The notes under the pieces were generated by a model that made no database searches, was not told the origin of the DNA, and saw nothing but the letters and a program-made list of their open reading frames with translations. This document shows, in pieces, positions 1-64,000 of a DNA stretch of 64,000 bases. This DNA is from Tateyamaria omphalii (GTDB lineage Bacteria; Pseudomonadota; Alphaproteobacteria; Rhodobacterales; Rhodobacteraceae): assembly GCF_014651375.1 (NCBI RefSeq), contig NZ_BMWT01000007.1:1-64000 (forward strand), given 5' to 3'. Both the position numbers and the translations under genes were made by a program. The first letter of the stretch is position 1. Every line of letters begins with the position of its first letter.

Positions 1-520
1 AAAAAAAACGTGAGCGGTCACAGCCAGCCGGGATTTGCTGCACCCTAAGGTGCGGCGCAACGCCGGACACAAGGCGACCCACATGGCTGGACAGCACACA
101 TGCCATGCCACAGCTTTTCAGTCCGGCTTCGATGGCAGGTCGTGGGTCCTCTGGCCAAAGCGCCCACGGTGACGTCAGATCATTTCCATGAACAATCGCC
201 GCTGTCGGCGCAATTCCGGCAATCGCTTCTGCATGAACAAGGGGCAGAGCGTCGCAAAACAGCACGATATCCGGTCCAAAATCGCTCAATCGCTGCCGCA
301 GGCGACAGCCTGTTTCGGCGACCTCTTGAACGGTCTGGCAAGACACCAGACCCTCCAACCCGGTGTGCGCATATCGAACCGGAGCAGACGGGCGCTGATC
401 TTTGCGCGTGACGACCAACACGTCATCACTTTTGGCGATTTCAGCAGCCATATCCTGCACCAACCGCTCGATGCCTCCAACCATCGGAGAGAAACAACTG
501 GTTACCAATGCAACGCGCAT
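1..520 (-). CDS. Glycosyltransferase family 4, N-terminal part (runs off the left edge)
   Basis: An open frame begins at an ATG (complement of 518-520) and stays open to base 1, so only about 173 N-terminal residues are present. It starts MRVALVTSCFSPMVGGIERL; the GGIERL loop after the first beta strand is typical of the N-terminal Rossmann domain of GT4 (GT-B) retaining glycosyltransferases. Further on there are Rossmann-like stretches such as PDIVLFCDALPLVHAEAI. A good ribosome site (GAGGGAAG) precedes the start, and the start overlaps the sulfotransferase stop by 19 bases, so it belongs to the same operon. The donor and acceptor sugars cannot be read from this half. The catalytic EX7E region would lie outside the window. 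Confidence 0.85.
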   Translation of the reverse strand, partial: MRVALVTSCFSPMVGGIERLVQDMAAEIAKSDDVLVVTRKDQRPSAPVRYAHTGLEGLVSCQTVQEVAETGCRLRQRLSDFGPDIVLFCDALPLVHAEAIAGIAPTAAIVHGNDLTSPWALWPEDPRPAIEAGLKSCGMACVLSSHVGRLVSGVAPHLRVQQIPAGCDRSRFF

Positions 521-1197
521 GGGCTTCCCTCATCCGTGGCATTGTCCCGCGCACGCGTTATTCTGGTCCGATCCGGTTGCGGCAGATACCCAAACCGCCA
601 GAAATCCTGTGCATACAGTCGGTTGACGTTGATCAAAGCTCTGCCTTCTATCGGCAAAGACATAACGCGATCATGGGTCACGTTGGCCCGACCCAAATTT
701 GCAAACAACGGCGCCATTTCGATCAAAACGTCCAAACCGTCTTCTATGCGGTGCACGACGTCGGGGGGCGGAAGCGGTTGTCGCCCACTGGTCAACAGGG
801 ACACTTGCGGACGCAAATGCCCGTTGCCAACCACGCTTGGCAATAAGCCGAGGAAGTCCTTGAACGTCAGCGACTTCAGCGCTGCCAGCTTGCGGTCGTA
901 GCTCCCAAAAGGCCAAAGACCCAGCCTGCGCAGGATCGCCCTCTGGCACCACTGGAAAGGGGCCTTTTCCCGTCCGTTCAAATCCTGAAAAAGCTTGTCG
1001 CGATAAAAGGAACGCAATCTGTCATACGGGTTGCGTGCCAGCACAACATGGCGCGGGGGTGTTGCGCGCCGCAAAAGACGCCGCGCCTCACGCTCGGCAA
1101 TCTGGCAGAGGTCCGGGCTGGCAACGAGGGTCGAATACATGACCTTGTAAGAGGTTGAAATGACCAGGTCATTGGTTCGAGACAAAAACCTTGGCAT
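502..1197 (-). CDS. Sulfotransferase family protein
   Basis: 231 residues. The N-terminal ISTSYKVMYSTL is placed like the PAPS 5'-phosphosulfate loop. The segment LARNPYDRLRSFYRDKL matches the 3'-phosphate site of sulfotransferases (R, then R and S before an aromatic residue). It lies 12 bases downstream of the HlyD gene with a strong ribosome site (GGGGAGAG) and overlaps the GT4 gene. In this operon it would most simply decorate the secreted product with sulfate, probably on a sugar hydroxyl; that is inference. The fold is divergent, so the substrate is unknown. It belongs to the Sulfotransfer_2-like group rather than to the cytosolic steroid group. Confidence 0.7.
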   Translation of the reverse strand: MPRFLSRTNDLVISTSYKVMYSTLVASPDLCQIAEREARRLLRRATPPRHVVLARNPYDRLRSFYRDKLFQDLNGREKAPFQWCQRAILRRLGLWPFGSYDRKLAALKSLTFKDFLGLLPSVVGNGHLRPQVSLLTSGRQPLPPPDVVHRIEDGLDVLIEMAPLFANLGRANVTHDRVMSLPIEGRALINVNRLYAQDFWRFGYLPQPDRTRITRARDNATDEGSPCALHW

Positions 1198-1209
1198 TCG
1201 ACTCTCCCC

Positions 1210-2493
1210 TCAGATTTCGCGGAAAGCGGTTTGGAAAGCTTGCTGAAGTGGCTCGGTCAGGTACTCAATTACCCGGCGTTCGCCCACGACGATATCCGCT
1301 TCGATTGCCATACCCGGAACCAGCCGTGCGCCCGATTCAATCAACCATTCAGGACTGTCATCAACTGCAAGGTTGATCGTGTAGCCTGACGACCTGTCGC
1401 TTTCCGCACGATCCGGCGACACGAATGTCACCCGTCCCGTCAGGATGCCATAGCGCACAAATGGCAACCCGTTGATGCGCAAGTTGGCGCGCTGGTCCGC
1501 GGCAACAAACGCGATGTTGTTCTCGGGCAATACGGCTTCGGCCACGATCGGCACGTCGGTCCGCACCAACTTACCCAACTGTTCTCCAGATTCGACGAAA
1601 CTGTTCGGGGACATGTCCTTCAGCCAAAAGACTTCTCCGTCCGTGGGTGCAATGACACTGCACAACTGCCGTTGAGAATCCTGCTCTGCCTGGATTTGTT
1701 CCAGCGCTGTGTACCTTTGATCAAGTTCCGTCAGCCGAGAGACGATATCCGCCTGCATTTCTATCCAGGTCTCTCGGTGTTCCTGCCGGGTCCGGTGCCG
1801 TTCGATTTCCGTGTTTTCAATCTGCAATGCTCGGGTGACAAGGATGACCTCGGCATCCGCAACGGCATCCGTCGCATTCTCCAGTGCCACCTGTGCCGCA
1901 GAACCTCGTTCGGCCAACTCACTCAATCGCGCGCGTTCGCGGCGAAGCTGCGCAAGCATGCGTTCCGCCCTGTCTCGTTCCAGGCGGGCCATCTCTTCGG
2001 CAACTGCATATTTTCGATCATCAAGACGGGTTCGGGTCTGCATATCTTCGACCCTGTCGCGAAACCGTGCAACCTCATCGCGCAGCGAAGCTGTCAAGGC
2101 TTCGGAGCGCTGACTCAATCGGTCTTCGAGCGATTGCGCCTGAGAGGTTGGCAGCATAAGCGCAGCCTTGTCCAACTCCTTGCGCAGCTGCTGACCAATC
2201 TCGAGCCGTTCAAGTATGTTGAGTTCTGCAACACGCTCTTCGAATGCACAGTCATAGCGCAATAGTGGCGTGCCGCGTTTGACACGCGCACCGCTGCGCA
2301 CAAGCACCTGTTCGACCTGACCGTCCCTTGGGCTGTCGACGAAGTATTGGATGTTGTCCGATGACAAGCGTCCATGGGCCGTCACGACGACTTCGACCTT
2401 GGTGAACAGCAGCGCTCCGGCGGCAAGACCGAACAGGCAGTACATCGCACGCGACACTGCAACTTGACGCGAGATATCCGAAGCGCTGAACAC
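1210..2493 (-). CDS. HlyD-family periplasmic adaptor (membrane fusion protein)
   Basis: About 427 residues. It has one N-terminal membrane segment (MYCLFGLAAGALLF), then a split lipoyl-like half beginning VTAHGRLSSDN and SPRDGQVEQVLVRSGARV. A long charged coiled coil follows (roughly residues 85-250), then a beta-barrel end with VLPENNIAFVAADQ and LVPGMAIEADIVVGERRV, as in HlyD/LapC. It would link the ABC exporter of this operon (10309-11979) to an outer-membrane channel; no TolC gene is visible. The start is uncertain: GTG at 2493 has a GGTGG site 7 bases ahead and does not overlap the previous gene, whereas GTG at 2532 would overlap it by 37 bases and has no clear site. Confidence 0.85.
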   Translation of the reverse strand: MFSASDISRQVAVSRAMYCLFGLAAGALLFTKVEVVVTAHGRLSSDNIQYFVDSPRDGQVEQVLVRSGARVKRGTPLLRYDCAFEERVAELNILERLEIGQQLRKELDKAALMLPTSQAQSLEDRLSQRSEALTASLRDEVARFRDRVEDMQTRTRLDDRKYAVAEEMARLERDRAERMLAQLRRERARLSELAERGSAAQVALENATDAVADAEVILVTRALQIENTEIERHRTRQEHRETWIEMQADIVSRLTELDQRYTALEQIQAEQDSQRQLCSVIAPTDGEVFWLKDMSPNSFVESGEQLGKLVRTDVPIVAEAVLPENNIAFVAADQRANLRINGLPFVRYGILTGRVTFVSPDRAESDRSSGYTINLAVDDSPEWLIESGARLVPGMAIEADIVVGERRVIEYLTEPLQQAFQTAFREI

Positions 2494-2495
2494 CG

Positions 2496-2804
2496 TTACA
2501 CCACCGGTTCGGGCATGCGTGCGTCGATCCACAACTCGTGCAGATCAGCCAGCAAACGCACACAGCGATTAAAGGTCAGGCGCCGCGCATTGTACTTGGT
2601 GACATACAGTGTCGCGATGTCGTCGAGCGGAAAGCGATCCAGCCACGCAACGATCCGCTCGGGGCTTGCACCCGGACCGTCCACCGTCTGCGCCTCCATC
2701 GCCATGACAAGCAATTGCCGCGCCCGGTCGGTATGTTCAACGTTGCGTTCCGATAGCCGCGTCAACAGCTTGTCAGCCCAGACGTCAAAAACTGATGCCG
2801 TCAT
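2496..2804 (-). CDS. Small unknown protein between PhyH and HlyD
   Basis: 102 residues, ATG at 2804 overlapping the PhyH stop by four bases (ATGA), so it is translationally coupled. The protein is helical in look, with many Arg, Leu and Asp residues, no signal peptide, no membrane segment, no cysteine pair and no leader-peptide GG site. One stretch reads TLYVTKYNARRLTFNRC. I do not recognise a family. Its position just before the HlyD adaptor allows a role as an accessory of the exporter or a small carrier/assembly protein, but nothing in the sequence proves this. Confidence 0.6.
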   Translation of the reverse strand: MTASVFDVWADKLLTRLSERNVEHTDRARQLLVMAMEAQTVDGPGASPERIVAWLDRFPLDDIATLYVTKYNARRLTFNRCVRLLADLHELWIDARMPEPVV

Positions 2805-3610
2805 GCCGTCACTCCGCCGAAGTCGAGCGCATCAACACTGCCGCAGACCACCGGAGACAGTTCGGTATCCCTGATCTGTGATACAGCATCCTTGTAGTCG
2901 TTTTCTGGAAGCAAGCGGTTCCGTTCGGTGCGCAGATGACACGCTATGGAATAGCGAACGCCGCCACCCTCGTTGCCAGCGCTGCCATGAAGGACATCGG
3001 AATGGTGAAACGAAACGAACCCCGCAGGACCTGTTGCAATTGTTTCGCGCCATTCGACCCGGTTGTGGCTGAGGATCGACGACTTAAGCTCTTCCAGGGT
3101 GGCCTTGTGCGAGAACCCACTGCCGTTTAGCGCACCTTGGCGATGCGATCCCGAGACGTAGATCAATGGCGATGAGTCCGCCGCGATATCGACCAGCGGA
3201 ATCCAGGCCGTTATGAAACTGCCGGTCAGGAAAGATGCATATTGCCCGTCCTGATGCCATCCAACATGGTTTGCACTGTCCGTCGCACCCGGTTTGCGCA
3301 AGGCGTGACAATACCAGACCTGAACCGTTTTCACCCCCAGAATCGAACGCACCGCATCGCAGAAGGTTGGCGCACGCAGCAACGAGTCAATCAACGGGCT
3401 GACAAGATGCGGGTGATCAATACGCGCTTGTCCAGCGTCGATCCCATCGGGATGATAGGGCACCAACCGCGCAGCGGTCCCGACAGGGAAATCTCGGTAC
3501 AGCCGCTCCAGCTCATTGCGGGCATCTACGATCTCGGATGGCTGGAACACCTCGTGGACATTGATAAATCCGTCTCTCTCGAAGTCAGCCTGCGCAGTTT
3601 TTTCGATCAT
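2801..3610 (-). CDS. PhyH-type Fe(II)/2-oxoglutarate dioxygenase
   Basis: About 269 residues of the phytanoyl-CoA dioxygenase family. The iron facial triad is visible as HQDGQYA (His and Asp) and the distal His in VLHGSAGN, followed by VRYSIACHLR carrying the Arg expected to bind 2-oxoglutarate. Start choice: ATG at 3610 is preceded by GGAGAGAAGAGAC, a strong ribosome site. An upstream ATG at 3625 overlaps the glycosyltransferase stop (TGATG), but it would place that ribosome site inside its own coding sequence. Such enzymes hydroxylate lipids, peptides and natural products; here a tailoring hydroxylation of the prenyl or sugar part is the simplest guess. Confidence 0.8.
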   Translation of the reverse strand: MIEKTAQADFERDGFINVHEVFQPSEIVDARNELERLYRDFPVGTAARLVPYHPDGIDAGQARIDHPHLVSPLIDSLLRAPTFCDAVRSILGVKTVQVWYCHALRKPGATDSANHVGWHQDGQYASFLTGSFITAWIPLVDIAADSSPLIYVSGSHRQGALNGSGFSHKATLEELKSSILSHNRVEWRETIATGPAGFVSFHHSDVLHGSAGNEGGGVRYSIACHLRTERNRLLPENDYKDAVSQIRDTELSPVVCGSVDALDFGGVTA

Positions 3611-3624
3611 GTCTCTTCTCTCCA

Positions 3625-4413
3625 TCAAAGCGGTAAGAACGCGAAGTCGATATCGTTTTGGGGGGCGCGCAACGCAGCTGTCTGCTGCGTGCCTTGGCGT
3701 GCCAAAACCCGGCGGCGCGCTATGTCCTCGGCATAGGTTCGGCGTGTTTCGGACCCAAGGCCAATGGTCGGACTGCTTGTCATCGCGGCCTCGTGGCGCC
3801 GGTAGAAAAACATCGGCTCGGCAAGATTGCGCACCGGCCCGTAGCGGATGGCGCGCATGAAAAAATCCTGATCGGCTGCGCAGCGGCGCGTGCCATCGTA
3901 GCCGCCCAACGCCTCGTAGACGCTACGCCGTGCCATTACAGTCGGATGCAGAATGGTGAACTTCTTGCCCAGCCGTTCTGCAAGATTGACGTTTCGCGGC
4001 ATGTTTACGCGGCGCCCCAGAAAGCCTGTGGCGTTGATCTCGTAATAACTGCAACCCACAACACCCACACTCTGGTGGCGATCAAGATACGCCAATTGCC
4101 GCTCCAGGCGCTCAGGCGCGCTGACATCGTCCGCATCGTGTATGCTTACGAACTCGGTTTCGACCATAGCGAGGCATCGGTTGAGCAGCCGGTACGTTCC
4201 AACATTTCGATCACTGCGATACAGCCGCAAACGCGGATCACTGCGCCACGGCGCTATGGCGGCGTGCCAGTCATGTCCGGGGCTCGCATCATCCACCAGG
4301 ATCAAGTGAAAGTCCGGGCAGGTCTGCCGTTCCAGCAGTGACCGCAATGCGTCCGCCAGATATTCACCAGACCCATAATGGGTCATTAAAACTGTTACAC
4401 GCCCATCAGTCAT
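3625..4413 (-). CDS. Glycosyltransferase family 2
   Basis: 262 residues of GT-A fold. It begins VTVLMTHYGSGEYLADALRS, then LILVDDASPG (first Asp pair), HDADDV (the DxD-like metal site) and CAADQDFFMRAIRYG (the ED/QD region near the catalytic base). The start ATG overlaps the stop of the preceding GT51 gene (ATGA). No membrane segments, so it is a soluble or peripheral inverting glycosyltransferase that probably uses a nucleotide sugar. It is one of at least four sugar transferases in this operon, implying an oligosaccharide of several residues. Confidence 0.85.
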   Translation of the reverse strand: MTDGRVTVLMTHYGSGEYLADALRSLLERQTCPDFHLILVDDASPGHDWHAAIAPWRSDPRLRLYRSDRNVGTYRLLNRCLAMVETEFVSIHDADDVSAPERLERQLAYLDRHQSVGVVGCSYYEINATGFLGRRVNMPRNVNLAERLGKKFTILHPTVMARRSVYEALGGYDGTRRCAADQDFFMRAIRYGPVRNLAEPMFFYRRHEAAMTSSPTIGLGSETRRTYAEDIARRRVLARQGTQQTAALRAPQNDIDFAFLPL

Positions 4414-5072
4414 TGGCACGCCTCAAGCAACACATCGCTGTTTGAGTCCGGCGCGCAATCACCCGCGACATAGCGTTGGAGCCGCGCAAGACGCTCGTCG
4501 CTCGCAGAATTTCCGGCAACAGGTGCATAAGTACGCGGCGCCACCAAGGCACCTGTCAGACGCAGGAACTCGTCCGGTTCAAGGTCGGCGACAGATTTAC
4601 CAAAGAAAACATCAGCCGCATTCCTGAACCCGTACACGGCCTGCCCATCTCGTCGGCCAAGGTAGACCACATTCAGAAATGCCGTCAGTTGATCTTCTTT
4701 CGACACGTTTGGCGCCACGACGAAATGTGCAATCAGGCTCTGTTCGATCTTGGCAAAGCCGGTCTGAAAATCTTCAAAGAACAGCTTTTTGGTAATGGCT
4801 TGCGGAATGGATGTCAGGCCTGCACCTGGGGTGGCCATGTCGACCCCGGAATGCTCAAAGAACGCCGGGTCTTCGATCAAAATCAGGGCATCTTGCTGCC
4901 ATTCCGTCAGGTCCCCCCACCGGAGCAGATCAACACTGTCCGCGCGATACGGCGCAAATGCCACATCCAGCCGATCATGTGCGACCCAAACACGCCAGCC
5001 CTGAAACGCAACCAAACCGGTCAAAGCCAAAAGCGCGAGCGTCAGAGTGGCGCGGCGCACAGGTTTTTTCAT
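4410..5072 (-). CDS. Stand-alone GT51 transglycosylase-domain protein, divergent
   Basis: 220 residues: an N-terminal signal anchor (residues about 8-30) and then a single peptidoglycan glycosyltransferase (GT51) domain with no transpeptidase. Motif I is present as EDPAFFEHSGVD, with Glu67 as the expected catalytic base. The late motifs VYLGRRDGQAVYGFRNAAD and FFGKSVADLEPDEFLRLTGA are typical. Motif II is abnormal: TSIPQA stands where families have STITQQ. By eye, the RKxxE motif III reads AKIEQ (107-111), so the second Glu would be Gln. It lies between dxs and a GT2 gene with ATGA couplings on both sides. It could be a lipid-linked glycan polymerase, or a target variant giving self-protection. 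Confidence 0.8.
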   Translation of the reverse strand: MKKPVRRATLTLALLALTGLVAFQGWRVWVAHDRLDVAFAPYRADSVDLLRWGDLTEWQQDALILIEDPAFFEHSGVDMATPGAGLTSIPQAITKKLFFEDFQTGFAKIEQSLIAHFVVAPNVSKEDQLTAFLNVVYLGRRDGQAVYGFRNAADVFFGKSVADLEPDEFLRLTGALVAPRTYAPVAGNSASDERLARLQRYVAGDCAPDSNSDVLLEACQ

Positions 5073-6931
5073 AGTGTGATTCCTTCAGAAAACCGGCGAC
5101 TGGCATGTGAACTTCCGTTGCGTTTGTCGGAGAAATGCATTGCCACAGCCGCCGAAATCGCCTCGCTGTCGATGCCTGCATCCGCCTGCATTTCCTTGAT
5201 CGGTCCATGGTCAATGAAACGATCGGGCAACGTAAGACTGCGCAGCACGGCCCCGTACCTGTCCAGGCTGTTCGCCTGTACCAGATGGGCAACTTGTGCA
5301 CCGAACCCACCACGGGCGCCCTCTTCAACCGTCAAGACCAGCTGGTGGTGGCGCATAAGCTGCGCCACAAGGTCGACATCAATCGGCCGTGCAAACCGTG
5401 CGTCCGCCACGGTTGCCTCGATACCAAGCAGGGACAGCGCGTCGGCAGCGGCAAGACAGTTGGCAAGACATGTGCCGAGGCTCAAGATGGCCACATCCCC
5501 ACCATTCCGGCAAAGCCGGCCTCGACCAATCGCAAGCGGTGCTGATCGCGTTTCGCTTACAGTTGTCGTGTCGCGCGGGTAACGCACAGCGCTCGGGCCA
5601 TCATCCATCGCGGACGCGGTCACGACCATGCGTCGCAGTTCGTCACCATCCGACGGCGCCATAACCGTGAAACCGGGCAACGCGCACAGGTAAACCAGAT
5701 CGAACGCGCCGGCATGTGTCGGACCATCCGCGCCCACCAAACCGGCACGATCAATCGCAAAGCGCACCGGCAGCGACTGCAGCGCTACATCGTGAACAAT
5801 CTGGTCATACCCCCGCTGCAGGAATGTCGAATAGATTGCGCAAAACGGTTTCATACCACCAGCAGCCAACCCTGCCGCGAACGTGACAGCATGCTGTTCC
5901 GCAATCCCGGTGTCAAAAAAACGATCCGGATAGGCGTCGGCAAAACGGTCCAGGCCGGTTCCGCCGGGCATGGCCGCAGTGATTGCACAAATGTGCGGAT
6001 CAGTGGCAGCAAGGTCGACAAGCGTATTGCGAAACACTTCGGTATAGGGCTGCCGGTGCATTTTGGCACATTGGGGCACTGCTGCCACGGTCCGGGGACG
6101 AGACGGCTGCGGCTTGCAGGCGTGACCGCAATCTGGGTCGCTTGCGGTCGCGTGGCCCTTTCCTTTTTCGGTCACCACATGCACAAGAACGGGTCCCGGT
6201 GAGGCATCGTCGCGTATTTCGCTGAATGACCGATGCAGATCGCCAATGTCGTGCCCGTCAACAGGCCCAACCGAGCGGAACCCCAGTTCCTCGAACAACG
6301 GCGCGACCTCGCCTGCGCGGACCCGTTTGAGATGTCCGGCCAACGCACCGGTTGTTGGGGCAATCGACATACCATTGTCGTTCAGCACGACGATTAACCG
6401 GGCGCCAAGATCTCCAGTGTGATTCAAGGCTTCCAGTGCCATACCACCGCCAAGTGCCCCGTCGCCAATCACACAGACGACATCGCCGATTGGCTTTTCA
6501 GAACCTTTATCTTCCAAAAGGTCCCGCGCCATCGCAAACCCAAGGCCAGCCGAAATGGAGGTTGCGGCATGGGCTGCTCCGAATGGGTCAAAAGGGCTTT
6601 CCGCCCGTTTCGTAAAGCCGGACAGTCCGCCCTTCTGCCGCAGTGTCGGCATCCGGTCCCGTCGCCCGGTCAGCATTTTGTGGGGATAGACCTGATGACC
6701 AACATCCCAGATCAACTTGTCTCGCGGAGTATCGAAAACCGCATGCAGAACAACGGTCAGTTCAACGACGCCAAGCCCGGAGCCAAGATGCCCACCAACG
6801 CGCTCGACAACCGCGATGGTTTCAGCGCGCAACTCTTCCGCGACACGCGACAGATCTTCTTCATCCAATTCTCGAAGACCGCTTGGAAGTTCAATCATAT
6901 CCAGCATGCCAGAGACGCTCAGGTCTTCCAT
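5069..6931 (-). CDS. dxs: 1-deoxy-D-xylulose-5-phosphate synthase
   Basis: 620 residues, normal length. DXS condenses pyruvate and glyceraldehyde 3-phosphate with thiamine diphosphate in the first step of the MEP isoprenoid pathway. Visible marks: LIWDVGHQVYPHKMLTGRRD near the N terminus, the thiamine diphosphate motif GDGALGGGMALEALNHTG, and TGIAEQHAVTFAAGLA in the pyrimidine-binding domain. Start at ATG 6931 with a very strong site (GGAGGAG), overlapping the upstream GT2 by 13 bases. An extra dxs inside a product operon, together with idi and two prenyl synthase-like genes, indicates that isoprenoid precursor supply is raised when the operon is on. Confidence 0.95.
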   Translation of the reverse strand: MEDLSVSGMLDMIELPSGLRELDEEDLSRVAEELRAETIAVVERVGGHLGSGLGVVELTVVLHAVFDTPRDKLIWDVGHQVYPHKMLTGRRDRMPTLRQKGGLSGFTKRAESPFDPFGAAHAATSISAGLGFAMARDLLEDKGSEKPIGDVVCVIGDGALGGGMALEALNHTGDLGARLIVVLNDNGMSIAPTTGALAGHLKRVRAGEVAPLFEELGFRSVGPVDGHDIGDLHRSFSEIRDDASPGPVLVHVVTEKGKGHATASDPDCGHACKPQPSRPRTVAAVPQCAKMHRQPYTEVFRNTLVDLAATDPHICAITAAMPGGTGLDRFADAYPDRFFDTGIAEQHAVTFAAGLAAGGMKPFCAIYSTFLQRGYDQIVHDVALQSLPVRFAIDRAGLVGADGPTHAGAFDLVYLCALPGFTVMAPSDGDELRRMVVTASAMDDGPSAVRYPRDTTTVSETRSAPLAIGRGRLCRNGGDVAILSLGTCLANCLAAADALSLLGIEATVADARFARPIDVDLVAQLMRHHQLVLTVEEGARGGFGAQVAHLVQANSLDRYGAVLRSLTLPDRFIDHGPIKEMQADAGIDSEAISAAVAMHFSDKRNGSSHASRRFSEGITL

Positions 6932-8070
6932 GTCACTCCTCCCAATTCACCAAATTTCTGTTTGTCTTCCGTTCCCGCACCCCAGCGGATCATTCGGATC
7001 GGGCGCCTGATCAGCGCGCGCAACGCCAGTTCCATGCCAATGGATACGAACCACGTGAAATACAGAAGCTTGAGCCACCAGCGCAGCGTCCGGGCCAGAT
7101 ACGTACCCTCTGACAACCGCTTGCCGACAGGCCAGAACCCGAAAAACAAAAGGTCCCGACAATAAAACTGCCCTTTGTCCCAGCTGTAGCTGCACAAGAA
7201 CTGGTAGTGATTAAGAAGCATCCTGCGAATGCGCCGAATGATGTCGCCACGCTCACCACCAACCACGTGATGAACACGGGCGCGCGGATCTAGCTGCAGA
7301 CGGGCCAGCGGATTGGGCGCAGCCGGATCAAGCAATTCAAAACAGATGAACCCGTCATCACTGCTAAGATCGGGCGGAAACCCATCTGCAATCACGCACA
7401 TCGTAACAATCATGCAGCATGCATGCGGGTACTGTGTCGCCGGGGCTGTGTGGCTCTTGGCCCAATGGAGGAGCCGCGACCCACGGTCATCGGCCGGATT
7501 GCCAATCTTTGTGGCCCCAATCGCAACTGGCGCATCCATCTGCCCATAGCGATCAACAAGTGCGGCCAGACAGCCCGGCTCCATGTCAACATCGTCATCA
7601 AGCAAAATCGCCGCTTCCGGCAGGGTGCCCTGCGCATGTTCGATCATGGCGTTCAGAGATTGAACTTTGCCCGGCCCGCGCATCACTGCCGAATGCAAGT
7701 CGACGGACGCACCAGTCTCGGTCAACAGCTTGGCAAACCGGTCAACAAGGCGGCGGCGCGCCGCCTCGGCCCCGGACCTCGTTTCATTCGCCAGATACTG
7801 AACAATGACGTAAAGCGAGACGTCAAAACCGAGGCGCTGCAGTTCAGTCACCTCTGCTCCGACATTTGCCGCGATACGGTCGCAGGTCGATGCATCCAAC
7901 CGCCTGCCAAGCGTCGGCAAAAACACGGCAAAACCGCCAGTAACCGCCTCTGCACCGGTCGCATAATGTGCGCTGTTCCAGACCACGGCCTCAGCGGGCG
8001 GCGGCGTACATCGGAACCCCCGCGCCAGACTGCGCTGCATCCAGTTCAATGGCACAGCGGTTGCGGTCAT
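6919..8070 (-). CDS. Membrane-associated GT2 glycosyltransferase
   Basis: 383 residues. GT-A domain with AILLDDDVDMEPG (metal-binding acidic cluster) and a downstream LSSDDGFICFELLD that could carry the catalytic base. Near the C terminus there is an aromatic/hydrophobic segment (LLYFTWFVSIGMELALRAL) consistent with membrane attachment, and then a basic tail. The N-terminal 100 residues before the GT-A core are less typical. The start ATG overlaps the stop of the prenyl synthase-like gene upstream (ATGA). The acceptor may be a polyprenyl-linked intermediate, in keeping with the membrane segment and neighbours; this is inference. Confidence 0.8.
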   Translation of the reverse strand: MTATAVPLNWMQRSLARGFRCTPPPAEAVVWNSAHYATGAEAVTGGFAVFLPTLGRRLDASTCDRIAANVGAEVTELQRLGFDVSLYVIVQYLANETRSGAEAARRRLVDRFAKLLTETGASVDLHSAVMRGPGKVQSLNAMIEHAQGTLPEAAILLDDDVDMEPGCLAALVDRYGQMDAPVAIGATKIGNPADDRGSRLLHWAKSHTAPATQYPHACCMIVTMCVIADGFPPDLSSDDGFICFELLDPAAPNPLARLQLDPRARVHHVVGGERGDIIRRIRRMLLNHYQFLCSYSWDKGQFYCRDLLFFGFWPVGKRLSEGTYLARTLRWWLKLLYFTWFVSIGMELALRALIRRPIRMIRWGAGTEDKQKFGELGGVTWKT

Positions 8071-8906
8071 CCGACCGTCTCTTCCAGCTGTCCCTTGGCC
8101 AGCATCGTCCGGAACCTATGGAAGGTTTCGGTGATCGGTTGGTAGAAATTCAGCTCAGGCGGTGTCGCCGCTATCCCCTCTTCGAAGCGGCGATAGTACT
8201 CTTCCATGAGCTCGACCACATCATCGGGGTCGATACGGCCCGCCGCCATTAGTGCAAACAGGTTTGAATGCGCCTCGGTTGGCTTGTTCCGACCCGTGTA
8301 GTCGTTCACCACCGTGAACATGACACCAAGGCCCCGCAACGCCGGACGCACATTTTCGAACAAGTCCAAACGCCCATCCACGGCCAGGGCAAAATGCGCA
8401 TAGAACGCGATGATATCGCCCGCCTTGGCATTGGTCGAACGCTCCCACGCCGCCAGATCAACAATGTCCGTAACAGGTTCCTTGGTCACGTGCCGCCACA
8501 GCGGCATCCATCGGTCGCTGTAATCCAGAAAGAATTTCTGCAGAACATCATGCGACGCCATCATCTCGTAGGCGCGCCCGCAAAGTTCCGTCCCCACCAT
8601 CAGTTCGCGATTGGCATAGGGCGTATCCGCATCGATGATATCATCGAGGATCTTGATACCAAGGCAATGCAGGCAACTCGCCGTGCCAAGCTGCAGACGC
8701 AGTTTCGGGTCTCGCAACCAAGCTGCCGCTGGATAGAGTTTGCGCGTCGTGCCGCGGCGCTTTCCGACATAGGTGACCAGCTCCTGCGACACACCCATTC
8801 TCTCCATCACGTCATTGGCCTCGTACATCATCAGGTCCAGCGCGCTGCGGCTTTCGGTATCAAAAAGATGGATGGCGTTTTCGATGTCAGTTGATGTCTG
8901 TTTCAT
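8067..8906 (-). CDS. Isoprenyl-diphosphate-synthase / class I terpene-synthase-like protein B
   Basis: About 279 residues, all helical. The first aspartate-rich motif is clear: KILDDIIDAD (DDxxD). In place of the second aspartate motif the protein has VVNDYTGRNK, so the usual DDxxD is replaced by NDY plus Lys. That pattern departs from ordinary farnesyl or geranylgeranyl diphosphate synthases and recalls class I terpene synthases or unusual prenyltransferases. Start ATG at 8906 has a GGAG site 13 bases after the metallophosphoesterase stop. It is one of two such proteins here, which allows either two chain-building steps or synthesis followed by transfer or cyclisation of the prenyl chain. 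Confidence 0.75.
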   Translation of the reverse strand: MKQTSTDIENAIHLFDTESRSALDLMMYEANDVMERMGVSQELVTYVGKRRGTTRKLYPAAAWLRDPKLRLQLGTASCLHCLGIKILDDIIDADTPYANRELMVGTELCGRAYEMMASHDVLQKFFLDYSDRWMPLWRHVTKEPVTDIVDLAAWERSTNAKAGDIIAFYAHFALAVDGRLDLFENVRPALRGLGVMFTVVNDYTGRNKPTEAHSNLFALMAAGRIDPDDVVELMEEYYRRFEEGIAATPPELNFYQPITETFHRFRTMLAKGQLEETVG

Positions 8907-8919
8907 CCCAGAACTCCGT

Positions 8920-9738
8920 TCAGGCGACGCGCGGGAAATCGCGCTTGAGTGGTAGGTTAAAGACGGTGAATTCAGAGCCGTCCCAATGGTAAAGAAGGAA
9001 ATTCGGCGGCTCGAGAATAAGAGAGAAGTTGCGCCTGTCCTCTGCCGCAGAGGTCCAGAAATCGCTGAAATTCGGATCAACCTGCACCACTGTGCTTGAC
9101 CCTGAACTGACAAGGGCACCCGCCCAAATCCGCTGGAACACACGGTGGACGTGGCCGCAGGGTATGAGCTTTACCTGCGGATGGCGCGCGATTGTGGCGT
9201 GAAGCGGTCTTGCCCAGGTCACCGTGGGGTCCTGACAATAGGCGGACACCGGAATCTGGCACTGGAACGGTGGGTGGTGCAGCACCACAACCGTCGGCAT
9301 ATCGGGCTCTTCCGACAGAACGGTGTCCAACTCTTCGGACATTGCTTCCGTCCAATTGGGCAGCTCCCCCTCACCAAGCGTGTTGATGCAAACAAAACGA
9401 TGCGTTCCGACGGTTTCTGCACGCAGCACGGGACGGGTGTCATTTCCCATCATCACATGCTCGGGGAACACCTTGGCGAAGGTCTCGTAATCATCATGCC
9501 CGCCCGGCACGACGAACACCGGGATGTCCGACAAATCAGTCGCCGCGCGCGCCGCACGCATCGCCGACAGCGACCCGTCATGGGTCAAATCCCCCGTCAC
9601 AACCAGAGCATCTGGCGAGAATTCGGGGCCGGTAACGGTGCGCACCGCATCCGCTGCCAATGCTCTTGAATCAAGTTTTCCTCCAAGAAGCGCGCCGTCC
9701 GGCATGCAATGAAAGTCGGTCAGGTGGGCAATCAGCAT
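8920..9738 (-). CDS. Calcineurin-like metallophosphoesterase
   Basis: 272 residues with the metallophosphoesterase motif series: HLTDFHC (DxH), VVTGDLTHDG, PGGHDDY (normally GNHD, here Gly for Asn), VLHHPPF and CGHVHRVF. The overall layout is like CpdA/Icc-type phosphodiesterases. The gene overlaps idi by seven bases and is preceded by an AAAGGAT site. In a prenyl-glycolipid operon it could hydrolyse a prenyl diphosphate or a phosphodiester intermediate; a cyclic-nucleotide role is equally compatible with the fold. The missing Asn of the GNHD block would remove one usual metal ligand, so activity is not certain. Confidence 0.8.
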   Translation of the reverse strand: MLIAHLTDFHCMPDGALLGGKLDSRALAADAVRTVTGPEFSPDALVVTGDLTHDGSLSAMRAARAATDLSDIPVFVVPGGHDDYETFAKVFPEHVMMGNDTRPVLRAETVGTHRFVCINTLGEGELPNWTEAMSEELDTVLSEEPDMPTVVVLHHPPFQCQIPVSAYCQDPTVTWARPLHATIARHPQVKLIPCGHVHRVFQRIWAGALVSSGSSTVVQVDPNFSDFWTSAAEDRRNFSLILEPPNFLLYHWDGSEFTVFNLPLKRDFPRVA

Positions 9739-10289
9739 GCGGGTATCCTTTGCTTTGCAAGCGGTTCATCGAAATCCGGGAAATCGGCCAACAGGCGGTC
9801 CCACTCCATCCGGAACCAGGGCGTGAACTGCTCGGGGGCCCGCGACATCCACTCCGCAAGCTCCTGACGCGGCATCCAAGCGACGTCCTCGACCTCTTCT
9901 GCCACCAGCACTGGCGTGTCATCGGACCGGGCAATCAAAACGTGGCAAAGCTCATGCTCGGATCCGACCGATCCAAAACGGGCGTGGTATTCGAAACTGT
10001 ACAGACGACGGCTGCGCGCGCGCAGACCAAGCTCTTCACCGAGCCGACGAAAGGCCGCATCTTCAATCTGCTCACCCGGCGCAGGATGGCTGCAGCATGC
10101 ATTGGACCAATATCCGGGCCACAGCATCTTTTGCGCCGCGCGCTTTTGAACAAGGTGCCGCCCCTGACTGTCCACGAGATGTACGGAAAAGGCGCGATGC
10201 AGTTTTCCGTCGCCCAGATGCGCCGCGCGTTTGCCAAAGGTCCCGATCTCGACATCGTTCTCATCGACCAAAATTACGTTCTCCGTCAC
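9732..10289 (-). CDS. idi: Isopentenyl-diphosphate delta-isomerase, type I (Nudix fold)
   Basis: 185 residues from a GTG start at 10289, chosen because AGGAGA lies eight bases ahead and the protein then begins VTENVILVDENDVEIG, as IDI-1 enzymes do. The catalytic Cys region is WSNACCSHP, the Nudix-type EDAAFRRLGEELGL follows, and the second catalytic block is SEHELCHVLI. The enzyme interconverts IPP and DMAPP. Many bacteria using the MEP pathway do not need it, so its presence next to dxs and two prenyl synthase-like genes shows that the operon is tuned to give balanced C5 units for prenyl chain building. Confidence 0.93.
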   Translation of the reverse strand: MTENVILVDENDVEIGTFGKRAAHLGDGKLHRAFSVHLVDSQGRHLVQKRAAQKMLWPGYWSNACCSHPAPGEQIEDAAFRRLGEELGLRARSRRLYSFEYHARFGSVGSEHELCHVLIARSDDTPVLVAEEVEDVAWMPRQELAEWMSRAPEQFTPWFRMEWDRLLADFPDFDEPLAKQRIPAC

Positions 10290-10308
10290 GTCATACTCTC
10301 CTGCAGTT

Positions 10309-11979
10309 TCAAACCAGTCCGACCTGCACCCGGTTGCTGGGCGCCAGATCAGACACGATATGCCCGCCATCGAGCCGCAAAACGCGCGTCCCAAGTTCAG
10401 CGAGGTCTTCCCGATGCGTGATAATCAGCAACGCCTGATGCGGCTTGCGGCCATCGATGATCGCCTTGAGGGTCCTGATCTCCAAATTGCGGTCCAGACC
10501 GGTGGTCGCCTCATCAAGGATCATCAGCCCACTCTGGGCCGCGAGCATCCGCGCAAGGCAAAGCCGTTGCCGCTCTCCACCCGAAAGCTCGATACCATGC
10601 GCACCAATGCTGGTGTCATATCCATCCGGAAGGCGTTCAATGAATGCTTCCGCACCCGCGCAACGCGCCGCCGACTGGATCGCCGCCTGGCTGATCCCGG
10701 AATCAAATGCCGTGATGTTCTCGGAAATTGTCCCTGTCAGCAGAACGGGTTCCTGTAGGGCACAGGCAACAAAACGCTTCCGGACACTCTCGTCGATTTC
10801 GTCCAACGTCTGGCCCATAATCTCGATGCGGCCAGCATTGGGTTCCAGCAATCCGGTCAACAACCGCACGAGCGTGCTCTTGCCACTGCCCGATGGCCCC
10901 AGAACAAAGACAACTTCACCTTGTTCGATCCGAAGCGAGAATTTCTCCAGGATGGGCGGACGACCATCATATCGGAATTCGACATCCGTCAACGCAAGGG
11001 CCGGGGACGTGCCGGGCTCGCACTCCAGCATGCGCGCCGATGCCGGACGGGTGCGCCGCGCAAGGATGTTTGACCAGCGTTCGGTGTATTCTGAAATGCG
11101 CTGGTAGTGCTCCCAGGCATTCGGCAAACGCGACAATGGCTCGAACAGGCGGGACGCAAACATCTGAAACGCAATGAGTTCGCCAAGCGACATGGTTTCT
11201 TGCATCACGGCTGACGCGCCAATGAAGATCACAACCGTTTCGACAGCACGCGAAACCATCTTCGATGCACCTGCCGCTGCCATTGTTGCACGCGACGCGT
11301 CCATACCCTGCCGCAGGGCCTGTTCCGAACTTTCCCGCAATCCGTCTGCCGCACGACGAGATAGCCCAAAGGCACGCAGCGTCTCGATCGCCTGGACCTT
11401 GCTTTGCAGGTCACTGACGAACTTGTCGTATTCCTTGAGAGACGCGCGCACCACCGGCTTAACGAATGGTCGAAAGGCCGCGTAGATAAGGAAGTGGATC
11501 GCGAACCCAACCAGTACGGCCGCAAAAAGCGTCCCATTCACCACGAAAAGAGCCACCGCGAATAAGGTCGATGAAAAGACCATGTTCACCAGGAAGGTGA
11601 TCAGTTCCTTGAGGTGGTTTCGATACAAATTCAGGGAAATGACCTGGGCACAGATTTGGCGCCCGGACTCGCCCAATAAGTCGGAGTTCGGCAATAGGAA
11701 CGTCGTGTCTACAAGCGCGTCACCGTAGGATGCCGCCATCTCGGCAGCCTTGAATGCCACGATCTGACCACGCAGCATCGTAATGATGGCTTCGAATATC
11801 CCTGCAATCACCAGCACCATGACGATGACGGACAACGTGGAAAACGCCTTGTGGGGAATGACACGATCAACAGTCGCACCAAGCGCCAGGGGAAACGCAA
11901 AGCTGACCAACGTTCCAATCATGGAAATCGCGATCAGCGTGCTTAACCCGTGGCGGGTCAGTTTTCCTGGTGCGGCCAT
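10309..11979 (-). CDS. ABC exporter, fused membrane and ATPase domains
   Basis: About 556 residues from ATG 11979 (a GTG at 11988 is possible). The N-terminal half has about five or six membrane helices (for example TLSVIVMVLVIAGIFEAII), and the C-terminal half is a complete ATPase: Walker A GPSGSGKST, signature LSGGERQRLCLARM, Walker B LMILDEATTGLD and a switch His in IITHRED. There is no N-terminal C39 peptidase domain, so it is not a leader-cleaving bacteriocin exporter. With the HlyD adaptor of the same operon it forms a type-I-like export system. Related pairs export glycolipids or peptides. It follows the prenyl synthase-like gene A with no gap. Confidence 0.88.
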   Translation of the reverse strand: MAAPGKLTRHGLSTLIAISMIGTLVSFAFPLALGATVDRVIPHKAFSTLSVIVMVLVIAGIFEAIITMLRGQIVAFKAAEMAASYGDALVDTTFLLPNSDLLGESGRQICAQVISLNLYRNHLKELITFLVNMVFSSTLFAVALFVVNGTLFAAVLVGFAIHFLIYAAFRPFVKPVVRASLKEYDKFVSDLQSKVQAIETLRAFGLSRRAADGLRESSEQALRQGMDASRATMAAAGASKMVSRAVETVVIFIGASAVMQETMSLGELIAFQMFASRLFEPLSRLPNAWEHYQRISEYTERWSNILARRTRPASARMLECEPGTSPALALTDVEFRYDGRPPILEKFSLRIEQGEVVFVLGPSGSGKSTLVRLLTGLLEPNAGRIEIMGQTLDEIDESVRKRFVACALQEPVLLTGTISENITAFDSGISQAAIQSAARCAGAEAFIERLPDGYDTSIGAHGIELSGGERQRLCLARMLAAQSGLMILDEATTGLDRNLEIRTLKAIIDGRKPHQALLIITHREDLAELGTRVLRLDGGHIVSDLAPSNRVQVGLV

Positions 11980-11988
11980 CGATGTCAC

Positions 11989-12963
11989 TCAAACCGTCAT
12001 GGGCTGGGCCATTTCGGGCACGAAACGCGTTGCCTCGATCTTTCTACGGGTCGCACGGATCGCTCCTTCAACACGCTCCGACGCCGCCGTCAGACGGTCT
12101 GAAAGCCGCTTGTACCCGGCCTGCTCCGACTGATCCCGCAAATCCAACAGACGCTCACGCGCCGCAGCGATCAGTTCTGATTGAAAATCCTCCGCTTGGA
12201 TGGCCGTGCCACAGGCGGAAACATCGCGGGCGGCAATGGCACGGGCCAGCCGCGCGTGCCGCCCTTGCAAGAGAGCGATCGGTCGGGTCGTGTTTGCGCC
12301 CGCTTCGATGTCCACCTCGATATCAAAAATGTCGTCAAGCTGTGCACACCAATCGCCAAACTTCCCGGCCAAACGGACCAGATCGTTGCACCGTTCCGGC
12401 GATAGCCTGTCACATGTCATCGCGTGGGCAATGGTTTCGTGGAACGCGCCGATGCGGCGTTCACCCGCTTGCGCCATGCGCTTCAGGCGGGCCAGGGTCT
12501 GCGGTTCCGGCTGCGGTTTGCCCTCGTTCACGAAACCGGGAATGAGAGGATACACTTCACGCAGAAAGACATCTTCCTGCCGGCCAAAGAACCATTGCGG
12601 GCGGCGCAGCGCCTCGAAGATCAGCAGGTAAACCAGCATCATGTGACCGGGAGACATCCGTTCGTCCCCGTCCAGGAAATCATCCGTAACGGATGTCGTG
12701 AGGCTGATGAACAACGGCCCCGACGCCCGATCAATCACCGACCCAATGTCCTCTTCATTCAGGTCCAGAGCCTGTTCGACCAGCCAAATCGCAGGATAGC
12801 CCATGCACTTGCCCGCGATGTAATGCAGGCAATCCTCCAGCTCGGTTTCCGGCAATTGCGGCACACCACGCAGTATGACCTTGCAATGGTTGCGCACGGC
12901 TGCGCGCGTCTTTCCCGCGTCCAGCACTCTTTCCAATACATCGGATACGTAGACAACGGTCAT
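11989..12963 (-). CDS. Isoprenyl-diphosphate-synthase-like protein A
   Basis: 324 residues, largely helical. Two aspartate-rich motifs are visible at the right spacing for a class I trans-isoprenyl diphosphate synthase fold: SVTDDFLDGDER and CAQLDDIFDIEVD. The rest is far from housekeeping IspA or IspB proteins: I do not see the usual KT, RP or GGxR signatures near the first motif. It could therefore be a chain-length synthase, a prenyl transferase that joins a prenyl chain to a polar acceptor, or a terpene cyclase. The start ATG overlaps the GT-B stop by four bases, so the two are coupled. Confidence 0.7.
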   Translation of the reverse strand: MTVVYVSDVLERVLDAGKTRAAVRNHCKVILRGVPQLPETELEDCLHYIAGKCMGYPAIWLVEQALDLNEEDIGSVIDRASGPLFISLTTSVTDDFLDGDERMSPGHMMLVYLLIFEALRRPQWFFGRQEDVFLREVYPLIPGFVNEGKPQPEPQTLARLKRMAQAGERRIGAFHETIAHAMTCDRLSPERCNDLVRLAGKFGDWCAQLDDIFDIEVDIEAGANTTRPIALLQGRHARLARAIAARDVSACGTAIQAEDFQSELIAAARERLLDLRDQSEQAGYKRLSDRLTAASERVEGAIRATRRKIEATRFVPEMAQPMTV

Positions 12964-14153
12964 GGTTGGGCAATCTCCTGTAGAGGTTTGAAAGGCATTT
13001 GAGAGATCAGTCGCGACACCCGCGGACCAGTCCGGAACGCGCCAAGCACGTCGCGAATGAAACCGGGCACTTCCGCCTTCGCCGTCGTGACAAGCGTGTC
13101 GTCACCGTTCACCAAGCGCTCTGTCGCCGTCACCAACGCCGGCATGTCACGGAAAAATCCACCAAGACCTGTGTCGGCAACCAGCTCGCCCACCCAGGTT
13201 TCCATCGGCAGCCCGGAATCCATAGCCAGAACCGGGATACCGCGCGCCAACGCCTCGAACACCGTCGATGGCGCGGACTTGCAAATAAAGGCCCTGCGCT
13301 CCAGCTGGGCAAGATCATCAAGCCGGGACAGATATTCATCTACGGGCAATGCGCCATCGATGCGCCACGCAAGCCCTCTGGACCGCGCAAACCGAACAAT
13401 AAGGTCAAGCAAACGGTCATTGCCGCTGCAAATGATCTGCAACTCAAGCCCGCGACCTGCATCTGCCAAACGTTCGATCAGCGGCCAATACTCGTCCCCA
13501 CCACGATTGATGAACAAACCCAGGTTAAGAGGCACCTGCATCCCGAACGATGGGGCAGAGATCATCGGACCCATCACACTGACCCTGTCCGGATCCAACT
13601 CCGGCAGCGCCGCCAGCAGACGCCGCGCACCCGCCTCTGTCTGAACAATCTGCAGATCAGGCGCGGCACTCACATGCACCGGCAGGGTCAAAAGCCCATC
13701 ATTGGTGACATAATTCACCACCTGCGGACCTCGCACACGCGCCGGACCAAGCGCGTCGCACACAAGGCGTGAAATCAGCCCCTTCGTTCCAATGACAACG
13801 TCCGGGGCACCGGCACTGATCCGGTCCCGCACCTTTCCGAAACCCAACTCGTCGCTGGACAGTTTCCCGCTTTCAACTGAACTGTGAACCTCAGCAATCA
13901 GAGCGTCATATTGAGCCCGCCGTGTTTGTGGGCTGTCGGCCGACTGCGAAAGCCCGCGTATCCGCTGTCCGATTTCTGCGAAATAGGGGCAGAAGTCCTC
14001 GAAACTCTCATGCTCGATTTCGTCAAACAGCCCGGACTGATCCAGGGCCGATTGCAACCGTTTCGCCGACAAACGATTTCCCAGCTCACCCCAGCTACGG
14101 GACGAAAAGATCAATACGCGCGACCGACGCGCTGTACCTGCATCAAGCGACAT
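12960..14153 (-). CDS. GT-B glycosyltransferase, MurG/MGDG-synthase-like
   Basis: 397 residues, starting at ATG 14153 (MSLDAGTARRSRVLIFSS), which overlaps the amidotransferase stop by 11 bases. The layout is that of a two-Rossmann GT-B enzyme: an N-terminal nucleotide-like start VLIFSSRSWGELGNRLSAKR, a middle VIGTKGLISRL, and a C-terminal donor-binding region AFICKSAPSTVFEALARGIPVLAMD, where the SxxTxxEA pattern is the MurG/GT28 signature. Such enzymes attach sugars to lipid acceptors. Several glycosyltransferases of phosphoglycolipid antibiotics belong to this class, which fits the neighbourhood, but donor and acceptor are not determined. Confidence 0.8.
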   Translation of the reverse strand: MSLDAGTARRSRVLIFSSRSWGELGNRLSAKRLQSALDQSGLFDEIEHESFEDFCPYFAEIGQRIRGLSQSADSPQTRRAQYDALIAEVHSSVESGKLSSDELGFGKVRDRISAGAPDVVIGTKGLISRLVCDALGPARVRGPQVVNYVTNDGLLTLPVHVSAAPDLQIVQTEAGARRLLAALPELDPDRVSVMGPMISAPSFGMQVPLNLGLFINRGGDEYWPLIERLADAGRGLELQIICSGNDRLLDLIVRFARSRGLAWRIDGALPVDEYLSRLDDLAQLERRAFICKSAPSTVFEALARGIPVLAMDSGLPMETWVGELVADTGLGGFFRDMPALVTATERLVNGDDTLVTTAKAEVPGFIRDVLGAFRTGPRVSRLISQMPFKPLQEIAQP

Positions 14154-16017
14154 GACGTATCCCCCATGTGTCCTGCCAAAGCTGCAGGCAAAACAACGAC
14201 CAGATCTGTTTCGACAAATCGGCTTCGCCCCGCATGTGCCGTGACAGCAAGCTCGACACGGCCTCGGGCCGGAACAGGCCACCCCGTTGCACGGTGGCAG
14301 GGCTCAGCGTGTCACAAATCCGCTCGCGCAAGCTCGAGCGCAAAAGCCGACCCATCGGCAGCCGGAAGCCGCGTTTCTTGCGTTTCAACAACTTTGGATC
14401 GAGATGCGCCTCGGCAATGCGCCGCAGAATCTGCTTGCCCTTGCCGCGCTTCAGCAAATGCTCAAGCGGCAATGCAAAGGCGAATTCAACCACGTCCTGA
14501 TCCAGGTAGGGCGAGCGAAACTCGATCCCGTTAATCATACTGCCCCGGTCCAACTTGGGCAGAATCCGCGATTGCAGGAAATCGCCAAGCATCACGCGGC
14601 GCAGTGCTTCGGGCCCGTCGCCACCAGGCTGATCAGCCTGTGCAAATGCGATGTCAGGCAGCAGAATGTTCGACAGCTCAACCGGGTCAAACGCAGACGC
14701 GGCTGCGCGAAATTTCAGGCCATCCGGCACCCCCAGCGCACGCACCAGCATCTGCGCAACATGTCCGGGGCCCATGTCACGCCCGGACCGTCCAAACGGC
14801 AAAGCCCTAAGCAACCGCCGCGACAACTGCCCCGATGGGTCGAATTTCTCGACCGACCTCAGGGTGCCCAAGGCGCGATACATCGCATAACCCATGAACA
14901 GGTCGTCGGCGCCATCGCCCGTCAAAAACGCCTTTACATGACCCTGCGCCTGACCGGTGATCGCGGCAATGGCTAGGTACGAAGGATCAGCAATCGGTTC
15001 GTCCAAAGGCGCAAGAAAACGATCAATGCCCGCATTGAGATCTTCGCTCCCGAGATGCACGGGAACATGGGACAATCCGAGCTGCCGCGCGGTCAGTGCA
15101 GCATGCTCAAGATCACCGCTGTCGTCGTTGTCGAACGTCGCCGTGTAACACGTGATTTGATGATCACGCGCCTGTTCCTGCACGGCCAGAGCCGCGATTA
15201 GGCTCGAGTCGAGCCCGCCACTTAACAGAATGGCCTTTCGGTTGTCCTGAAACCGAAGACGCTGCGACACCGACCGGCGCAACAACGTTTCCAGGTGCGC
15301 TGCACTGCCGTCCAAACACCCACGCTCGGTCACGGGTGCCTTGTCCGAAGCAGGCTGCCAGTACCGCGCTCGGGTCAGACCATTGTCGGAAATGACCACC
15401 ACCTCGCCGGGTGAAACCTTGTCTATGTCGCGCGCCAACGCGCAGTTGGCAGGCACAGCATTCAGCAAGAAGTAATCACGCAGCGCATCGACATTCAGGG
15501 ATCCGCGCGTTTGCGCCGCCTGAAGCGGGCCAGCTTCGGACGCGAAATGGACCCCAGACTGGTCATGAGTGAAGTAGAGCGGCTTTTTTCCAATGTAGTC
15601 GCGCGCAAGGATCAAGGCACCACGTGATTGGTCCACGATGGCCAGCGCAAACATGCCCCGCAACAGCCGGAGCGCGCCCTCACCATCGCGCCGCCACAGC
15701 GCTGCGATCAATTCGCATTCGGATGTTGTTTTCAGAACCCCGCCCGCAGAACACCATGCATCACGCAGCACGTGGTAGTTGTAGATCTCTCCGTTGAACA
15801 CAACGACAATATTGCCATCGTCACTTTGGTACGGTTGGGCAGCGCTGGCATCGTCGTGAAATGACAACAACGCGTGCCCCAGAACAAAATTCTTGCCCTT
15901 CAGCACCCGCTGCCCTTCCGGACCACGATGTGCGAGACGCCCAAGCTCGCGTTCGCACCAATCCGGATCGGTTTGATCCAGTGCGTTCGTCGCCCAGTGT
16001 CCGATGATCCCACACAT
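14143..16017 (-). CDS. asnB: Asparagine-synthetase-type glutamine amidotransferase
   Basis: 624 residues. The N-terminal Ntn glutaminase domain begins MCGIIGHW with the nucleophile Cys2, and the C-terminal ATP-pyrophosphatase domain has the PP-loop LLSGGLDSSLIAAL. The family activates a carboxylate by adenylation and amidates it with ammonia from glutamine. In housekeeping metabolism the product is asparagine, but in biosynthetic operons such proteins amidate uronic acids or form other amide bonds. The gene lies 14 bases after the carbamoyltransferase with a GGGGGAT site. Its context supports a tailoring role; the sequence alone cannot exclude asparagine synthesis. Confidence 0.92.
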   Translation of the reverse strand: MCGIIGHWATNALDQTDPDWCERELGRLAHRGPEGQRVLKGKNFVLGHALLSFHDDASAAQPYQSDDGNIVVVFNGEIYNYHVLRDAWCSAGGVLKTTSECELIAALWRRDGEGALRLLRGMFALAIVDQSRGALILARDYIGKKPLYFTHDQSGVHFASEAGPLQAAQTRGSLNVDALRDYFLLNAVPANCALARDIDKVSPGEVVVISDNGLTRARYWQPASDKAPVTERGCLDGSAAHLETLLRRSVSQRLRFQDNRKAILLSGGLDSSLIAALAVQEQARDHQITCYTATFDNDDSGDLEHAALTARQLGLSHVPVHLGSEDLNAGIDRFLAPLDEPIADPSYLAIAAITGQAQGHVKAFLTGDGADDLFMGYAMYRALGTLRSVEKFDPSGQLSRRLLRALPFGRSGRDMGPGHVAQMLVRALGVPDGLKFRAAASAFDPVELSNILLPDIAFAQADQPGGDGPEALRRVMLGDFLQSRILPKLDRGSMINGIEFRSPYLDQDVVEFAFALPLEHLLKRGKGKQILRRIAEAHLDPKLLKRKKRGFRLPMGRLLRSSLRERICDTLSPATVQRGGLFRPEAVSSLLSRHMRGEADLSKQIWSLFCLQLWQDTWGIRHVA

Positions 16018-16031
16018 CTACTGCGATCCCC

Positions 16032-17618
16032 CTAGGATGCCACCACAAGCCGGTCGGCAAGGACGTAGGCATCGACAGTGCCGGACGGGAAATCGTCGAA
16101 AACATCGCTTTCGGTCAGGCAAATGGGCCGACCGCCAGAGTTCAGCGACGTGTTGATCAGCGCCGGCGATCCCGACAACGGCTCGAACTCACCAAGCACC
16201 GCGTGCACAAAGGGGTTCTGGCTTTGGGAAACGGTCTGAATGCGCGCCGTGTTGTCGACATGCGCCGCCGCACCAAAGCCAAGTCCCGTGACATCGAAAT
16301 TAAACAGCATCGCCGGGGACTCCGGCCGACCGGGTAGAATACGGGCAAACGTCTCTTCCCGCATGATCGGGGCAAGCGGACGGAAACTTTCGCGCCCCTT
16401 CAGACGCTCACTCACCCGTTCCTTGACCCCTGGCACATTCGGGTCGGCCAGTATCGACCGATTGCCAAGGGCCCGCGGCCCGATTTCGGACTGGCCCTGC
16501 GCAACTGCAATCACCTTGCCCTCGGCCAACATGCGGCCCACCCGCTGCGGGGACGCGTCCACAGAGGACATCCCGCGTTGCGCAAGAAATCGCGCCGCTG
16601 TCTCAGGCGTCACCGGATCGCCAAGCGCGCACAGGGCAAACGCACCGGGTTGCACCCCGTCGACAAACATCTGTGCATACAAGGCCGCACCCAGTGCCTG
16701 CCCCGCATCGTTGCAGGCTGACGGTACGAACAGCGGCACGCTCAGCGCATTGCGCAACGCCGAATTGGCCACAATGTTCAGGGCGCAACCACCGGACAGG
16801 GCCACGGCCTGCGCATTGTGTTCACCCACCGCCTCGGTGACGCGCCCGATGATCGCACTGACGAACAAATCCTGAAGGCTCGCCACAAGGCGGCACTTGC
16901 CATCGAAATCAAGTGAACCGCCAAGCTCACCCAGCAACCGGTCCGCCTGTTGCGTCTGGTCGGGTTCGGACAAATCGGCAATGCAGGGGTCAACATCGCG
17001 CAAAGCCGCACTTTCGCGGGCACCAGGCCCCTGAAAACCACCAAGCGCCATTGCTTTCCCGGCAACGCCCGGATGACGCCCCAAGCCAACAAGGTACCCG
17101 ACCGAACTCCACCCGAAGCCTGTGCCAAACCACGGCATCAGGTTCCAATCCACAAGCTGCAAACGCCCGTCCGCATAGAAGTACAAAGCGTTGCGCGAGA
17201 AGACCCCCCTGCCCTCGTTCACAAGGATCAATGTGCGATCACGCCACCCCGCCTCGTGCAGGCCCAGAACAGCATGGGACACTTCATGTGAGACGATTGT
17301 GCAGGGAATATCCCGCCCGAACATGGAACTGACCGTGTTGTAGTGAAGCTTTCGCTCCGAAATCAGCGCACGCTCAGCCAGGTCCGGTTGTGGAACATCA
17401 AGGATGTTCCTGCGAAAATGACTGCTTGATGCAATGCGCCCAATCCGGTTCGGATCAAAGGACGGATGCGCGCGCACGGCCTTGAGAGCAGCATCGACGC
17501 GGGTTTCATAGCGCACACGCGTCAGCCGCTCCGTCTCCATTGTGAAGACAAGCTCGCCCTCATCCCACAGGCAAACGCCTGTATCATGGCCAAGCGAATG
17601 TAGTCCCAAAGTGAGCAT
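16032..17618 (-). CDS. NodU/CmcH-family carbamoyltransferase
   Basis: 528 residues. It begins MLTLGLHSLGHDTGVCL, as carbamoyltransferases of this family do. The Kae1-like metal site appears as SHEVSHAVLGLHEAG, and the C-terminal YrdC-like/active-site block is GQSEIGPRALGNRSILADP, nearly invariant in the family. These enzymes move a carbamoyl group from carbamoyl phosphate, through an adenylate, to a hydroxyl of a sugar or antibiotic (NodU, TobZ, CmcH, MoeM5). A clear AAGGAG site precedes ATG 17618. Together with the amidotransferase and radical SAM neighbours it points to a decorated sugar. Confidence 0.93.
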   Translation of the reverse strand: MLTLGLHSLGHDTGVCLWDEGELVFTMETERLTRVRYETRVDAALKAVRAHPSFDPNRIGRIASSSHFRRNILDVPQPDLAERALISERKLHYNTVSSMFGRDIPCTIVSHEVSHAVLGLHEAGWRDRTLILVNEGRGVFSRNALYFYADGRLQLVDWNLMPWFGTGFGWSSVGYLVGLGRHPGVAGKAMALGGFQGPGARESAALRDVDPCIADLSEPDQTQQADRLLGELGGSLDFDGKCRLVASLQDLFVSAIIGRVTEAVGEHNAQAVALSGGCALNIVANSALRNALSVPLFVPSACNDAGQALGAALYAQMFVDGVQPGAFALCALGDPVTPETAARFLAQRGMSSVDASPQRVGRMLAEGKVIAVAQGQSEIGPRALGNRSILADPNVPGVKERVSERLKGRESFRPLAPIMREETFARILPGRPESPAMLFNFDVTGLGFGAAAHVDNTARIQTVSQSQNPFVHAVLGEFEPLSGSPALINTSLNSGGRPICLTESDVFDDFPSGTVDAYVLADRLVVAS

Positions 17619-17656
17619 TGCGATACTCCTTGCGGTCTAGTTGAGGTGGCGGATCA

Positions 17657-19048
17657 TCAAATGTCTCGAACGAAGTTGCTGTTTGCTTTCAGCAGGATGG
17701 CAAGCCCAGACGCGACACTCCGGAAGGTCTTTGGATTGACCAGATGGCGCATAAGAAGAGGCGTTTTGCGCATGCGCAGATAGAATTTCTTGTAGGCAAG
17801 TTGCGACCGGGCCTCGGCACCGGCGACAAGCGGATCAATCCGGTCTACCGGCTCACCGCGAATGTAGCGTTGCCAGTACTCGCCATCGATCTTGCCCTCT
17901 TCAACCGCCTCGCGGTGCAGCTGCGTGCCGGGCAATGGGGTCGCCGTGTAAAAGCTCGCGTAATCGATGGGCAAACTGCATGCCATATCGAGGGTCTTGA
18001 GGTACTGTTCTTCGCTCTCGCCCAACCAGCCGACAATAAAGTAGGCAAATGTCTGAATACCCGCTGCCTTGGTCGCGACAATCGCATCCCGTATCTCGTC
18101 CAGGTCGGCGCGCTTCCGCATGCGCCGCAGGATGTCCTCGTCTCCTGACTCGACACCAAACCGCAGGCGGATGCATCCGGCGGATGCCATGGCTTCCAGC
18201 ATCTTGGGATCAACCAGATCAACCCGCGTGGGGGCCTCCCATCGGACCTTGAGACCGGTTTTGCGGATCAAGTCACAAATCTCGTAGACGCGTTTCTTCT
18301 TCATCGTAAACACGTCGTCGTAGAACATGATCTCGCGCACGCCATGGTCCTGGACAAGCTTCGTCATCTCGCCCACCACATCCTCGGCCGAGCGGTACAT
18401 GGATTTCTTGTCGACGGCCTGCTTGAAACAGAAACTGCATTGGAACGGGCACCCACGACTGGAGATCATGGTCGCAAAGGGGCTTTTGGCCATAATCGAA
18501 TGGAACAGGCGCAAATCGGTGGACTTGCGCGAAGGCCACCCCATCGCTTCAAGGTTCAGCATGGGGGCCGCCATGTTGCTAAAGCCCCGGCCAACCAGCC
18601 CACGGATTTGGTCAATGGGCTCATCGGCCTCAAGCGCGTCGGCAAGCTCGGTCATGATCGAAACGCCCTCACCGACACCCACATAGTCGATGCAATCATG
18701 CCAAAGGTTCTCTGCCGCGAAGACCTCGGTGTGCGGTCCCCCCAAAATCACCTTGGCCCCAATGGATTTTGCAATCTTGGCGGCCTCGATCGCGCCGGGA
18801 ACGCCGGGCGTGGTTGTTGTAATGCCCACCAAAGCAGGGTTCAGGTGCGACAGTCGGGCATGCAGTTCTTCCGATGTCAGGCCTTCCGCCTGCGCGTCAA
18901 CGGTGGTGCATTCATGGCCTGCACGCTCCAGCGCAGCTTCGATGTAGCAAAGGCCGAGATGGGGCAAAACGCCCGCCCGTCGCTGCATGAATTTCACCTG
19001 TCGTGAGTTCAGGCATTCGTCAAAGTTTCGGATCAGGGCAACCTTCAT
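17657..19048 (-). CDS. B12-binding-domain radical SAM enzyme
   Basis: 463 residues. The N-terminal part (residues 1-140) is a cobalamin-binding-like Rossmann domain with ITTTTPGVPGAIEAAK and LGGPHTEVFAA. The radical SAM cluster motif is SSRGCPFQCSFCF with Cys200, Cys204 and Cys207. The downstream RLRFGVESGDEDILRRMRKR is typical of the SAM-binding part of B12-dependent radical SAM proteins. Many members methylate unactivated carbons in natural products or remodel rings. It is the first enzyme after luxI (23-base gap, AGGAAGG site). A C-methylation of a sugar or prenyl part is the simplest proposal. Confidence 0.9.
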   Translation of the reverse strand: MKVALIRNFDECLNSRQVKFMQRRAGVLPHLGLCYIEAALERAGHECTTVDAQAEGLTSEELHARLSHLNPALVGITTTTPGVPGAIEAAKIAKSIGAKVILGGPHTEVFAAENLWHDCIDYVGVGEGVSIMTELADALEADEPIDQIRGLVGRGFSNMAAPMLNLEAMGWPSRKSTDLRLFHSIMAKSPFATMISSRGCPFQCSFCFKQAVDKKSMYRSAEDVVGEMTKLVQDHGVREIMFYDDVFTMKKKRVYEICDLIRKTGLKVRWEAPTRVDLVDPKMLEAMASAGCIRLRFGVESGDEDILRRMRKRADLDEIRDAIVATKAAGIQTFAYFIVGWLGESEEQYLKTLDMACSLPIDYASFYTATPLPGTQLHREAVEEGKIDGEYWQRYIRGEPVDRIDPLVAGAEARSQLAYKKFYLRMRKTPLLMRHLVNPKTFRSVASGLAILLKANSNFVRDI

Positions 19049-19071
19049 GAAGACCTTCCTAGTGTTCAGGG

Positions 19072-19731
19072 TTACAGGGCGCGCGCAGCGGTGATGGCAT
19101 GATTGGCGAGATCGACGCCCAGCGTTGGCGAAAGCTCGGCGGGATTGACGAGCGGCTCGGGGCGCAGCTCGTCAATCACCTCTTGCGACACTTCGAAAAG
19201 GCCCGCCACGGTCGCAAGGCCATCGTATCTGTGCACCGCACCAAGCCGCTCAAACCGGCAGCCTGCGCGCCGCAGAATGCGCTCTAGATACAGATCATAG
19301 ACCGACACGATATTGATCAGCCCCGTGTCCAAAGCGTGCGTGAACAGACCGGTCAACAGCTCGCGGGTCACATGGTTGATGCCGTCAAGGCCATAGTTCC
19401 GCACTGCTTCCGTATCGACACAGAACCGCGAACTTTCATGGATCAACGGATCCCGGACAGGGCCTGATGGCGCACCAACTTCTGGAAACACGTCTCGCAA
19501 CATGTTTGGGCCGGTTGTCGGCAGCAACCGCAACGAAGCAAGAAGTCGGCCCTGATCGGTGACACAAATATACAGAGGGTCCAAGTCGTCAAACCGGTCC
19601 TTCTCTGCGTTGTCGACGACGGTCAGGCTCCAATTGCGTCGATGTTTGAACTGCCGTGCTCGCAGCGCGAACATCTGTTTAGCCAGTGGGATATGTGCGG
19701 AAATTTGGGAGGCTCTAAAGGCTTCAATCAT
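19072..19731 (-). CDS. luxI: LuxI-family acyl-homoserine-lactone synthase
   Basis: 219 residues with the family marks in order: ARQFKHRRNW (conserved Arg, Phe and Trp), DRFDDLDPLYI, GRLLASLRLLPTTGPNML, and HESSRFCVD with the acyl-pocket region after it. It makes an N-acyl-homoserine lactone from SAM and an acyl carrier protein thioester. It is the first gene of the long operon, so signal synthesis and product enzymes are made from the same transcript, a positive loop. An AGGAC site precedes the ATG. A lux-box-like palindrome lies 61 bases upstream. The acyl chain length cannot be read safely from the sequence. Confidence 0.95.
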   Translation of the reverse strand: MIEAFRASQISAHIPLAKQMFALRARQFKHRRNWSLTVVDNAEKDRFDDLDPLYICVTDQGRLLASLRLLPTTGPNMLRDVFPEVGAPSGPVRDPLIHESSRFCVDTEAVRNYGLDGINHVTRELLTGLFTHALDTGLINIVSVYDLYLERILRRAGCRFERLGAVHRYDGLATVAGLFEVSQEVIDELRPEPLVNPAELSPTLGVDLANHAITAARAL

Positions 19732-19792
19732 TGAAACGTCCTGCTGGCTTACGGGCTACCAACAAGCATTAGAAAGTCTCTTTTGGGGGTCG

Positions 19793-19810
19793 CCTCGTAA
19801 AATTACGAGG
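19793..19810 (-). promoter_or_regulatory. lux-box-like palindrome upstream of luxI
   Basis: The 18-base CCTCGTAAAATTACGAGG is a perfect inverted repeat (8-2-8). It ends 61 bases before the luxI start, and a -10-like TCTAAT (complement of 19768-19773) lies 19 bases further in. This matches the usual geometry in which LuxR-type activators bind over the -35 region. The divergent luxR gene makes this the obvious operator. Binding itself is inference. Confidence 0.75.
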
Positions 19811-20278
19811 TTTATGCGACAGACAATCCAATCAAACCACGGGCACAGACTCAGGCCACAGGTGGCATTTCGTATCAACAAGGAAAAGAAGAACCCGCAG
19901 TCTTTGCGCCTTCGAATTGCCTATTTAAACTTGCCGGACAAAGCGTCAAGAAAGTTCTATTAATCTGTGGCCTTAGCTCTGCCTCAACGAGGTCCGGTTC
20001 GACATAGGACATGCGCATTGATCGACCGGTGCCACCAAGGTTGAACCGTCACGTTGGACACGCTCAAACCTTGAAACCAACGCACGCCAAAGGGAACGAA
20101 CCAAGCGGAAATGCGGGTTATGAAAGTCAAAATGACTATGAAAAATTGTGCGGAATTCGCAGTCAACCCTGCCCAGAACACCATCAATCAGGCTTCAAAA
20201 CAGCTTAAAAGCGCGGATATTCGCCACTCGATACCCGTATAGCTTGCATGCGTTCCGAGTCGGCGTAATGCTACCAAA
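19811..20278. other. Gene-poor luxI-luxR intergenic region
   Basis: About 470 bases without a gene I can defend. It is poorer in GC than its flanks. It has a possible hairpin (CAAGGTT at 20036-20042 with AACCTTG at 20067-20073). A 43-codon frame from ATG 20111 ends with TAG at 20240-20242 and is in register with luxR. The luxR promoter should lie here. Confidence 0.5.
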
Positions 20279-21013
20279 TTGATATTTCCGACGATTACCG
20301 AGAGTTCCGCCCTGTCTGCATCGTGCCCGATATCCGAGCTTATCTCACAAACGTTGGAAGATACGGATTCAACCAATCTTGATCCCTCCCTTCACTTGAT
20401 TTGCAAACAATTCGATTTCCTCAATGCAACATTCCTAATGCTCGAACAAACGGACGGCGGTCCCAATGAACAGCTGGTCACAACCTACCCGCAGAAATGG
20501 ATCAACAAGTATTTGGAGAGCGATTACTTTGAAGTCGATCCAATAATTCGACAAAGTACGAAATCCGTATTGCCGATCAACTGGTGCGACGTCAAACCAG
20601 AGACTCCCGAAGAATTCGATTTTCTATGCGACGCCCGCGCCCACGGCGTTGGCAGCGCCGGTATCACCGTGGCCCTACACACACCTTCCGGCAGCCGCGC
20701 CTTGTTATCATTGACCGCGGACGACTCGGCAGGGTGTTGGGGGCGGCGCATGGAACAGATCGCGGCTGACGTCACATATGCCACATGCATCTTGTACAAC
20801 TCTCAACGGCACCGGTCGAAACCCGAGCTGACCCGAAGGGAAAGGGAAGTGTTGACCTGGGCTGCCAAAGGAAAAAGCGCATGGGAAACCGGACAAATCC
20901 TCGGGATCTCCCAGCGGACTGTAGAATTCCACGTCAAGAACACATGTGGAAAACTGAAAGTGGTCTCCAAAACCCAAGCCGTGAGCCTGGCTGTTTCCAA
21001 TAGTCTGATTTAG
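20279..21013 (+). CDS. luxR: LuxR-family quorum-sensing regulator
   Basis: 244 residues. The N-terminal autoinducer domain carries the conserved pocket WINKYLESDYFEVDPIIRQS followed by LPINWCDV (Trp, Tyr, Asp, Pro and Trp of LuxR proteins). The C-terminal LuxR helix-turn-helix begins ELTRREREVLTWAAKGKSA and contains ISQRTVEFHVKN. It is divergent from luxI and should act on the palindrome before luxI. The start is taken at TTG 20279 because no in-frame ATG lies between the last upstream stop and residue 42. No clear ribosome site precedes it, so the start and expression level are less sure than the function. Confidence 0.9.
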   Translation: MIFPTITESSALSASCPISELISQTLEDTDSTNLDPSLHLICKQFDFLNATFLMLEQTDGGPNEQLVTTYPQKWINKYLESDYFEVDPIIRQSTKSVLPINWCDVKPETPEEFDFLCDARAHGVGSAGITVALHTPSGSRALLSLTADDSAGCWGRRMEQIAADVTYATCILYNSQRHRSKPELTRREREVLTWAAKGKSAWETGQILGISQRTVEFHVKNTCGKLKVVSKTQAVSLAVSNSLI

Positions 21014-21429
21014 CCGCCAACAACACTAGGAAGCTGAATCTTGGCGCGGGATCAGGCCGCTTAATCCCAAGCATCAGCAACATTGCAGGTGAGGTCGACG
21101 ATCGCTGACGCTGCCCGCCGGGAAACAGTTTCAAGGTCGCATGATCAACCTTATCGAAAATAAAACTTGTCACGCATCGCGTTTGATATCTTAGGCCAAA
21201 ATGCAACAAACACTGGACGTTTGGCAGAAACAGAAGTGACGCAGACGCGCTGCTTCGATAAAATGTTGAGGTCGGCTCCGTCCCTGTTTCAACGGCCAGC
21301 TGCGCGACATCGCCATGGTATGGCGGCGCTTTTGCCCCCAGAATGATATCATAAGCGCCTCACCTTTTCGGCGCCACTTATGTCCAATAATATTGCCTGA
21401 TCGGACATGATGATCCTAAGCTCAAAACC
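21014..21429. other. Intergenic region between luxR and the integrase remnant
   Basis: About 415 bases without a supported gene. It holds an inverted repeat CGCCAT-GGT-ATGGCG at 21311-21325 and a spaced TGTCC/GGACA pair near 21380-21407. Either could belong to the recombinase promoter or its target site, but neither is distinctive. No terminator with a T tract follows luxR. Confidence 0.4.
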
Positions 21430-22323
21430 ATGAATGACGATCCAGCGCACCGGCCCAAGCCCCCGTCTACATCACGTCCGGCGGCCCAAAGCACCCAACT
21501 GGCCTACACAGCCGACTGGAAGCACTTCACCCGTTGGTGCCGCTTGCAAGGCGCCAGTCCCTTACCGCCATCACCTGAATTGGTAGGGCTCTATCTTGCC
21601 AATCTGGCCTCTCCACCAGACACCTCCCCTGCCCTTTCCGCCAGCACGATTGACCGCCGCCTGTCCGGACTTGTCTGGAACTACGCGCAGCGCGGGACAT
21701 CCCTCGACCGACAGGACAGTCACATCACCACAGTCTTGACCCGGATCAAACGGACACACACGCGCCCACCGGTTCAGAAACAAGCAATCCGCTTGGACGA
21801 CATCCTCGCCATGGCCGCCACTTTGCCATTCGATTTGCGCGGGCTCCGGGACCGCGCAATCCTGCTGCTGGGCCACGCGTGCGCTCTCGGACGGTCAGAG
21901 ATCGTAAGCCTCGACATCGGACACTCCACCATACCGGGTTCCAGCGGCCAGATCGAGATTCTGGATGACGGCGCGGTATTGACGCTGAAAACGCGAACAG
22001 GGTGGCGGAAGGTTGAAATTGGTCGGGGATCAACGGACCAAACCTGCCCGGTGCACGCTGTGGAACAATGGCTGCACTTTGCCAAGATCGACCACGGCCC
22101 CATCTTTGTGCGCACGTCCCGGGACGGGAAGCAGGCGCTCGACCAGCGCCTCAACAGCAAACATGTCGCCCGACTCATCAAGTCCACCGTGCTGAACTCC
22201 GGTATCCGCGCAGACCTGCCAGAGGCCGAACGCCTTGCCCTCTATTCCGGCCACTCGCTGCGTAAGGGCATGTTGGTATCAGATCAGGATGTTCGGTCCG
22301 GGGCCTCAAGGAAATCCGCATAA
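21430..22323 (+). pseudogene. Tyrosine recombinase, C-terminally truncated
   Basis: The frame encodes 297 residues. The N-terminal SAM-like core-binding domain (TQLAYTADWKHFTRWCR) and the first part of the catalytic domain are intact: the first catalytic Arg lies in ALGRSEIVSLD, and the His-x-x-Arg pair is in YSGHSLRKGM. After that the protein leaves family sequence and ends within about 20 unrelated residues, so the last His/Trp and the nucleophilic Tyr are missing. The point of change (near 22265) lies beside the end of parB, and the remnant overlaps parB's 3' end by 40 bases. It looks like a deletion or rearrangement junction. The product cannot perform strand cleavage. Confidence 0.8.
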
Positions 22324-23273
22324 AGTCGGTCAAGGTTCTCGGCCAGATACTCGCCAAAAGCGGAGGAATCCTTCGAAGTCAGCGAGATGCTATAGGCCCG
22401 CCCGGCCCGCCCGATCACACCCTTGATCCGCCCCTCGCCAGCGGTCCAGGTCCGCTTGGGGGGCGCCGCCTTGGCACGACGGCGTTTCGGCCCCTTCCCC
22501 GCTTCTTCGACCTTGCTGTGCATGATCTCGAACTTCGTATCGCTGTCGAGCTGGTCAAACCCCTCGGTCTTGAGGATGCGATACGCGATACCCTGATTGG
22601 CCTCGTCCGCCATCAGTTTCTTGAACCCCTCCCAGCGGTCCCGCCCGATCTGCTTGGCGGGTCCAATGGCCGTCACAATCTGCTCCGGCACCGTCTGTGC
22701 TACGGCCAGCATCCGTGACAGCAACGTCCCATCAATGGTCAGCGCTCGCTGAATGACATCCTTGCCCTGCCCCAGATCGAACAGGTTCCGCGCAAACAGC
22801 GCCTTCTCGATAAAGGACAGGTCCGCCCGCGCCGTGTTCTCCTGACCCTGCGCCAGCACATGAGCCTCGTCGTCCATCTCCTTGACGACCGCGCGCACCG
22901 GACAGCCCAGATCCCGCGCCACCCGCACACGGCGATGCCCGAAGACCACCATGTACCGATCCGCCGCCTCGGGATGCGGGCGCAGCAGCACAGGCGTGTC
23001 CTGACCGCTGGCCTTGATCGACGCCTTAAGCTCATCATAGGCCTCGTCGTCCCCCGTCAGACGGTCATTGACGAAGGAGACATCGATCAGATCGGGATCG
23101 ATCTCGACAATGGTTTCGCCTTCCATCAGCCGCTTGGAATGCTCGGCCAGACTGTCGATCGACACTTTCATCGATTTCGACGCCCCACGCATGGCATAGC
23201 TCGACCGCCCTGCCCCGCTTGGCGTGTCGGTTGGCTGCCCAATCACGGATTTCAACAGGTCTTTTCTGGCCAT
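22284..23273 (-). CDS. parB: ParB/RepB-type plasmid partition protein
   Basis: 329 residues. It begins MARKDLLKSVIG, as RepB proteins of alphaproteobacterial repABC-type plasmids do. The ParB core has the arginine patch VFGHRRVRVARDLG and ALAQGQ-like VLAQGQENTARADLSFIEKA. A helix-turn-helix region follows (ALTIDGTLLSRMLAVAQTVP), then a basic linker and a C-terminal dimer region. It starts with a strong GGGAGGA site. It binds parS sites for segregation together with ParA, but the adjacent parA is broken. No repC follows; instead the truncated recombinase lies there. Confidence 0.9.
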   Translation of the reverse strand: MARKDLLKSVIGQPTDTPSGAGRSSYAMRGASKSMKVSIDSLAEHSKRLMEGETIVEIDPDLIDVSFVNDRLTGDDEAYDELKASIKASGQDTPVLLRPHPEAADRYMVVFGHRRVRVARDLGCPVRAVVKEMDDEAHVLAQGQENTARADLSFIEKALFARNLFDLGQGKDVIQRALTIDGTLLSRMLAVAQTVPEQIVTAIGPAKQIGRDRWEGFKKLMADEANQGIAYRILKTEGFDQLDSDTKFEIMHSKVEEAGKGPKRRRAKAAPPKRTWTAGEGRIKGVIGRAGRAYSISLTSKDSSAFGEYLAENLDRLYADFLEAPDRTS

Positions 23274-23308
23274 GTCATCCTCCCTTTCGCACGCTCAAAA
23301 ATCCAATC

Positions 23309-23325
23309 TGCACGGCTGTCAAAAC
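23309..23325. promoter_or_regulatory. parS-like repeat, copy between parA and parB
   Basis: The 17-base TGCACGGCTGTCAAAAC occurs here, directly after the parA remnant stop and before parB, and again at 24623-24639 upstream of parA. It has partial dyad symmetry (TTTGCAC / GTCAAA in the other copy). The repABC group places parS in these positions. The exact-copy repeat is seen; the parS role is inferred. Confidence 0.55.
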
Positions 23326-24441
23326 TCATGGCACATCCCGGCCCCAAGCCTGGTGGACAAGGCCCGCAATCTCGTCATTCACAGCATTCAGCGACCCCAT
23401 CGCCCGGTCATAGGTGGACCGCACGAATTGCGCCCGTAATGCCCGCGTCCGAAATCGCGGTCGACTTCACCATCTGCGCTTCCAGCATCTGCTCGGGGAA
23501 CATGGCCTGAAGAAAGCCGACCATCTGCTTCTGCGGCCCATCGGTTGGCTCGAACCGGGTGACCAGATAGCGGAACCATTTCAGCCGCATCTCTGCACCG
23601 GCCTCGCGGATGGTTTGCAGGATGCCACCCAGCATCAACAGGAACTGGCTCATCGACATGACGTCCAGCATCTGGGGGTGCACAGTGATCAGCACGGAAC
23701 TCGACGCTGTCAGGGCCGTTAGGGTCAGATACCCAAGCTGCGGCGGGCAATCGATGACCACGATGTCATACTGGTCCTCAACCTCCTCGAGCGCTTTCGA
23801 GATGCGGGTAAAGAACGCGCGCCCTTCAGAAGGGTCGCGGCTGGTGAGAGCCACGCTGGCCGGAACAATATCAAGGTTCGGGAAGTTCGTGGGCCGGATC
23901 ACCGTGCTGATCGGCTGGCGTTCCTCGTCATAGCGCAACGTCTCGTAAAGCGACGAAACAGAGTCTAACTCGGGCTGAATCCCGTGCAACGCGGTCAGTG
24001 AGGCCTGCGGGTCAAGATCAATGGCCAGCACCCGATGCCCCTTGAGCGCCAGATGCTGCGCCAGATGCGCCAGATGACGTGCAGCTCTTCACCCTCAGCC
24101 CGGTGCGGCAGGTACTGACGCTTGCCGGGGCGCCCGTGGGCGTCCAGATAGGCGCGCAGCTCCAGCATCTGTTCAGCCGAATAGGACCGCCGCCCTGACG
24201 GTGATGTCTCGGGCTCAGGGCCTTTGCCCTCAAGGTGCAGCTTCTTGATCGTGGATTGCGTGACCCCAAGGAAATAGGCGACCTCGGCCAGTGGAAACTG
24301 CCGCAGGCCCTTCTGGGCGTTTGGAGGATACTGCTCCTGACGCAGAATGTTCAGCCTGTCAGAAATCAATTCCCCTTGCCGAAGGATGATTTCATCAAAG
24401 GACATATCGCCCACAATAGGCTCTAATTGGGGATTTCCCAT
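23326..24441 (-). pseudogene. parA: ParA/RepA-type partition ATPase, broken by two lesions
   Basis: The frame starts at ATG 24441 (MGNPQLEPIVGDMSFDE) with an N-terminal DNA-binding region (AYFLGVTQSTIKKLHLEGKG). It reads normally to EGEELHVI and then shifts. The ATPase body resumes in another frame at HLAQHLALKGHRVLAIDLDP, so the whole Walker A block expected between them is gone. Three copies of GCGCCAGAT (24046-24054, 24058-24066, 24067-24075) lie at that junction. A second shift near 23430-23437 removes about ten residues after DAGIT. The proper C terminus QFVRSTYDRAMGSLNAVND then follows in yet another frame to a stop at 23326. Walker-B-like VIDCPPQLG is intact. No working ATPase can be made. 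Confidence 0.85.
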
Positions 24442-24511
24442 GCTGCCGCCTCGTGTAATATCGCTTTTTGCGCGATTTCTACCGTTAAACTGTGCTTAAC
24501 GCGGAACCGAC

Positions 24512-24520
24512 TTATCCACA
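24512..24520 (+). promoter_or_regulatory. Perfect DnaA box upstream of the parA remnant
   Basis: TTATCCACA matches the strong E. coli DnaA box exactly. It lies in the 263-base gap between the parA remnant and ackA, close to a parS-like copy. Such a 9-mer can occur by chance in a window this size, so a replication role is only suggested by its position. Confidence 0.4.
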
Positions 24521-24622
24521 ACGATTTTTTCAACCCGTGATGGGGCAAGGGGCTGTGGTGGCGAGGATTAGCCAAACAGAGAATTTCGTTTATCCAGCTG
24601 TTTTAATTACGATTTTCGGATT

Positions 24623-24639
24623 TGCACGGCTGTCAAAAC
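24623..24639. promoter_or_regulatory. parS-like repeat, copy upstream of parA
   Basis: The second exact copy of the 17-base TGCACGGCTGTCAAAAC. It lies in the gap between ackA and the parA remnant, a usual place for a centromere or operator site of a par operon. A 14-base match also lies inside ackA at 24950-24963, where it is explained by the coding sequence. Confidence 0.55.
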
Positions 24640-24704
24640 CTGAATCGCACCCCGCCAAAGGCCATGAAAAGTCCAATCGAACACCCAAAACCGGGAAACG
24701 CGGC

Positions 24705-25880
24705 TCAGGATGCCCTCTGCGCGCGCTGCCACATGGCACTGTTGACCGCGCGGGCGATGATGCGTTCCTCGTCTGTGGGAATGACCATGACCCGCGTTGG
24801 ACCGCTGTTGATGTCACGCGCGTTCTGTTGGTTGAGAGTCGGATCGATGGAGATCCCGAGATAGTCTAACCCCTCAACAATGCGCCGCCGGATCAGGGCC
24901 GCATTCTCCCCGATCCCACCACAGAATACCAAGCCGTCAATCCCGCCCAGCACGGCTGTCAAAGCCCCGATCTCGCGACGGGCACGAAACACGTAGTAGT
25001 CAATCGCCTGCCCTGCTTCTGGTCGATCCGAAGCCAGAAGATCACGCATGTCGCTCGTCTCGGCCGACAGCCCAAGCAAGCCGCTTTGGTGGTACAGCAT
25101 CTTCATCACATCGTCTGGTGCGATGCCCCTTTGCTGGATCAGATACAGCACCACCCCCGGATCGATCTGACCGCAGCGGGTGCCCATCGGCAGGCCATCA
25201 AGGGCAGAAAACCCCATGGTGGAACCGACGCTTTTCCCCTCGCGCACAGCGCACATCGATGCCCCGTTTCCAAGATGGGCAATCACCATCCGTTTCTTGT
25301 GCAGCTCCGGTTCATCACAGGCGATGACGCCGGTGATGTAATCATAGCTCAGCCCGTGAAACCCGTACCGCCGCACCCCCTCGTCATAGAAGTTGCGGGG
25401 CAGTGCGAAGGTATCGTTGACCCACGGGTGGCCACGGTGAAAGGCCGTATCGAAACACCCGACTTGCACCGCGTCCGGAAAGGCAGCACGGGCCGCCTCA
25501 ACACCCGCCAGGTTGTGCGGCTGATGCAGCGGAGCTAGGGGCGAGAACTCCGCCAGTGCCGTCAGAACATCCGGGGTCAGCACCATGGGTTCGGCAAATT
25601 GTGGGCCGCCGTGCACGATGCGATGTCCGATGCCGGTGATGGCAAGACCCTCCATGTGCGGCTTCAACGTCTCGATAACGTGGCCGAGGGCCGCAGCGTG
25701 CGTCGCGGCGCTGAGGGTTTGGACGGTTTTCTCCCCTGCCCGTTCCAGGACCAACCGGGCATCCGCGCCCAGCCCATCCACCTGTCCGGTCAGCAGCATC
25801 TCGGGTTCGGATGCGTCTCGGTAGAGCCCGAATTTCAGCGAAGAAGACCCGGTGTTCAGCGTCAGGATAGCAGCGTTCAT
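24705..25880 (-). CDS. ackA: Acetate kinase
   Basis: 391 residues, normal length, beginning AAILTLNTGSSSLKFGLYR. Family signatures are visible: HRIVHGG, RRYGFHGLSYDYI, AHLGNGASMCAVREGKSVGSTMGFS and VFCGGIGENAALIRRRI. It makes ATP and acetate (or propionate/butyrate) from the acyl phosphate. Its ATG overlaps the stop of the MaoC-PTB gene (ATGA), so the acyl-CoA to acyl phosphate to ATP route is coupled. It is the last gene of the phaC operon. Confidence 0.95.
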   Translation of the reverse strand: MNAAILTLNTGSSSLKFGLYRDASEPEMLLTGQVDGLGADARLVLERAGEKTVQTLSAATHAAALGHVIETLKPHMEGLAITGIGHRIVHGGPQFAEPMVLTPDVLTALAEFSPLAPLHQPHNLAGVEAARAAFPDAVQVGCFDTAFHRGHPWVNDTFALPRNFYDEGVRRYGFHGLSYDYITGVIACDEPELHKKRMVIAHLGNGASMCAVREGKSVGSTMGFSALDGLPMGTRCGQIDPGVVLYLIQQRGIAPDDVMKMLYHQSGLLGLSAETSDMRDLLASDRPEAGQAIDYYVFRARREIGALTAVLGGIDGLVFCGGIGENAALIRRRIVEGLDYLGISIDPTLNQQNARDINSGPTRVMVIPTDEERIIARAVNSAMWQRAQRAS

Positions 25881-27286
25881 CGATCCAGGGCCCCGCTGAA
25901 CAGTGATGCAATCGCGGCGGAGGCGACACGTGTTCGGCGATCGTCAGCGCGGCTGGTCAGGATGATCGGAACCTGCGCGCCCAGCACGATCCCAGCGGCC
26001 TCCGCACCCGCTAGATACATGAGCTGTTTGGCGATCATGTTGCCCGCTTCAAGGTCGGGTGCCACAAGGATATCGGCCTGACCTGCGACGGGCGAGGTGA
26101 TCCCTTTGCTGGCCACCGCCCGCATCGAAATCGCGTTGTCAAAAGCGAGCGGACCATCCAGCACGCCGCCCTTGATCTGACCCCGGTCGGCCATCTTGCA
26201 CAGGGCACCAGCCTCGACCGTTGATTGCAGGCGCGGGGTGATGGTTTCCACGGCAGAAAGCAGGGCAACCTTGGGTGCATCGATCCCAATGGCGTGGGCC
26301 AGGTCGATGGCGTTCTGGACGATGTCCGCCTTGGTCTGCAGGTCGGGCGCGATGTTGATCGCGGCATCGGTGATCAGCAGCGGTTTGGGGTAGGTGGGGA
26401 CGTCCATCACATAGACATGGCTCATCCGCCGTTCGCTGCGCAGACCATTCGCCTTGGACACGACGGCAGACATGACTTCATCCGTGTGCAGAGCGCCTTT
26501 CATCAGGGCGCGGGCACGACCCTCACGGATCAGAGCAACCGCGCGCTCGGCGGAGGCGTGGCTGTGCGGGGTATCGATGATCTCAAGCGCGCTGATGTCC
26601 AGCTCTGCCGTCTCTGCGACCGCCCAGATGCGGGCCTCGGGACCGACGAGGAGGGGGTGGATCAGACCCAGATCAGAGGTCTCCAAAGCAGCCTCCAAAG
26701 ACGTGGTGTCACAGGGGTGCACGACAGCCGTGGGCAGGGCAGGGTGCTTGCGCGCGGCCTCAAGCAGACGGTCATGCCCCGCGCCCCGGCGGTGCATGAC
26801 GAGGTCCGGCATGACCACGCGTGGACGCCTTATCTTGTGGGTGGGGGCGAGGACAACAGCCTGCCCGGTGATGACTGGTTTTCCATCGCCATTGGTGCAC
26901 ACGCAATCCAGCGTCAGGCGCTTCTTTTCAGGGTCCTTTGCGGTGACTGTGACACGTACCGTCACGGTGTCGCCAATCCCAACCGGTTTGAGGAATTTCA
27001 GTGTCTGATCAAGGTAAATCGTGCCCGGACCGGGTAGTTGTGTGCCCAACACGTTGGAGATCAAAGCGCCACCCCACATGCCATGGGCGATGACTTTGTG
27101 AAAGGCCTCTTCCTGGGCGAATTCCTGATCCACGTGGGCGGGGTTCACATCGCCCGACACCACGGCAAAGGCATCGATATCCTGTGCGGTCAGGGTGCGG
27201 ACCAGATCGGCGCTGTCACCCACCGCGATGTCTTCGAAAGGGCGGTTTTCAATGTAGCCCATGCTGGGGGTGATGTCAGACGACAT
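25877..27286 (-). CDS. MaoC hydratase / phosphate acyltransferase fusion
   Basis: 469 residues from ATG 27286 (GGAGGGC site; overlaps the fabI stop by 11 bases). The N-terminal 140 residues are a MaoC-like (R)-specific enoyl-CoA hydratase with the hydratase motif AVVSGDVNPAHVDQEFA (Asp and His) and AHGMWGGALIS. The C-terminal part is a phosphate acetyl/butyryltransferase with ARALMKGALHTDEVMSAV and VAGQADILVAPDLEAGNM. The fusion can hydrate crotonyl-CoA to (R)-3-hydroxybutyryl-CoA, the PHA synthase monomer, and can also exchange CoA for phosphate on an acyl group to feed acetate kinase. Which acyl group is used is not known. Confidence 0.9.
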   Translation of the reverse strand: MSSDITPSMGYIENRPFEDIAVGDSADLVRTLTAQDIDAFAVVSGDVNPAHVDQEFAQEEAFHKVIAHGMWGGALISNVLGTQLPGPGTIYLDQTLKFLKPVGIGDTVTVRVTVTAKDPEKKRLTLDCVCTNGDGKPVITGQAVVLAPTHKIRRPRVVMPDLVMHRRGAGHDRLLEAARKHPALPTAVVHPCDTTSLEAALETSDLGLIHPLLVGPEARIWAVAETAELDISALEIIDTPHSHASAERAVALIREGRARALMKGALHTDEVMSAVVSKANGLRSERRMSHVYVMDVPTYPKPLLITDAAINIAPDLQTKADIVQNAIDLAHAIGIDAPKVALLSAVETITPRLQSTVEAGALCKMADRGQIKGGVLDGPLAFDNAISMRAVASKGITSPVAGQADILVAPDLEAGNMIAKQLMYLAGAEAAGIVLGAQVPIILTSRADDRRTRVASAAIASLFSGALDR

Positions 27287-28049
27287 GGTGCCCTCCGTCG
27301 ATGTAAGCGGTGTTGCCGGTGACCGAGCGGGCGAAGTCCGAGACAAGGCAGGCGGCCATCGCGCCCACCTCTTCGATGGTGGTCAATTGGTTGAGCGGTG
27401 CGCGTGCCTTTGCGTCGTCAATCAGGGCATCGAAATGGTCGATGCCAGAGGCTGCACGGGTGTGCAGCGGGCCAGGGGACATGGCGTTCACGCGGATGTT
27501 TTTTGACCCTAACTCGGCGGCAAGATAGCGTGTTGTAGCCTCGAGCGCGGCCTTGACCGGACCCATGATGTTGTAGTTGTCCACGACCTTTTCAGCGCCG
27601 TGATAGGACACCGTCAGGATCGTACCGCCATCTGTCATCAGGGGTTCGGCACGCTTGGCGAGACGGATCAGGGAATGAACCGAAATGTCCATGGCCAGCC
27701 CGAACCCGTCCTTTGAACAATCGACAACCCGCCCATGAAGGTCTTCGCGGGGGCAGAAGGCGATAGAATGGACAAGGAAATCCAACCGACCCCAGCGGGT
27801 GCGAATGGCGTCATACAGGGCATCCATCTGGTTATCGTCGGTGACGTCCAGCGGCATGAAAATGTCCGCACCGACCGCCTGCGCGACGGGGTCCACGAAT
27901 TTACGGGATTTTTCGGTCTGATATGTCAGCGCCAGATCGGCTTGTGAGGCGCGAAAGGCCCGGGCGCAGCCTGCCGCAATTGAATCTTCGTTGGCGACAC
28001 CAACGACAAGTCCCTTCTTACCGGCCAGAAAGTCGGTTTTGGGCAGCAT
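27276..28049 (-). CDS. fabI: Enoyl-[acyl-carrier-protein] reductase FabI
   Basis: 257 residues of the short-chain dehydrogenase FabI type. The nucleotide-binding start GKKGLVVGVANEDSIAAGCA is the FabI form. FLVHSIAFCPREDLHGRVVD follows, and the active site is SYHGAEKVVDNYNIMGPVKAAL with the Tyr-x6-Lys pattern (Tyr in DNYN, Lys in VKAAL). It lies three bases after phaC with a GGAG site inside the phaC end. Its place in a PHA operon suggests that it acts on crotonyl-type substrates or supplies acyl chains. It is probably a second copy besides a chromosomal fabI, but this cannot be checked here. Confidence 0.9.
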   Translation of the reverse strand: MLPKTDFLAGKKGLVVGVANEDSIAAGCARAFRASQADLALTYQTEKSRKFVDPVAQAVGADIFMPLDVTDDNQMDALYDAIRTRWGRLDFLVHSIAFCPREDLHGRVVDCSKDGFGLAMDISVHSLIRLAKRAEPLMTDGGTILTVSYHGAEKVVDNYNIMGPVKAALEATTRYLAAELGSKNIRVNAMSPGPLHTRAASGIDHFDALIDDAKARAPLNQLTTIEEVGAMAACLVSDFARSVTGNTAYIDGGHHVV

Positions 28050-28052
28050 ATC

Positions 28053-29768
28053 TTACTCCATTTTGACATAGGTTCCTGGCGCATCCGCCAGCGCATTCTT
28101 GATCTTCGGGGGGTTGACCATTTTGCCAGACCGGTCGGACAGCCATTGCGTCCAGGTGGGCCACCAGCTGCCTTGGTGCAGCTCGGCCACGTCGCACCAA
28201 TCCTCGGGGCTGAGCGTGTTTTCATCATCGCGGATGGTGTGCAGGCGGAAATGACGGCGCGGGTGGCCGGGTTTGGAAACGACGCCGGCATTGTGCCCGC
28301 CATTGGTAAGGGCAAAGGTGACGTCAGCATGTCCCAGATCGTGGATCTTGAACACGGATTTCCACGGCGCGATGTGGTCAGTTTCCGTGCCGACGCCGAA
28401 GATGGGCACTCGGATATCACGCAGCGAAACCGCACGTCCGTCCACGTGATAGCGCCCGGCCGCGAGGTCGTTGTTCAGGAACATCTGCCGCAGGTATTCC
28501 GCATGCATTCGCGCTGGCATCCGGGTGCTGTCGGCATTCCACGACATGAGGTCATTCATCGGTGGTTCGCCTTCGCCCAGAAGGTATTTGCGGACCATCT
28601 GCGACCAGATCAGATCGTTCGACCGCAGCATCTGGAACGCGCTCATCATCTGGTCGGCTTCGAGATAGCCCTGTTCGGCCATGACATCTTCGAGGAAGGA
28701 CACCTTGCTTTCGTTGATGAACAGCATCAGTTCACCGGCCTCGCTGAAATCGGTCTGGGCCGCGAGCAGGGTGAGGCTGGCCAGCCGGGTGTCTTTGTCC
28801 CGGGCCATGCTGGCCGCAGCGATCGACAGAAGTGTGCCGCCAAGGCAGTAGCCCGTGCCGTGCACCTTTTGCGCGCCGGTTGCGTCACCGATGTAGTCAA
28901 GCGCGGCCATGGGCCCCTGATGCAGGTAAGCGAGCATGCCGAGATTGGCGTCTTCGGCGCCCGGATTGCGCCATGAGATCGCAAAAACAGTGAACCCTTG
29001 TTCCGTCAGGTAGCGGATCATCGAGTTGTCGGGGCTGAGGTCGAGGATGTAGTATTTCATGATCCAGGCGGGCACTATCAGGATCGGTTCCTGATGTACC
29101 GTGTCGGTGCGCGGGGCGTATTGGATCAACTCCATCAGATGGGTGCGAAAGACGACTTTGCCTTCGGTAGTGGCCACGTCCCGTCCAACTGTTTTCGTGG
29201 GCCGTTTGCGTTCTCCATTCAACGCTTTCTGTGCGTCGGCAACGGCATTGGCGGCGCCGTCGATGAGGTTTTGACCGCTCGTTTCGACCGTGCGCGCGAT
29301 GGCTTCGGGGTTGGTGGCCAGAAAGTTGCTGGGCGACAGGGTGTCCATTACCTGTCGGGCCATGAATGTCATTGCCGCATCATTTGCCGGATTCAATCCG
29401 GGTACATTTGATGTTGCCGTATCGATGAAATCTTCGGCCAGAAGGAACGCTTGCGCCCAGGCGGAGTAAGGTGCCTTTGTCCAACCCGGGTTCGAAAACC
29501 TGCGGTCCCCAACTTTCGGTTTTGCAGGCCAGTTTTCCGGTTCGGGTGGGCATCCTTTGGCAACAAATAGCAGCCAGTTTGTCCAGTTTTCCCATGCTTT
29601 TTGGGTCAGGGACAGTTGCTTGTCCGGTGATGTGGCAAGATGCAGGGCCCAGTCGTTCCACATGTTGATCGTTGAAACAGGTGACGTCCCATGGGTCATT
29701 GTGGCGATGGATTGACGGAGAGTGTGGTCCGTTGCGGGCTTGGATGGTTGGCTGTTGAAGTCTTTCAT
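28053..29768 (-). CDS. phaC: Class I polyhydroxyalkanoate synthase
   Basis: About 571 residues from ATG 29768 (an AGGTG site is in reach). The N-terminal PhaC_N domain is recognisable by WENWTNWLLFVAKGCPPEP and YSAWAQAFLLAEDFID. The lipase-like box GTGYCLGGTLLSIAAA carries the catalytic Cys. The Asp and His partners lie near the C terminus in GVGTETDHIAPWKS and TNGGHNAGVVSKPG. It polymerises (R)-3-hydroxyacyl-CoA to storage polyester at granules. It heads the operon phaC-fabI-MaoC/PTB-ackA. No phaP, phaR, phaA or phaB gene is in the window. Confidence 0.95.
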   Translation of the reverse strand: MKDFNSQPSKPATDHTLRQSIATMTHGTSPVSTINMWNDWALHLATSPDKQLSLTQKAWENWTNWLLFVAKGCPPEPENWPAKPKVGDRRFSNPGWTKAPYSAWAQAFLLAEDFIDTATSNVPGLNPANDAAMTFMARQVMDTLSPSNFLATNPEAIARTVETSGQNLIDGAANAVADAQKALNGERKRPTKTVGRDVATTEGKVVFRTHLMELIQYAPRTDTVHQEPILIVPAWIMKYYILDLSPDNSMIRYLTEQGFTVFAISWRNPGAEDANLGMLAYLHQGPMAALDYIGDATGAQKVHGTGYCLGGTLLSIAAASMARDKDTRLASLTLLAAQTDFSEAGELMLFINESKVSFLEDVMAEQGYLEADQMMSAFQMLRSNDLIWSQMVRKYLLGEGEPPMNDLMSWNADSTRMPARMHAEYLRQMFLNNDLAAGRYHVDGRAVSLRDIRVPIFGVGTETDHIAPWKSVFKIHDLGHADVTFALTNGGHNAGVVSKPGHPRRHFRLHTIRDDENTLSPEDWCDVAELHQGSWWPTWTQWLSDRSGKMVNPPKIKNALADAPGTYVKME

Positions 29769-29978
29769 CTTGCACACCTGCGGTTGTGGATCATGCTCGC
29801 AGGTAAGAATGGATTACTGACATCACAAGCGTGCAATTGCCGAACCTGTAAGCGGGAATATGCCGGTGGGTTTCTATGCCGTTTTGGCGTTCAGGCGGAA
29901 CAGTAGATGCACAGGGTTTTGTCATTTTCTGTGGGTAGCATGCCCTGAGATGGGGTGTTCGACTGCATTCGGGCGTTA

Positions 29979-29994
29979 TCGGTACATCAGGAAC
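29979..29994 (-). repeat. Inverted iteron upstream of phaC
   Basis: TCGGTACATCAGGAAC is the exact reverse complement of the iteron form found at 30213 and 30236. It lies 175 bases from the main array in the opposite orientation. A single inverted iteron of this kind can act as an operator or a pairing site for the initiator. Bases 29769-30168 otherwise hold no gene, and an AT-rich stretch lies near 30080-30120. Confidence 0.75.
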
Positions 29995-30168
29995 ACCTGA
30001 GTTTGCCTCTGGGCCGCGTTTTCTAAGGAAAAAGGACGTTTATGGCAGGTGTTGACGATGCCTGTTTGCAGCCTGGTTGGTTATTTCTGTTAGAAATTGG
30101 GTTAGGTTTGTTACGATGTTAGGCGATTGAAAAGACTCAGGGAATTCATGTCCTTGTGTCTTGGATGC

Positions 30169-30273
30169 GTTCCCGATGTACCGAACATGTGTTCCCGATG
30201 TACCGAAGAGCCGTTCCTGATGTACCGAGTCGTGTGTTCCTGATGTACCGAAGAGATGTTCCCGATGTACCGA
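30169..30273 (+). repeat. Iteron array 1 (five direct 16-base repeats)
   Basis: Five copies of GTTCC(C/T)GATGTACCGA start at 30169, 30191, 30213, 30236 and 30258. The spacing of 22-23 bases is two helical turns. Copies 3 and 4 have T instead of C at the sixth base. The array ends two bases before the repA stop codon. With the three copies on the other side of repA this marks an iteron-controlled origin. Confidence 0.9.
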
Positions 30274-30274
30274 G

Positions 30275-31348
30275 TCACCAGATCGGGTTGGCCTCGATGT
30301 ACTTTTTCGCAAAGGCCCGGAACGCCGCATTGGCATTTTTGACCGGTTCATCCTTTTTTGAAGCCCATTCCCGCCACGCATTGAGGATGTATTGGACGTC
30401 ATATTCCGGGTTTGCGTGCTTGACCTCTGTCAGGACGGAGTGGGCCACATCGAGATTGAGCGCTGTCGGTACTTCGGGAACAGTTAGGTCGTCGAATTTC
30501 GGCTGGAATCGGACAAGCGCCTGCTTGCCCTTGGGCTTGAACGGGGTGGAGACGGAGGCGGGGTCCACGATCTCGACATGGTAGTCGGGGATGGTGCCGG
30601 CCTCGCAAATCTCGTTGATACGGAACTTGAATTTCCGCTCGGTATCGATGGAGCCGCATTTTTCCGCCAGACGTTTGATGCCAATGTACCACTCGGGCTG
30701 GCGGCCCACATGCTTGCGGGCGAGTTCGTAGAGGCGACGCTCCAACCCTTTGGACAGGCGGAAGTAATCGCGGTTGATCGTCAGAACGCGCCGGTCCTTG
30801 ACGATGGCGTTGAACATCCAGCGGTTCATGGTGACTTCGACGGCGCCCATGACTTTTTGCCCACGCCGGTTGGTGCGTTCGATCACGCGCCAGTCTTCGA
30901 TCCAGCCGAAACCGCGGCGTTCGCGTTCGTCGCCTGCGGTGATGTTCGTGAGGATGTTGGTCGAGCGGAGCCGGTCGAGCGCGTCGAGGAACAGCTCGTA
31001 GGCGCGTTTGCCGGAACTGCGGCCCGTGACCTTCAGGAAGTCATAAGCGGAGAAGGTAATTGTGCGATCCTGGATGCTGTTCGAGGCGTCGGCGTCGAAG
31101 CGGCCGCTTTCGATCCGTTCATTCACCAGCGATGTCAGGTAGATGAGGATGTCCTTGTCCCAGATCGTGGCGATGCCCTTGTGGCCCGGCTGGATCTCGA
31201 TCTTGACCGTGCCGTCGTCGAAAACGAAGGGGGTCATGCGCGGGCGCTTTTGCAGGGAAAAGAACGGAAACTCCATCAACGCGCGCTCGTCCTTGACGGG
31301 CGCGTCGGCGAGTTGGTCCAAGAAGAGGTCTACCTGTTTGTCTGACAC
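30275..31348 (-). CDS. repA: Plasmid replication initiator RepA (RPA family)
   Basis: 357 residues from a GTG start. The sequence begins SDKQVDLFLDQLADAPVKDE and continues RALMEFPFFSLQKRPRM, as in the replication initiator A family of Rhodobacteraceae plasmids. Winged-helix-like parts are TFSAYDFLKVTGRSSGKRAYELF and YFRLSKGLERRLYELARKHVG. The initiator binds the iterons that flank its gene on both sides. The iteron at 31353-31368 overlaps the likely ribosome-binding and leader region, so the protein probably represses its own synthesis. This is the main evidence that the window lies on an extrachromosomal replicon. Confidence 0.9.
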   Translation of the reverse strand: MSDKQVDLFLDQLADAPVKDERALMEFPFFSLQKRPRMTPFVFDDGTVKIEIQPGHKGIATIWDKDILIYLTSLVNERIESGRFDADASNSIQDRTITFSAYDFLKVTGRSSGKRAYELFLDALDRLRSTNILTNITAGDERERRGFGWIEDWRVIERTNRRGQKVMGAVEVTMNRWMFNAIVKDRRVLTINRDYFRLSKGLERRLYELARKHVGRQPEWYIGIKRLAEKCGSIDTERKFKFRINEICEAGTIPDYHVEIVDPASVSTPFKPKGKQALVRFQPKFDDLTVPEVPTALNLDVAHSVLTEVKHANPEYDVQYILNAWREWASKKDEPVKNANAAFRAFAKKYIEANPIW

Positions 31349-31352
31349 GTCC

Positions 31353-31416
31353 GTTCCCGATGTACCGAATCTCGCGTGTTCCCGTTATACCGAGTTTTAT
31401 GTTCCCGATGTACCGA
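31353..31416 (+). repeat. Iteron array 2 (three repeats in the repA leader)
   Basis: Copies start at 31353, 31378 and 31401 in the same orientation as array 1. The middle copy is a variant (GTTCCCGTTATACCGA). Spacing is 25 and 23 bases, less regular than array 1. The position over the repA promoter and leader fits copy-number autoregulation. Confidence 0.85.
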
Positions 31417-31477
31417 TATTTTCAAGATGTTGTTGTAGCGGTGGATTTTGGCACAAGGCGCCCGTTATCGCGTATGC

Positions 31478-32512
31478 TCAGCTTGACTCAATAGGTGTCT
31501 TTTGGGGCCGCACCTGTCCGGGCGACATGCCGAACCTTTTGGTGAAAGCCCGTGTGAAACTGGCCGGTTCGGCATAGCCGACGCGCCACGACACCGTGTC
31601 CACGTGCAGACCGGAAATCTCAAGCAGGTGATGGGCCCGGGACAGCCTTGCGTCGAGATACAGCTCGCGGAAGCTGGTTTTTTCCTCCGACAATCGGCGG
31701 CGCAAGGTGCGTTCCGTTGTGGCAAGCATCCGGGCGACGGTCTGGATGTTCAGTTCGTCCTCGATGTTGTCGAGGATCGTGTGTCTGACCTTTTGCGACC
31801 AGAGGTCCGCCTTGGCATCCTGTTGTTCCAGAAGGATTTGGCATTGGTCGACGCAGTATTGGAACGTTGCCGGGTCCGATTTCGGAAGCGGTTCGTCAAA
31901 CAGGGCAGAGGAGAAGGATAGGGCAAAACCGGGCATTGACCCTTGGACCGTAACACCGATTGCGCTGGCGATGTCCTGCACATAGCGCGCGTCGGTGTAG
32001 GGCGTTTCGACGACCATGTCGCTGAAGTCGGGGGCGTCCAGCATCTCGCGAATGAAATCCATGGTGATGACCGACTGTGCCCCGATCGCGAAGGTGTGCG
32101 CCTCGGGCGGCAGTTCTGTCATATCCAGCCTGATGTGGATGCGATCACCGTTGTCGTCGACGGTGTAGGAGGTCAGACCGGTGGAAAGCTTCATGTAGTC
32201 AAGTGAGAGCTGAGCCGAGACCCGCAGCGTTGGCGCGGTCAGCAAGGCAAACCCGTACATTCCGTGGGCGAAGGGGTGGAGTTTGCGGCCCGCTTTGGCT
32301 CCCAACCCGATGTCATGCGGGGCGCTTCTAACGATGTTTCTGATGGTCTGGATTTCTTGCAGCCACGTGACGTGACTGTCTGTGCCGGTCAGATCTGAGT
32401 GCTGCAAGCCGGTGTTTTTCAACACTTCTGTCGGATCAATGCCGATGTCCTGCGCAACGTCACACACCGCCCGGATGCCTGTCGCAGTGCGCATGTTGGA
32501 CAGCTTTCTCAT
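31478..32512 (-). CDS. AraC-family transcriptional regulator
   Basis: 344 residues. The N-terminal 220 residues look like the arabinose-binding-type sensor domain found in OruR/VirF-like regulators. The C-terminal double helix-turn-helix includes NIQTVARMLATTERTLRRRLSEE and VSWRVGYAEPASFTRAFTKRFG. It is divergent from the porin gene, and the 212 bases between them should hold both promoters. The arginine deiminase operon lies just beyond the porin. Because OruR-type proteins respond to ornithine, a link to that operon is possible but not shown. Confidence 0.88.
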   Translation of the reverse strand: MRKLSNMRTATGIRAVCDVAQDIGIDPTEVLKNTGLQHSDLTGTDSHVTWLQEIQTIRNIVRSAPHDIGLGAKAGRKLHPFAHGMYGFALLTAPTLRVSAQLSLDYMKLSTGLTSYTVDDNGDRIHIRLDMTELPPEAHTFAIGAQSVITMDFIREMLDAPDFSDMVVETPYTDARYVQDIASAIGVTVQGSMPGFALSFSSALFDEPLPKSDPATFQYCVDQCQILLEQQDAKADLWSQKVRHTILDNIEDELNIQTVARMLATTERTLRRRLSEEKTSFRELYLDARLSRAHHLLEISGLHVDTVSWRVGYAEPASFTRAFTKRFGMSPGQVRPQKTPIESS

Positions 32513-32724
32513 ATCCGGCAGGTATGTATTTGGCCGGAATTATCAAGCATCTGTCCGAAGATGCCATTTCATCTGTATGTTGCCGCTATATCTTTGGAAA
32601 AGAACGATATTTTGTGCGCTTTCGTCACACGTTGGGGTTGTTGACCCAGCGTTAATCTTTTTGGTTTGGCCCACCGGTGCGGTGCCAAGATGGAGGTGCG
32701 CAACGGACAAACATGAGGGTTCAG

Positions 32725-33837
32725 ATGAAGACGGCATTTATACCAGCCGCCGCCGGGCTGACCGTGTTGGCGACGCCTGTTTTGGCAGATTTGGAATACA
32801 ACTTGGGGTCCGGTGCGACCCTGACCTTTTATGGTCAATTGAACCCCGCCATCATCTCGGTCGATGATGGGCGGGACAGCGAAACCAACCTGCTGGACAA
32901 TGATCTGTCGAACAGCCGGATTGGCCTGCGGTATGCGACGCCTTTTGGCAATAACACGTTCCGGTTTCGGCTGGAGACAGGACTTGGGTTGCCAAATTCG
33001 TCCGAGGTGAGTCAGGCCGGGTCGGATTACAGCCGCTTTACCCGCGATGACATCCGCCATTTCGACTTTTCGCTTGAGGGCAGCTGGGGTCAGGTGTCGG
33101 TCGGGCAGGGCAGCATGGCGGCCGATGGTGTTGCCGAGGTTGATCTGTCTTATGTGGGAACGGCGCTTTATTCCTTTACCGCTGATGCCAATCCGAGCTT
33201 TTTGTTTCGGGATGGGTTCGACGTGCTGAGTGGCCCGGCCATTGGCGACACTACCGACAACTTCGATGGCTCGCGTCGCGGGCGTATCCGCTACGATTCC
33301 CCGGAATTCTCCGGGTTCTCGTTCAGTGCGGCAGCTGGGGAGAACATTCTCGATCAGGATGACGAGAATGAATATTACGACGTGGCCGTTTTCTACAACG
33401 CGTCCATCGGAGGTGGTGCAGAGCTGTCAGCCGGACTGGCGTACCAGGAGCGCAACGGGGTCGACAGTGATCGGTCTGACGTTGTCGCGTCCGCGTCGGT
33501 TCTGCTGCAAAGCGGGCTGGGCTTTACTGTAGCTGCCGGCGATCGTGATGATGATGCTGGCGGCGCCAGCGATCCGCGCTACTACTATGCCAAAGTAAGT
33601 TACGAGGCCGATTGGCTGCCGATGGGCAAGACCGGCATCGGGCTGCACTACTGGGATGGTGCCGATTTCAACGTCGATGGGTCGGATTCGGATGTCTGGG
33701 GCATCGGCGTGGTGCAGAGGGTCGAAAGGCTGAACACTGATCTGTACCTGACCTACCAGGAATATGACTACTCGGACAGCACGGGCGATTTCCAGGACAA
33801 TTCGACCATCGTTTTGGGCGCGTTGTGGAAATTCTAA
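32725..33837 (+). CDS. Outer-membrane porin
   Basis: About 370 residues from ATG 32725 (GAGGG site), giving a clean signal peptide MKTAFIPAAAGLTVLATPVLA before DLEYN; an ATG at 32713 would add four residues. The mature part is Asp- and Gly-rich with alternating beta strands and starts with GATLTFYGQLNPAIISVDDG, as general alphaproteobacterial porins do. It ends in LGALWKF with the terminal Phe required for BAM-dependent assembly. A strong terminator follows, so it is a single-gene transcript. Confidence 0.9.
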   Translation: MKTAFIPAAAGLTVLATPVLADLEYNLGSGATLTFYGQLNPAIISVDDGRDSETNLLDNDLSNSRIGLRYATPFGNNTFRFRLETGLGLPNSSEVSQAGSDYSRFTRDDIRHFDFSLEGSWGQVSVGQGSMAADGVAEVDLSYVGTALYSFTADANPSFLFRDGFDVLSGPAIGDTTDNFDGSRRGRIRYDSPEFSGFSFSAAAGENILDQDDENEYYDVAVFYNASIGGGAELSAGLAYQERNGVDSDRSDVVASASVLLQSGLGFTVAAGDRDDDAGGASDPRYYYAKVSYEADWLPMGKTGIGLHYWDGADFNVDGSDSDVWGIGVVQRVERLNTDLYLTYQEYDYSDSTGDFQDNSTIVLGALWKF

Positions 33838-33856
33838 CCCTCTGAAAACGCTAAAT

Positions 33857-33892
33857 TGTGGGCGGTGCTCTTTTGCGCTGCCCGCAGTTTTT
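33857..33892 (+). terminator. Rho-independent terminator after the porin gene
   Basis: TGTGGGCGGTGC pairs with GCGCTGCCCGCA (12 pairs, three of them G-T) around the loop TCTTTT, followed by GTTTTTC. It separates the porin from the arginine operon. Confidence 0.85.
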
Positions 33893-33921
33893 CGCCGTGT
33901 ATCGCACAATCGAAGACGTTG

Positions 33922-33935
33922 TTGACGCAAATCAA
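33922..33935 (+). promoter_or_regulatory. FNR/FnrL-type box before the arginine-V-ATPase operon
   Basis: TTGACGCAAATCAA fits the FNR consensus TTGAT-N4-ATCAA with one mismatch. It lies 89 bases before the start of the first transporter gene and after the porin terminator. Anaerobic activation of arginine deiminase genes by FNR-type proteins is known (ANR in Pseudomonas). Oxygen control of this operon is inferred. Confidence 0.7.
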
Positions 33936-34023
33936 CGCGGCCTTGTTTTGGCCGCCTAGGCTGCGGTCAGTGTTCCAATCCGTCTTTGAAGCTCTGCCAC
34001 AACTCCGGGGAAGTCATCGCGCC

Positions 34024-35424
34024 ATGAAGCTGAAGTTTCCGACCGCCTACACCATCCTTTTTGCCCTGATTGCCCTTGTTGCCATTGCAACGTGGTTTGT
34101 GCCTGCCGGTGCGTATGAGCGTGTCACCAATGAGGCGCTGGGGCGGGATGTGCCGGTGCCCGGAACCTATGAGACCGTGGAGTCGAACCCGCAGGGGATC
34201 ATCGACGTCTTCCTTGCGCCGATTGCCGGGTTCTATGACCCCGGCAGCTATGAGGCACAGGCGATTGACGTGTCGCTGTTTGTGCTGGTGATTGGCGGGT
34301 TTCTGGCCGTTGTGACCAAGACCGGCGCCATTGATGCAGGGATCGGGACCGCGATGCGTCGCTTGAAGGGCCGCGAGAAGTGGATGATCCCGATCATGAT
34401 GGCGCTGTTTGCCGCCGGGGGCACGATCTATGGCATGGCTGAGGAGTCGCTGGCCTTTTACACCCTGATCATCCCAGTGATGATTGCTGCCGGATACGAT
34501 GCGCTGACCGGTGTGGCCATCATCATGCTGGGGGCAGGCGTGGGCACGTTGGGGTCCACCATCAACCCCTTTGCCACGGTCATTGCATCTGACGCAGCTG
34601 GCGTGCCGTTCACTGACGGCATCAACCTGCGGCTGGCGCTGTTGGGCGCCTGTTGGCTCGCCTGCGTGGCGTATGTCATGCGCTATGCCGCGCGGGTGCG
34701 TGCGGAGCCCGGGCGATCTGTTGTTGCTGACCTCGAAGAAACAAACAAAGCGCATTTCCTCAAGGCCTCCGGTGGGGACGAGGTCGTGTTCACCGGGCGT
34801 CACAAGATCATCCTCGTGGTCTTTGCCGCGAGCTTTGGCGTGATGATCTGGGGCGTGGCTGCGGGTGGCTGGTGGATGGCCGAGATGTCGGCGCTGTTCC
34901 TGGTCGCTGCATTGATCATTGGTGTGATCGACTGGATGGGGGAGGAGGCGTTTGTCACCACCTTTGTCGATGGCGCGCGGGACCTTTTGGGCGTGGCGCT
35001 GATCATTGGGATCGCGCGCGGCATCGTTGTGGTCATGGACGCGGGCAACATGACCGACACTGTCCTGTTCTGGGCCGAAGGCGCCGTGGATGGGCTGGGC
35101 GAGGTTGCGTTCATCAACACCATGTTTGGCTTGCAGGCGGGCCTGTCCTTTCTGGTGCCGTCGTCGTCCGGCCTTGCCGTGCTGACCATGCCGATCATGG
35201 CGCCGCTTGGCGACTTTTCGGACGTTGAACGGTCATTGGTCGTGACCGCCTACCAATCGGCGAGCGGGCTGGTGAACCTGATAACCCCGACCTCGGCCGT
35301 GGTGATGGGCGGGCTGGCGCTGGGGCGGGTGCCCTACGACCGCTGGATCCGGTTCATGGTGCCGCTGCTGATCATTCTGAGCGCGATCATCATGGTGGGT
35401 CTTAGCATTGCGAGCCTGGGCTGA
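34024..35424 (+). CDS. YfcC/DcuC-superfamily transporter, probable arginine/ornithine exchanger
   Basis: 466 residues from ATG 34024 with a GGGGAAG site; upstream in-frame sequence is non-typical. About 12 membrane helices are visible. Family signatures are the start FPTAYTILFALIALVAIATWFVPAGAY, MIPIMMALFAAGGTIYGMAEESLAFY, and the repeated re-entrant motif GVGTLGSTINPFATVIAS. Some members of this superfamily are the ArcD arginine/ornithine antiporters of streptococci, and its place right before a second transporter and arcABC supports that role here. Dicarboxylate or other amino-acid transport is the alternative. Confidence 0.85.
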   Translation: MKLKFPTAYTILFALIALVAIATWFVPAGAYERVTNEALGRDVPVPGTYETVESNPQGIIDVFLAPIAGFYDPGSYEAQAIDVSLFVLVIGGFLAVVTKTGAIDAGIGTAMRRLKGREKWMIPIMMALFAAGGTIYGMAEESLAFYTLIIPVMIAAGYDALTGVAIIMLGAGVGTLGSTINPFATVIASDAAGVPFTDGINLRLALLGACWLACVAYVMRYAARVRAEPGRSVVADLEETNKAHFLKASGGDEVVFTGRHKIILVVFAASFGVMIWGVAAGGWWMAEMSALFLVAALIIGVIDWMGEEAFVTTFVDGARDLLGVALIIGIARGIVVVMDAGNMTDTVLFWAEGAVDGLGEVAFINTMFGLQAGLSFLVPSSSGLAVLTMPIMAPLGDFSDVERSLVVTAYQSASGLVNLITPTSAVVMGGLALGRVPYDRWIRFMVPLLIILSAIIMVGLSIASLG

Positions 35425-36789
35425 GTGGTGAGTGCTGCGCCGGATATTTCCGCCCGTGGGGCAGGGCAGGGGGCCGGGCTTGGCCTGATTGCCTGCACCG
35501 CGCTGGTCGTGGGCAATATGATCGGGTCGGGCATCTTCCTGTTGCCGTCATCGTTGGCGGCCTACGGGTCGATCTCGTTGGCCGGCTGGTTGGTTACGGC
35601 GGCGGGCGCGCTGGTGCTGGCGCTGATCTTTGGGCGGCTGGCGCGCATCGCGCCGCGCACGGGCGGGCCATACGCTTACGCACGGGATGGGTTTGGCGAC
35701 TTTGCCGGGTTCCTCGTGGCTTGGGGCTACTGGATTGCGCTATGGTCCGGCAATGCCGCCATTGCCGTGGCCTTTGCCGGTTACCTTGGTTTTCTGTTGC
35801 CGGAAATCGGGGCGAGCCCGCTTGCCAGCATGGCAGCCGCGCTTGGGGCGATCTGGTTGCTGACATGGCTGAACATCCGCGGTGTGAAAGAGGCGGGTAT
35901 CGTCCAGATCCTGACCACCGGCATGAAGCTGTTTCCTTTGCTGGCGCTGATCGTGTTGGGCGTAACCTATATTGATCCGGGGAATTTCACGCCTGTGAAC
36001 ACCAGTGAGGTCGGCGCGCTGTCGGCCATATCCGCCTGTGCGGCGCTGACCCTTTGGGCCTTCCTTGGTCTTGAATCGGCCACCGTGCCTGCGGGTGATG
36101 TGGCGAACCCTGAACGCAACATTCCGCTGGCGACCATCGTGGGCACGGCCCTGACCGCCCTTGTCTATATCGGTGTCACCGTCGTGGCCTTGGGCGTCAT
36201 CCCATCCGCCGAATTGGTGGGATCGAACGCACCGCTGGCCCTTGTGGCCGGGGCGATCTGGGGTGCGGGCGGGGCCATGTTCATTGCGTTGGGCGCCTGC
36301 GTGTCGACCTTTGGCACGTTGAACGGGTTCACCTTGCTGACCGGGCAGATTCCGCTCGGTGCAGCGCAAGATGGCGTATTCCCCAAAGCCTTTGCCCGCC
36401 TGAGTGCCACGGGAACGCCAGCCTTTGGTCTGGTTGTCTCGAACGTGCTGGCGAGCGGTCTGATCCTGATGAGCTTCAGCGAAAACCTTGCCCAGCAATT
36501 CGAGTTCATTGTCCTGTTGGCGACTCTGTCGACGTTGTTTCCCTACCTGTTGTGCGCGCTGGCGGAACTGGCGCTGCGTGCACGTGGGGCGGTCGGGTCC
36601 GCGTCCGAGGACATGAGCAAGGTCATTCTGCTGGCGGCCTTGGGCTTCATCTACTCCGTCTGGGCGATCTTTGGATCGGGGGCGGAGGTCGTGTTCTACG
36701 GCTTCCTGCTGCTGATGGCGGGGGTGCCTGTTTACGTCTGGCAATGCTGGATGAAGAGAACTGATTTCACACAGGAAGGATCAATTTGA
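35425..36789 (+). CDS. APC-superfamily amino-acid antiporter
   Basis: 454 residues, GTG start directly after the stop of the preceding transporter. Twelve membrane helices of the APC fold. The first unwound helix is visible as [18 protein letters not shown] (the GSGIF motif that binds the amino-acid backbone), then [19 protein letters not shown] in helix 3 and [22 protein letters not shown] in helix 6. It is close to the AdiC/PotE/CadB group of cation antiporters. With arcABC it should exchange arginine for ornithine or citrulline. Two exchangers in a row suggest different substrates or conditions. Its stop overlaps the arcA start (TGATG). Confidence 0.88.
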
Positions 36790-38018
36790 TGTCTGGATTT
36801 GGTGCGCATTCAGAGATCGGCAAGCTGCGCAAAGTCATGGTCTGCGAACCGGGTCTGGCCCATGCGCGGCTGACCCCGGGCAACGCGGCGGAACTGCTGT
36901 ACGATGACGTTTTGTGGGTCAACAAGGCGCGCCGGGATCACGCCGATTTCCGCATGAAGATGGAGGAGCGCGGTGTCGAGGTGCTAGAGTTTCAGGCCCT
37001 GCTTGCGACCACATTGAAGGACACGGAGGCGCGCAAGTGGGTGTTGGACCGGCGCATCACCCAAAACCAGGTGGGTGTCGGTATGTTGGGCGAGCTGCGG
37101 AGCTGGCTGGACGAGATGGCCGCCAAGGATCTTGCCAAGTTCCTGATTGGCGGGATTGCGGTGCAGGACCTGCCATTTACCCCATCGGGCATGTTCGGCA
37201 GCTATTTGGGCACGTTGGGCTTTGTCATTCCGCCGCTGCCCAACACGCAGTTCACCCGTGACAACAGTTGCTGGATCTATGGTGGCGTCACCGTCAACCC
37301 GATGTATTGGCCCGCGCGCAAGCCCGAGACGCTTCTGGTCACGGCGATCTACAAGTTCCACCCGGATTTCAAAGGGGGCGATTTCGACATCTGGTGGGGT
37401 GATCCGGACACAGATTACGGCCCAGCCACGGTTGAAGGCGGCGATGTCATGCCGTGGGGCAAGGGCACTGTCCTGATTGGCATGGGTGAGCGCACGACGC
37501 CGCAGGCCGTGGGGCAGGTGGCCAAGGCGCTGTTTGCCAAGGAGGCGGCAGAGCGGGTGGTGGCCTGTCAGATGCCGCGCAGCCGGGCGGCCATGCATCT
37601 GGACACGGTGTTCAGCCATTGCGACCGGGAGACCGCGACCGCCTTTGTCGAGGTCTGCAACGAGATCAAATGCGTCAGCCTGCGCCCCGGCAACCGTGAA
37701 GGCAGCATCGATTTTCATCACGAGGACAAGCACCTGTTCGATGTGGCCGCTGAATGTCTGGGCATCAAGGCCCTGAACATCGTGCAGACCGGGGGTGACG
37801 CGTTCAACCAGGAGCGTGAGCAATGGGATGACGGCAACAATGTTGTCGCCATCGAACCCGGTGTCGTCGTGGCCTACGACCGCAACACCTACACCAACAC
37901 GCTGCTGCGTAAGGCGGGGGTCGAGGTCATCACCATTGCCGGATCCGAGCTGGGCCGGGGCAGGGGCGGGGGGCATTGCATGACCTGCCCGATCTGGCGT
38001 GACCCGGTGGATTACTGA
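36789..38018 (+). CDS. arcA: Arginine deiminase
   Basis: 409 residues from ATG 36789 (AGGAAGGA site). The enzyme hydrolyses arginine to citrulline and ammonia. Guanidino-modifying family marks: [60 protein letters not shown] and the catalytic GGGHCMTCP with Cys397. The length and motifs match working deiminases. It starts the arcA-arcB-arcC series, which gives one ATP per arginine without respiration. Confidence 0.97.
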
Positions 38019-38039
38019 TCAATCGAAAGGACGAGGCCC

Positions 38040-39041
38040 ATGGCATTCAATCTCAAGGGGCGCAGCTTCCTGAAGCTGCTGGATTTCGATCAGCGCGAGC
38101 TGCGCTATTTGCTGGACCTGTCGCGTGATCTGAAGCGCGCGAAGTATTCGGGGACCGAGCAGCAGCACCTGCGGGGCAAGAACATCTGCCTGATCTTCGA
38201 GAAAACCTCGACCCGGACCATGTGCGCCTTTGAAGTCGCGGCGATGGATCAGGGGGCTGGTGTGACCTACCTTGGTCCGTCGGGGTCGCAGATCGGGCAC
38301 AAGGAAAGCATGAAGGACACGGCCCGTGTGCTGGGCCGCATGTATGACGGGATCGAGTATCGCGGCTTTGGTCAGGATCTGGTCGAGACCTTGGCAGAGC
38401 ACGCGGGTGTGCCGGTCTTCAACGGGCTGACCGACGAGTTTCACCCGACCCAGATGCTGGCCGATCTGCTGACGATGCAGGAATATGCGGAGAAGCCGCT
38501 GCATGACATCAGCTATGCCTATGTGGGCGATGGCCGGTCGAACATGGGCCATTCGCTGATGATCGCGGGCTGCCTGATGGGCATGGATGTGCGCATCGCT
38601 TCGCCCAAGGACTTGTGGCCGACGGATGAGTTCCGCGGTCCAGCCGAGGCGGCTGCGGCCAAGTATGGTGCGACCCTGACCATCACCGATGACCCGGCCG
38701 AGGCGGTGAAGGGTGTTGATTTCATCCATACCGATGTTTGGGTGTCGATGGGGGAGGCCGACGATGTCTGGGAGCAGCGCATCAAGCAGTTGACCCCTTA
38801 CCAGGTCAACGCCGATTTGATGGCTGCCAGCGGCAAATCCAGCACGCGGTTCATGCATTGCCTGCCCGCCTTCCACAACACCGAGACCAAGGTGGGACAG
38901 GAGATTTTCGAAAAATTCGGCATCTCGGAAATGGAGGTGACCGAAGACGTGTTCGAAAGCCCGGCAGGCATTCAGTTTGAGCAGGCCGAGAACCGGATGC
39001 ACACGATCAAGGCCGTGCTCGTGGCCACCTTGGGGCGCTGA
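38040..39041 (+). CDS. arcB: Ornithine carbamoyltransferase (catabolic)
   Basis: 333 residues. It converts citrulline and phosphate to ornithine and carbamoyl phosphate in this pathway. The carbamoyl-phosphate motif reads [15 protein letters not shown], where most relatives have STRTR, so the last Arg is Met. The HPTQ-like [16 protein letters not shown] and the ornithine site [10 protein letters not shown] are intact. [20 protein letters not shown] matches the catabolic type. It lies 21 bases after arcA and two bases before arcC. Confidence 0.96.
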
Positions 39042-39043
39042 TC

Positions 39044-40027
39044 ATGCGGATTGTCACGGCCCTTGGTGGCAATGCCCTGTTGCGGCGCGGCCAAGCGCTG
39101 ACGGCGGAGAACCAGCGGGCGAACACCGCGATTGCGGCGGAGGCACTGGCGCCGATCGCCATGGATCACGAGCTGATCATCACCCATGGCAACGGCCCGC
39201 AGGTCGGGCTGCTGGCGTTGCAGGGCCATGCGTACAAACCGGACGAAGCCTATCCGCTGGATGTGCTGGGCGCGCAGACGGACGGCATGATCGGCTACAT
39301 GATCGAACAGGAGCTGGGCAACCGGCTGCCGTTCGAAAAGCCGCTGGCGACTTTGCTTACCATGATCGAGGTGGACCGGGACGATCCCGCCTTTGCCGAT
39401 CCGACGAAATTCGTGGGCCCCGTTTATGACAAACCCGAGGCGGACCGGATTGCCACTGAAAAGGGCTGGCAGATGCGGGCCGATGGCGACAAGTGGCGGC
39501 GCGTTGTCCCCTCGCCGCTGCCGCAGCGCATTTTTCAACTGCGCCCGATCAAGTGGCTGGTCGAGCAGGGCACCGTGGTGATCTGCGCGGGCGGTGGCGG
39601 TATTCCGACCGCCTACAGCGCAGATGGCGATCTGGAAGGCATCGAGGCGGTGATCGACAAGGATTTCGCCTCGGAACTCTTGGCGCGCGACATTGGCGCG
39701 GACCTGTTCATTGCCGCGACGGACACCGAAGGGGTGTTTCTGGACTGGGGCACGCCCGATCAGCGCGTGATCAAGCTGGCGTCACCTGAGGCGCTGGAGA
39801 AACACAGCTTTGCCGCCGGGTCCATGGGACCGAAGGTCGCCGCAGCCTGCCAGTTCGCCCGTAAGACCGGCAAGACAGCGGCCATTGGGCGGCTCGCCGA
39901 TCTGGATGCGATGGTTGCAGGTGAGCGCGGCACGCTGATCTCAGCCGCTGCGACAGGCATCACATTCCACGACCCATCCCTGGATGAGGGTGCGGCGGTT
40001 GAAAAGGAGGTGCGCCATGGTGCGTGA
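39044..40027 (+). CDS. arcC: Carbamate kinase
   Basis: 327 residues. The enzyme transfers the phosphate of carbamoyl phosphate to ADP, forming ATP, CO2 and ammonia. Signatures: [49 protein letters not shown], and [25 protein letters not shown]. Its 3' end overlaps the V-ATPase B gene by 11 bases, so the ATP-forming step is translationally tied to the ATPase genes that follow. Confidence 0.96.
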
Positions 40028-41378
40028 ACTGATCCGCTATTCGCAGGTTCTGGAAATTGTGGGCGATACGCTCAAGGTCCATGTGCCGGAGAGGGCCGAG
40101 GCGGATAGCGTGGTGCGCTATGGCGATCTGGCGGTGGTCAAAAGCGTGGATGGCGCGACATCGCTGGCGCAGGTCATTCGGATCGAGCGCGATATTGTCT
40201 CGTTGCAGGTCTTTTCCGGGACCAAGGGGATTTCGACCGGGGCAACGGCGACCTTTCTGGGTCACCCGATGCAGGCCCCTTATTCCGGCAACATCCTGGG
40301 CCGCGTCTTTGACGGGGCGGGGGCGCCGGTGGATGGCGGGCCGGACCTGAGCGGTGAGCCGCGATACGACATTGGCGGGCCGTCAGTGAACCCGGCAGAG
40401 CGGATCGTGCCCAAGCGCATGATCCGCACCGACGTGCCGATGATCGACGTGTTCAACACGCTGGTCGAAAGCCAGAAGATTCCGATCTTTTCGGTGTCGG
40501 GTGAGCCCTACAATCCGTTTCTGGCCCGTATCGGCATTCAGGCGGACGCGGATATTGTTGTCTTTGGCGGCATGGGCCTGATCTTTGATGACTTCCACAC
40601 CTTCCGGCAGTCGTTCGAGGATGCGGGGGTGTTTTCGCGCACCGTCATGTTCGTCAATCAGGCGTCTGATCCGCTGGTGGAGCGCCTGCTGGTGCCAGAC
40701 ATGGCGTTGGCCGTGGCCGAGAAATTCGCGGTGGAGGAGGGCAAGCGCGTGCTGGTTCTGCTGACCGACATGACCGCCTATGCCGACGCGATGAAAGAGG
40801 TTGGCATCAGCCAGGAGCGGGTGCCGTCGCAGCGCGGCTATATGGGCGACCTCTATAGCGAGTTGGCGCGGCGGTACGAGAAGGCGTGCGACTATGCCAA
40901 GGGCGGGTCCGTCACCATTCTGGCCGTCACGACCATGCCCGGCAATGACGTGACCCATCCGGTTCCGGATAACACCGGCTACATCACCGAAGGGCAGTTT
41001 TATCTGCATTCTGGCGTGATTGACCCGTTCGGCAGCCTGTCGCGCCTCAAACAGAACGTGGTGGGTAAGACCACGCGCGAGGACCACAGCCAGATCATGA
41101 ACACGATGATCCGTTTCTATTCCGAGGCGCGCGATGCGGCCCAGAAACAGGCGATGGCGTTTGAGCTGTCGGACTATGACCACCAAGTGCTGAAGTTTGG
41201 CGACCTGTTCCGCGACCGCTTCATGGACATCAACGTGTCCATGCCGCTGGAAGAGGCGCTGGACCTGTGTTGGCAGACGTTGGCCGAGTGCTTTACCGCC
41301 GAACAGTTGCTGATGAAGCAAACGCTGATCGACACATTTTTCCCCAAGGTGGCTGATGGCGCGCTTGCAGCTGAATAA
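40017..41378 (+). CDS. ntpB: V/A-type ATPase subunit B
   Basis: 453 residues from ATG 40017 with a very strong AGGAGGTG site inside the end of arcC. It starts [20 protein letters not shown]. The regulatory, non-catalytic nucleotide subunit of a V/A rotary ATPase is recognised by [20 protein letters not shown] in place of a full Walker A, by [15 protein letters not shown] and [18 protein letters not shown], and by the end-domain [20 protein letters not shown]. It lacks the GxxxxGKT loop, as B subunits do. Confidence 0.95.
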
Positions 41379-41952
41379 GTCCTCACTCGCCCGCGAGGCG
41401 GCGCAGTTGCGGTCCTATGAGCGGTTCCTGCCGTCGCTGGACCTGAAGCGTCAGCAACTGATGGCGGAACGGGCCAAGGCTGTGGCCGAGGTTGCGGCCT
41501 TGCAGGAGGAGGTCGACCGGCTGGCGGCGGAGGTCGGGCGCGATGTGCCGATGCTGAGCAATCGCGACATTGATCTGAGCGGGTTGGTGGAGCTGACCGA
41601 CTATCATCTGGCTGAGGAAAACGTGGTGGGCACGCGCCTGCCCGTGCTCGACCGGATCGAGGTGACGGTGCGCCCATATTCGCCCATGGTGCTGCCCCAT
41701 TGGGTCGATCATGTGACTCATCTGTTGCATGATATGCTGACCGCCCGGTTGCGCGTGCAGGTGGCGCGCCAGCGCGTCGAGGTGCTGGACCGGGCCGTCC
41801 AGACCGTGACCCAGCGGCTGAACCTGTTTGACAAGGTGCTGATCCCCAATGCCCGCGCCAACATCAAGAAAATCCGCATCTACCTGAGTGACGAGCAGAC
41901 CAGCGCCGTGACCCGGTCGAAGATTGCCAAGCGCAAGCGGGGGGTGGCATGA
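41356..41952 (+). CDS. ntpD: V/A-type ATPase subunit D
   Basis: 198 residues, start overlapping the B gene by 23 bases. It is two long helices with heptad character: the N-terminal SLAREAAQLRSYERFLPSLDLKRQQLMAERAKAV segment region and the C-terminal coil ending with VTQRLNLFDKVLIPNARANI and a basic tail KIAKRKRG. The NxxxxVLIPxxxxxI ending is the D-subunit signature. It is the central rotor stalk between the A3B3 head and the membrane ring. Confidence 0.93.
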   Translation: MARLQLNKSSLAREAAQLRSYERFLPSLDLKRQQLMAERAKAVAEVAALQEEVDRLAAEVGRDVPMLSNRDIDLSGLVELTDYHLAEENVVGTRLPVLDRIEVTVRPYSPMVLPHWVDHVTHLLHDMLTARLRVQVARQRVEVLDRAVQTVTQRLNLFDKVLIPNARANIKKIRIYLSDEQTSAVTRSKIAKRKRGVA

Positions 41953-43742
41953 GCATTGCGCCCTTGAAGAAACTGAGCCTTGTAGGGCCTGTGGAGGCGC
42001 AGGACGCGGCCCTGACCCGGCTTCAGGATATGGGTGTGATGCATATCCTGCCGTTGGTTCCCGTTGAGGCCCAAGTGGAAAAGCGGGTCAGCCGGGAGGC
42101 AGAGGAAGCCTTTAAGGCGCTGCGCTTTCTGGCTGTTGTGCCAGGCCCGCGACGGCAGGTGCGCAGCGATCCTGATTTTGATGTGCAGAGCTTTGTCGCG
42201 GATGCGCTCGCGCTGAAGGATCGGTTGCGCGCTGCGCGGGACCGTCGTGATGCGCTGGCCAATCGGCTCGCGCATATGCAGCCATGGGGGGATTTCGAGT
42301 TCCCGCCGCTTGAGAGCTTGGCCGGTCAGCGCCTGTGGTTCTGGCAATTGCCGGTCAAGCATCGCGCGGCGCTGCAATCGGTGGACCTGCCGTGGGAGAT
42401 TGTCGGTCAAGATGCGCGGTATCTCTTTGTTGTGGTTCTGAGCCCGGACGAGCCACCGAGTGACCTGTTGCCCATACCGCGGGTGCATTTGGGGGCGAAA
42501 CCCGGCCGTGTGCTTGAGGCGGACCTGGAAACAGCCGAGATAGAGATTGAAACCTTGCTGGGCGAGCGGATGGCGTTGACCCGCTATCTGACCTTGCTGC
42601 GGGGCAAGCTGTCAGAGGTAGAAACACTGGCTGAACGCGCCTTTGCCGACAGTCAGACCTTGCGTGATCCGGATCTTTTTGCGGTGCAGGGTTGGGTGCC
42701 AGAGGCGCGGGTGCTGGAGGTCGAGGGGACCTGTGCCGATCTGGGATTGGCCGTGCTGATCGAAGCGCCGGGACCCGAGGACACACCGCCCACCTTGCTG
42801 GAGCAACCCGATGAGGCGGGCGCCGGGGTCGATCTGGCGACGTTCTATCAGCCGCCCCATTACCGCGCGTGGGACCCGACGCGGATGCTGATGCTGTCCT
42901 TTGCCCTGTTCTTTGCCATGATCGTGGCGGATGCGGGCTATGGCATCGTGGTGGGCCTGCTTGTTCTGACCTTTTGGCGGCGATTGAGCGTCAGCGCGCA
43001 TATGCGGGCGTGGCGGCGGATGGGTCTGTATCTGGCGGCGGCGGCGGTGGGTTTTGGCGTGATCGTGGGCAGCTATTTTGGCTTTGCGCCGCCGGAGCGG
43101 GGTGTGCTGGGCGGCCTTGCGTTCCTTGATCTCAATGACTTCGACACAATGATGACGCTGTCGATCCTGATCGGCGTGCTGCACATCTGCTTTGCCAACG
43201 CGATGGCGTTTCAGGCCAAGACCACACGTAGCCGATATGCCAACCTGGGCTGGATAGCCCTGCTGGTGGGCGGGGTTGTGCTGTGGATCGGCGGTCTGGA
43301 AGGGCCATCCCGCGACGTTGGCGCGGCGCTGATGGGCGTGGGTCTGCTTCTGGTCATGTTCTATGCCAGCGACCGACCTTTGCGGCAGCCCAAGGACTGG
43401 CTGTGGCGCGGGTTTGATGGCCTCAAGGGCGCTGCTGGCTTGATGGGCATGTTTGGCGACGTGCTGTCCTATATGCGCCTGTTCGCGCTTGGCCTCGCCT
43501 CGGCCTCGCTGGCGATCACCTTCAACGATCTGGCGGCGGATGTGATGGCATCCGGCTCTGGCTTGGCCGTGTTGGGCGGGCTGCTGATCTTTGTCATCGG
43601 TCACGTGCTGAACTTCGCGCTCGCGATGATGAGCGGTGTGGTGCACGGCCTGCGGCTTAATTTCATCGAGTTTTACAAATGGGGCCTGCCCGAGGAAGGC
43701 ATCGTCTTCCGGGCCTTTGCCCGCAAGGAGGTTCAGGAATGA
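41949..43742 (+). CDS. ntpI: V/A-type ATPase subunit I (a subunit)
   Basis: 597 residues, ATGA overlap with the D gene. The N-terminal 300 residues are soluble and helical and bind the peripheral stalks. The C-terminal half has about seven or eight membrane helices. Motifs of the family are FYQPPHYRAWDPTRMLMLSFALFFAM region, MIVADAGYGIVVGLL and LSYMRLFALGLASASLA, the latter carrying the conserved Arg of the ion channel, plus GHVLNFALAMMSGVVHGLRL. It forms the half-channels next to the K ring. Confidence 0.94.
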   Translation: MSIAPLKKLSLVGPVEAQDAALTRLQDMGVMHILPLVPVEAQVEKRVSREAEEAFKALRFLAVVPGPRRQVRSDPDFDVQSFVADALALKDRLRAARDRRDALANRLAHMQPWGDFEFPPLESLAGQRLWFWQLPVKHRAALQSVDLPWEIVGQDARYLFVVVLSPDEPPSDLLPIPRVHLGAKPGRVLEADLETAEIEIETLLGERMALTRYLTLLRGKLSEVETLAERAFADSQTLRDPDLFAVQGWVPEARVLEVEGTCADLGLAVLIEAPGPEDTPPTLLEQPDEAGAGVDLATFYQPPHYRAWDPTRMLMLSFALFFAMIVADAGYGIVVGLLVLTFWRRLSVSAHMRAWRRMGLYLAAAAVGFGVIVGSYFGFAPPERGVLGGLAFLDLNDFDTMMTLSILIGVLHICFANAMAFQAKTTRSRYANLGWIALLVGGVVLWIGGLEGPSRDVGAALMGVGLLLVMFYASDRPLRQPKDWLWRGFDGLKGAAGLMGMFGDVLSYMRLFALGLASASLAITFNDLAADVMASGSGLAVLGGLLIFVIGHVLNFALAMMSGVVHGLRLNFIEFYKWGLPEEGIVFRAFARKEVQE

Positions 43743-44182
43743 CTGAGTTCGTTATCGCATTGGGCTGGGTGGGGATTTTTGCCCCCATGGCGCTTGGTGC
43801 TGTCGCCAGTTCCATCGGATGTTCGATTGCCGGGCAGGCGAGTATCGGTGCCATGCTGGAGACCGAGGGCGGCTATGGCCGGTTCGTCGGCATCTCGGCC
43901 TTTCCGTCAACCTTTGTGATCTATGGCATTGTCATCATGTTCACGCTCAATCGCGAGGTGACGCTTGAGAATGCGGGCGGCCTGTTCGGGGTCGGTCTGC
44001 TGTCGGGCATTGCGCTGCTGTATTCGGGCATCTGGCAGGGGCGGGCCTGTGCCGCGGCAATCAATGCGTCGAAAGAAAAGCCGCAGATCTTTGGTCTGGC
44101 CCTTGCACCGGCGGCTATCATCGAGGGCTTTGGTGTTTTTGCCTTTGTCTTTGCCCTGGTCATCAGCGCGGGGATTGCGTGA
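43739..44182 (+). CDS. ntpK: V/A-type ATPase subunit K (c ring proteolipid)
   Basis: 147 residues, four membrane helices in two hairpins, ATGA overlap with the I gene and an AAGGAGGT site. The ion-binding Glu is Glu129 in AAIIEGFGVF of the second hairpin, and Gln100 in SGIWQGRACAA matches a ligand of the sodium site of the Enterococcus protein. The position of the other Gln ligand (LLPGTQG in Enterococcus) reads AFPSTFV here, with Phe. Sodium coordination would be incomplete, so protons are more likely the coupling ion; this is by-eye inference. Confidence 0.93.
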   Translation: MTEFVIALGWVGIFAPMALGAVASSIGCSIAGQASIGAMLETEGGYGRFVGISAFPSTFVIYGIVIMFTLNREVTLENAGGLFGVGLLSGIALLYSGIWQGRACAAAINASKEKPQIFGLALAPAAIIEGFGVFAFVFALVISAGIA

Positions 44183-44859
44183 TGGCGGTGGAACAGGAGA
44201 CGGCCAGAGGGGTTGATGCCCTGATTGCCCGGTTGCGTGATGATGGCGTGGCGGCTGGCACAGCGGAAGCCGAGCGGTTGGTCTCGGATGCGCAGGCCGA
44301 GGCCGTGCGGATCGTGACCGAGGCTGAGACCGTGGCGGAAAAGACCAAGGTCGATGCCAAGAAGGCCGCAGATCGGTACACCCGCGCGGGCGAAGAGGCC
44401 CTGAACACCGCGATGCGCGATGCGGTGCTGACGATGAAGTCGACCATGATGGCACAGTTCGAACAGGACGTGCAGCGCATGGTCAGTACCGAGATGTCGG
44501 ACCCTACGATGTTGCGCCAGATGGTGTTGGAATTGGTTGGCCGTGCGCGTCATGCGGCGTCGGTGGGCGAGGGGGCAAGTGTGATCCTGCCCGCCGAGGT
44601 GGTTGGTACAGACGCAATCACGGCCAATGCCAATGACATCCAGTCTGGTGCGCTGACTCAATTCGTTCTGGGCCTGGTGCAGGACAAGTTGAAAGAGGGT
44701 GTCACGCTGTATGCCGCGAGTGATTTGCATGCGGGCATCCGGGTGCAGGCGGGTGCGGGAGGTGTGGCGCTGGACCTGTCAGATCAGGCCATCGCCGCAC
44801 TGCTCATGCAGCATTTGCAGCCCCGCTTCCGCGCCGTACTTGAGGGGGTGATCAAGTAA
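44182..44859 (+). CDS. ntpE: V/A-type ATPase subunit E
   Basis: 225 residues from ATG 44182 (TGATG with the K stop). The N-terminal half is a long Ala/Glu-rich coiled coil (AEAERLVSDAQAEAVRIV and similar), and the C-terminal half is the small globular domain. It is part of the peripheral stalk. No G/H partner subunit gene is seen in the operon, which is also the case in the spirochaete/chlamydia type of V-ATPase operon. Confidence 0.88.
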   Translation: MAVEQETARGVDALIARLRDDGVAAGTAEAERLVSDAQAEAVRIVTEAETVAEKTKVDAKKAADRYTRAGEEALNTAMRDAVLTMKSTMMAQFEQDVQRMVSTEMSDPTMLRQMVLELVGRARHAASVGEGASVILPAEVVGTDAITANANDIQSGALTQFVLGLVQDKLKEGVTLYAASDLHAGIRVQAGAGGVALDLSDQAIAALLMQHLQPRFRAVLEGVIK

Positions 44860-44861
44860 CC

Positions 44862-45554
44862 ATGTCTGATCCCGATGCCTATGTCGCGCTGGTGTCCAGC
44901 TTGCCGAGTTCAGAGCGGCTGTTTGTGGCCAAGCGGCCCCCGTTGTCACGCTTGCGGCTCGACAGGCGCCTATCGGCGTTGACCGAAACACATGCGCGGA
45001 CGCTTGCGCGGATTGAACATTTGCTGAGTTGGTCGGCCTATGATCCGGGGTCGGACCTGGGCACGTTGGTTGGTCGGGCAAAGGAGCTGATGGCCGATTT
45101 GCCGTATCGCACGTTGCGTCGCATCGTGGATGAACGGATGGAGTTACGTACCGCCGTGGCCGCGCTGCGCATGCGGCATGGCGGAGCAAAGCCCCCCGAA
45201 ACGGATTGGGGCTATGGCGTCTGGACGTCTCAGATCGCGGCCAATTGGGGTGAGCCGGCCTTTGGCCTTGAGCGGTCACTGCCATGGTTGCGGCAGGCGG
45301 GGCAGTTGCTGGAGCGTGGCGACCCGCTGGGGCTTCAACGCCACTTGCTGGATGTCACCTTTCGTCAGTTGCAGCGTCATGCAGGCCGCCATCACTTCGA
45401 TTTCGAAGCGGTCGTGATCTACGTACTGAAGTGGAACATCTTTGACCGCTGGGCCAAGGCCGACAGTGTGGCCGCCGCGCAGCGCTTTACCGAGCTGTCC
45501 GAAGATGCGCTGAAGAATTTCCCCCACCTGCAAGCGGAAGGAGCCACAGCATGA
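44862..45554 (+). CDS. DUF2764-like V-ATPase-operon protein
   Basis: 230 residues, two bases after subunit E and overlapping subunit A by four bases. It starts SDPDAYVALVSSLPSSERLF, then is helical, and has a C-terminal AVVIYVLKWNIFDRWAKADS. Proteins of this size and place accompany V-type ATPase genes of spirochaetes, chlamydiae and Bacteroidetes between subunits E and A, where a subunit C is missing. It is therefore the likely substitute for subunit C, the coupling collar between rotor and ring. I assign it from context and general shape rather than from a sharp motif. Confidence 0.7.
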   Translation: MSDPDAYVALVSSLPSSERLFVAKRPPLSRLRLDRRLSALTETHARTLARIEHLLSWSAYDPGSDLGTLVGRAKELMADLPYRTLRRIVDERMELRTAVAALRMRHGGAKPPETDWGYGVWTSQIAANWGEPAFGLERSLPWLRQAGQLLERGDPLGLQRHLLDVTFRQLQRHAGRHHFDFEAVVIYVLKWNIFDRWAKADSVAAAQRFTELSEDALKNFPHLQAEGATA

Positions 45555-47398
45555 CCGCCGCCGCAAAAAAGGTTCAACACCCCGAGACCGAAACGGCCAC
45601 GGCCCGCATCGTTGCCGTGCAGGAGGGGCTGGTGCGGATCGAATCCATGGACAACCCTGATGGAACGCCGGGGGCCTTGGTCAAGAACGAGATGGTTTAC
45701 ATCCTGCCCAGTCGTTTGGCTGCGGGCGGTCGGCAGGAGCGGCTGAAGGCCGAGATATTGCGCGTGCGGGGCAACACCGCTGACGCGCAGGTTTATGAAA
45801 GCACGCAGGGCGTGGCCGTGGGCGATCCGGTGGTGCAAAGCGGGCAGCTTTTGTCGGTGGCGCTGGGGCCGGGATTGTTGGGGCAGGTCTATGACGGGTT
45901 GCAGGCACCTTTGAAGCAAGTGGCCAATGCTTATGGCATTTTCCTGCCGCGCGGGGCCGATGTGGACCCGCTGGATCGGGCGGCCAAGTGGTCGTTCACG
46001 CCATCGGTGAAGCTGGGGGATACCGTGACCGCCGGACAGACCATCGGGACGGTGCCCGAGGGGCGCTTTACCCACAAGATCATGCTGCCGTTCAACTGGA
46101 CGGGCACCTATACCGTCAACTGGGTGCAGAAGGGGGCGGTGACCGTCAATGATCCTGTCGCGCGCCTGACCTCGGACGGCGGGCAGGAGCATGTGATCCC
46201 GCTGTCGCAGCGCTGGCCGGTGCGGCGGCCCATGGCGGGGGACCTGCTGAAATCCGGGGCCGTGCAGCGCAAGTTTCCCGATACGCCGGTCCTGACCTCG
46301 CAGCGGCTGATCGACACGTTCTTTCCCATCGCGCGGGGGGGCACGGCCTGTATTCCCGGCCCCTTTGGGGCAGGCAAAACCGTGTTGCAGAACCTGATTG
46401 CGCGCAATGCGCAGGTCGATGTGGTGATCATCGTGGCGTGTGGCGAACGCGCGGGCGAAGTGGTCGAGACCATCACCGAGTATCCCGAGATGATCGACCC
46501 CACCTCGGGCGGGAGCCTGATGGACCGCACAATCATCATCTGCAACACATCGTCCATGCCTGTGGCCGCGCGCGAGGCGTCGATTTTCACTGGGATCACC
46601 TTGGGTGAGTATTACCGTCAGATGGGTCTTGATGTGCTGCTGATCGCCGACAGTACGTCCCGCTGGGCGCAGGCGATGCGCGAAACGAGCGGGCGGCTGG
46701 AGGAGATCCCGGGGGAGGAGGGGTTTCCCGCTTACCTCGAAAGCTCGATCAAGGGGCTTTATGAGCGGGCCGGGGTGATCGAGGCGGCCGATGGGGCGAC
46801 GGGCAGCCTGACGATGATTGGCACCGTGTCACCGGCGGGCGGCAACTTTGACGAGCCGGTGACGCAAGCGACGCTGTCGACGGTGAAGTGTTTCCTCGGC
46901 CTGTCGTCCGAGCGTGCCTACAAACGCTTCTATCCGGCGGTGGACCCGCTCTTGTCGTGGTCGCGTTACCTGGATCAGATGTCGGACTGGTATGACCGCC
47001 ATATCGAACCGGGCTGGACAGGCAGGGTGAAGGCGCTGCAGGCCCTGCTGGAGCAGGGCGAGCAGATCAGCCAGATGATGATGGTGACGGGTGAAGAGGG
47101 TGTGACCCTTGGCGACTACGTGACCTTCCAGAAGGCGCTGTTTGTCGACATGATCTTTCTTCAGCAGGATGCGTTTGACGCGGTGGACAGTTGTGCGCCG
47201 CTGGATCGGCAGCAGCGCGTTTTCGGACTGATGCAGCGGGTCGTGGATGCCACGATGACGCTGGAAGACAAGGGAGCCATCCGCAGCTGGTTCACCGAGA
47301 TCACCGGCCTGTTCAAGAACTTCCACTATGCGGCGGATGGCACGCCGGAATACACGTCGCTGCTGGCGCAGATCGAAGCGAAGATTGCCGCCTTGTGA
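45551..47398 (+). CDS. ntpA: V/A-type ATPase subunit A (catalytic)
   Basis: 615 residues. Walker A is GPFGAGKTVLQNLIARN, followed by CGERAGEVVETITEYPE and the Walker B region VLLIADSTSRWAQAMRE. The extra non-homologous region of about 80-90 residues that marks V/A-type catalytic subunits lies before the P-loop. It is the last gene of the operon; the frame closes seven bases before the convergent CobW gene. In most A/V operons A directly precedes B, but here A is at the end and B at the start. Confidence 0.96.
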   Translation: MTAAAKKVQHPETETATARIVAVQEGLVRIESMDNPDGTPGALVKNEMVYILPSRLAAGGRQERLKAEILRVRGNTADAQVYESTQGVAVGDPVVQSGQLLSVALGPGLLGQVYDGLQAPLKQVANAYGIFLPRGADVDPLDRAAKWSFTPSVKLGDTVTAGQTIGTVPEGRFTHKIMLPFNWTGTYTVNWVQKGAVTVNDPVARLTSDGGQEHVIPLSQRWPVRRPMAGDLLKSGAVQRKFPDTPVLTSQRLIDTFFPIARGGTACIPGPFGAGKTVLQNLIARNAQVDVVIIVACGERAGEVVETITEYPEMIDPTSGGSLMDRTIIICNTSSMPVAAREASIFTGITLGEYYRQMGLDVLLIADSTSRWAQAMRETSGRLEEIPGEEGFPAYLESSIKGLYERAGVIEAADGATGSLTMIGTVSPAGGNFDEPVTQATLSTVKCFLGLSSERAYKRFYPAVDPLLSWSRYLDQMSDWYDRHIEPGWTGRVKALQALLEQGEQISQMMMVTGEEGVTLGDYVTFQKALFVDMIFLQQDAFDAVDSCAPLDRQQRVFGLMQRVVDATMTLEDKGAIRSWFTEITGLFKNFHYAADGTPEYTSLLAQIEAKIAAL

Positions 47399-47404
47399 CG
47401 GGTG

Positions 47405-48283
47405 TCAGGTCCGATGCGATGCGGTGTGTGCGTTTTTTTCTATGATCACGATGCCGGGCGTTGCCGATGCGTCAGCCGGTGTCAGTGCGTAGCGTTTGCC
47501 GACCAGTTGTAACGTGACCATCGTGTTGTCTGGCGCTGCCATGAGGTGCCCCTTGGCGCGCACGACCGCGTCGTTGTCGGCGAGGGACTGGGCGAGCTCA
47601 TTGGCGTTGACGGGTTCGGTGGGGGCGACTGTGCGGGTGGTCATCGCGATATGATGTGGGGCGTCATTGCCCAGGATCAGGTCGTGTGCCGAAGCGTCTG
47701 CCGAAAGGACCTGATGCAAGGCGTCTGTACCGTTGTCGATCCGTGTTGCCTTTGGCGCGTATCTGTCGATGGCGTCACGGCTGTTTTGCATTTGCGGCTC
47801 AGTCGCAAGATCGGTTTTTGTCAGAACGACCAGATCAGCGGCCTCAAGCTGCCGGATAACTGTGTCCGCCAGATAGGTGTCGGCGAGATGGTCGGGCAGG
47901 CATTCGGCGTCTGCGAGCACGACAATGCCCAGCACCTGAATATCGTTGCCAAAGAGACTGACCGAGGCTGCAATCTTGCCCGGCAAGGCCACACCCGATG
48001 CCTCCAGAATCACGTGGTCGGGCTTGGGGTCCATTTCGCGCATTTTGGTGAGCGCCAGCATGAGATCATCGCCGTACGAGCAGCAGACGCAGCCCCCAGC
48101 GAGGGCAATCAGGTCGTCGTCCTGTGCTTCGATCAGATCGGCATCGATGGGCAGCGCGCCGAATTCGTTGACCAGTACGGCCAGCCGCTGCCCGTTCGCA
48201 TTGCGCAGGATCTGGTTGATCAGGGTCGTTTTGCCGGCCCCCAGATAGCCGGCGATGATCGTCATGGGCAGGGTGTCAGACAT
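47405..48283 (-). CDS. CobW/COG0523-family GTPase (metal chaperone type)
   Basis: 292 residues from ATG 48283. GTPase motifs: Walker A IIAGYLGAGKTTLINQIL, the metal-binding CxCC as GGCVCCSYGDD, Walker B-like VILEASGVALPG and the base-specific VVLTKTDLA. The C-terminal CobW_C domain is short. Such proteins insert zinc or other metals into enzymes. The gene overlaps the preceding metal-dependent amidohydrolase by eight bases, so that enzyme is the obvious client; this is inference. Confidence 0.9.
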   Translation of the reverse strand: MSDTLPMTIIAGYLGAGKTTLINQILRNANGQRLAVLVNEFGALPIDADLIEAQDDDLIALAGGCVCCSYGDDLMLALTKMREMDPKPDHVILEASGVALPGKIAASVSLFGNDIQVLGIVVLADAECLPDHLADTYLADTVIRQLEAADLVVLTKTDLATEPQMQNSRDAIDRYAPKATRIDNGTDALHQVLSADASAHDLILGNDAPHHIAMTTRTVAPTEPVNANELAQSLADNDAVVRAKGHLMAAPDNTMVTLQLVGKRYALTPADASATPGIVIIEKNAHTASHRT

Positions 48284-49913
48284 GGGCGGCTGCGAAGGGT
48301 TTGCCGCCAAGGACGGTGCCCCACACCCGTGTGTCTTTCAGCCGTTCGGTCCCCATCTCTTCCGGGTCATCTTCGAGCACGGCGAAATCTGCACGCTTCC
48401 CCGCTTCGATCGATCCGACCTCTCCATCCATATGGAGGGTATAGGCGGCGCCGAGCGTGATGGCGTTAAGCGCCTGATCGAGTGTGATCTTTTCCGCGTC
48501 GCCCAGTGTTCGGCCCGATGCGGTCTTGCGGTTCATGGCGCACCAGCCGGTGAACAGGGGGCCAAGCGGCGTGATAGGCGCATCGGAATGAATGCCGAAG
48601 GGGACGCCCAACCGTGCGGCGGTGCCTGCGGCGTTCATCCGTTCCGCGCGTTCGGGACCAACAGTCAGTTCATAGTGCTGATCGCCCCAGTAGTGGTGGT
48701 GGTTGGCAAAGAGGTTCACGCACAGGCCCAGTTCCTTGATCTGACGGAACTGGGCTGTGTCGGCCAGTTGGCAGTGTTGCAGGGTAAAGCGGTGGTCGGT
48801 CGATGGGGTTTTGCGCATTGCCTTGCGCATGGTGTCGATGACCAGTTGCGTCGCCTCGTCCCCATTAGTGTGGCAATGCACTTGTATGCCCTTGGCAAGC
48901 GCGTTTTCGAGGATGTAGGCCAGTTGTTCCGGTGCGATGTACCAAAGCCCGTTGGGCGCGCCATTGTAGTAGCCGGGTGCGCGCAGACGGGCGGAGAACC
49001 CCTGGATCGAACCGTCGACCACGATCTTGATCCGGCCCAGGCGCAGCATGTCGGTGCTTTGGGGGGCTAAGGCCTCTACATGCTTGATCAAGTCTTCGGG
49101 GCTGACGCCGTGGTGAAAGCGCAGGGGCACGATGCGGGCGGGGTAGCCACCGTTGCCCGTGACCTGGCGCATCATCGTCACCGCCTCGTCCGGCAAACGT
49201 GCGGCCAGATCGGTGGCCGTGGTAACACCTGCGCGGACGCAGAGCTTGCCAAAGCGCCACATGCCTTGTTCGTCGCAAGAGAGCATGTCTCGATCAAAGC
49301 CGACATGGATGGAGACAGGGCTCATGACGTCAGGGCCCTTCAACTCGCCTGTCGGCAGGCCGTCATTGCCCAGCGGTACGCCTTCGTGATTGATGCCGGG
49401 CCGCATGAGACCTGCCAGTTCCAACGCTTTGGAATTGACGTTCATGATGTGGCCCGAGGCGTGCATGATCCCGATGGGGCGGGTGGTCGAGATCGTATCG
49501 AGCTGCGCGCGGTCCACGCGCTGGTTGTCGAAATAGATCGGGTCGAGGGACCATCCGGGCAGGGGGGCATCGGGGTCGTTCAACTTGGCCTCTGCCGCGG
49601 CCAGCTTGGACAGGACGGCGTCGAGGTTTTTGCATCCCGCCTGCATGTCCCCCTCGGGCGACATGCGATCGAAGAAGCCCACATAGGTGTGGGACCACAG
49701 GGCACCTTCCTGCAGATGGCAGTGACCTTCGACGAGGCCGGGCATCAACACCTTGTCGGCGAATTGGGTGTCGAGCTCATACTTCCCCCAACCTTCAAGC
49801 TCTTCCAGTGATCCGGCGCCAAGGATGAGGCCATCGCGTATGGCCACATGAGTCGCGTGCGGTTTTTGCGGGTTCATCGTCAGGATTTTGCGGGCGGACA
49901 GGATTTTGATCAC
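48276..49913 (-). CDS. YtcJ-type metal-dependent amidohydrolase
   Basis: 545 residues of the amidohydrolase_3 family. It begins IKILSARKILTMNPQKPHAT. The first metal-binding pair is in GLVEGHCHLQ, further metal or active-site residues lie in HCHTNGDEATQLVID and FTLQHCQLAD, and the late Asp lies in GIHSDAPITP. The C-terminal end GSIEAGKRADFAVLEDDP is the usual beta-sandwich closure. No signal peptide. It is divergent from the LysR gene, with a peptide-type ABC importer beyond. An N-acyl or N-formyl amide taken up by that importer is a reasonable substrate class, not proven. Confidence 0.88.
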   Translation of the reverse strand: MIKILSARKILTMNPQKPHATHVAIRDGLILGAGSLEELEGWGKYELDTQFADKVLMPGLVEGHCHLQEGALWSHTYVGFFDRMSPEGDMQAGCKNLDAVLSKLAAAEAKLNDPDAPLPGWSLDPIYFDNQRVDRAQLDTISTTRPIGIMHASGHIMNVNSKALELAGLMRPGINHEGVPLGNDGLPTGELKGPDVMSPVSIHVGFDRDMLSCDEQGMWRFGKLCVRAGVTTATDLAARLPDEAVTMMRQVTGNGGYPARIVPLRFHHGVSPEDLIKHVEALAPQSTDMLRLGRIKIVVDGSIQGFSARLRAPGYYNGAPNGLWYIAPEQLAYILENALAKGIQVHCHTNGDEATQLVIDTMRKAMRKTPSTDHRFTLQHCQLADTAQFRQIKELGLCVNLFANHHHYWGDQHYELTVGPERAERMNAAGTAARLGVPFGIHSDAPITPLGPLFTGWCAMNRKTASGRTLGDAEKITLDQALNAITLGAAYTLHMDGEVGSIEAGKRADFAVLEDDPEEMGTERLKDTRVWGTVLGGKPFAAAHV

Positions 49914-50017
49914 GTGTGGAGGCCTGGGGCTGAAAACGTCTGTCGTGCAAGGCTAGGCGGTTTTCTTTTTGCCAAAAACTGGATTTAATCGCCGCATAAA
50001 CATCATTGAATGGGGGA

Positions 50018-50953
50018 ATGATGGCGGGCAGCCTAACGCTGAAGCAAATGCGCTATGTCGAGGCGACGGGGCGGTTGGGGTCAATTGCGGCCGCCGCCGA
50101 AGCGCTGAGCATTTCACAAAGTTCGATCACGGCGGCCATTGATGCGCTTGAGGCGGAGCTGGGCTTTGGCATCTTCACCCGTGTGCCGGCAAAGGGCATT
50201 CAGAAAACCCCCGGAGGGGCCGACACGCTGAAACTGATCAGTCGCTTTCTGGCAAACTACAGGGATTTCGAAGCCGAGCTTTATGCGCTTGGCGGGTCTG
50301 TGACGGGCACGATCCGGCTGGCCTGTTTCGCGACGGCGGCGGCGACATTCCTGCCGCCTGCGATCAAGCAGTTCCAGTCGGAGTTTCCCAATGTGCAGTT
50401 CGAGCTGGTTGAGGGCGACATGGACAATGTGGCCGAGTATCTGGACACCGGTGCCGCCGATATCGCGTTTACCTATGATGAAGTGATCGGAACCCATCAT
50501 GACTTCGATCTGATGGTCGAGTTGCCGCATTATGCCATGGTCAACACGCAGGACCCGCTGGCTGCGCGCAAGTCGGTGAGCCTTGCCGATTTGCAGGATC
50601 AGCCGATGATCAACCTGCAATTACAGCGGTCGGGCACTTATTATTCGGACCTGTTTGCCGAAGCTGGGCTAACGGTGCGCGTGGCTCACGCCACGTCATC
50701 GGTCGAGATGATCCGTACGTTGATTGCCTCAGGATTTGGCTTTTCCATCCTGAATGCCCGTCCTGTAAGCGCAGCGCTTGAGAGCCGAGGCATCACCGTT
50801 TTGCCCATCACTGACCCGATCCCGGCGCGCCGCTTTGGTCTGGTCACGCAATCACGGGTGACGCTGCCCTATCCCGTGCAGCGGTTTATCGAGCGTTGCC
50901 ATGCACTTCGCGCCGACGGGGTGTTCGAAAATCTTGCTGTGCGTGCTGAGTAG
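50018..50953 (+). CDS. LysR-family transcriptional regulator
   Basis: About 311 residues. The N-terminal helix-turn-helix is SLTLKQMRYVEATGRLGSIA and AAAEALSISQSSITAAIDALEAEL, followed by a type 2 periplasmic-binding-like effector domain (GTIRLACFATAAATFLPPAI). Tandem ATGs at 50018 and 50021 follow a GGGGGA stretch. The gene stands between the divergent amidohydrolase and the ABC importer, so it probably controls both. The 104 bases towards the amidohydrolase are AT-rich and should hold its operator. Confidence 0.93.
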   Translation: MMAGSLTLKQMRYVEATGRLGSIAAAAEALSISQSSITAAIDALEAELGFGIFTRVPAKGIQKTPGGADTLKLISRFLANYRDFEAELYALGGSVTGTIRLACFATAAATFLPPAIKQFQSEFPNVQFELVEGDMDNVAEYLDTGAADIAFTYDEVIGTHHDFDLMVELPHYAMVNTQDPLAARKSVSLADLQDQPMINLQLQRSGTYYSDLFAEAGLTVRVAHATSSVEMIRTLIASGFGFSILNARPVSAALESRGITVLPITDPIPARRFGLVTQSRVTLPYPVQRFIERCHALRADGVFENLAVRAE

Positions 50954-51070
50954 ACATTGGTTATAAGCCCTATTTTTTAGCGCTTTCAGACGTATTAAAA
51001 CTATTTTTTCGAATGAAGGCTGCCGCCTAACCTTCTCCCAACAAAAAATGAGACCCTGGGAGAAGAACCG

Positions 51071-52651
51071 ATGAAGATCGCCGTGTTGAGACACTTGGCC
51101 ATTGTTGCAGGGGTTGCCGCCCTGCTGGGAACGACGGCCAAGGCCGAAGACCCCGTGCGTGGCGGGACCCTGATCACAACTCTTCCGCAAACGCCGCGCC
51201 ACCTGAACCCGGCTGTGCAATCAGGCATCGTGACGGGTGCGCCGGGGGCGCAACTGTTCGCGGCGCCGCTGCGCTATGACGAGGATTGGACGCCGCAGCC
51301 TTATCTGGCGGAAAGCTGGGCATGGTCCGATGACGGGCTGTCGATGACTCTGAACCTTGTGCAGGGTGCCACCTTCCATGATGGCGACCCGATCACGTCC
51401 GAGGACGTCGCATTCTCGGTCGAGACCATCAAGGCGAACCACCCGTTCAAGACCATGTTCGGCGTGGTTGAGACGGTCGAAACGCCTGATGATCACACTG
51501 CGATCCTGAAGCTGTCGCAACCGCACCCGGCACTGCTGCTTGCCATGTCGTCGCAACTGATGCCGATCATTCCCAAGCATATCTATGGTGACGGTCAGGA
51601 CCCGAAATCGCACCCGCGCAATGGGCAGGATGTGGTTGGCTCTGGCCCGTTCAAGTTCGTGGAGTTCACAGCGGACCAGCAGGTGATCCTGGAGCGCAAC
51701 GACGACTTCTTTATCGAAGGGCGTCCCTATCTGGACCGCATCGTCTACCGCATCATCAAGGATGCGTCGGCCCGCGCTATCGGCATGGAGAATGGCGAGC
51801 TGCATATGACGACGTTCGAAAACACCGTGCGCAACATCAAGCGGATGTCGGAGAATGATGATCTGGTCGCCACGGACGAAGGCTATGCCGCCATTGGTCC
51901 GATCAACTGGTTGGCGTTCAACACCGGGTCCGATGGGCCGCTGGCCGACAAGCGGGTGCGTCAGGCGATTGCCTATGCCATCGACAAGAATTTCATCCTG
52001 AACGCCATCATGCTGGGGCTGAGCCAGGAGTCGAAGACGGGTATCCACCCCGGCTCGCCGCTCTACTACCCTGATGTGAATGGCTATGATCTGGACATCG
52101 ACAAGGCCAACGCGCTGCTGGACGAGGCAGGTTACGAAAAGGGCGCCGATGGCATCCGCTTTTCGCTGACCATCGATCACGGCAACCCGACAACAAAGCC
52201 GCAGGCCGAGTTCACCAAAGCGTCGCTGGCCAAGGTTGGTATTGATGTCACCGTGAACTCTTTCGTCGACTTCCCGACCTGGGCAAACAAAATCTCGAAC
52301 CACGATTTCGATATGACCTGGGACACTGTGTTCAACTGGGGTGACCCGGTGATCGGGGTGCATCGCACCTATGACAGTCAGAACATCAAGGAAGGCGTTA
52401 TCTGGTCCAACACGCAGCAATACGCCAACAACCGGATCGATGAGTTGATGGCGCAGGCGGGGCAGGAGATTGACCCCGACAAACGCGCGGCCCTTTACAA
52501 AGAGTTCCAGGAGATCCTGGCCGAAGACTTGCCGGTCTACTGGACCAATACGCTACCGTATCACACGATCTACAACAAAAAGGTCGGTAACCCGCCTCTG
52601 GGCATTTGGTCATCCTCCTCTCCCTATGACCTTGTTTTCTTGAAAGAGTAA
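51071..52651 (+). CDS. Peptide-type ABC importer, substrate-binding protein (family 5)
   Basis: 526 residues with a signal peptide (KIAVLRHLAIVAGVAALLGTTAKA before EDPVRGG, cleavage after AKA). The mature part has the family 5 layout of dipeptide/oligopeptide binding proteins: GGTLITTLPQTPRHLNPAVQ, RYDEDWTPQPYLAESW, FHDGDPITSEDVAFSVE and the late DKRVRQAIAYAIDKNFIL. A GGGAGAAG site precedes the ATG. It is the first gene of the importer operon. A terminator-like hairpin follows and should keep the binding protein in excess over the permeases. Confidence 0.93.
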   Translation: MKIAVLRHLAIVAGVAALLGTTAKAEDPVRGGTLITTLPQTPRHLNPAVQSGIVTGAPGAQLFAAPLRYDEDWTPQPYLAESWAWSDDGLSMTLNLVQGATFHDGDPITSEDVAFSVETIKANHPFKTMFGVVETVETPDDHTAILKLSQPHPALLLAMSSQLMPIIPKHIYGDGQDPKSHPRNGQDVVGSGPFKFVEFTADQQVILERNDDFFIEGRPYLDRIVYRIIKDASARAIGMENGELHMTTFENTVRNIKRMSENDDLVATDEGYAAIGPINWLAFNTGSDGPLADKRVRQAIAYAIDKNFILNAIMLGLSQESKTGIHPGSPLYYPDVNGYDLDIDKANALLDEAGYEKGADGIRFSLTIDHGNPTTKPQAEFTKASLAKVGIDVTVNSFVDFPTWANKISNHDFDMTWDTVFNWGDPVIGVHRTYDSQNIKEGVIWSNTQQYANNRIDELMAQAGQEIDPDKRAALYKEFQEILAEDLPVYWTNTLPYHTIYNKKVGNPPLGIWSSSSPYDLVFLKE

Positions 52652-52671
52652 GCTGTCCAGAGAAAGACCTT

Positions 52672-52699
52672 CCTGCCCCGATCCCCGGGGCAGGTTTTT
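52672..52699 (+). terminator. Intra-operon terminator/attenuator after the binding-protein gene
   Basis: CCTGCCCC (52672-52679) pairs with GGGGCAGG (52687-52694) around GATCCCC and is followed by TTTTTATT. It lies between the binding protein and the first permease. Such leaky hairpins commonly set a high binding-protein to permease ratio. Confidence 0.8.
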
Positions 52700-52715
52700 A
52701 TTGAGGTGGTGGTGC

Positions 52716-53690
52716 ATGGGATTTCTGGTCGTACTGGCGCAACGCACCCTTTACGGGTTGCTGCTGTTGCTGGCTGTCCTGGTGCTGAATTTCACCATGA
52801 TCAATCTGGCGCCGGGCGATGTGGTGGACACCATTGCCGCTGATATGGGCGGGGCCAGCGCCGAACTGGTGGCTCAAATCCGGGCTGAATACGGGTTGGA
52901 TCAGCCCGTCATCGTGCAGTTGGGCAATTATGTCTGGCGGGTGTTCCAGTTCGATCTGGGGCAATCGTATTTCTACAACCGCCCCGTGACCGAGATGATC
53001 TTTGAGCGTTTGCCTGCCACGCTGCTTCTGGTCTTTTCAGCGCAGATTTTTGCGCTTGTGGTGGGTATCCTGTTGGGGGTGTTCGCAGCGCAGCGCCCAA
53101 ACGGCATCCTCAGCCATATCGTCACGCTCTTTGCGCTGTTCGGCTATGCCGCGCCCGTGTTTTGGACCGGCATCCTGCTGCTGATCGCCTTTTCTCTGAA
53201 AATTCCTTTGTTCCCGGTCGCCGGGATGCGGGATGTGACGGTTGAGGGCTTCCTTCCACAAGCCTTGTCAGTTGCGCACCATCTTGTGCTGCCGATGCTG
53301 ACGCTTGGGTCGATCTTCATCGCGCTTTATTCGCGGCTGTGCCGGGCTTCGATGCTTGAGGTACTGGGGTCCGACTATGTCCGCACGGCCAAGGCCAAGG
53401 GGCTGTCGCCGCGTGACGTGACCATGAAACATGCGCTGAAGAATGCGCTGCCGCCCGTTGTGACGCTGGCTGGTTTGCAGTTTTCTGCTGTGATCTCGGG
53501 CGCTGTGCTGGTCGAAACGGTGTTTTCATGGCCGGGGCTGGGGCAACTTGCATTGACCTCTATCCTCGCGCGGGACACGCCGACGATTTTGGGTATCCTG
53601 TTTTTCTCCGCGCTTGTGGTGATTGTTGGCAACCTGCTGACGGACCTTGTGCTGCGCCTGATTGATCCGCGGGTCAGGGGGAAGGCATGA
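52716..53690 (+). CDS. Peptide-type ABC importer permease 1 (DppB-like)
   Basis: 324 residues from ATG 52716 (GAGGTGG site). Six membrane helices, beginning LAQRTLYGLLLLLAVLVLNF. The N-terminal INLAPGDVVDTI and the cytoplasmic coupling loop DYVRTAKAKGLSPRDVTMKHALKNA (the EAA-type loop) place it in the DppB/OppB group. It pairs with the next gene, which it overlaps by four bases. Confidence 0.93.
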   Translation: MGFLVVLAQRTLYGLLLLLAVLVLNFTMINLAPGDVVDTIAADMGGASAELVAQIRAEYGLDQPVIVQLGNYVWRVFQFDLGQSYFYNRPVTEMIFERLPATLLLVFSAQIFALVVGILLGVFAAQRPNGILSHIVTLFALFGYAAPVFWTGILLLIAFSLKIPLFPVAGMRDVTVEGFLPQALSVAHHLVLPMLTLGSIFIALYSRLCRASMLEVLGSDYVRTAKAKGLSPRDVTMKHALKNALPPVVTLAGLQFSAVISGAVLVETVFSWPGLGQLALTSILARDTPTILGILFFSALVVIVGNLLTDLVLRLIDPRVRGKA

Positions 53691-54549
53691 GCGAGCAAAC
53701 GCACCTCAAGGCCCGGTCGCCCTTTGCCGAAGCGTTCGAGATGTTTCGGCGCAATCATGCGGCGGTGGCGGGGCTGGTCATTCTGCTTGCCATTGTTGCT
53801 GTGGCGATCCTCGGGCCGGTGCTGTACTCTGGCAACCCGTTTGACATGGTCTGGGCCCCGTTCACCCCGCCGGGGACCGAAGGGTATCTGTTTGGCACCG
53901 ACTATCTGGGCCGGGACCTGCTGTCATTGCTGATCCATGGTGCGCGGGTGTCGCTGACGGTCGGTCTGGCGGCGGCCTTTGTCACTGTCACCATCGGCAT
54001 CACCATTGGTGCGCTTGCCGGGTTCTATCGTGGCTGGGTCGAAGAGGTGCTGATGCGCCTGACCGAGTTCTTTCAGGTCCTGCCGACGCTTTTGTTTTCG
54101 ATGGTCATCGTGGCCCTGTTTGGCGCGTCGCTGCTGATGATCACCATTGCCATTGGCCTTGTCAGCTGGCCTGCCGTGGCGCGGATCACACGGGCCGAGT
54201 TCCTGCGTATCCGCGAGCTGGAATATGTCACTGCCGCCCGCGCCGGGGGTGTGCGCAATGGCGGGTTGATGTTCCGGGTGATCCTGCCCAACGCGCTGCC
54301 ACCTATCATCGTGCAGGCGGCCCTCATGGTTGGCTCGGCCATTCTGTTCGAGGCGGGCTTGAGCTTTCTGGGTCTGACGGACCCGAACGTGGCCAGTTGG
54401 GGCCAGATCATCGGGTCGAACCGGCAGTACATCCTCGACGCCAGTTATACCGTTACCGTGCCGGGCATCGCCATCTTCATCACCGTTCTGGCGATCAGCC
54501 TTGTGGGCGATGGCCTGAACGACGCCCTGAACCCAAAGCTGAGGGAACG

Positions 54550-54553
<4 letters not shown>
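53687..54553 (+). CDS. Peptide-type ABC importer permease 2 (DppC-like)
   Basis: 288 residues, ATGA overlap with permease 1. The N-terminal segment FEMFRRNHAAVAGLVILLAI and the periplasmic HPFGTDxxGRD-like motif LFGTDYLGRDLLSLLIHGAR are typical of DppC/OppC. The coupling loop is ELEYVTAARAGGVRNGGLMF. Six helices. It overlaps the ATPase gene by four bases. Confidence 0.93.
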
Positions 54554-56184
<1,631 letters not shown>

Positions 56185-56319
56185 CCGGTTGTAATCGCCC
56201 CGCTCGCCGAGTGTTTTAATCAGGTATTGCAGCGCGTCTATATTAGTGGTTTTAAGACTGTAACCCGGGTCCCCAGCCGCTTGCCAGGTCAGCCCTTCCT
56301 CTCGACCAAGGAGCATGAC

Positions 56320-56751
56320 ATGGGGACGACGTTTGCACGTCTTTTGGCATTGATCTTGATAGTTGCGCCCATGGCTGGCGCGGCTCAGGAAACCGATGTG
56401 ACCGGAAAGGTGGCTGTCGAGTTGAATACGGTGTCAGACGGGGAGGGGGCCTGTACCCTGACCTTCATGGTCACCAACGGCCATCCTGTTGATATTGAAA
56501 AGCTTGTTTACGAGACCGTGCTGTTTGATGCCGCTGGCAGTGTCGACCGGTTGACCTTGTTTGACTTTGGAGCCTTGCCGGTGGGCCGCCCGCGTGTCCG
56601 TCAATTTGCGGTGCCGGACCTGACCTGTGACGGTTTGGGCCGGGTGCTGTTCAATGGTTTGCATACCTGCGCGTCGGACGGTCTGGCGCAGCAGGACTGC
56701 GCCAAAGGCCTGCTGCCGTCGAGCCGGGTCGAGATCGAGGTGCTGGGCTGA
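56320..56751 (+). CDS. Unknown secreted protein at the head of the ExbB-ExbD-TonB operon
   Basis: 143 residues from ATG 56320 (AAGGAG seven bases ahead). A signal peptide (FARLLALILIVAPMAGAAQ) is followed by a small beta-rich domain with paired cysteines (ACTLTF; DLTCDG; HTCASD; QQDCAKG). The strand pattern with FMVTNGHPVDIEKLVYETVLFD resembles Ig-like secreted proteins. It overlaps the ExbB gene by one base, so it is probably a periplasmic helper of the TonB system. I do not recognise a named family. Confidence 0.75.
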   Translation: MGTTFARLLALILIVAPMAGAAQETDVTGKVAVELNTVSDGEGACTLTFMVTNGHPVDIEKLVYETVLFDAAGSVDRLTLFDFGALPVGRPRVRQFAVPDLTCDGLGRVLFNGLHTCASDGLAQQDCAKGLLPSSRVEIEVLG

Positions 56752-57404
56752 TGTTGGATGCGATCTTTGAACAATTGATGGCTGTGTTCGATCTGGGCGG
56801 TCCCGTGGTCATGGTGCTGATCGGGGTGTCGGTCGTCACCCTTGCCGTTGTTCTTTACAAACTGTGGCAGTTTTCGGTGGCGCATGTGGGTCACCATGCC
56901 GCGTTGCGCACGGCTGTGGCAGCTTGGGACGCGGGCGATCGGACAAGCGCGCGGACCGCCCTTGAACACTCAAAGAGCTATCTGGCACCTGTTGTGGCTG
57001 CGGCATTTGAAAGGCGGGACAAGGACCGTTTGCTGGCCATGGCGGAAGAGCGTTTTTCCCGGTTGGAGCGGGGATTTCGATACCTGGATTCCGTGGCACA
57101 ACTGGCCCCACTGCTGGGGTTGTTTGGTACTGTTCTGGGGATGATCGAGGCCTTCCAGTCGTTGCAGGCTGCCGGGGCACAGGTGGACCCGTCAATTCTG
57201 GCTGGCGGGATATGGGTGGCACTTTTGACGACAGCCGTTGGCTTGGTTGTCGCCATGCCGACCGCCATATTGCTGTCCTGGTTTGAGGCCCGGATGGAGG
57301 CGGAGCGGGTGGTGGCCGACACCTTCGTTCTGACAGCTCTTGCGCCTGCCAATCGCGCTGATGCATCCGAACCGGTCCCGAACATGATACCCGCCCATGG
57401 CTAG
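56751..57404 (+). CDS. exbB: ExbB/TolQ/MotA-family proton channel protein
   Basis: 217 residues with three membrane segments: VFDLGGPVVMVLIGVSVVTLAVVLY near the N terminus, then LAPLLGLFGTVLGMIEAFQSL and ILAGGIWVALLTTAVGLVVAMPTAILL. The last two form the family signature. It energises TonB together with the two ExbD proteins. It overlaps the first exbD by eight bases. Confidence 0.92.
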   Translation: MLDAIFEQLMAVFDLGGPVVMVLIGVSVVTLAVVLYKLWQFSVAHVGHHAALRTAVAAWDAGDRTSARTALEHSKSYLAPVVAAAFERRDKDRLLAMAEERFSRLERGFRYLDSVAQLAPLLGLFGTVLGMIEAFQSLQAAGAQVDPSILAGGIWVALLTTAVGLVVAMPTAILLSWFEARMEAERVVADTFVLTALAPANRADASEPVPNMIPAHG

Positions 57405-57783
57405 AACACGACGCGTGCGGCGGTTGTCGATGACGTCGCTGATCGACGTGATTTTTCTGCTGCTGCTGTTCTTCATGCTCACATCGACCTTTTCGAAATT
57501 TGCTGAGGTCGAGTTGACCGCCGGAGAAACTGGGCAGGCTGCAGCGCCGGCAAGTGTGCCGCCGCTGTTTTTGCAAGTCGGTGAGGAGATGCTGGCGTTG
57601 AACGGTGAAAGTGTTGGGATTGACCTTCTTGAGGTGTCTTTGCGTGACACTATCCCTGGCACCCAGATCCAGCCGCTGATCGTCAGTTTGCAGTCCGGGG
57701 TCACCGCACAGCGGCTGACCGATCTGTTGGTTGTCTTGCGCGCGGTGCAGGGTTTGCAGGTTACCGTGCTGGGAGACGCCTGA
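57397..57783 (+). CDS. exbD: ExbD/TolR-family protein 1
   Basis: 128 residues with one N-terminal membrane segment, SLIDVIFLLLLFFMLTSTF, containing the conserved proton-path Asp in LIDVIF, and a periplasmic domain (residues 40-128). It is the first of two tandem ExbD genes and shares one base with the second. Confidence 0.92.
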   Translation: MARTRRVRRLSMTSLIDVIFLLLLFFMLTSTFSKFAEVELTAGETGQAAAPASVPPLFLQVGEEMLALNGESVGIDLLEVSLRDTIPGTQIQPLIVSLQSGVTAQRLTDLLVVLRAVQGLQVTVLGDA

Positions 57784-58169
57784 TGCGCAGCCGTGCCCCA
57801 AGGTTCAAGCGAGAGCCGACGATAGCCCTGATCAACATCGTGTTCTTGATGTTGGTTTTCTTTATGGTCGCAGGCACGTTGTCGCCCCCGCTTGATCGGG
57901 AACTGGCCCTTGTCAGCACGTCCGATCTGGAGGGACGGCCACCGCCGGATGCGCTTGTTGTCCATGCGGATGGGGTACTGAGCTTTCGGGGCACAGATCA
58001 GGTGGATGCCGGTGCTTATATGTCCAGCCTTGATCCCGAAGCACGTAAGGAAGTGCGGATTGTGCCGGATCGGGAACTGTCTGCAGCCCAACTGGTGTCG
58101 CTGGGTCGGGACCTACGCCGCGCCGGTGCAGGCAAAGTGATCATCGTGACCGAGCGGGGGCTGGAATGA
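57783..58169 (+). CDS. ExbD/TolR-family protein 2
   Basis: 128 residues, again one membrane segment: IALINIVFLMLVFFMVAGTL. The conserved Asp of the ExbD channel is replaced by Asn (ALINIVF instead of LIDVIF), so this partner may lack the proton-carrying residue. That fits a heteromeric ExbD pair in which only the first copy conducts. It overlaps tonB by four bases. Confidence 0.88.
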   Translation: MRSRAPRFKREPTIALINIVFLMLVFFMVAGTLSPPLDRELALVSTSDLEGRPPPDALVVHADGVLSFRGTDQVDAGAYMSSLDPEARKEVRIVPDRELSAAQLVSLGRDLRRAGAGKVIIVTERGLE

Positions 58170-59230
58170 TTGCTGCATCTCGCACCGTGGCGGTTGTGAC
58201 TGTTGTTTTGGCTGCCGTCTTTCACTTAGGTGGGTTGGTGCGCCTTGATCTGGTCCAACCCGTCCAGATGGACGGCGGACAAGCCGGCGCGACCGAGGCT
58301 TCGCTTGGCAGCGCTTTTGCTGATCTTGCGCAAGGCACGTTGACCGGGGTTGAAACGACCGAAGTCACCGAGCCGGTCAACGTTGAAGACACGACCGAAA
58401 CATCAGAGCCGATTGACGACACGGTCGATCCGACACCGCCAGAAATGATACAGTCCGCCGACACAGACGCGCGCGTTGAAGAGCAAGGCACAAAAAATTT
58501 ACCGCCGCGCGCTGAACCGGATCAGACAACTGCCAGCGCGGTGGTGCCCGAAATGGCGCAGGTTCCAACGCCCACCCTTCAGATGACGCCTTCGGTGTCC
58601 GAACCATTGATGACACCCGAGCGGTTGACAATGCTTCAGCCACTTTCGCCGGTTGAACCAGCCGCGCGTGTGCCGACCGAGGCAGTCGCACCGCTTGACA
58701 CGTTGACAGCCGACGAAACCGATCAGATTGACCTGGCACAATCGCGGAGACCCAAGGTTCGCAGCCGTGCTTTTGAGGACCGCAACAAGCCGAATGACCC
58801 GCCACCCGCGCCGCGTCAAACGAAGCAAACGGCAAGCCGAACCCCTGAACGTGAGGTGCCGCGCGGCAATCAGGCGCAAACCAATGCGCGTGCCGGTGCA
58901 GCCGACGGGACCGCGGCGCGTGCTGCGCCAAAGGCCACAGGAAACGCGGTTGCCGCGCGGGCAGGCACCGCCGCAGCATCAAACTATCCCGGCGAAATCA
59001 TGCGCAAGCTTCAGCGTGCGCGCCGTCCGAGGGTTGGGGACCGCGGTGTGGCCACAGTCAGCTTTCGCATTGCATCGAACGGTGGATTGAGTGCTGTGTC
59101 GGTGGCGCGTAGTTCCGGCTCTCGCGATCTGGACAACGCAGCGATGCAGGTGATCCGAGGCGCTGCGCCATTTCCGGCGCCGCCACCGGGGGCGCAGCGG
59201 TCCTTCAGTATCCAGATCAAAGGTCGTTGA
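58166..59230 (+). CDS. tonB: TonB-family energy transducer
   Basis: 354 residues. An N-terminal anchor (TVAVVTVVLAAVFHLGGLV) is followed by a long disordered region rich in Thr, Pro, Glu and Ala (about residues 40-265) that spans the periplasm. The C-terminal TonB domain includes YPGEIMRKLQRARRPRVG and GVATVSFRIASNGGLSAVSV. It transfers energy to outer-membrane receptors. No receptor gene is in the window, so the ligand is inferred from the iron and haem genes downstream. Confidence 0.93.
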   Translation: MIAASRTVAVVTVVLAAVFHLGGLVRLDLVQPVQMDGGQAGATEASLGSAFADLAQGTLTGVETTEVTEPVNVEDTTETSEPIDDTVDPTPPEMIQSADTDARVEEQGTKNLPPRAEPDQTTASAVVPEMAQVPTPTLQMTPSVSEPLMTPERLTMLQPLSPVEPAARVPTEAVAPLDTLTADETDQIDLAQSRRPKVRSRAFEDRNKPNDPPPAPRQTKQTASRTPEREVPRGNQAQTNARAGAADGTAARAAPKATGNAVAARAGTAAASNYPGEIMRKLQRARRPRVGDRGVATVSFRIASNGGLSAVSVARSSGSRDLDNAAMQVIRGAAPFPAPPPGAQRSFSIQIKGR

Positions 59231-59285
59231 CACTGCCGAAGTGGCCGTCGCTGCCCTTTGCAAGTGTGGACGGGTCGTCGAGCGG

Positions 59286-61163
59286 CTACCAAGTCAGGGC
59301 GGCGGTCGGAAGGTTCCATTTCCATGCGGCAAGCAGCGCCCAGCTAAACAGGGGAAGAGCGGCAAGGACCGCAAGCTGTTCGATGCGCGCCGTGTCTGAA
59401 GATCGCGCGAGGCGAAGTGCCCAGAACGCTGCCACGGGCAGCGACACAAGGCCCACCGCATAGAGGCCGGTCAAACTCCAAAGCTCAAGGCCGGCTGAGG
59501 GTTGCGCAGACAGGTTCGAACCGTGCCAGACCCACGCAAGGATCGCGGTGCAAATCGCGCTTCCTGCGAACCAGCTGATGGACATAGACACCGGCATGCC
59601 AACCACGCGGCGTCTTGAACGCCAAGTCCCCATGGCACCAATCAAACACATGAGCGCCCCGGCGAGCGCGGTCCAAAGTGCAGAGTGCAGTGAGCCAACA
59701 TCATCCCAGAAGGTCATGCGGTCGAATGTGTGCATGCCGCCACTTAGATATGCCTTTGTCACCTCACCCGATGCATTGCGGGAGAACCCAAGCCAGAAAT
59801 CGCCTTCCGGCGTTTCAAACTGGTCAGGCCCCGTTGCGTGGAACAGCCGGGAAAAGCCAAGACCCGACATAAGAAGTGCATCGTTCTCAGTGGTTTGTAC
59901 CCCCATTTTATGGGCATTGGGGGCGTGCAGGCGATCCAAACCGGTCTTATTGCGGCGGGTGGTAATGAAACGGCCCGTGTATTCATCCAGGCACTCTGCA
60001 GTGCATTCGGACCGTGCTGCCTTTGGTCGTTCGTCCGGCGCAATCACTTCCCTGATTGCACGGCGCGGCAAGCCCATCAGCGCGCTGCCACTTCGCCCGT
60101 TTGCAGCGATGAAGAACCCAAGGTCGAGAGATGGCACAAGCACCATATTCGTGTGGAATCCAAAATGTGTGCCGCCGTGGTGGTAGACGGTGTGACCGGC
60201 CCATTTTTCGGTCCAAAACCCAAGTGTACGTCCGGAAAATTGCGGGCTGTCCGGCCAGGCTGGTCGGTACATGTTGCCGATTGCCGCCGAAGACAGAGGC
60301 CCGTCCTGTGCTTTCAGGTCAAGCAGGCGCTGCATGACATGTCCCATGGCGTCGGCTGAAAGCGCGAGACCACCCGAGCTGAGGTGGATCGCTGGGAATG
60401 GCGCGGCATCAATGGCGACGTAGCGACCGGCATCCCAAACGTGGAACGGGCTGGTGCCCCTGATCTCGGACGGTTCATGCATAAAGCGTGAGGTCTCGAT
60501 ACCCAGTGGGGAAAGGATCGTATCGGTAATGTATCTTTCGAATGGCTGGCCCGAGGTCTGAGAAATGATCTCGCCCAGCAGGACATAGCTGGCATTCGAA
60601 TAGGCGATGGCATCGCCCGGCGGTCGGACCTGCCGCGGGAGGACACTTGAAATATGTTCAACGGCTGTTGTGGTGTCGTGTTCGGCGAAATACCCGGAGT
60701 ACCGTTCTTCGAGCCCGCCTGCATGGCTGAGAAGGTGGGCGATGCTGATGTCCCCGTACTTCTGGGCCAGCTCCAATCCGGGCAGATGGCGAGCAATGGG
60801 GTCGTCCAATGACAAGCGCCCGTCTTCAGCCAATTGCAGAATGGCCAAAGCGGTGAAAACCTTGGTCACCGACGCCAGCGGGATGATGTCTGTGTCGGTG
60901 GTCATGATACGTCCGGTTCGGGCATCCGAAAGCCGGTAGCCGCGCGACAGGATCACGTCATTGCCCGAGACCACAACCAAGACCGCCCCTGCAACGGCGT
61001 CCTGATCCAGACCTGTCGTTATCAAGCCATCCGCAAAGCCATTCAGCGTCTCATGCCAATGGCCGTCAGGGGAGGCAACACCCTTGGAACTGGCGCAAAC
61101 AAGCGTGATCAACAAAAGGCGGCGGACAACAGACAGAGCACTCTGCCGAAGTTGGTGAATCAT
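59286..61163 (-). CDS. Beta-lactamase-fold serine hydrolase with C-terminal membrane domain
   Basis: 625 residues. A signal peptide (LLLITLVCASSKGVASP) precedes a class C beta-lactamase/penicillin-binding-like domain: IPLASVTKVFTALAI (Ser-x-x-Lys), AYSNASYVLLGEII (Tyr-x-Asn) and HHGGTHFGF (His-x-Gly). A small beta domain follows, then about four membrane helices at the end (for example LAGALMCLIGAMGTW and SWFAGSAICTAILAWVW). This is the layout of EstB/FmtA-type esterases or peptidases rather than of a true beta-lactamase. It converges on tonB with a 55-base gap that holds no clear terminator. Confidence 0.9.
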   Translation of the reverse strand: MIHQLRQSALSVVRRLLLITLVCASSKGVASPDGHWHETLNGFADGLITTGLDQDAVAGAVLVVVSGNDVILSRGYRLSDARTGRIMTTDTDIIPLASVTKVFTALAILQLAEDGRLSLDDPIARHLPGLELAQKYGDISIAHLLSHAGGLEERYSGYFAEHDTTTAVEHISSVLPRQVRPPGDAIAYSNASYVLLGEIISQTSGQPFERYITDTILSPLGIETSRFMHEPSEIRGTSPFHVWDAGRYVAIDAAPFPAIHLSSGGLALSADAMGHVMQRLLDLKAQDGPLSSAAIGNMYRPAWPDSPQFSGRTLGFWTEKWAGHTVYHHGGTHFGFHTNMVLVPSLDLGFFIAANGRSGSALMGLPRRAIREVIAPDERPKAARSECTAECLDEYTGRFITTRRNKTGLDRLHAPNAHKMGVQTTENDALLMSGLGFSRLFHATGPDQFETPEGDFWLGFSRNASGEVTKAYLSGGMHTFDRMTFWDDVGSLHSALWTALAGALMCLIGAMGTWRSRRRVVGMPVSMSISWFAGSAICTAILAWVWHGSNLSAQPSAGLELWSLTGLYAVGLVSLPVAAFWALRLARSSDTARIEQLAVLAALPLFSWALLAAWKWNLPTAALTW

Positions 61164-61337
61164 GTCACAAAATCCATTGTGTACGGAGGTGTTTGAAAAA
61201 AAGTATTTTGATAAAGTCGACTGTTACCAATATAGGTGACTGTCCGATATTTTTTTAGTGCATCCAAGCGGCCAACCGAGCTTTCTTCACGCGCGTATCG
61301 CCGCACATAACCAAAGCTTCAAAGCTGGCGCTGTCTT

Positions 61338-61661
61338 CTAGGCATCTGCGGAGATCTCCTGAATTACAGAAAAGCCTTCGAATGTCGGTGCCCCTTCATG
61401 CAGCTTGGCCGTGCTGCCTGCGTCCTTGTGCGCCGCGCGGAACGCATCTGATCTGGTCCATGCGCGAAACGCCTCTTCTGACGACCAAACCGTATGCGAG
61501 GCATAAAGCCGCGTACCGTCCTCCTTTTCAGGGCCTTTGAGCATCTGGAATTCGACAAAGCCGTCCATGGTTTTCAAATGGCTATCGCGCCCAAGCCAGA
61601 GCACCTCGAACGCGTCAGCGTTGGCCTTGGCGACGGTAAAGCGGTTCATTGCGATGTACAT
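61338..61661 (-). CDS. ABM-domain monooxygenase, HmoA-like
   Basis: 107 residues of the antibiotic-biosynthesis-monooxygenase fold (dimeric ferredoxin-like). It begins YIAMNRFTVAKANADAFEVLW and has FVEFQMLKGPEKEDGTRLYASHTVWSSEEAF region features, including the conserved Trp, then FRAWTRSDAF. The size and the segment GFVEFQMLKG are typical of HmoA-type haem-degrading monooxygenases. Its place between TonB/ExbBD and the imelysin operon supports haem iron release. The 174 bases upstream of the beta-lactamase gene (61164-61337) are AT-rich and hold no gene. Confidence 0.8.
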   Translation of the reverse strand: MYIAMNRFTVAKANADAFEVLWLGRDSHLKTMDGFVEFQMLKGPEKEDGTRLYASHTVWSSEEAFRAWTRSDAFRAAHKDAGSTAKLHEGAPTFEGFSVIQEISADA

Positions 61662-61672
61662 GGGCGGTCCTT

Positions 61673-62743
61673 TCAGATTGCTGTCAGGTGGTTGTCAAAA
61701 GCGAGCCTGTGCGTGGTGCGGTGGATGAGCCTATCACCGACCAAAGCATGGACCTGGCCCGTGCCGTCCGTCACGAGGCATGACCCATCCGGCGTGGCAC
61801 ACAGGCCGCAAACGTCGTGTGCCCGGTAGGTGCCGATTTGCTGGCCCGATGCGTCGAACTGAAAGGCCAGACCGCCACGCGGTGAGGATGCAGCGTAGCG
61901 CCCGGGCCCAAATGCACTGACGCTGCCAATGTATCCGTCCAACTGGTACAGGGCTGTGTCGTCCATGTCTGCCGGTTTCAGGGTGCCATTCCCATTGTAG
62001 AGTGCCACGAGAGAAGGCGCTTCGAACGGGTCGCCCTGCCATTGAAAACCGCAGACCACGGTTCCGTCTGGCGCGGCGGAAATATGGCGGAGCGAATTGT
62101 GGTGGATGGCGTCCGGTACCTCTGCGAAATCCTTCAGCTCTCCGTCCGTGTCGAACACTGCGAGGTTGGGCCGCATCGTGTCGATATTCAGTTTCGTCCG
62201 CCCTGTTGCAGGGTGTGTATGGATGCCACCGTTTGCAACGGCAAGTGCGCCGTTTGGCAGCCGCAGGATTTCGTGAGGACCGATACCGGCCGAGGTAAAT
62301 TCACCAATGCGCTTGTACCCTGCGCTTCGGTCCCAGATACCGATGCGGCCCTGTCCCGAGGCGATGTCATTCTCGGGTGTGAAGAGTAGGGTGCCGTCAT
62401 CTGAAAAGGCACCATGGCCGTAGAAATGCCGCCCTGTCGGTGTACGGATTGTTCGGATTATGTCGCCGGTGCTGCAATCGACCACCTTGGCAAATGTTCC
62501 GGGGCGGCGGGCTATGGCGACCGCCTCGGCCACGTACGGATGGGCTGCTGCAGCGTGGCCACGCGCCGGCAGAGGAACCTGGAACGCGATATCGCCCTGC
62601 GTCGTGAGCCCAACCAGCAGGTAGCGTCCGCTTTGATCCATTGCGGCGCTGAGGGCGACAGGGTTTCCGACATCTGCCCACCCCAAAGTGGGTGTGAGCG
62701 AAGCCGATGTCAGACCGGCGAGGAAGGCCCGGCGCGACGGCAT
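61673..62743 (-). CDS. DUF1513-family exported protein
   Basis: 356 residues with a twin-arginine-like signal (PSRRAFLAGLTSASLTPTLGWA). The mature part is repetitive, blade-like beta sequence rich in GP and DG turns (GHGAFSDDGTLLFTPEND, GIGPHEILRLPNGALAVANGG), consistent with a beta-propeller. DUF1513 proteins travel with imelysin and di-haem oxidoreductase genes in iron-regulated operons. The ATG shares one base with the imelysin stop (TGATG). The molecular role is not known. Confidence 0.88.
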   Translation of the reverse strand: MPSRRAFLAGLTSASLTPTLGWADVGNPVALSAAMDQSGRYLLVGLTTQGDIAFQVPLPARGHAAAAHPYVAEAVAIARRPGTFAKVVDCSTGDIIRTIRTPTGRHFYGHGAFSDDGTLLFTPENDIASGQGRIGIWDRSAGYKRIGEFTSAGIGPHEILRLPNGALAVANGGIHTHPATGRTKLNIDTMRPNLAVFDTDGELKDFAEVPDAIHHNSLRHISAAPDGTVVCGFQWQGDPFEAPSLVALYNGNGTLKPADMDDTALYQLDGYIGSVSAFGPGRYAASSPRGGLAFQFDASGQQIGTYRAHDVCGLCATPDGSCLVTDGTGQVHALVGDRLIHRTTHRLAFDNHLTAI

Positions 62744-63711
62744 CAGTCGCCGTCGAGTGCGTTGAACCCGGCCGTGATGCCGAGCGGCGTGCCAATGCCG
62801 TCAATCACTGCGACCTGAACGGCACGCACTGCTTGTTGCAGCACCTCGATCTTGAAGTGTTGTGCGGGATCAGCCACGCCCGCCAGTGCGGGATCGTTCA
62901 AAGCATCTGCCCGACCTTGGGCTTCGGCGAAGGCCGCGCTGATCGGAACGAGGTTGTTGTCGGTCATTGTGGCGGCGAGGCGTTCCAAGGCGGCCAGCTG
63001 CAACTCGATATGCCGGAGAGACCGCTCCGAACGCCACGCTTCAGCGCGGCGGGGCCGTGGACGGTCATACGTTCCCAACGGACGGCCAAGTCGCTGATCG
63101 TGCAAGAATTCCAGGCCGGTCGACAAAGACGTGTAGATGGTACGCTGTGCCTCCAACTCGCTTTGGAACCGGCTGTTTCCATCTTCTCCTGCTGTCAGCA
63201 TGAGTTCCGCAAATGGAGGCCATGCGGTGTTCAGGTCGTCCGCCTTTTGCGCCAGACCTGCGGCAATGGCCTGCGTAAGCTGACATGCATAGTCTGCATC
63301 TGGTTGAGGTTCGAACAACATCCGTTCGAGCGCGGTGAACCCCTGAGCCGCCGCCGACACATCGCCAAACGTTTCGGGCTCTTCCACGATCGGGTCGGCT
63401 TCGGAAGTGAGGCGCGCCAATGCCTTGCCTGTGCTGTTCTTGGGGTCGGGCCAAAACGACATGGAGAGCGTGAGCGCCTGATCTTCCAGCGGGCCGAATT
63501 GGATATGGCTGATGCTGATCCATGCGTCGTAGGCGGCATGGAACGATGAAATCAGCGTGTCCGGCGCGCAGTTTGCCTGGGCTGCGGTGGCCAGTTCTGT
63601 GGTTTCGTCCGCCAGGCGTGCGTAACCGGGAAGGATGTGGTCATTGATGACTGTCTGCACATCGGCGTGTGCAGGCAGGGCAAGAAAGGGGAGGATCAGG
63701 GCAAAGCGCAT
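62743..63711 (-). CDS. Imelysin-family (IrpA-like) periplasmic protein
   Basis: 322 residues from ATG 63711, giving the signal peptide MRFALILPFLALPAHA. The helical imelysin core includes AAYDAWISISHIQFGPLED (imelysin motif region with the GxHxxE-like ISHIQFGP) and LEFLHDQRLGRPLG. The family takes part in iron-responsive periplasmic processes. It starts one base after the stop of the upstream di-haem oxidoreductase gene. Confidence 0.88.
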   Translation of the reverse strand: MRFALILPFLALPAHADVQTVINDHILPGYARLADETTELATAAQANCAPDTLISSFHAAYDAWISISHIQFGPLEDQALTLSMSFWPDPKNSTGKALARLTSEADPIVEEPETFGDVSAAAQGFTALERMLFEPQPDADYACQLTQAIAAGLAQKADDLNTAWPPFAELMLTAGEDGNSRFQSELEAQRTIYTSLSTGLEFLHDQRLGRPLGTYDRPRPRRAEAWRSERSLRHIELQLAALERLAATMTDNNLVPISAAFAEAQGRADALNDPALAGVADPAQHFKIEVLQQAVRAVQVAVIDGIGTPLGITAGFNALDGD

Positions 63712-63712
63712 G

Positions 63713-64000
63713 TCAGAGGCTTTCAAGAAAACGAATTAAGGCGGCGCGGTCAGGGGGTGGCATGTTTATCACCGACTGTTTGTGTGGCTCGGCCTCGCCG
63801 CCGTGCCACAGGATGGCTTCCAACAGGTTGCGGGCACGCCCATCGTGCAAGAAGAACGTGTGGCCGGAGACCGTTTCGGTCATGCCAATGCCCCAAAGCG
63901 GCGGCGTGCGCCATTCTTGGCCATTTGCGCGCGCTTCGGGCCGATTGTCGGCCAAGCCGGGACCCATGTCATGCAGAAGCAGGTCGGTATAGGGCCAGAT
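63713..64000 (-). CDS. Di-haem thiol oxidoreductase (DUF1111), C-terminal part cut by the window edge
   Basis: The frame is open to the right edge and ends at 63713. About 95 C-terminal residues are present, reading PYTDLLLHDMGPGLADNRPE, then WRTPPLWGIGMTE and FFLHDGRARNLLEAILWHGG, the conserved C-terminal block of the cytochrome c peroxidase-like di-haem oxidoreductases that accompany imelysin genes. The haem-binding CxxCH motifs would lie outside the window. It is the first visible gene of the oxidoreductase-imelysin-DUF1513-HmoA series. Confidence 0.85.
   Translation of the reverse strand: MWPYTDLLLHDMGPGLADNRPEARANGQEWRTPPLWGIGMTETVSGHTFFLHDGRARNLLEAILWHGGEAEPHKQSVINMPPPDRAALIRFLESL

Follow-up and report, generated by a model that had tools for sequence, protein, structure and literature searches.

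Does a long operon headed by a quorum-sensing gene in Tateyamaria omphalii encode a pathway of the moenomycin type, and if so, which enzyme begins it? In moenomycin biosynthesis, the first committed step belongs to MoeO5, a TIM-barrel protein whose product is the first prenyl-phosphoglycerate intermediate. MoeGT1 adds the first sugar, MoeF5 provides the carboxamide, MoeK5 the C-methyl group, MoeM5 the carbamoyl group and MoeN5 the second prenyl unit. We believe, with a probability of roughly 60%, that the operon specifies a quorum-linked moenomycin-type phosphoglycolipid pathway in which an unusual protein, here called PS324, most likely replaces MoeO5. The product is untested.

The operon and its replicon

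The window that we analysed is the whole stretch of 64,000 nucleotides at positions 1–64,000 of the forward strand of contig NZ_BMWT01000007.1 (assembly GCF_014651375.1), and all feature coordinates (Table 1) are window positions. Bases 1–48 recur exactly as the final 48 bases of the contig (196 kb), which is therefore circular. Thus, the host replicon of the operon is a circular, plasmid-like molecule of 196 kb. Beyond base 1, the operon extends about 3.2 kb into the right end of the contig (L022), where it comprises the rest of a GT4 gene, two further sulfotransferase genes and a gene for a 319-aa protein without a matching Pfam family; other replicon genes lie beyond. An integrase-like ORF had no match in PHROGs.

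All operon genes form a single minus-strand run that begins with luxI, and from luxI to the PhyH gene, adjacent genes overlap or are at most about 40 bp apart. The genes that the original prediction had listed in one uninterrupted operon are all present, and both proteins that it had called prenyl-synthase-like are real members of that type: one is a MoeN5 homologue, and the other, PS324, combines a pair of DDxxD motifs with a fold predicted to be that of isoprenoid synthases. The metallophosphoesterase gene was missing from the earlier gene list, and an apparent gap at 2533–2800 is filled by a 102-aa ORF. Three start codons, including those of the GT-B (ATG) and NUDIX (GTG) genes, were picked by eye and then checked.

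Table 1. Features of the operon and its regulatory region in window coordinates
Feature	Position	Strand	Basis or remark
LuxR-type regulator, divergent from operon	20279–21013	+	Autoind_bind 1.7e-22, GerE 4.4e-19
18-bp inverted repeat (8-2-8), candidate LuxR site	19793–19810	.	~60 bp before luxI start
LuxI-type acyl-homoserine lactone synthase	19072–19731	-	PF00765, E 2.6e-38
MoeK5 orthologue, B12-dependent radical SAM	17657–19048	-	identity to S. clavuligerus, tree
MoeM5-type carbamoyltransferase	16032–17618	-	S. clavuligerus match
MoeF5-type amidotransferase, AsnB family	14143–16017	-	S. clavuligerus match
MoeGT1-type GT-B glycosyltransferase	12960–14153	-	S. clavuligerus match; ATG start by eye
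PS324, isoprenoid-synthase-fold protein (predicted fold)	11989–12963	-	co-occurrence, fold model, motifs
ABC exporter, membrane + ATPase domains	10309–11988	-	domain search
idi-like NUDIX protein (isopentenyl diphosphate isomerase)	9732–10289	-	NUDIX 1.2e-19; GTG start by eye
Calcineurin-like metallophosphoesterase	8920–9738	-	also in Parvularcula cluster
MoeN5 homologue	8067–8906	-	phmmer vs PDB; ATG at 8906
GT2-type glycosyltransferase	6919–8070	-	38% to S. clavuligerus; match in 6/6 compared clusters
dxs, 1-deoxyxylulose-5-phosphate synthase	5069–6931	-	domain search
Membrane-anchored GT51 domain protein, altered motifs	4410–5072	-	PF00912 4.3e-21; anchor read by eye
GT2 glycosyltransferase	3625–4419	-	40% to S. 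clavuligerus; match in 6/6 compared clusters
PhyH-type dioxygenase	2801–3628	-	PF05721 3.2e-20
102-aa ORF between PhyH and HlyD	2496–2804	-	no Pfam match up to E 1
HlyD-type membrane fusion protein	1210–2532	-	domain search
Sulfotransferase	502–1197	-	PF03567 3.3e-5
GT4 glycosyltransferase, first part	2–520	-	remainder across circular join, L022:19297–19998

Core enzymes shared with moenomycin clusters

The resemblance to the moenomycin pathway that had first drawn attention to this locus proves to be true homology. The MoeK5 counterpart shares 60% identity over its full length (463 aa) with MoeK5 from the moenomycin cluster of S. clavuligerus and falls inside the MoeK5 clade of our tree. By identity, Parvularcula MoeK5 is closest (70%). 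Counterparts in S. clavuligerus also exist for the carbamoyltransferase (MoeM5; 44%, E 2e-129), the GT-B protein (MoeGT1; 32%, E 8e-40), both GT2 proteins and the amidotransferase, which matches the protein at the MoeF5 position (36%, E 1.8e-112) far better than that at the MoeH5 position (only 26%, E 1.8e-7). For the MoeN5 homologue the link runs through solved structures, in that MoeN5 is its sole significant PDB match in a phmmer search (E 8.6e-11; next non-MoeN5 match E 0.38). Identity to S. clavuligerus MoeN5 is just 21%, and the second Asp motif is degenerate. Searches with this homologue used 8067–8909, one codon longer than the ATG-started gene.

The same set of MoeM5, MoeF5, MoeGT1 and two GT2 counterparts recurs in all six of the compared clusters. 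Judged from these sequence comparisons, a moenomycin-type phosphoglycolipid pathway is well supported for this operon. No match to a MoeH5-like protein or to the Shimia epimerase was found in the window plus 40 kb at the right end of the contig.

Related clusters

Three related alphaproteobacterial clusters were found, in Shimia, Parvularcula and Sphingomonas. A first scan of genome contigs, with the MoeN5 homologue as the sole query, found no relative; a second, which used a MoeK5 alignment as the query, succeeded and returned 79 MoeK5-related loci. Because the MoeK5 scan starts from two exact peptide patterns, relatives without those patterns are missed. Sixty-one of the 79 are other MoeK5-like loci (L056–L116) with at most 43% identity, six of which entered the tree, and L052 was excluded from it on account of an unusual match length. 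A weak MoeN5-homologue match in a further genome (G357; E 5.6e-4) was dropped, as blastp with operon proteins matched nothing at its locus (L017).

The actinomycete moenomycin cluster (S. clavuligerus pCLA1 and S. viridosporus) has the orthologous MoeK5 together with MoeM5, MoeF5, MoeGT1, two GT2 and MoeN5 homologues. Unlike it, the window operon is without MoeO5, which was not found in the searchable genome, and without a MoeH5-like match, and carries instead PS324, luxI/luxR, dxs, idi, GT51, PhyH, sulfotransferase and HlyD genes. Shimia ponticola WX04 (a 76,004-base plasmid-like contig; L051, genome G230) belongs to the same bacterial family and has the same core genes, but its cluster differs in having MoeO5, an epimerase and two MoeN5 homologues. 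Its ABC and HlyD proteins also match those of the window, at 24% and 23% identity. The Shimia stretches compared gave no match to the window's PS324, luxI, dxs or GT51. Parvularcula sp. BBD 1991-13 (a metagenome-assembled genome; L038) shares PS324, MoeN5, the metallophosphoesterase, PhyH, ABC, HlyD and a sulfotransferase as well as the gene order AsnB-GT1-PS324. The compared Parvularcula stretch had no luxI, dxs, idi or GT51 match and, unlike the window operon, encodes an outer-membrane efflux protein beside HlyD. For Parvularcula and Sphingomonas, the Pfam scan was confined to ten selected ORFs.

Among the papers listed in searches of the open literature, none deals with such a cluster in alphaproteobacteria, subscription papers being outside the scope of the search. 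One report describes a Photorhabdus cluster (plu3366) that places a MoeO5 homologue in a Gram-negative bacterium, with an unknown product, and terms it only distantly related to the moenomycin cluster (PMC13096315). In the S. viridosporus moeO5-deletion laboratory strain dO5 of that report, plu3366 failed to take over from MoeO5, for unexplained reasons. No Photorhabdus locus is among our 79 MoeK5-related loci.

The undetected first enzyme

The searchable T. omphalii genome gave no MoeO5 match with PF01884, with Shimia MoeO5 as the query or with a six-sequence MoeO5 model; contigs C16–C22 (seven tiny contigs, 9,485 bases, all N) were not searchable. The original prediction had noted that MoeO5 is not visible, and this holds. 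Its suggestion that the gene might lie left of base 1 does not, since the sequence past the circular join brings only the genes described above, and tblastn searches of the window and ten further stretches of this genome, with two MoeO5 proteins as queries, returned nothing.

Across nine genomes with MoeK5 loci, the MoeO5 model matches six (Shimia and five actinomycetes), each with E 1.2e-120 or better, and does not match the window genome, Parvularcula or Sphingomonas. The PS324 model matches exactly these latter three, and in the six MoeO5 genomes it yields a single stray match (E 0.05, in an actinomycete). These whole-genome tests took in five of the 15 actinomycete MoeK5 loci. MoeO5 is also present at locus L055, which lies outside the nine-genome test. 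The Shimia enzyme matches PDB MoeO5 with E 3.9e-46, so MoeO5-bearing clusters exist in the same bacterial family as the window. In the MoeK5 tree, one branch (100/99) separates the PS324 type from the MoeO5 type. The mutual exclusion observed in these sequences may stem from one evolutionary switch, in which case the nine genomes cannot be counted as independent observations.

Among 23 operon query pieces, PS324 alone has a match in each of the two other MoeO5-less clusters and none in any compared MoeO5 cluster, and aside from general pathway genes, no other piece matched in both of those clusters. PS324 adjoins MoeGT1 in the window as well as in Parvularcula. The Sphingomonas genome has no MoeN5 match (the whole-genome MoeN5 test also took in two actinomycetes), and PS324 is thus the sole recognised prenyl-synthase-like protein in the Sphingomonas cluster.

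More widely, neither PS324 nor the MoeN5 homologue matched any of 72,556 plasmid records, and when PS324 was sought in 385 genomes of the class and 398 of the phylum, the window genome was the sole match. The two samples share some of their genomes, scoring was limited to five of the first-look candidates in certain genomes, and neither the Parvularcula nor the Sphingomonas genome surfaced as a match. Accordingly, these searches reveal rarity and not absence elsewhere.

Properties of PS324

PS324 retains both Asp-rich motifs (D94 D95 D98 and D210 D211 D214), which are invariant in all three PS324 proteins. In prenyl synthases, the GGKRxRP region and an RR after the first motif are IPP-binding residues. 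The three PS324 proteins read GKCMGYP in the former region and have no RR, whereas three normal synthases from the T. omphalii genome, aligned with PS324, carry GGKR (two) or GGAR (one), and RR in every case. On this alignment, PS324 has lost its IPP-binding residues, and by inference it should still bind an allylic diphosphate.

The isoprenoid-synthase fold of PS324 is a prediction. The structure model is all-helical with middling confidence (pLDDT 70). Its VIA-align comparisons reached Z 12.8 with a prenyl diphosphate synthase and 12.3 with MoeN5, below the value of about 13 that is informative for helical folds, and the best 50 matches were all prenyl synthases and MoeN5. A poorer model of the Parvularcula protein (pLDDT 60) again had MoeN5 as its best match (Z 9.7, likewise under that level). 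Foldseek with the PS324 model found nothing at E 0.001 or better (best E 6.7e-3). Sequence searches against solved prenyltransferases were weak (best E 0.0064), as was hhalign with MoeN5 (probability 11%), and PS324 matched neither PcrB nor any Pfam family at E 0.01, including polyprenyl_synt (PF00348), a genome search for which lists three other places.

Weighing the explanations

Given the reciprocal distribution of the two proteins, PS324 probably performs the job of MoeO5. This replacement and the reaction involved are inferences, as no enzyme activity is known. The proposal must be weighed against one in which the pathway is still of the moenomycin type but PS324 supplies no more than a special prenyl diphosphate. 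The prenyl chain and phosphoglycerate would then be joined by some enzyme not yet recognised, such as the metallophosphoesterase or one encoded elsewhere in the genome, or the head group would be wholly different. The predicted prenyl-synthase fold with both Asp-rich motifs would suit such a role, and the presence of dxs and idi demonstrates that precursor-making genes have been recruited to the operon. However, a protein without IPP-binding residues is poorly fitted to it, a mere precursor enzyme has no need to be excluded wherever MoeO5 is present, and apart from general pathway genes, the 23 query pieces yield no second candidate with a match in both other MoeO5-less clusters. We consider this explanation unlikely, yet not dismissible.

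Two further readings fare much worse. If the cluster were simply decayed, with MoeO5 lost and no product made, the failure to find MoeO5 would be expected, but the reading frames of the operon are open, with little space between them, and a MoeO5-less, PS324-bearing set has been kept in two other genera (57% and 70% MoeK5 identity), such that decay is highly improbable. Capsule, lipopolysaccharide and Nod-factor clusters carry NodU-type, AsnB-type and GT2 proteins, and the best NCBIfam name for the carbamoyltransferase is NodU, though at 137 bits it is well under the 1000-bit cut-off. Even so, MoeK5 identity of 60%, a PDB search with MoeN5 as its sole significant match and a gene set common to moenomycin clusters lead us to reject an ordinary cluster of this kind with a chance resemblance, an origin that the original prediction had named among its refuting outcomes.

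If PS324 does replace MoeO5, it would join the first prenyl chain to a three-carbon acid, with precursor supply boosted by dxs and idi, and MoeGT1, MoeF5, MoeK5, MoeM5, the two GT2 enzymes and MoeN5 would act as in the known moenomycin pathway. The core enzymes retained are those for the portion through which moenomycin binds peptidoglycan glycosyltransferases, although it is only an inference that the product is active. From such a replacement it would also follow that the first committed step was solved twice, once by MoeO5, a TIM-barrel protein, in Shimia and the actinomycetes, and once by a protein of predicted isoprenoid-synthase fold in other alphaproteobacterial lineages. If the rooting of the MoeK5 tree on its outgroup is correct, the PS324 type diverged earliest, which would make the familiar antibiotic pathway of actinomycetes a more recent form that arose after a MoeO5 takeover. 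The evidence leaves this history evenly poised.

Inferred regulation, tailoring and self-protection

LuxI and LuxR domains are encoded side by side, and quorum control is inferred from this gene content, as there are no data on LuxR action. When the intergenic stretch was shuffled 2000 times under a Markov model, 75 of the shuffles contained an inverted repeat like the candidate LuxR site, whose support is therefore modest only. According to a published account, the S. ghanaensis moenomycin cluster has no cluster-situated regulator (PMC3814723). The luxI/luxR pair is a possible handle for switching on production.

The C25 lipid is thought to cause the poor drug properties of moenomycin (PMC13096315). 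Gram-negative relatives that attach the lipid with another enzyme and also hydroxylate and sulfate the product would broaden the chemistry available around it. From gene content, we infer that the PhyH protein and sulfotransferases might hydroxylate and sulfate the product, and that the ABC and HlyD proteins might export it. Self-protection is also an inference: when aligned with four GT51 domains of the same genome, the GT51 domain of the cluster has altered motifs. This odd protein may shield the producer, and the presence of its gene within the operon provides a lead on self-protection.

Relationship to moenomycin clusters

All of the genes named in the original prediction are present in the window, and the proposed analogy to the moenomycin pathway proved to be one of true homology, as judged by a MoeK5 relative with 60% identity, a protein whose only significant PDB matches are to MoeN5, and further Moe counterparts. 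In a tblastn search of 72,556 plasmid records, the best match of the radical-SAM protein was to pCLA1 of S. clavuligerus, with 60.3% identity over all 463 residues. Identities to this cluster are 60% for MoeK5, 44% for MoeM5, 36% for MoeF5, 32% for MoeGT1, 38% and 40% for the two GT2 proteins, and 21% for MoeN5. The labels F5, GT1, H5, K5 and M5 on the S. clavuligerus proteins are assigned by position, after the S. ghanaensis cluster. For the AsnB-type protein, the MoeF5 position gives a much stronger match than the MoeH5 position. Among all solved structures, the protein at 8067-8909 matched MoeN5 at E 8.6e-11, and the next non-MoeN5 chain at E 0.38. The S. clavuligerus locus, which lacked annotation in the collection used, further encodes proteins homologous to MoeO5 and MoeN5 of Shimia, and one report names strain ATCC 27064 as carrier of a moenomycin cluster with MoeO5 (PMC13096315). 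We regard it as very likely that the window operon represents a moenomycin-type pathway.

The window MoeN5 homologue was matched at E 0.001 in three of 394 genomes of the same family, the window genome included, and the weakest of these was dropped after protein comparison of its locus. The remaining one is Shimia ponticola, whose cluster encodes MoeK5, MoeM5, MoeF5, MoeGT1, two MoeN5 proteins, an epimerase, and a MoeO5 that matches the PDB MoeO5 at E 3.9e-46. Scanning a MoeK5 alignment against one genome per species (84,980 species) yielded 79 loci, of which 18 are at least 56% identical to the window protein; the next locus down is at 43%. These 18 comprise 15 actinomycetes, Parvularcula sp. 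BBD 1991-13 (70%), Sphingomonas sp. DG1-23 (57%) and Shimia ponticola WX04 (56%), the last encoding proteins identical to those of the Shimia cluster already described and thus representing the same cluster. When 23 operon query pieces were compared, a general set (MoeK5, MoeM5, MoeF5, MoeGT1, two GT2 and ABC) was present in all six other clusters. More distant MoeK5-like proteins (38-43% identical; L056-L063) occur in Omnitrophota, Scalindua and Woesearchaeota, and six of them served as tree outgroups.

A candidate replacement for MoeO5

The operon is not a plain member of the moenomycin clusters, since searches did not detect MoeO5. It had been suggested that this gene might lie left of base 1, and this was not borne out. 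The window forms the left-hand end of contig C7; its bases 1-48 recur unchanged as the final 48 of that contig, so the replicon is circular (about 196.3 kb), and the operon continues across the join with the remainder of the GT4 gene, a sulfotransferase, a 319-aa protein, another sulfotransferase and then other genes. A six-sequence MoeO5 model run on nine whole genomes detected the protein in Shimia and all five tested actinomycetes (E from 1e-134 to 1e-120), and did not find it in the window genome (best E 0.017), Parvularcula (no match) or Sphingomonas (no match).

We believe that PS324, an operon protein with a predicted isoprenoid-synthase fold, takes over the MoeO5 step, with a probability of roughly 60%. 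When a model was built from this protein and two related ones, it matched strongly (E 3e-140 or better) in the very genomes where MoeO5 was not found, those of the window, Parvularcula and Sphingomonas, with nothing in Shimia and the five actinomycetes save one hit at E 0.05. Because the same three proteins built the model, their own scores follow by construction, and the absences are the actual test. All nine genomes carry either MoeO5 or PS324, and PS324 is also the sole one of the 23 query pieces shared with the two other clusters that lack MoeO5 and with no cluster that has it. No MoeN5 was matched in the Sphingomonas genome with a MoeN5 model, and PS324 is therefore the only prenyl-synthase-like protein recognised in that cluster. 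The product of MoeO5 receives its first sugar from MoeGT1, and PS324 directly adjoins MoeGT1 in the window and in Parvularcula.

Because of the shared history of related genomes, this pattern may stem from a single switch and not from nine separate cases. In a MoeK5 tree of 25 rows, 19 of them in the MoeK5 clade (support 100/100), Shimia clusters with the actinomycetes (100/99), the window protein pairs with Parvularcula (96/92), and Sphingomonas is the earliest branch when the tree is rooted with a distant outgroup. By these groupings, one branch splits the MoeO5 and PS324 types, with a root that is not firm, as it rests on long branches according to the program's own warning.

PS324 matched no Pfam family, and its sequence links to prenyl synthases are weak (best E 0.0064); hhalign against MoeN5 gave a probability of only 11%, with the two Asp-rich motifs of each protein aligned to one another. 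An AlphaFold model built on three sequences is all-helical (mean pLDDT 70, pTM 0.74), and VIA-align placed prenyl diphosphate synthases (Z 12.8, rmsd 4.5, 262 residues) and MoeN5 (Z 12.3, rmsd 4.7, 228 residues) at the top. Foldseek ranked the same families first, none with E <= 0.001. The Parvularcula model is poorer (pLDDT 60), with MoeN5 first at Z 9.7. For helical folds, Z scores under about 13 do not suffice by themselves, so the case is carried by the motifs. In an alignment with three normal synthases from the window genome, each of the three PS324 proteins retains two DDxxD motifs, reads GKCMGYP in the GGKRxRP region and lacks RR after the first DDxxD; FQ ahead of the second is replaced by CA, CS or CG. 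From these sequences we infer that PS324, like MoeN5, activates an allylic diphosphate and joins it to an acceptor that is not IPP.

Predicted product and possible self-protection

From the genes kept we predict an F-ring pattern (C-methyl, carbamoyl, carboxamide), additional sugars and a prenyl lipid; hydroxylation and sulfation are inferred from the presence of PhyH and up to three sulfotransferases. A review places the binding core in the EF sugars, carbamoyl group and phosphoglycerate-lipid (PMC3608906). In the window and ten other stretches of the genome no MoeH5-like protein was matched, so we do not expect a chromophore arm. Another contig encodes a protein that shares 28% identity with the Shimia epimerase and could provide the uronic acid. 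In the Sphingomonas cluster, a geranylgeranyl-reductase-like FAD protein suggests that the prenyl chain may be reduced there.

The stretches of Parvularcula, Sphingomonas and Shimia that were compared yielded no GT51. The operon's GT51 keeps the catalytic motif I (EDxxFxxHxG) intact. Its motif II is GLTSIPQA, where the other genomic domains have G[AG]STIxQQ (three of four) or GGSTLTMQ (one), and motif III (RK..E) reads AK..Q, with GK..Q in one of the other four (L145). According to reviews, these conserved motifs are where moenomycin binds (PMC4810414, PMC3608906). A moenomycin-insensitive polymerase or a decoy is possible, and neither has been shown.

Regulation and genomic context

From luxI (19731) to PhyH (2801) on the minus strand, neighbouring genes overlap or lie no more than about 40 bp apart, a leftover gap between PhyH and HlyD being filled by a 102-aa ORF. 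luxI is the first gene and luxR is divergent; the S. ghanaensis cluster, by contrast, has no cluster-situated regulator according to a published account (PMC3814723). Some 60 bp ahead of luxI lies a perfect 8-2-8 inverted repeat, which is suggestive only, because 75 of 2000 Markov shuffles of the intergenic stretch also yield one. Since the genome holds two further LuxI-family matches, the operon luxI is not the sole candidate signal source. The partition-like label in the table was assigned by eye, without a family search. Very long ORFs (L015) lie near the phage-tail-sheath gene by the Shimia cluster; that gene may belong to a contractile injection or tailocin locus.

Locations of individual features (L022, stretch across the circular join; G000, window genome; L014 and L016, other numbered stretches)
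Feature	Location	Remark
MoeN5-matching protein	window 8067-8909	
PS324	window 11989-12963 (-)	
319-aa protein	L022:17650-18609	no Pfam family; between two sulfotransferases at operon end
PF00144 (beta-lactamase-family) protein	L022:12477-13724	past operon end
PF00144 protein	L132:17603-18940	Parvularcula cluster
PF00144 protein	window 59286-61163	
LuxI-family match	G000:C6:70267-70731	
LuxI-family match	G000:C5:71140-71343	
Second B12-radical SAM and FAD reductase-like protein	L054:768-3851	Sphingomonas cluster, directly before PS324
Weak phage-integrase-like ORF	window 21430-22323	just past luxR; E 7.6e-4 (below cut-off); no PHROG match
Two partition-like genes	window 22284-24031; L014:18089-19998	near operon; relatives 38% and 49% identical on Shimia cluster contig
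Acetate kinase and PHB polymerase genes	left of 33856, within window 24705-38018	
C4-dicarboxylate carrier, amino acid permease, arginine deiminase	window 33856-38018	consecutive
Two genes matching V/A-type ATPase families	window 41949-47398	V_ATPase_I, alpha/beta subunit; plasmid-like replicon
Phage-tail-sheath protein	L016:8911-10521	close to Shimia cluster
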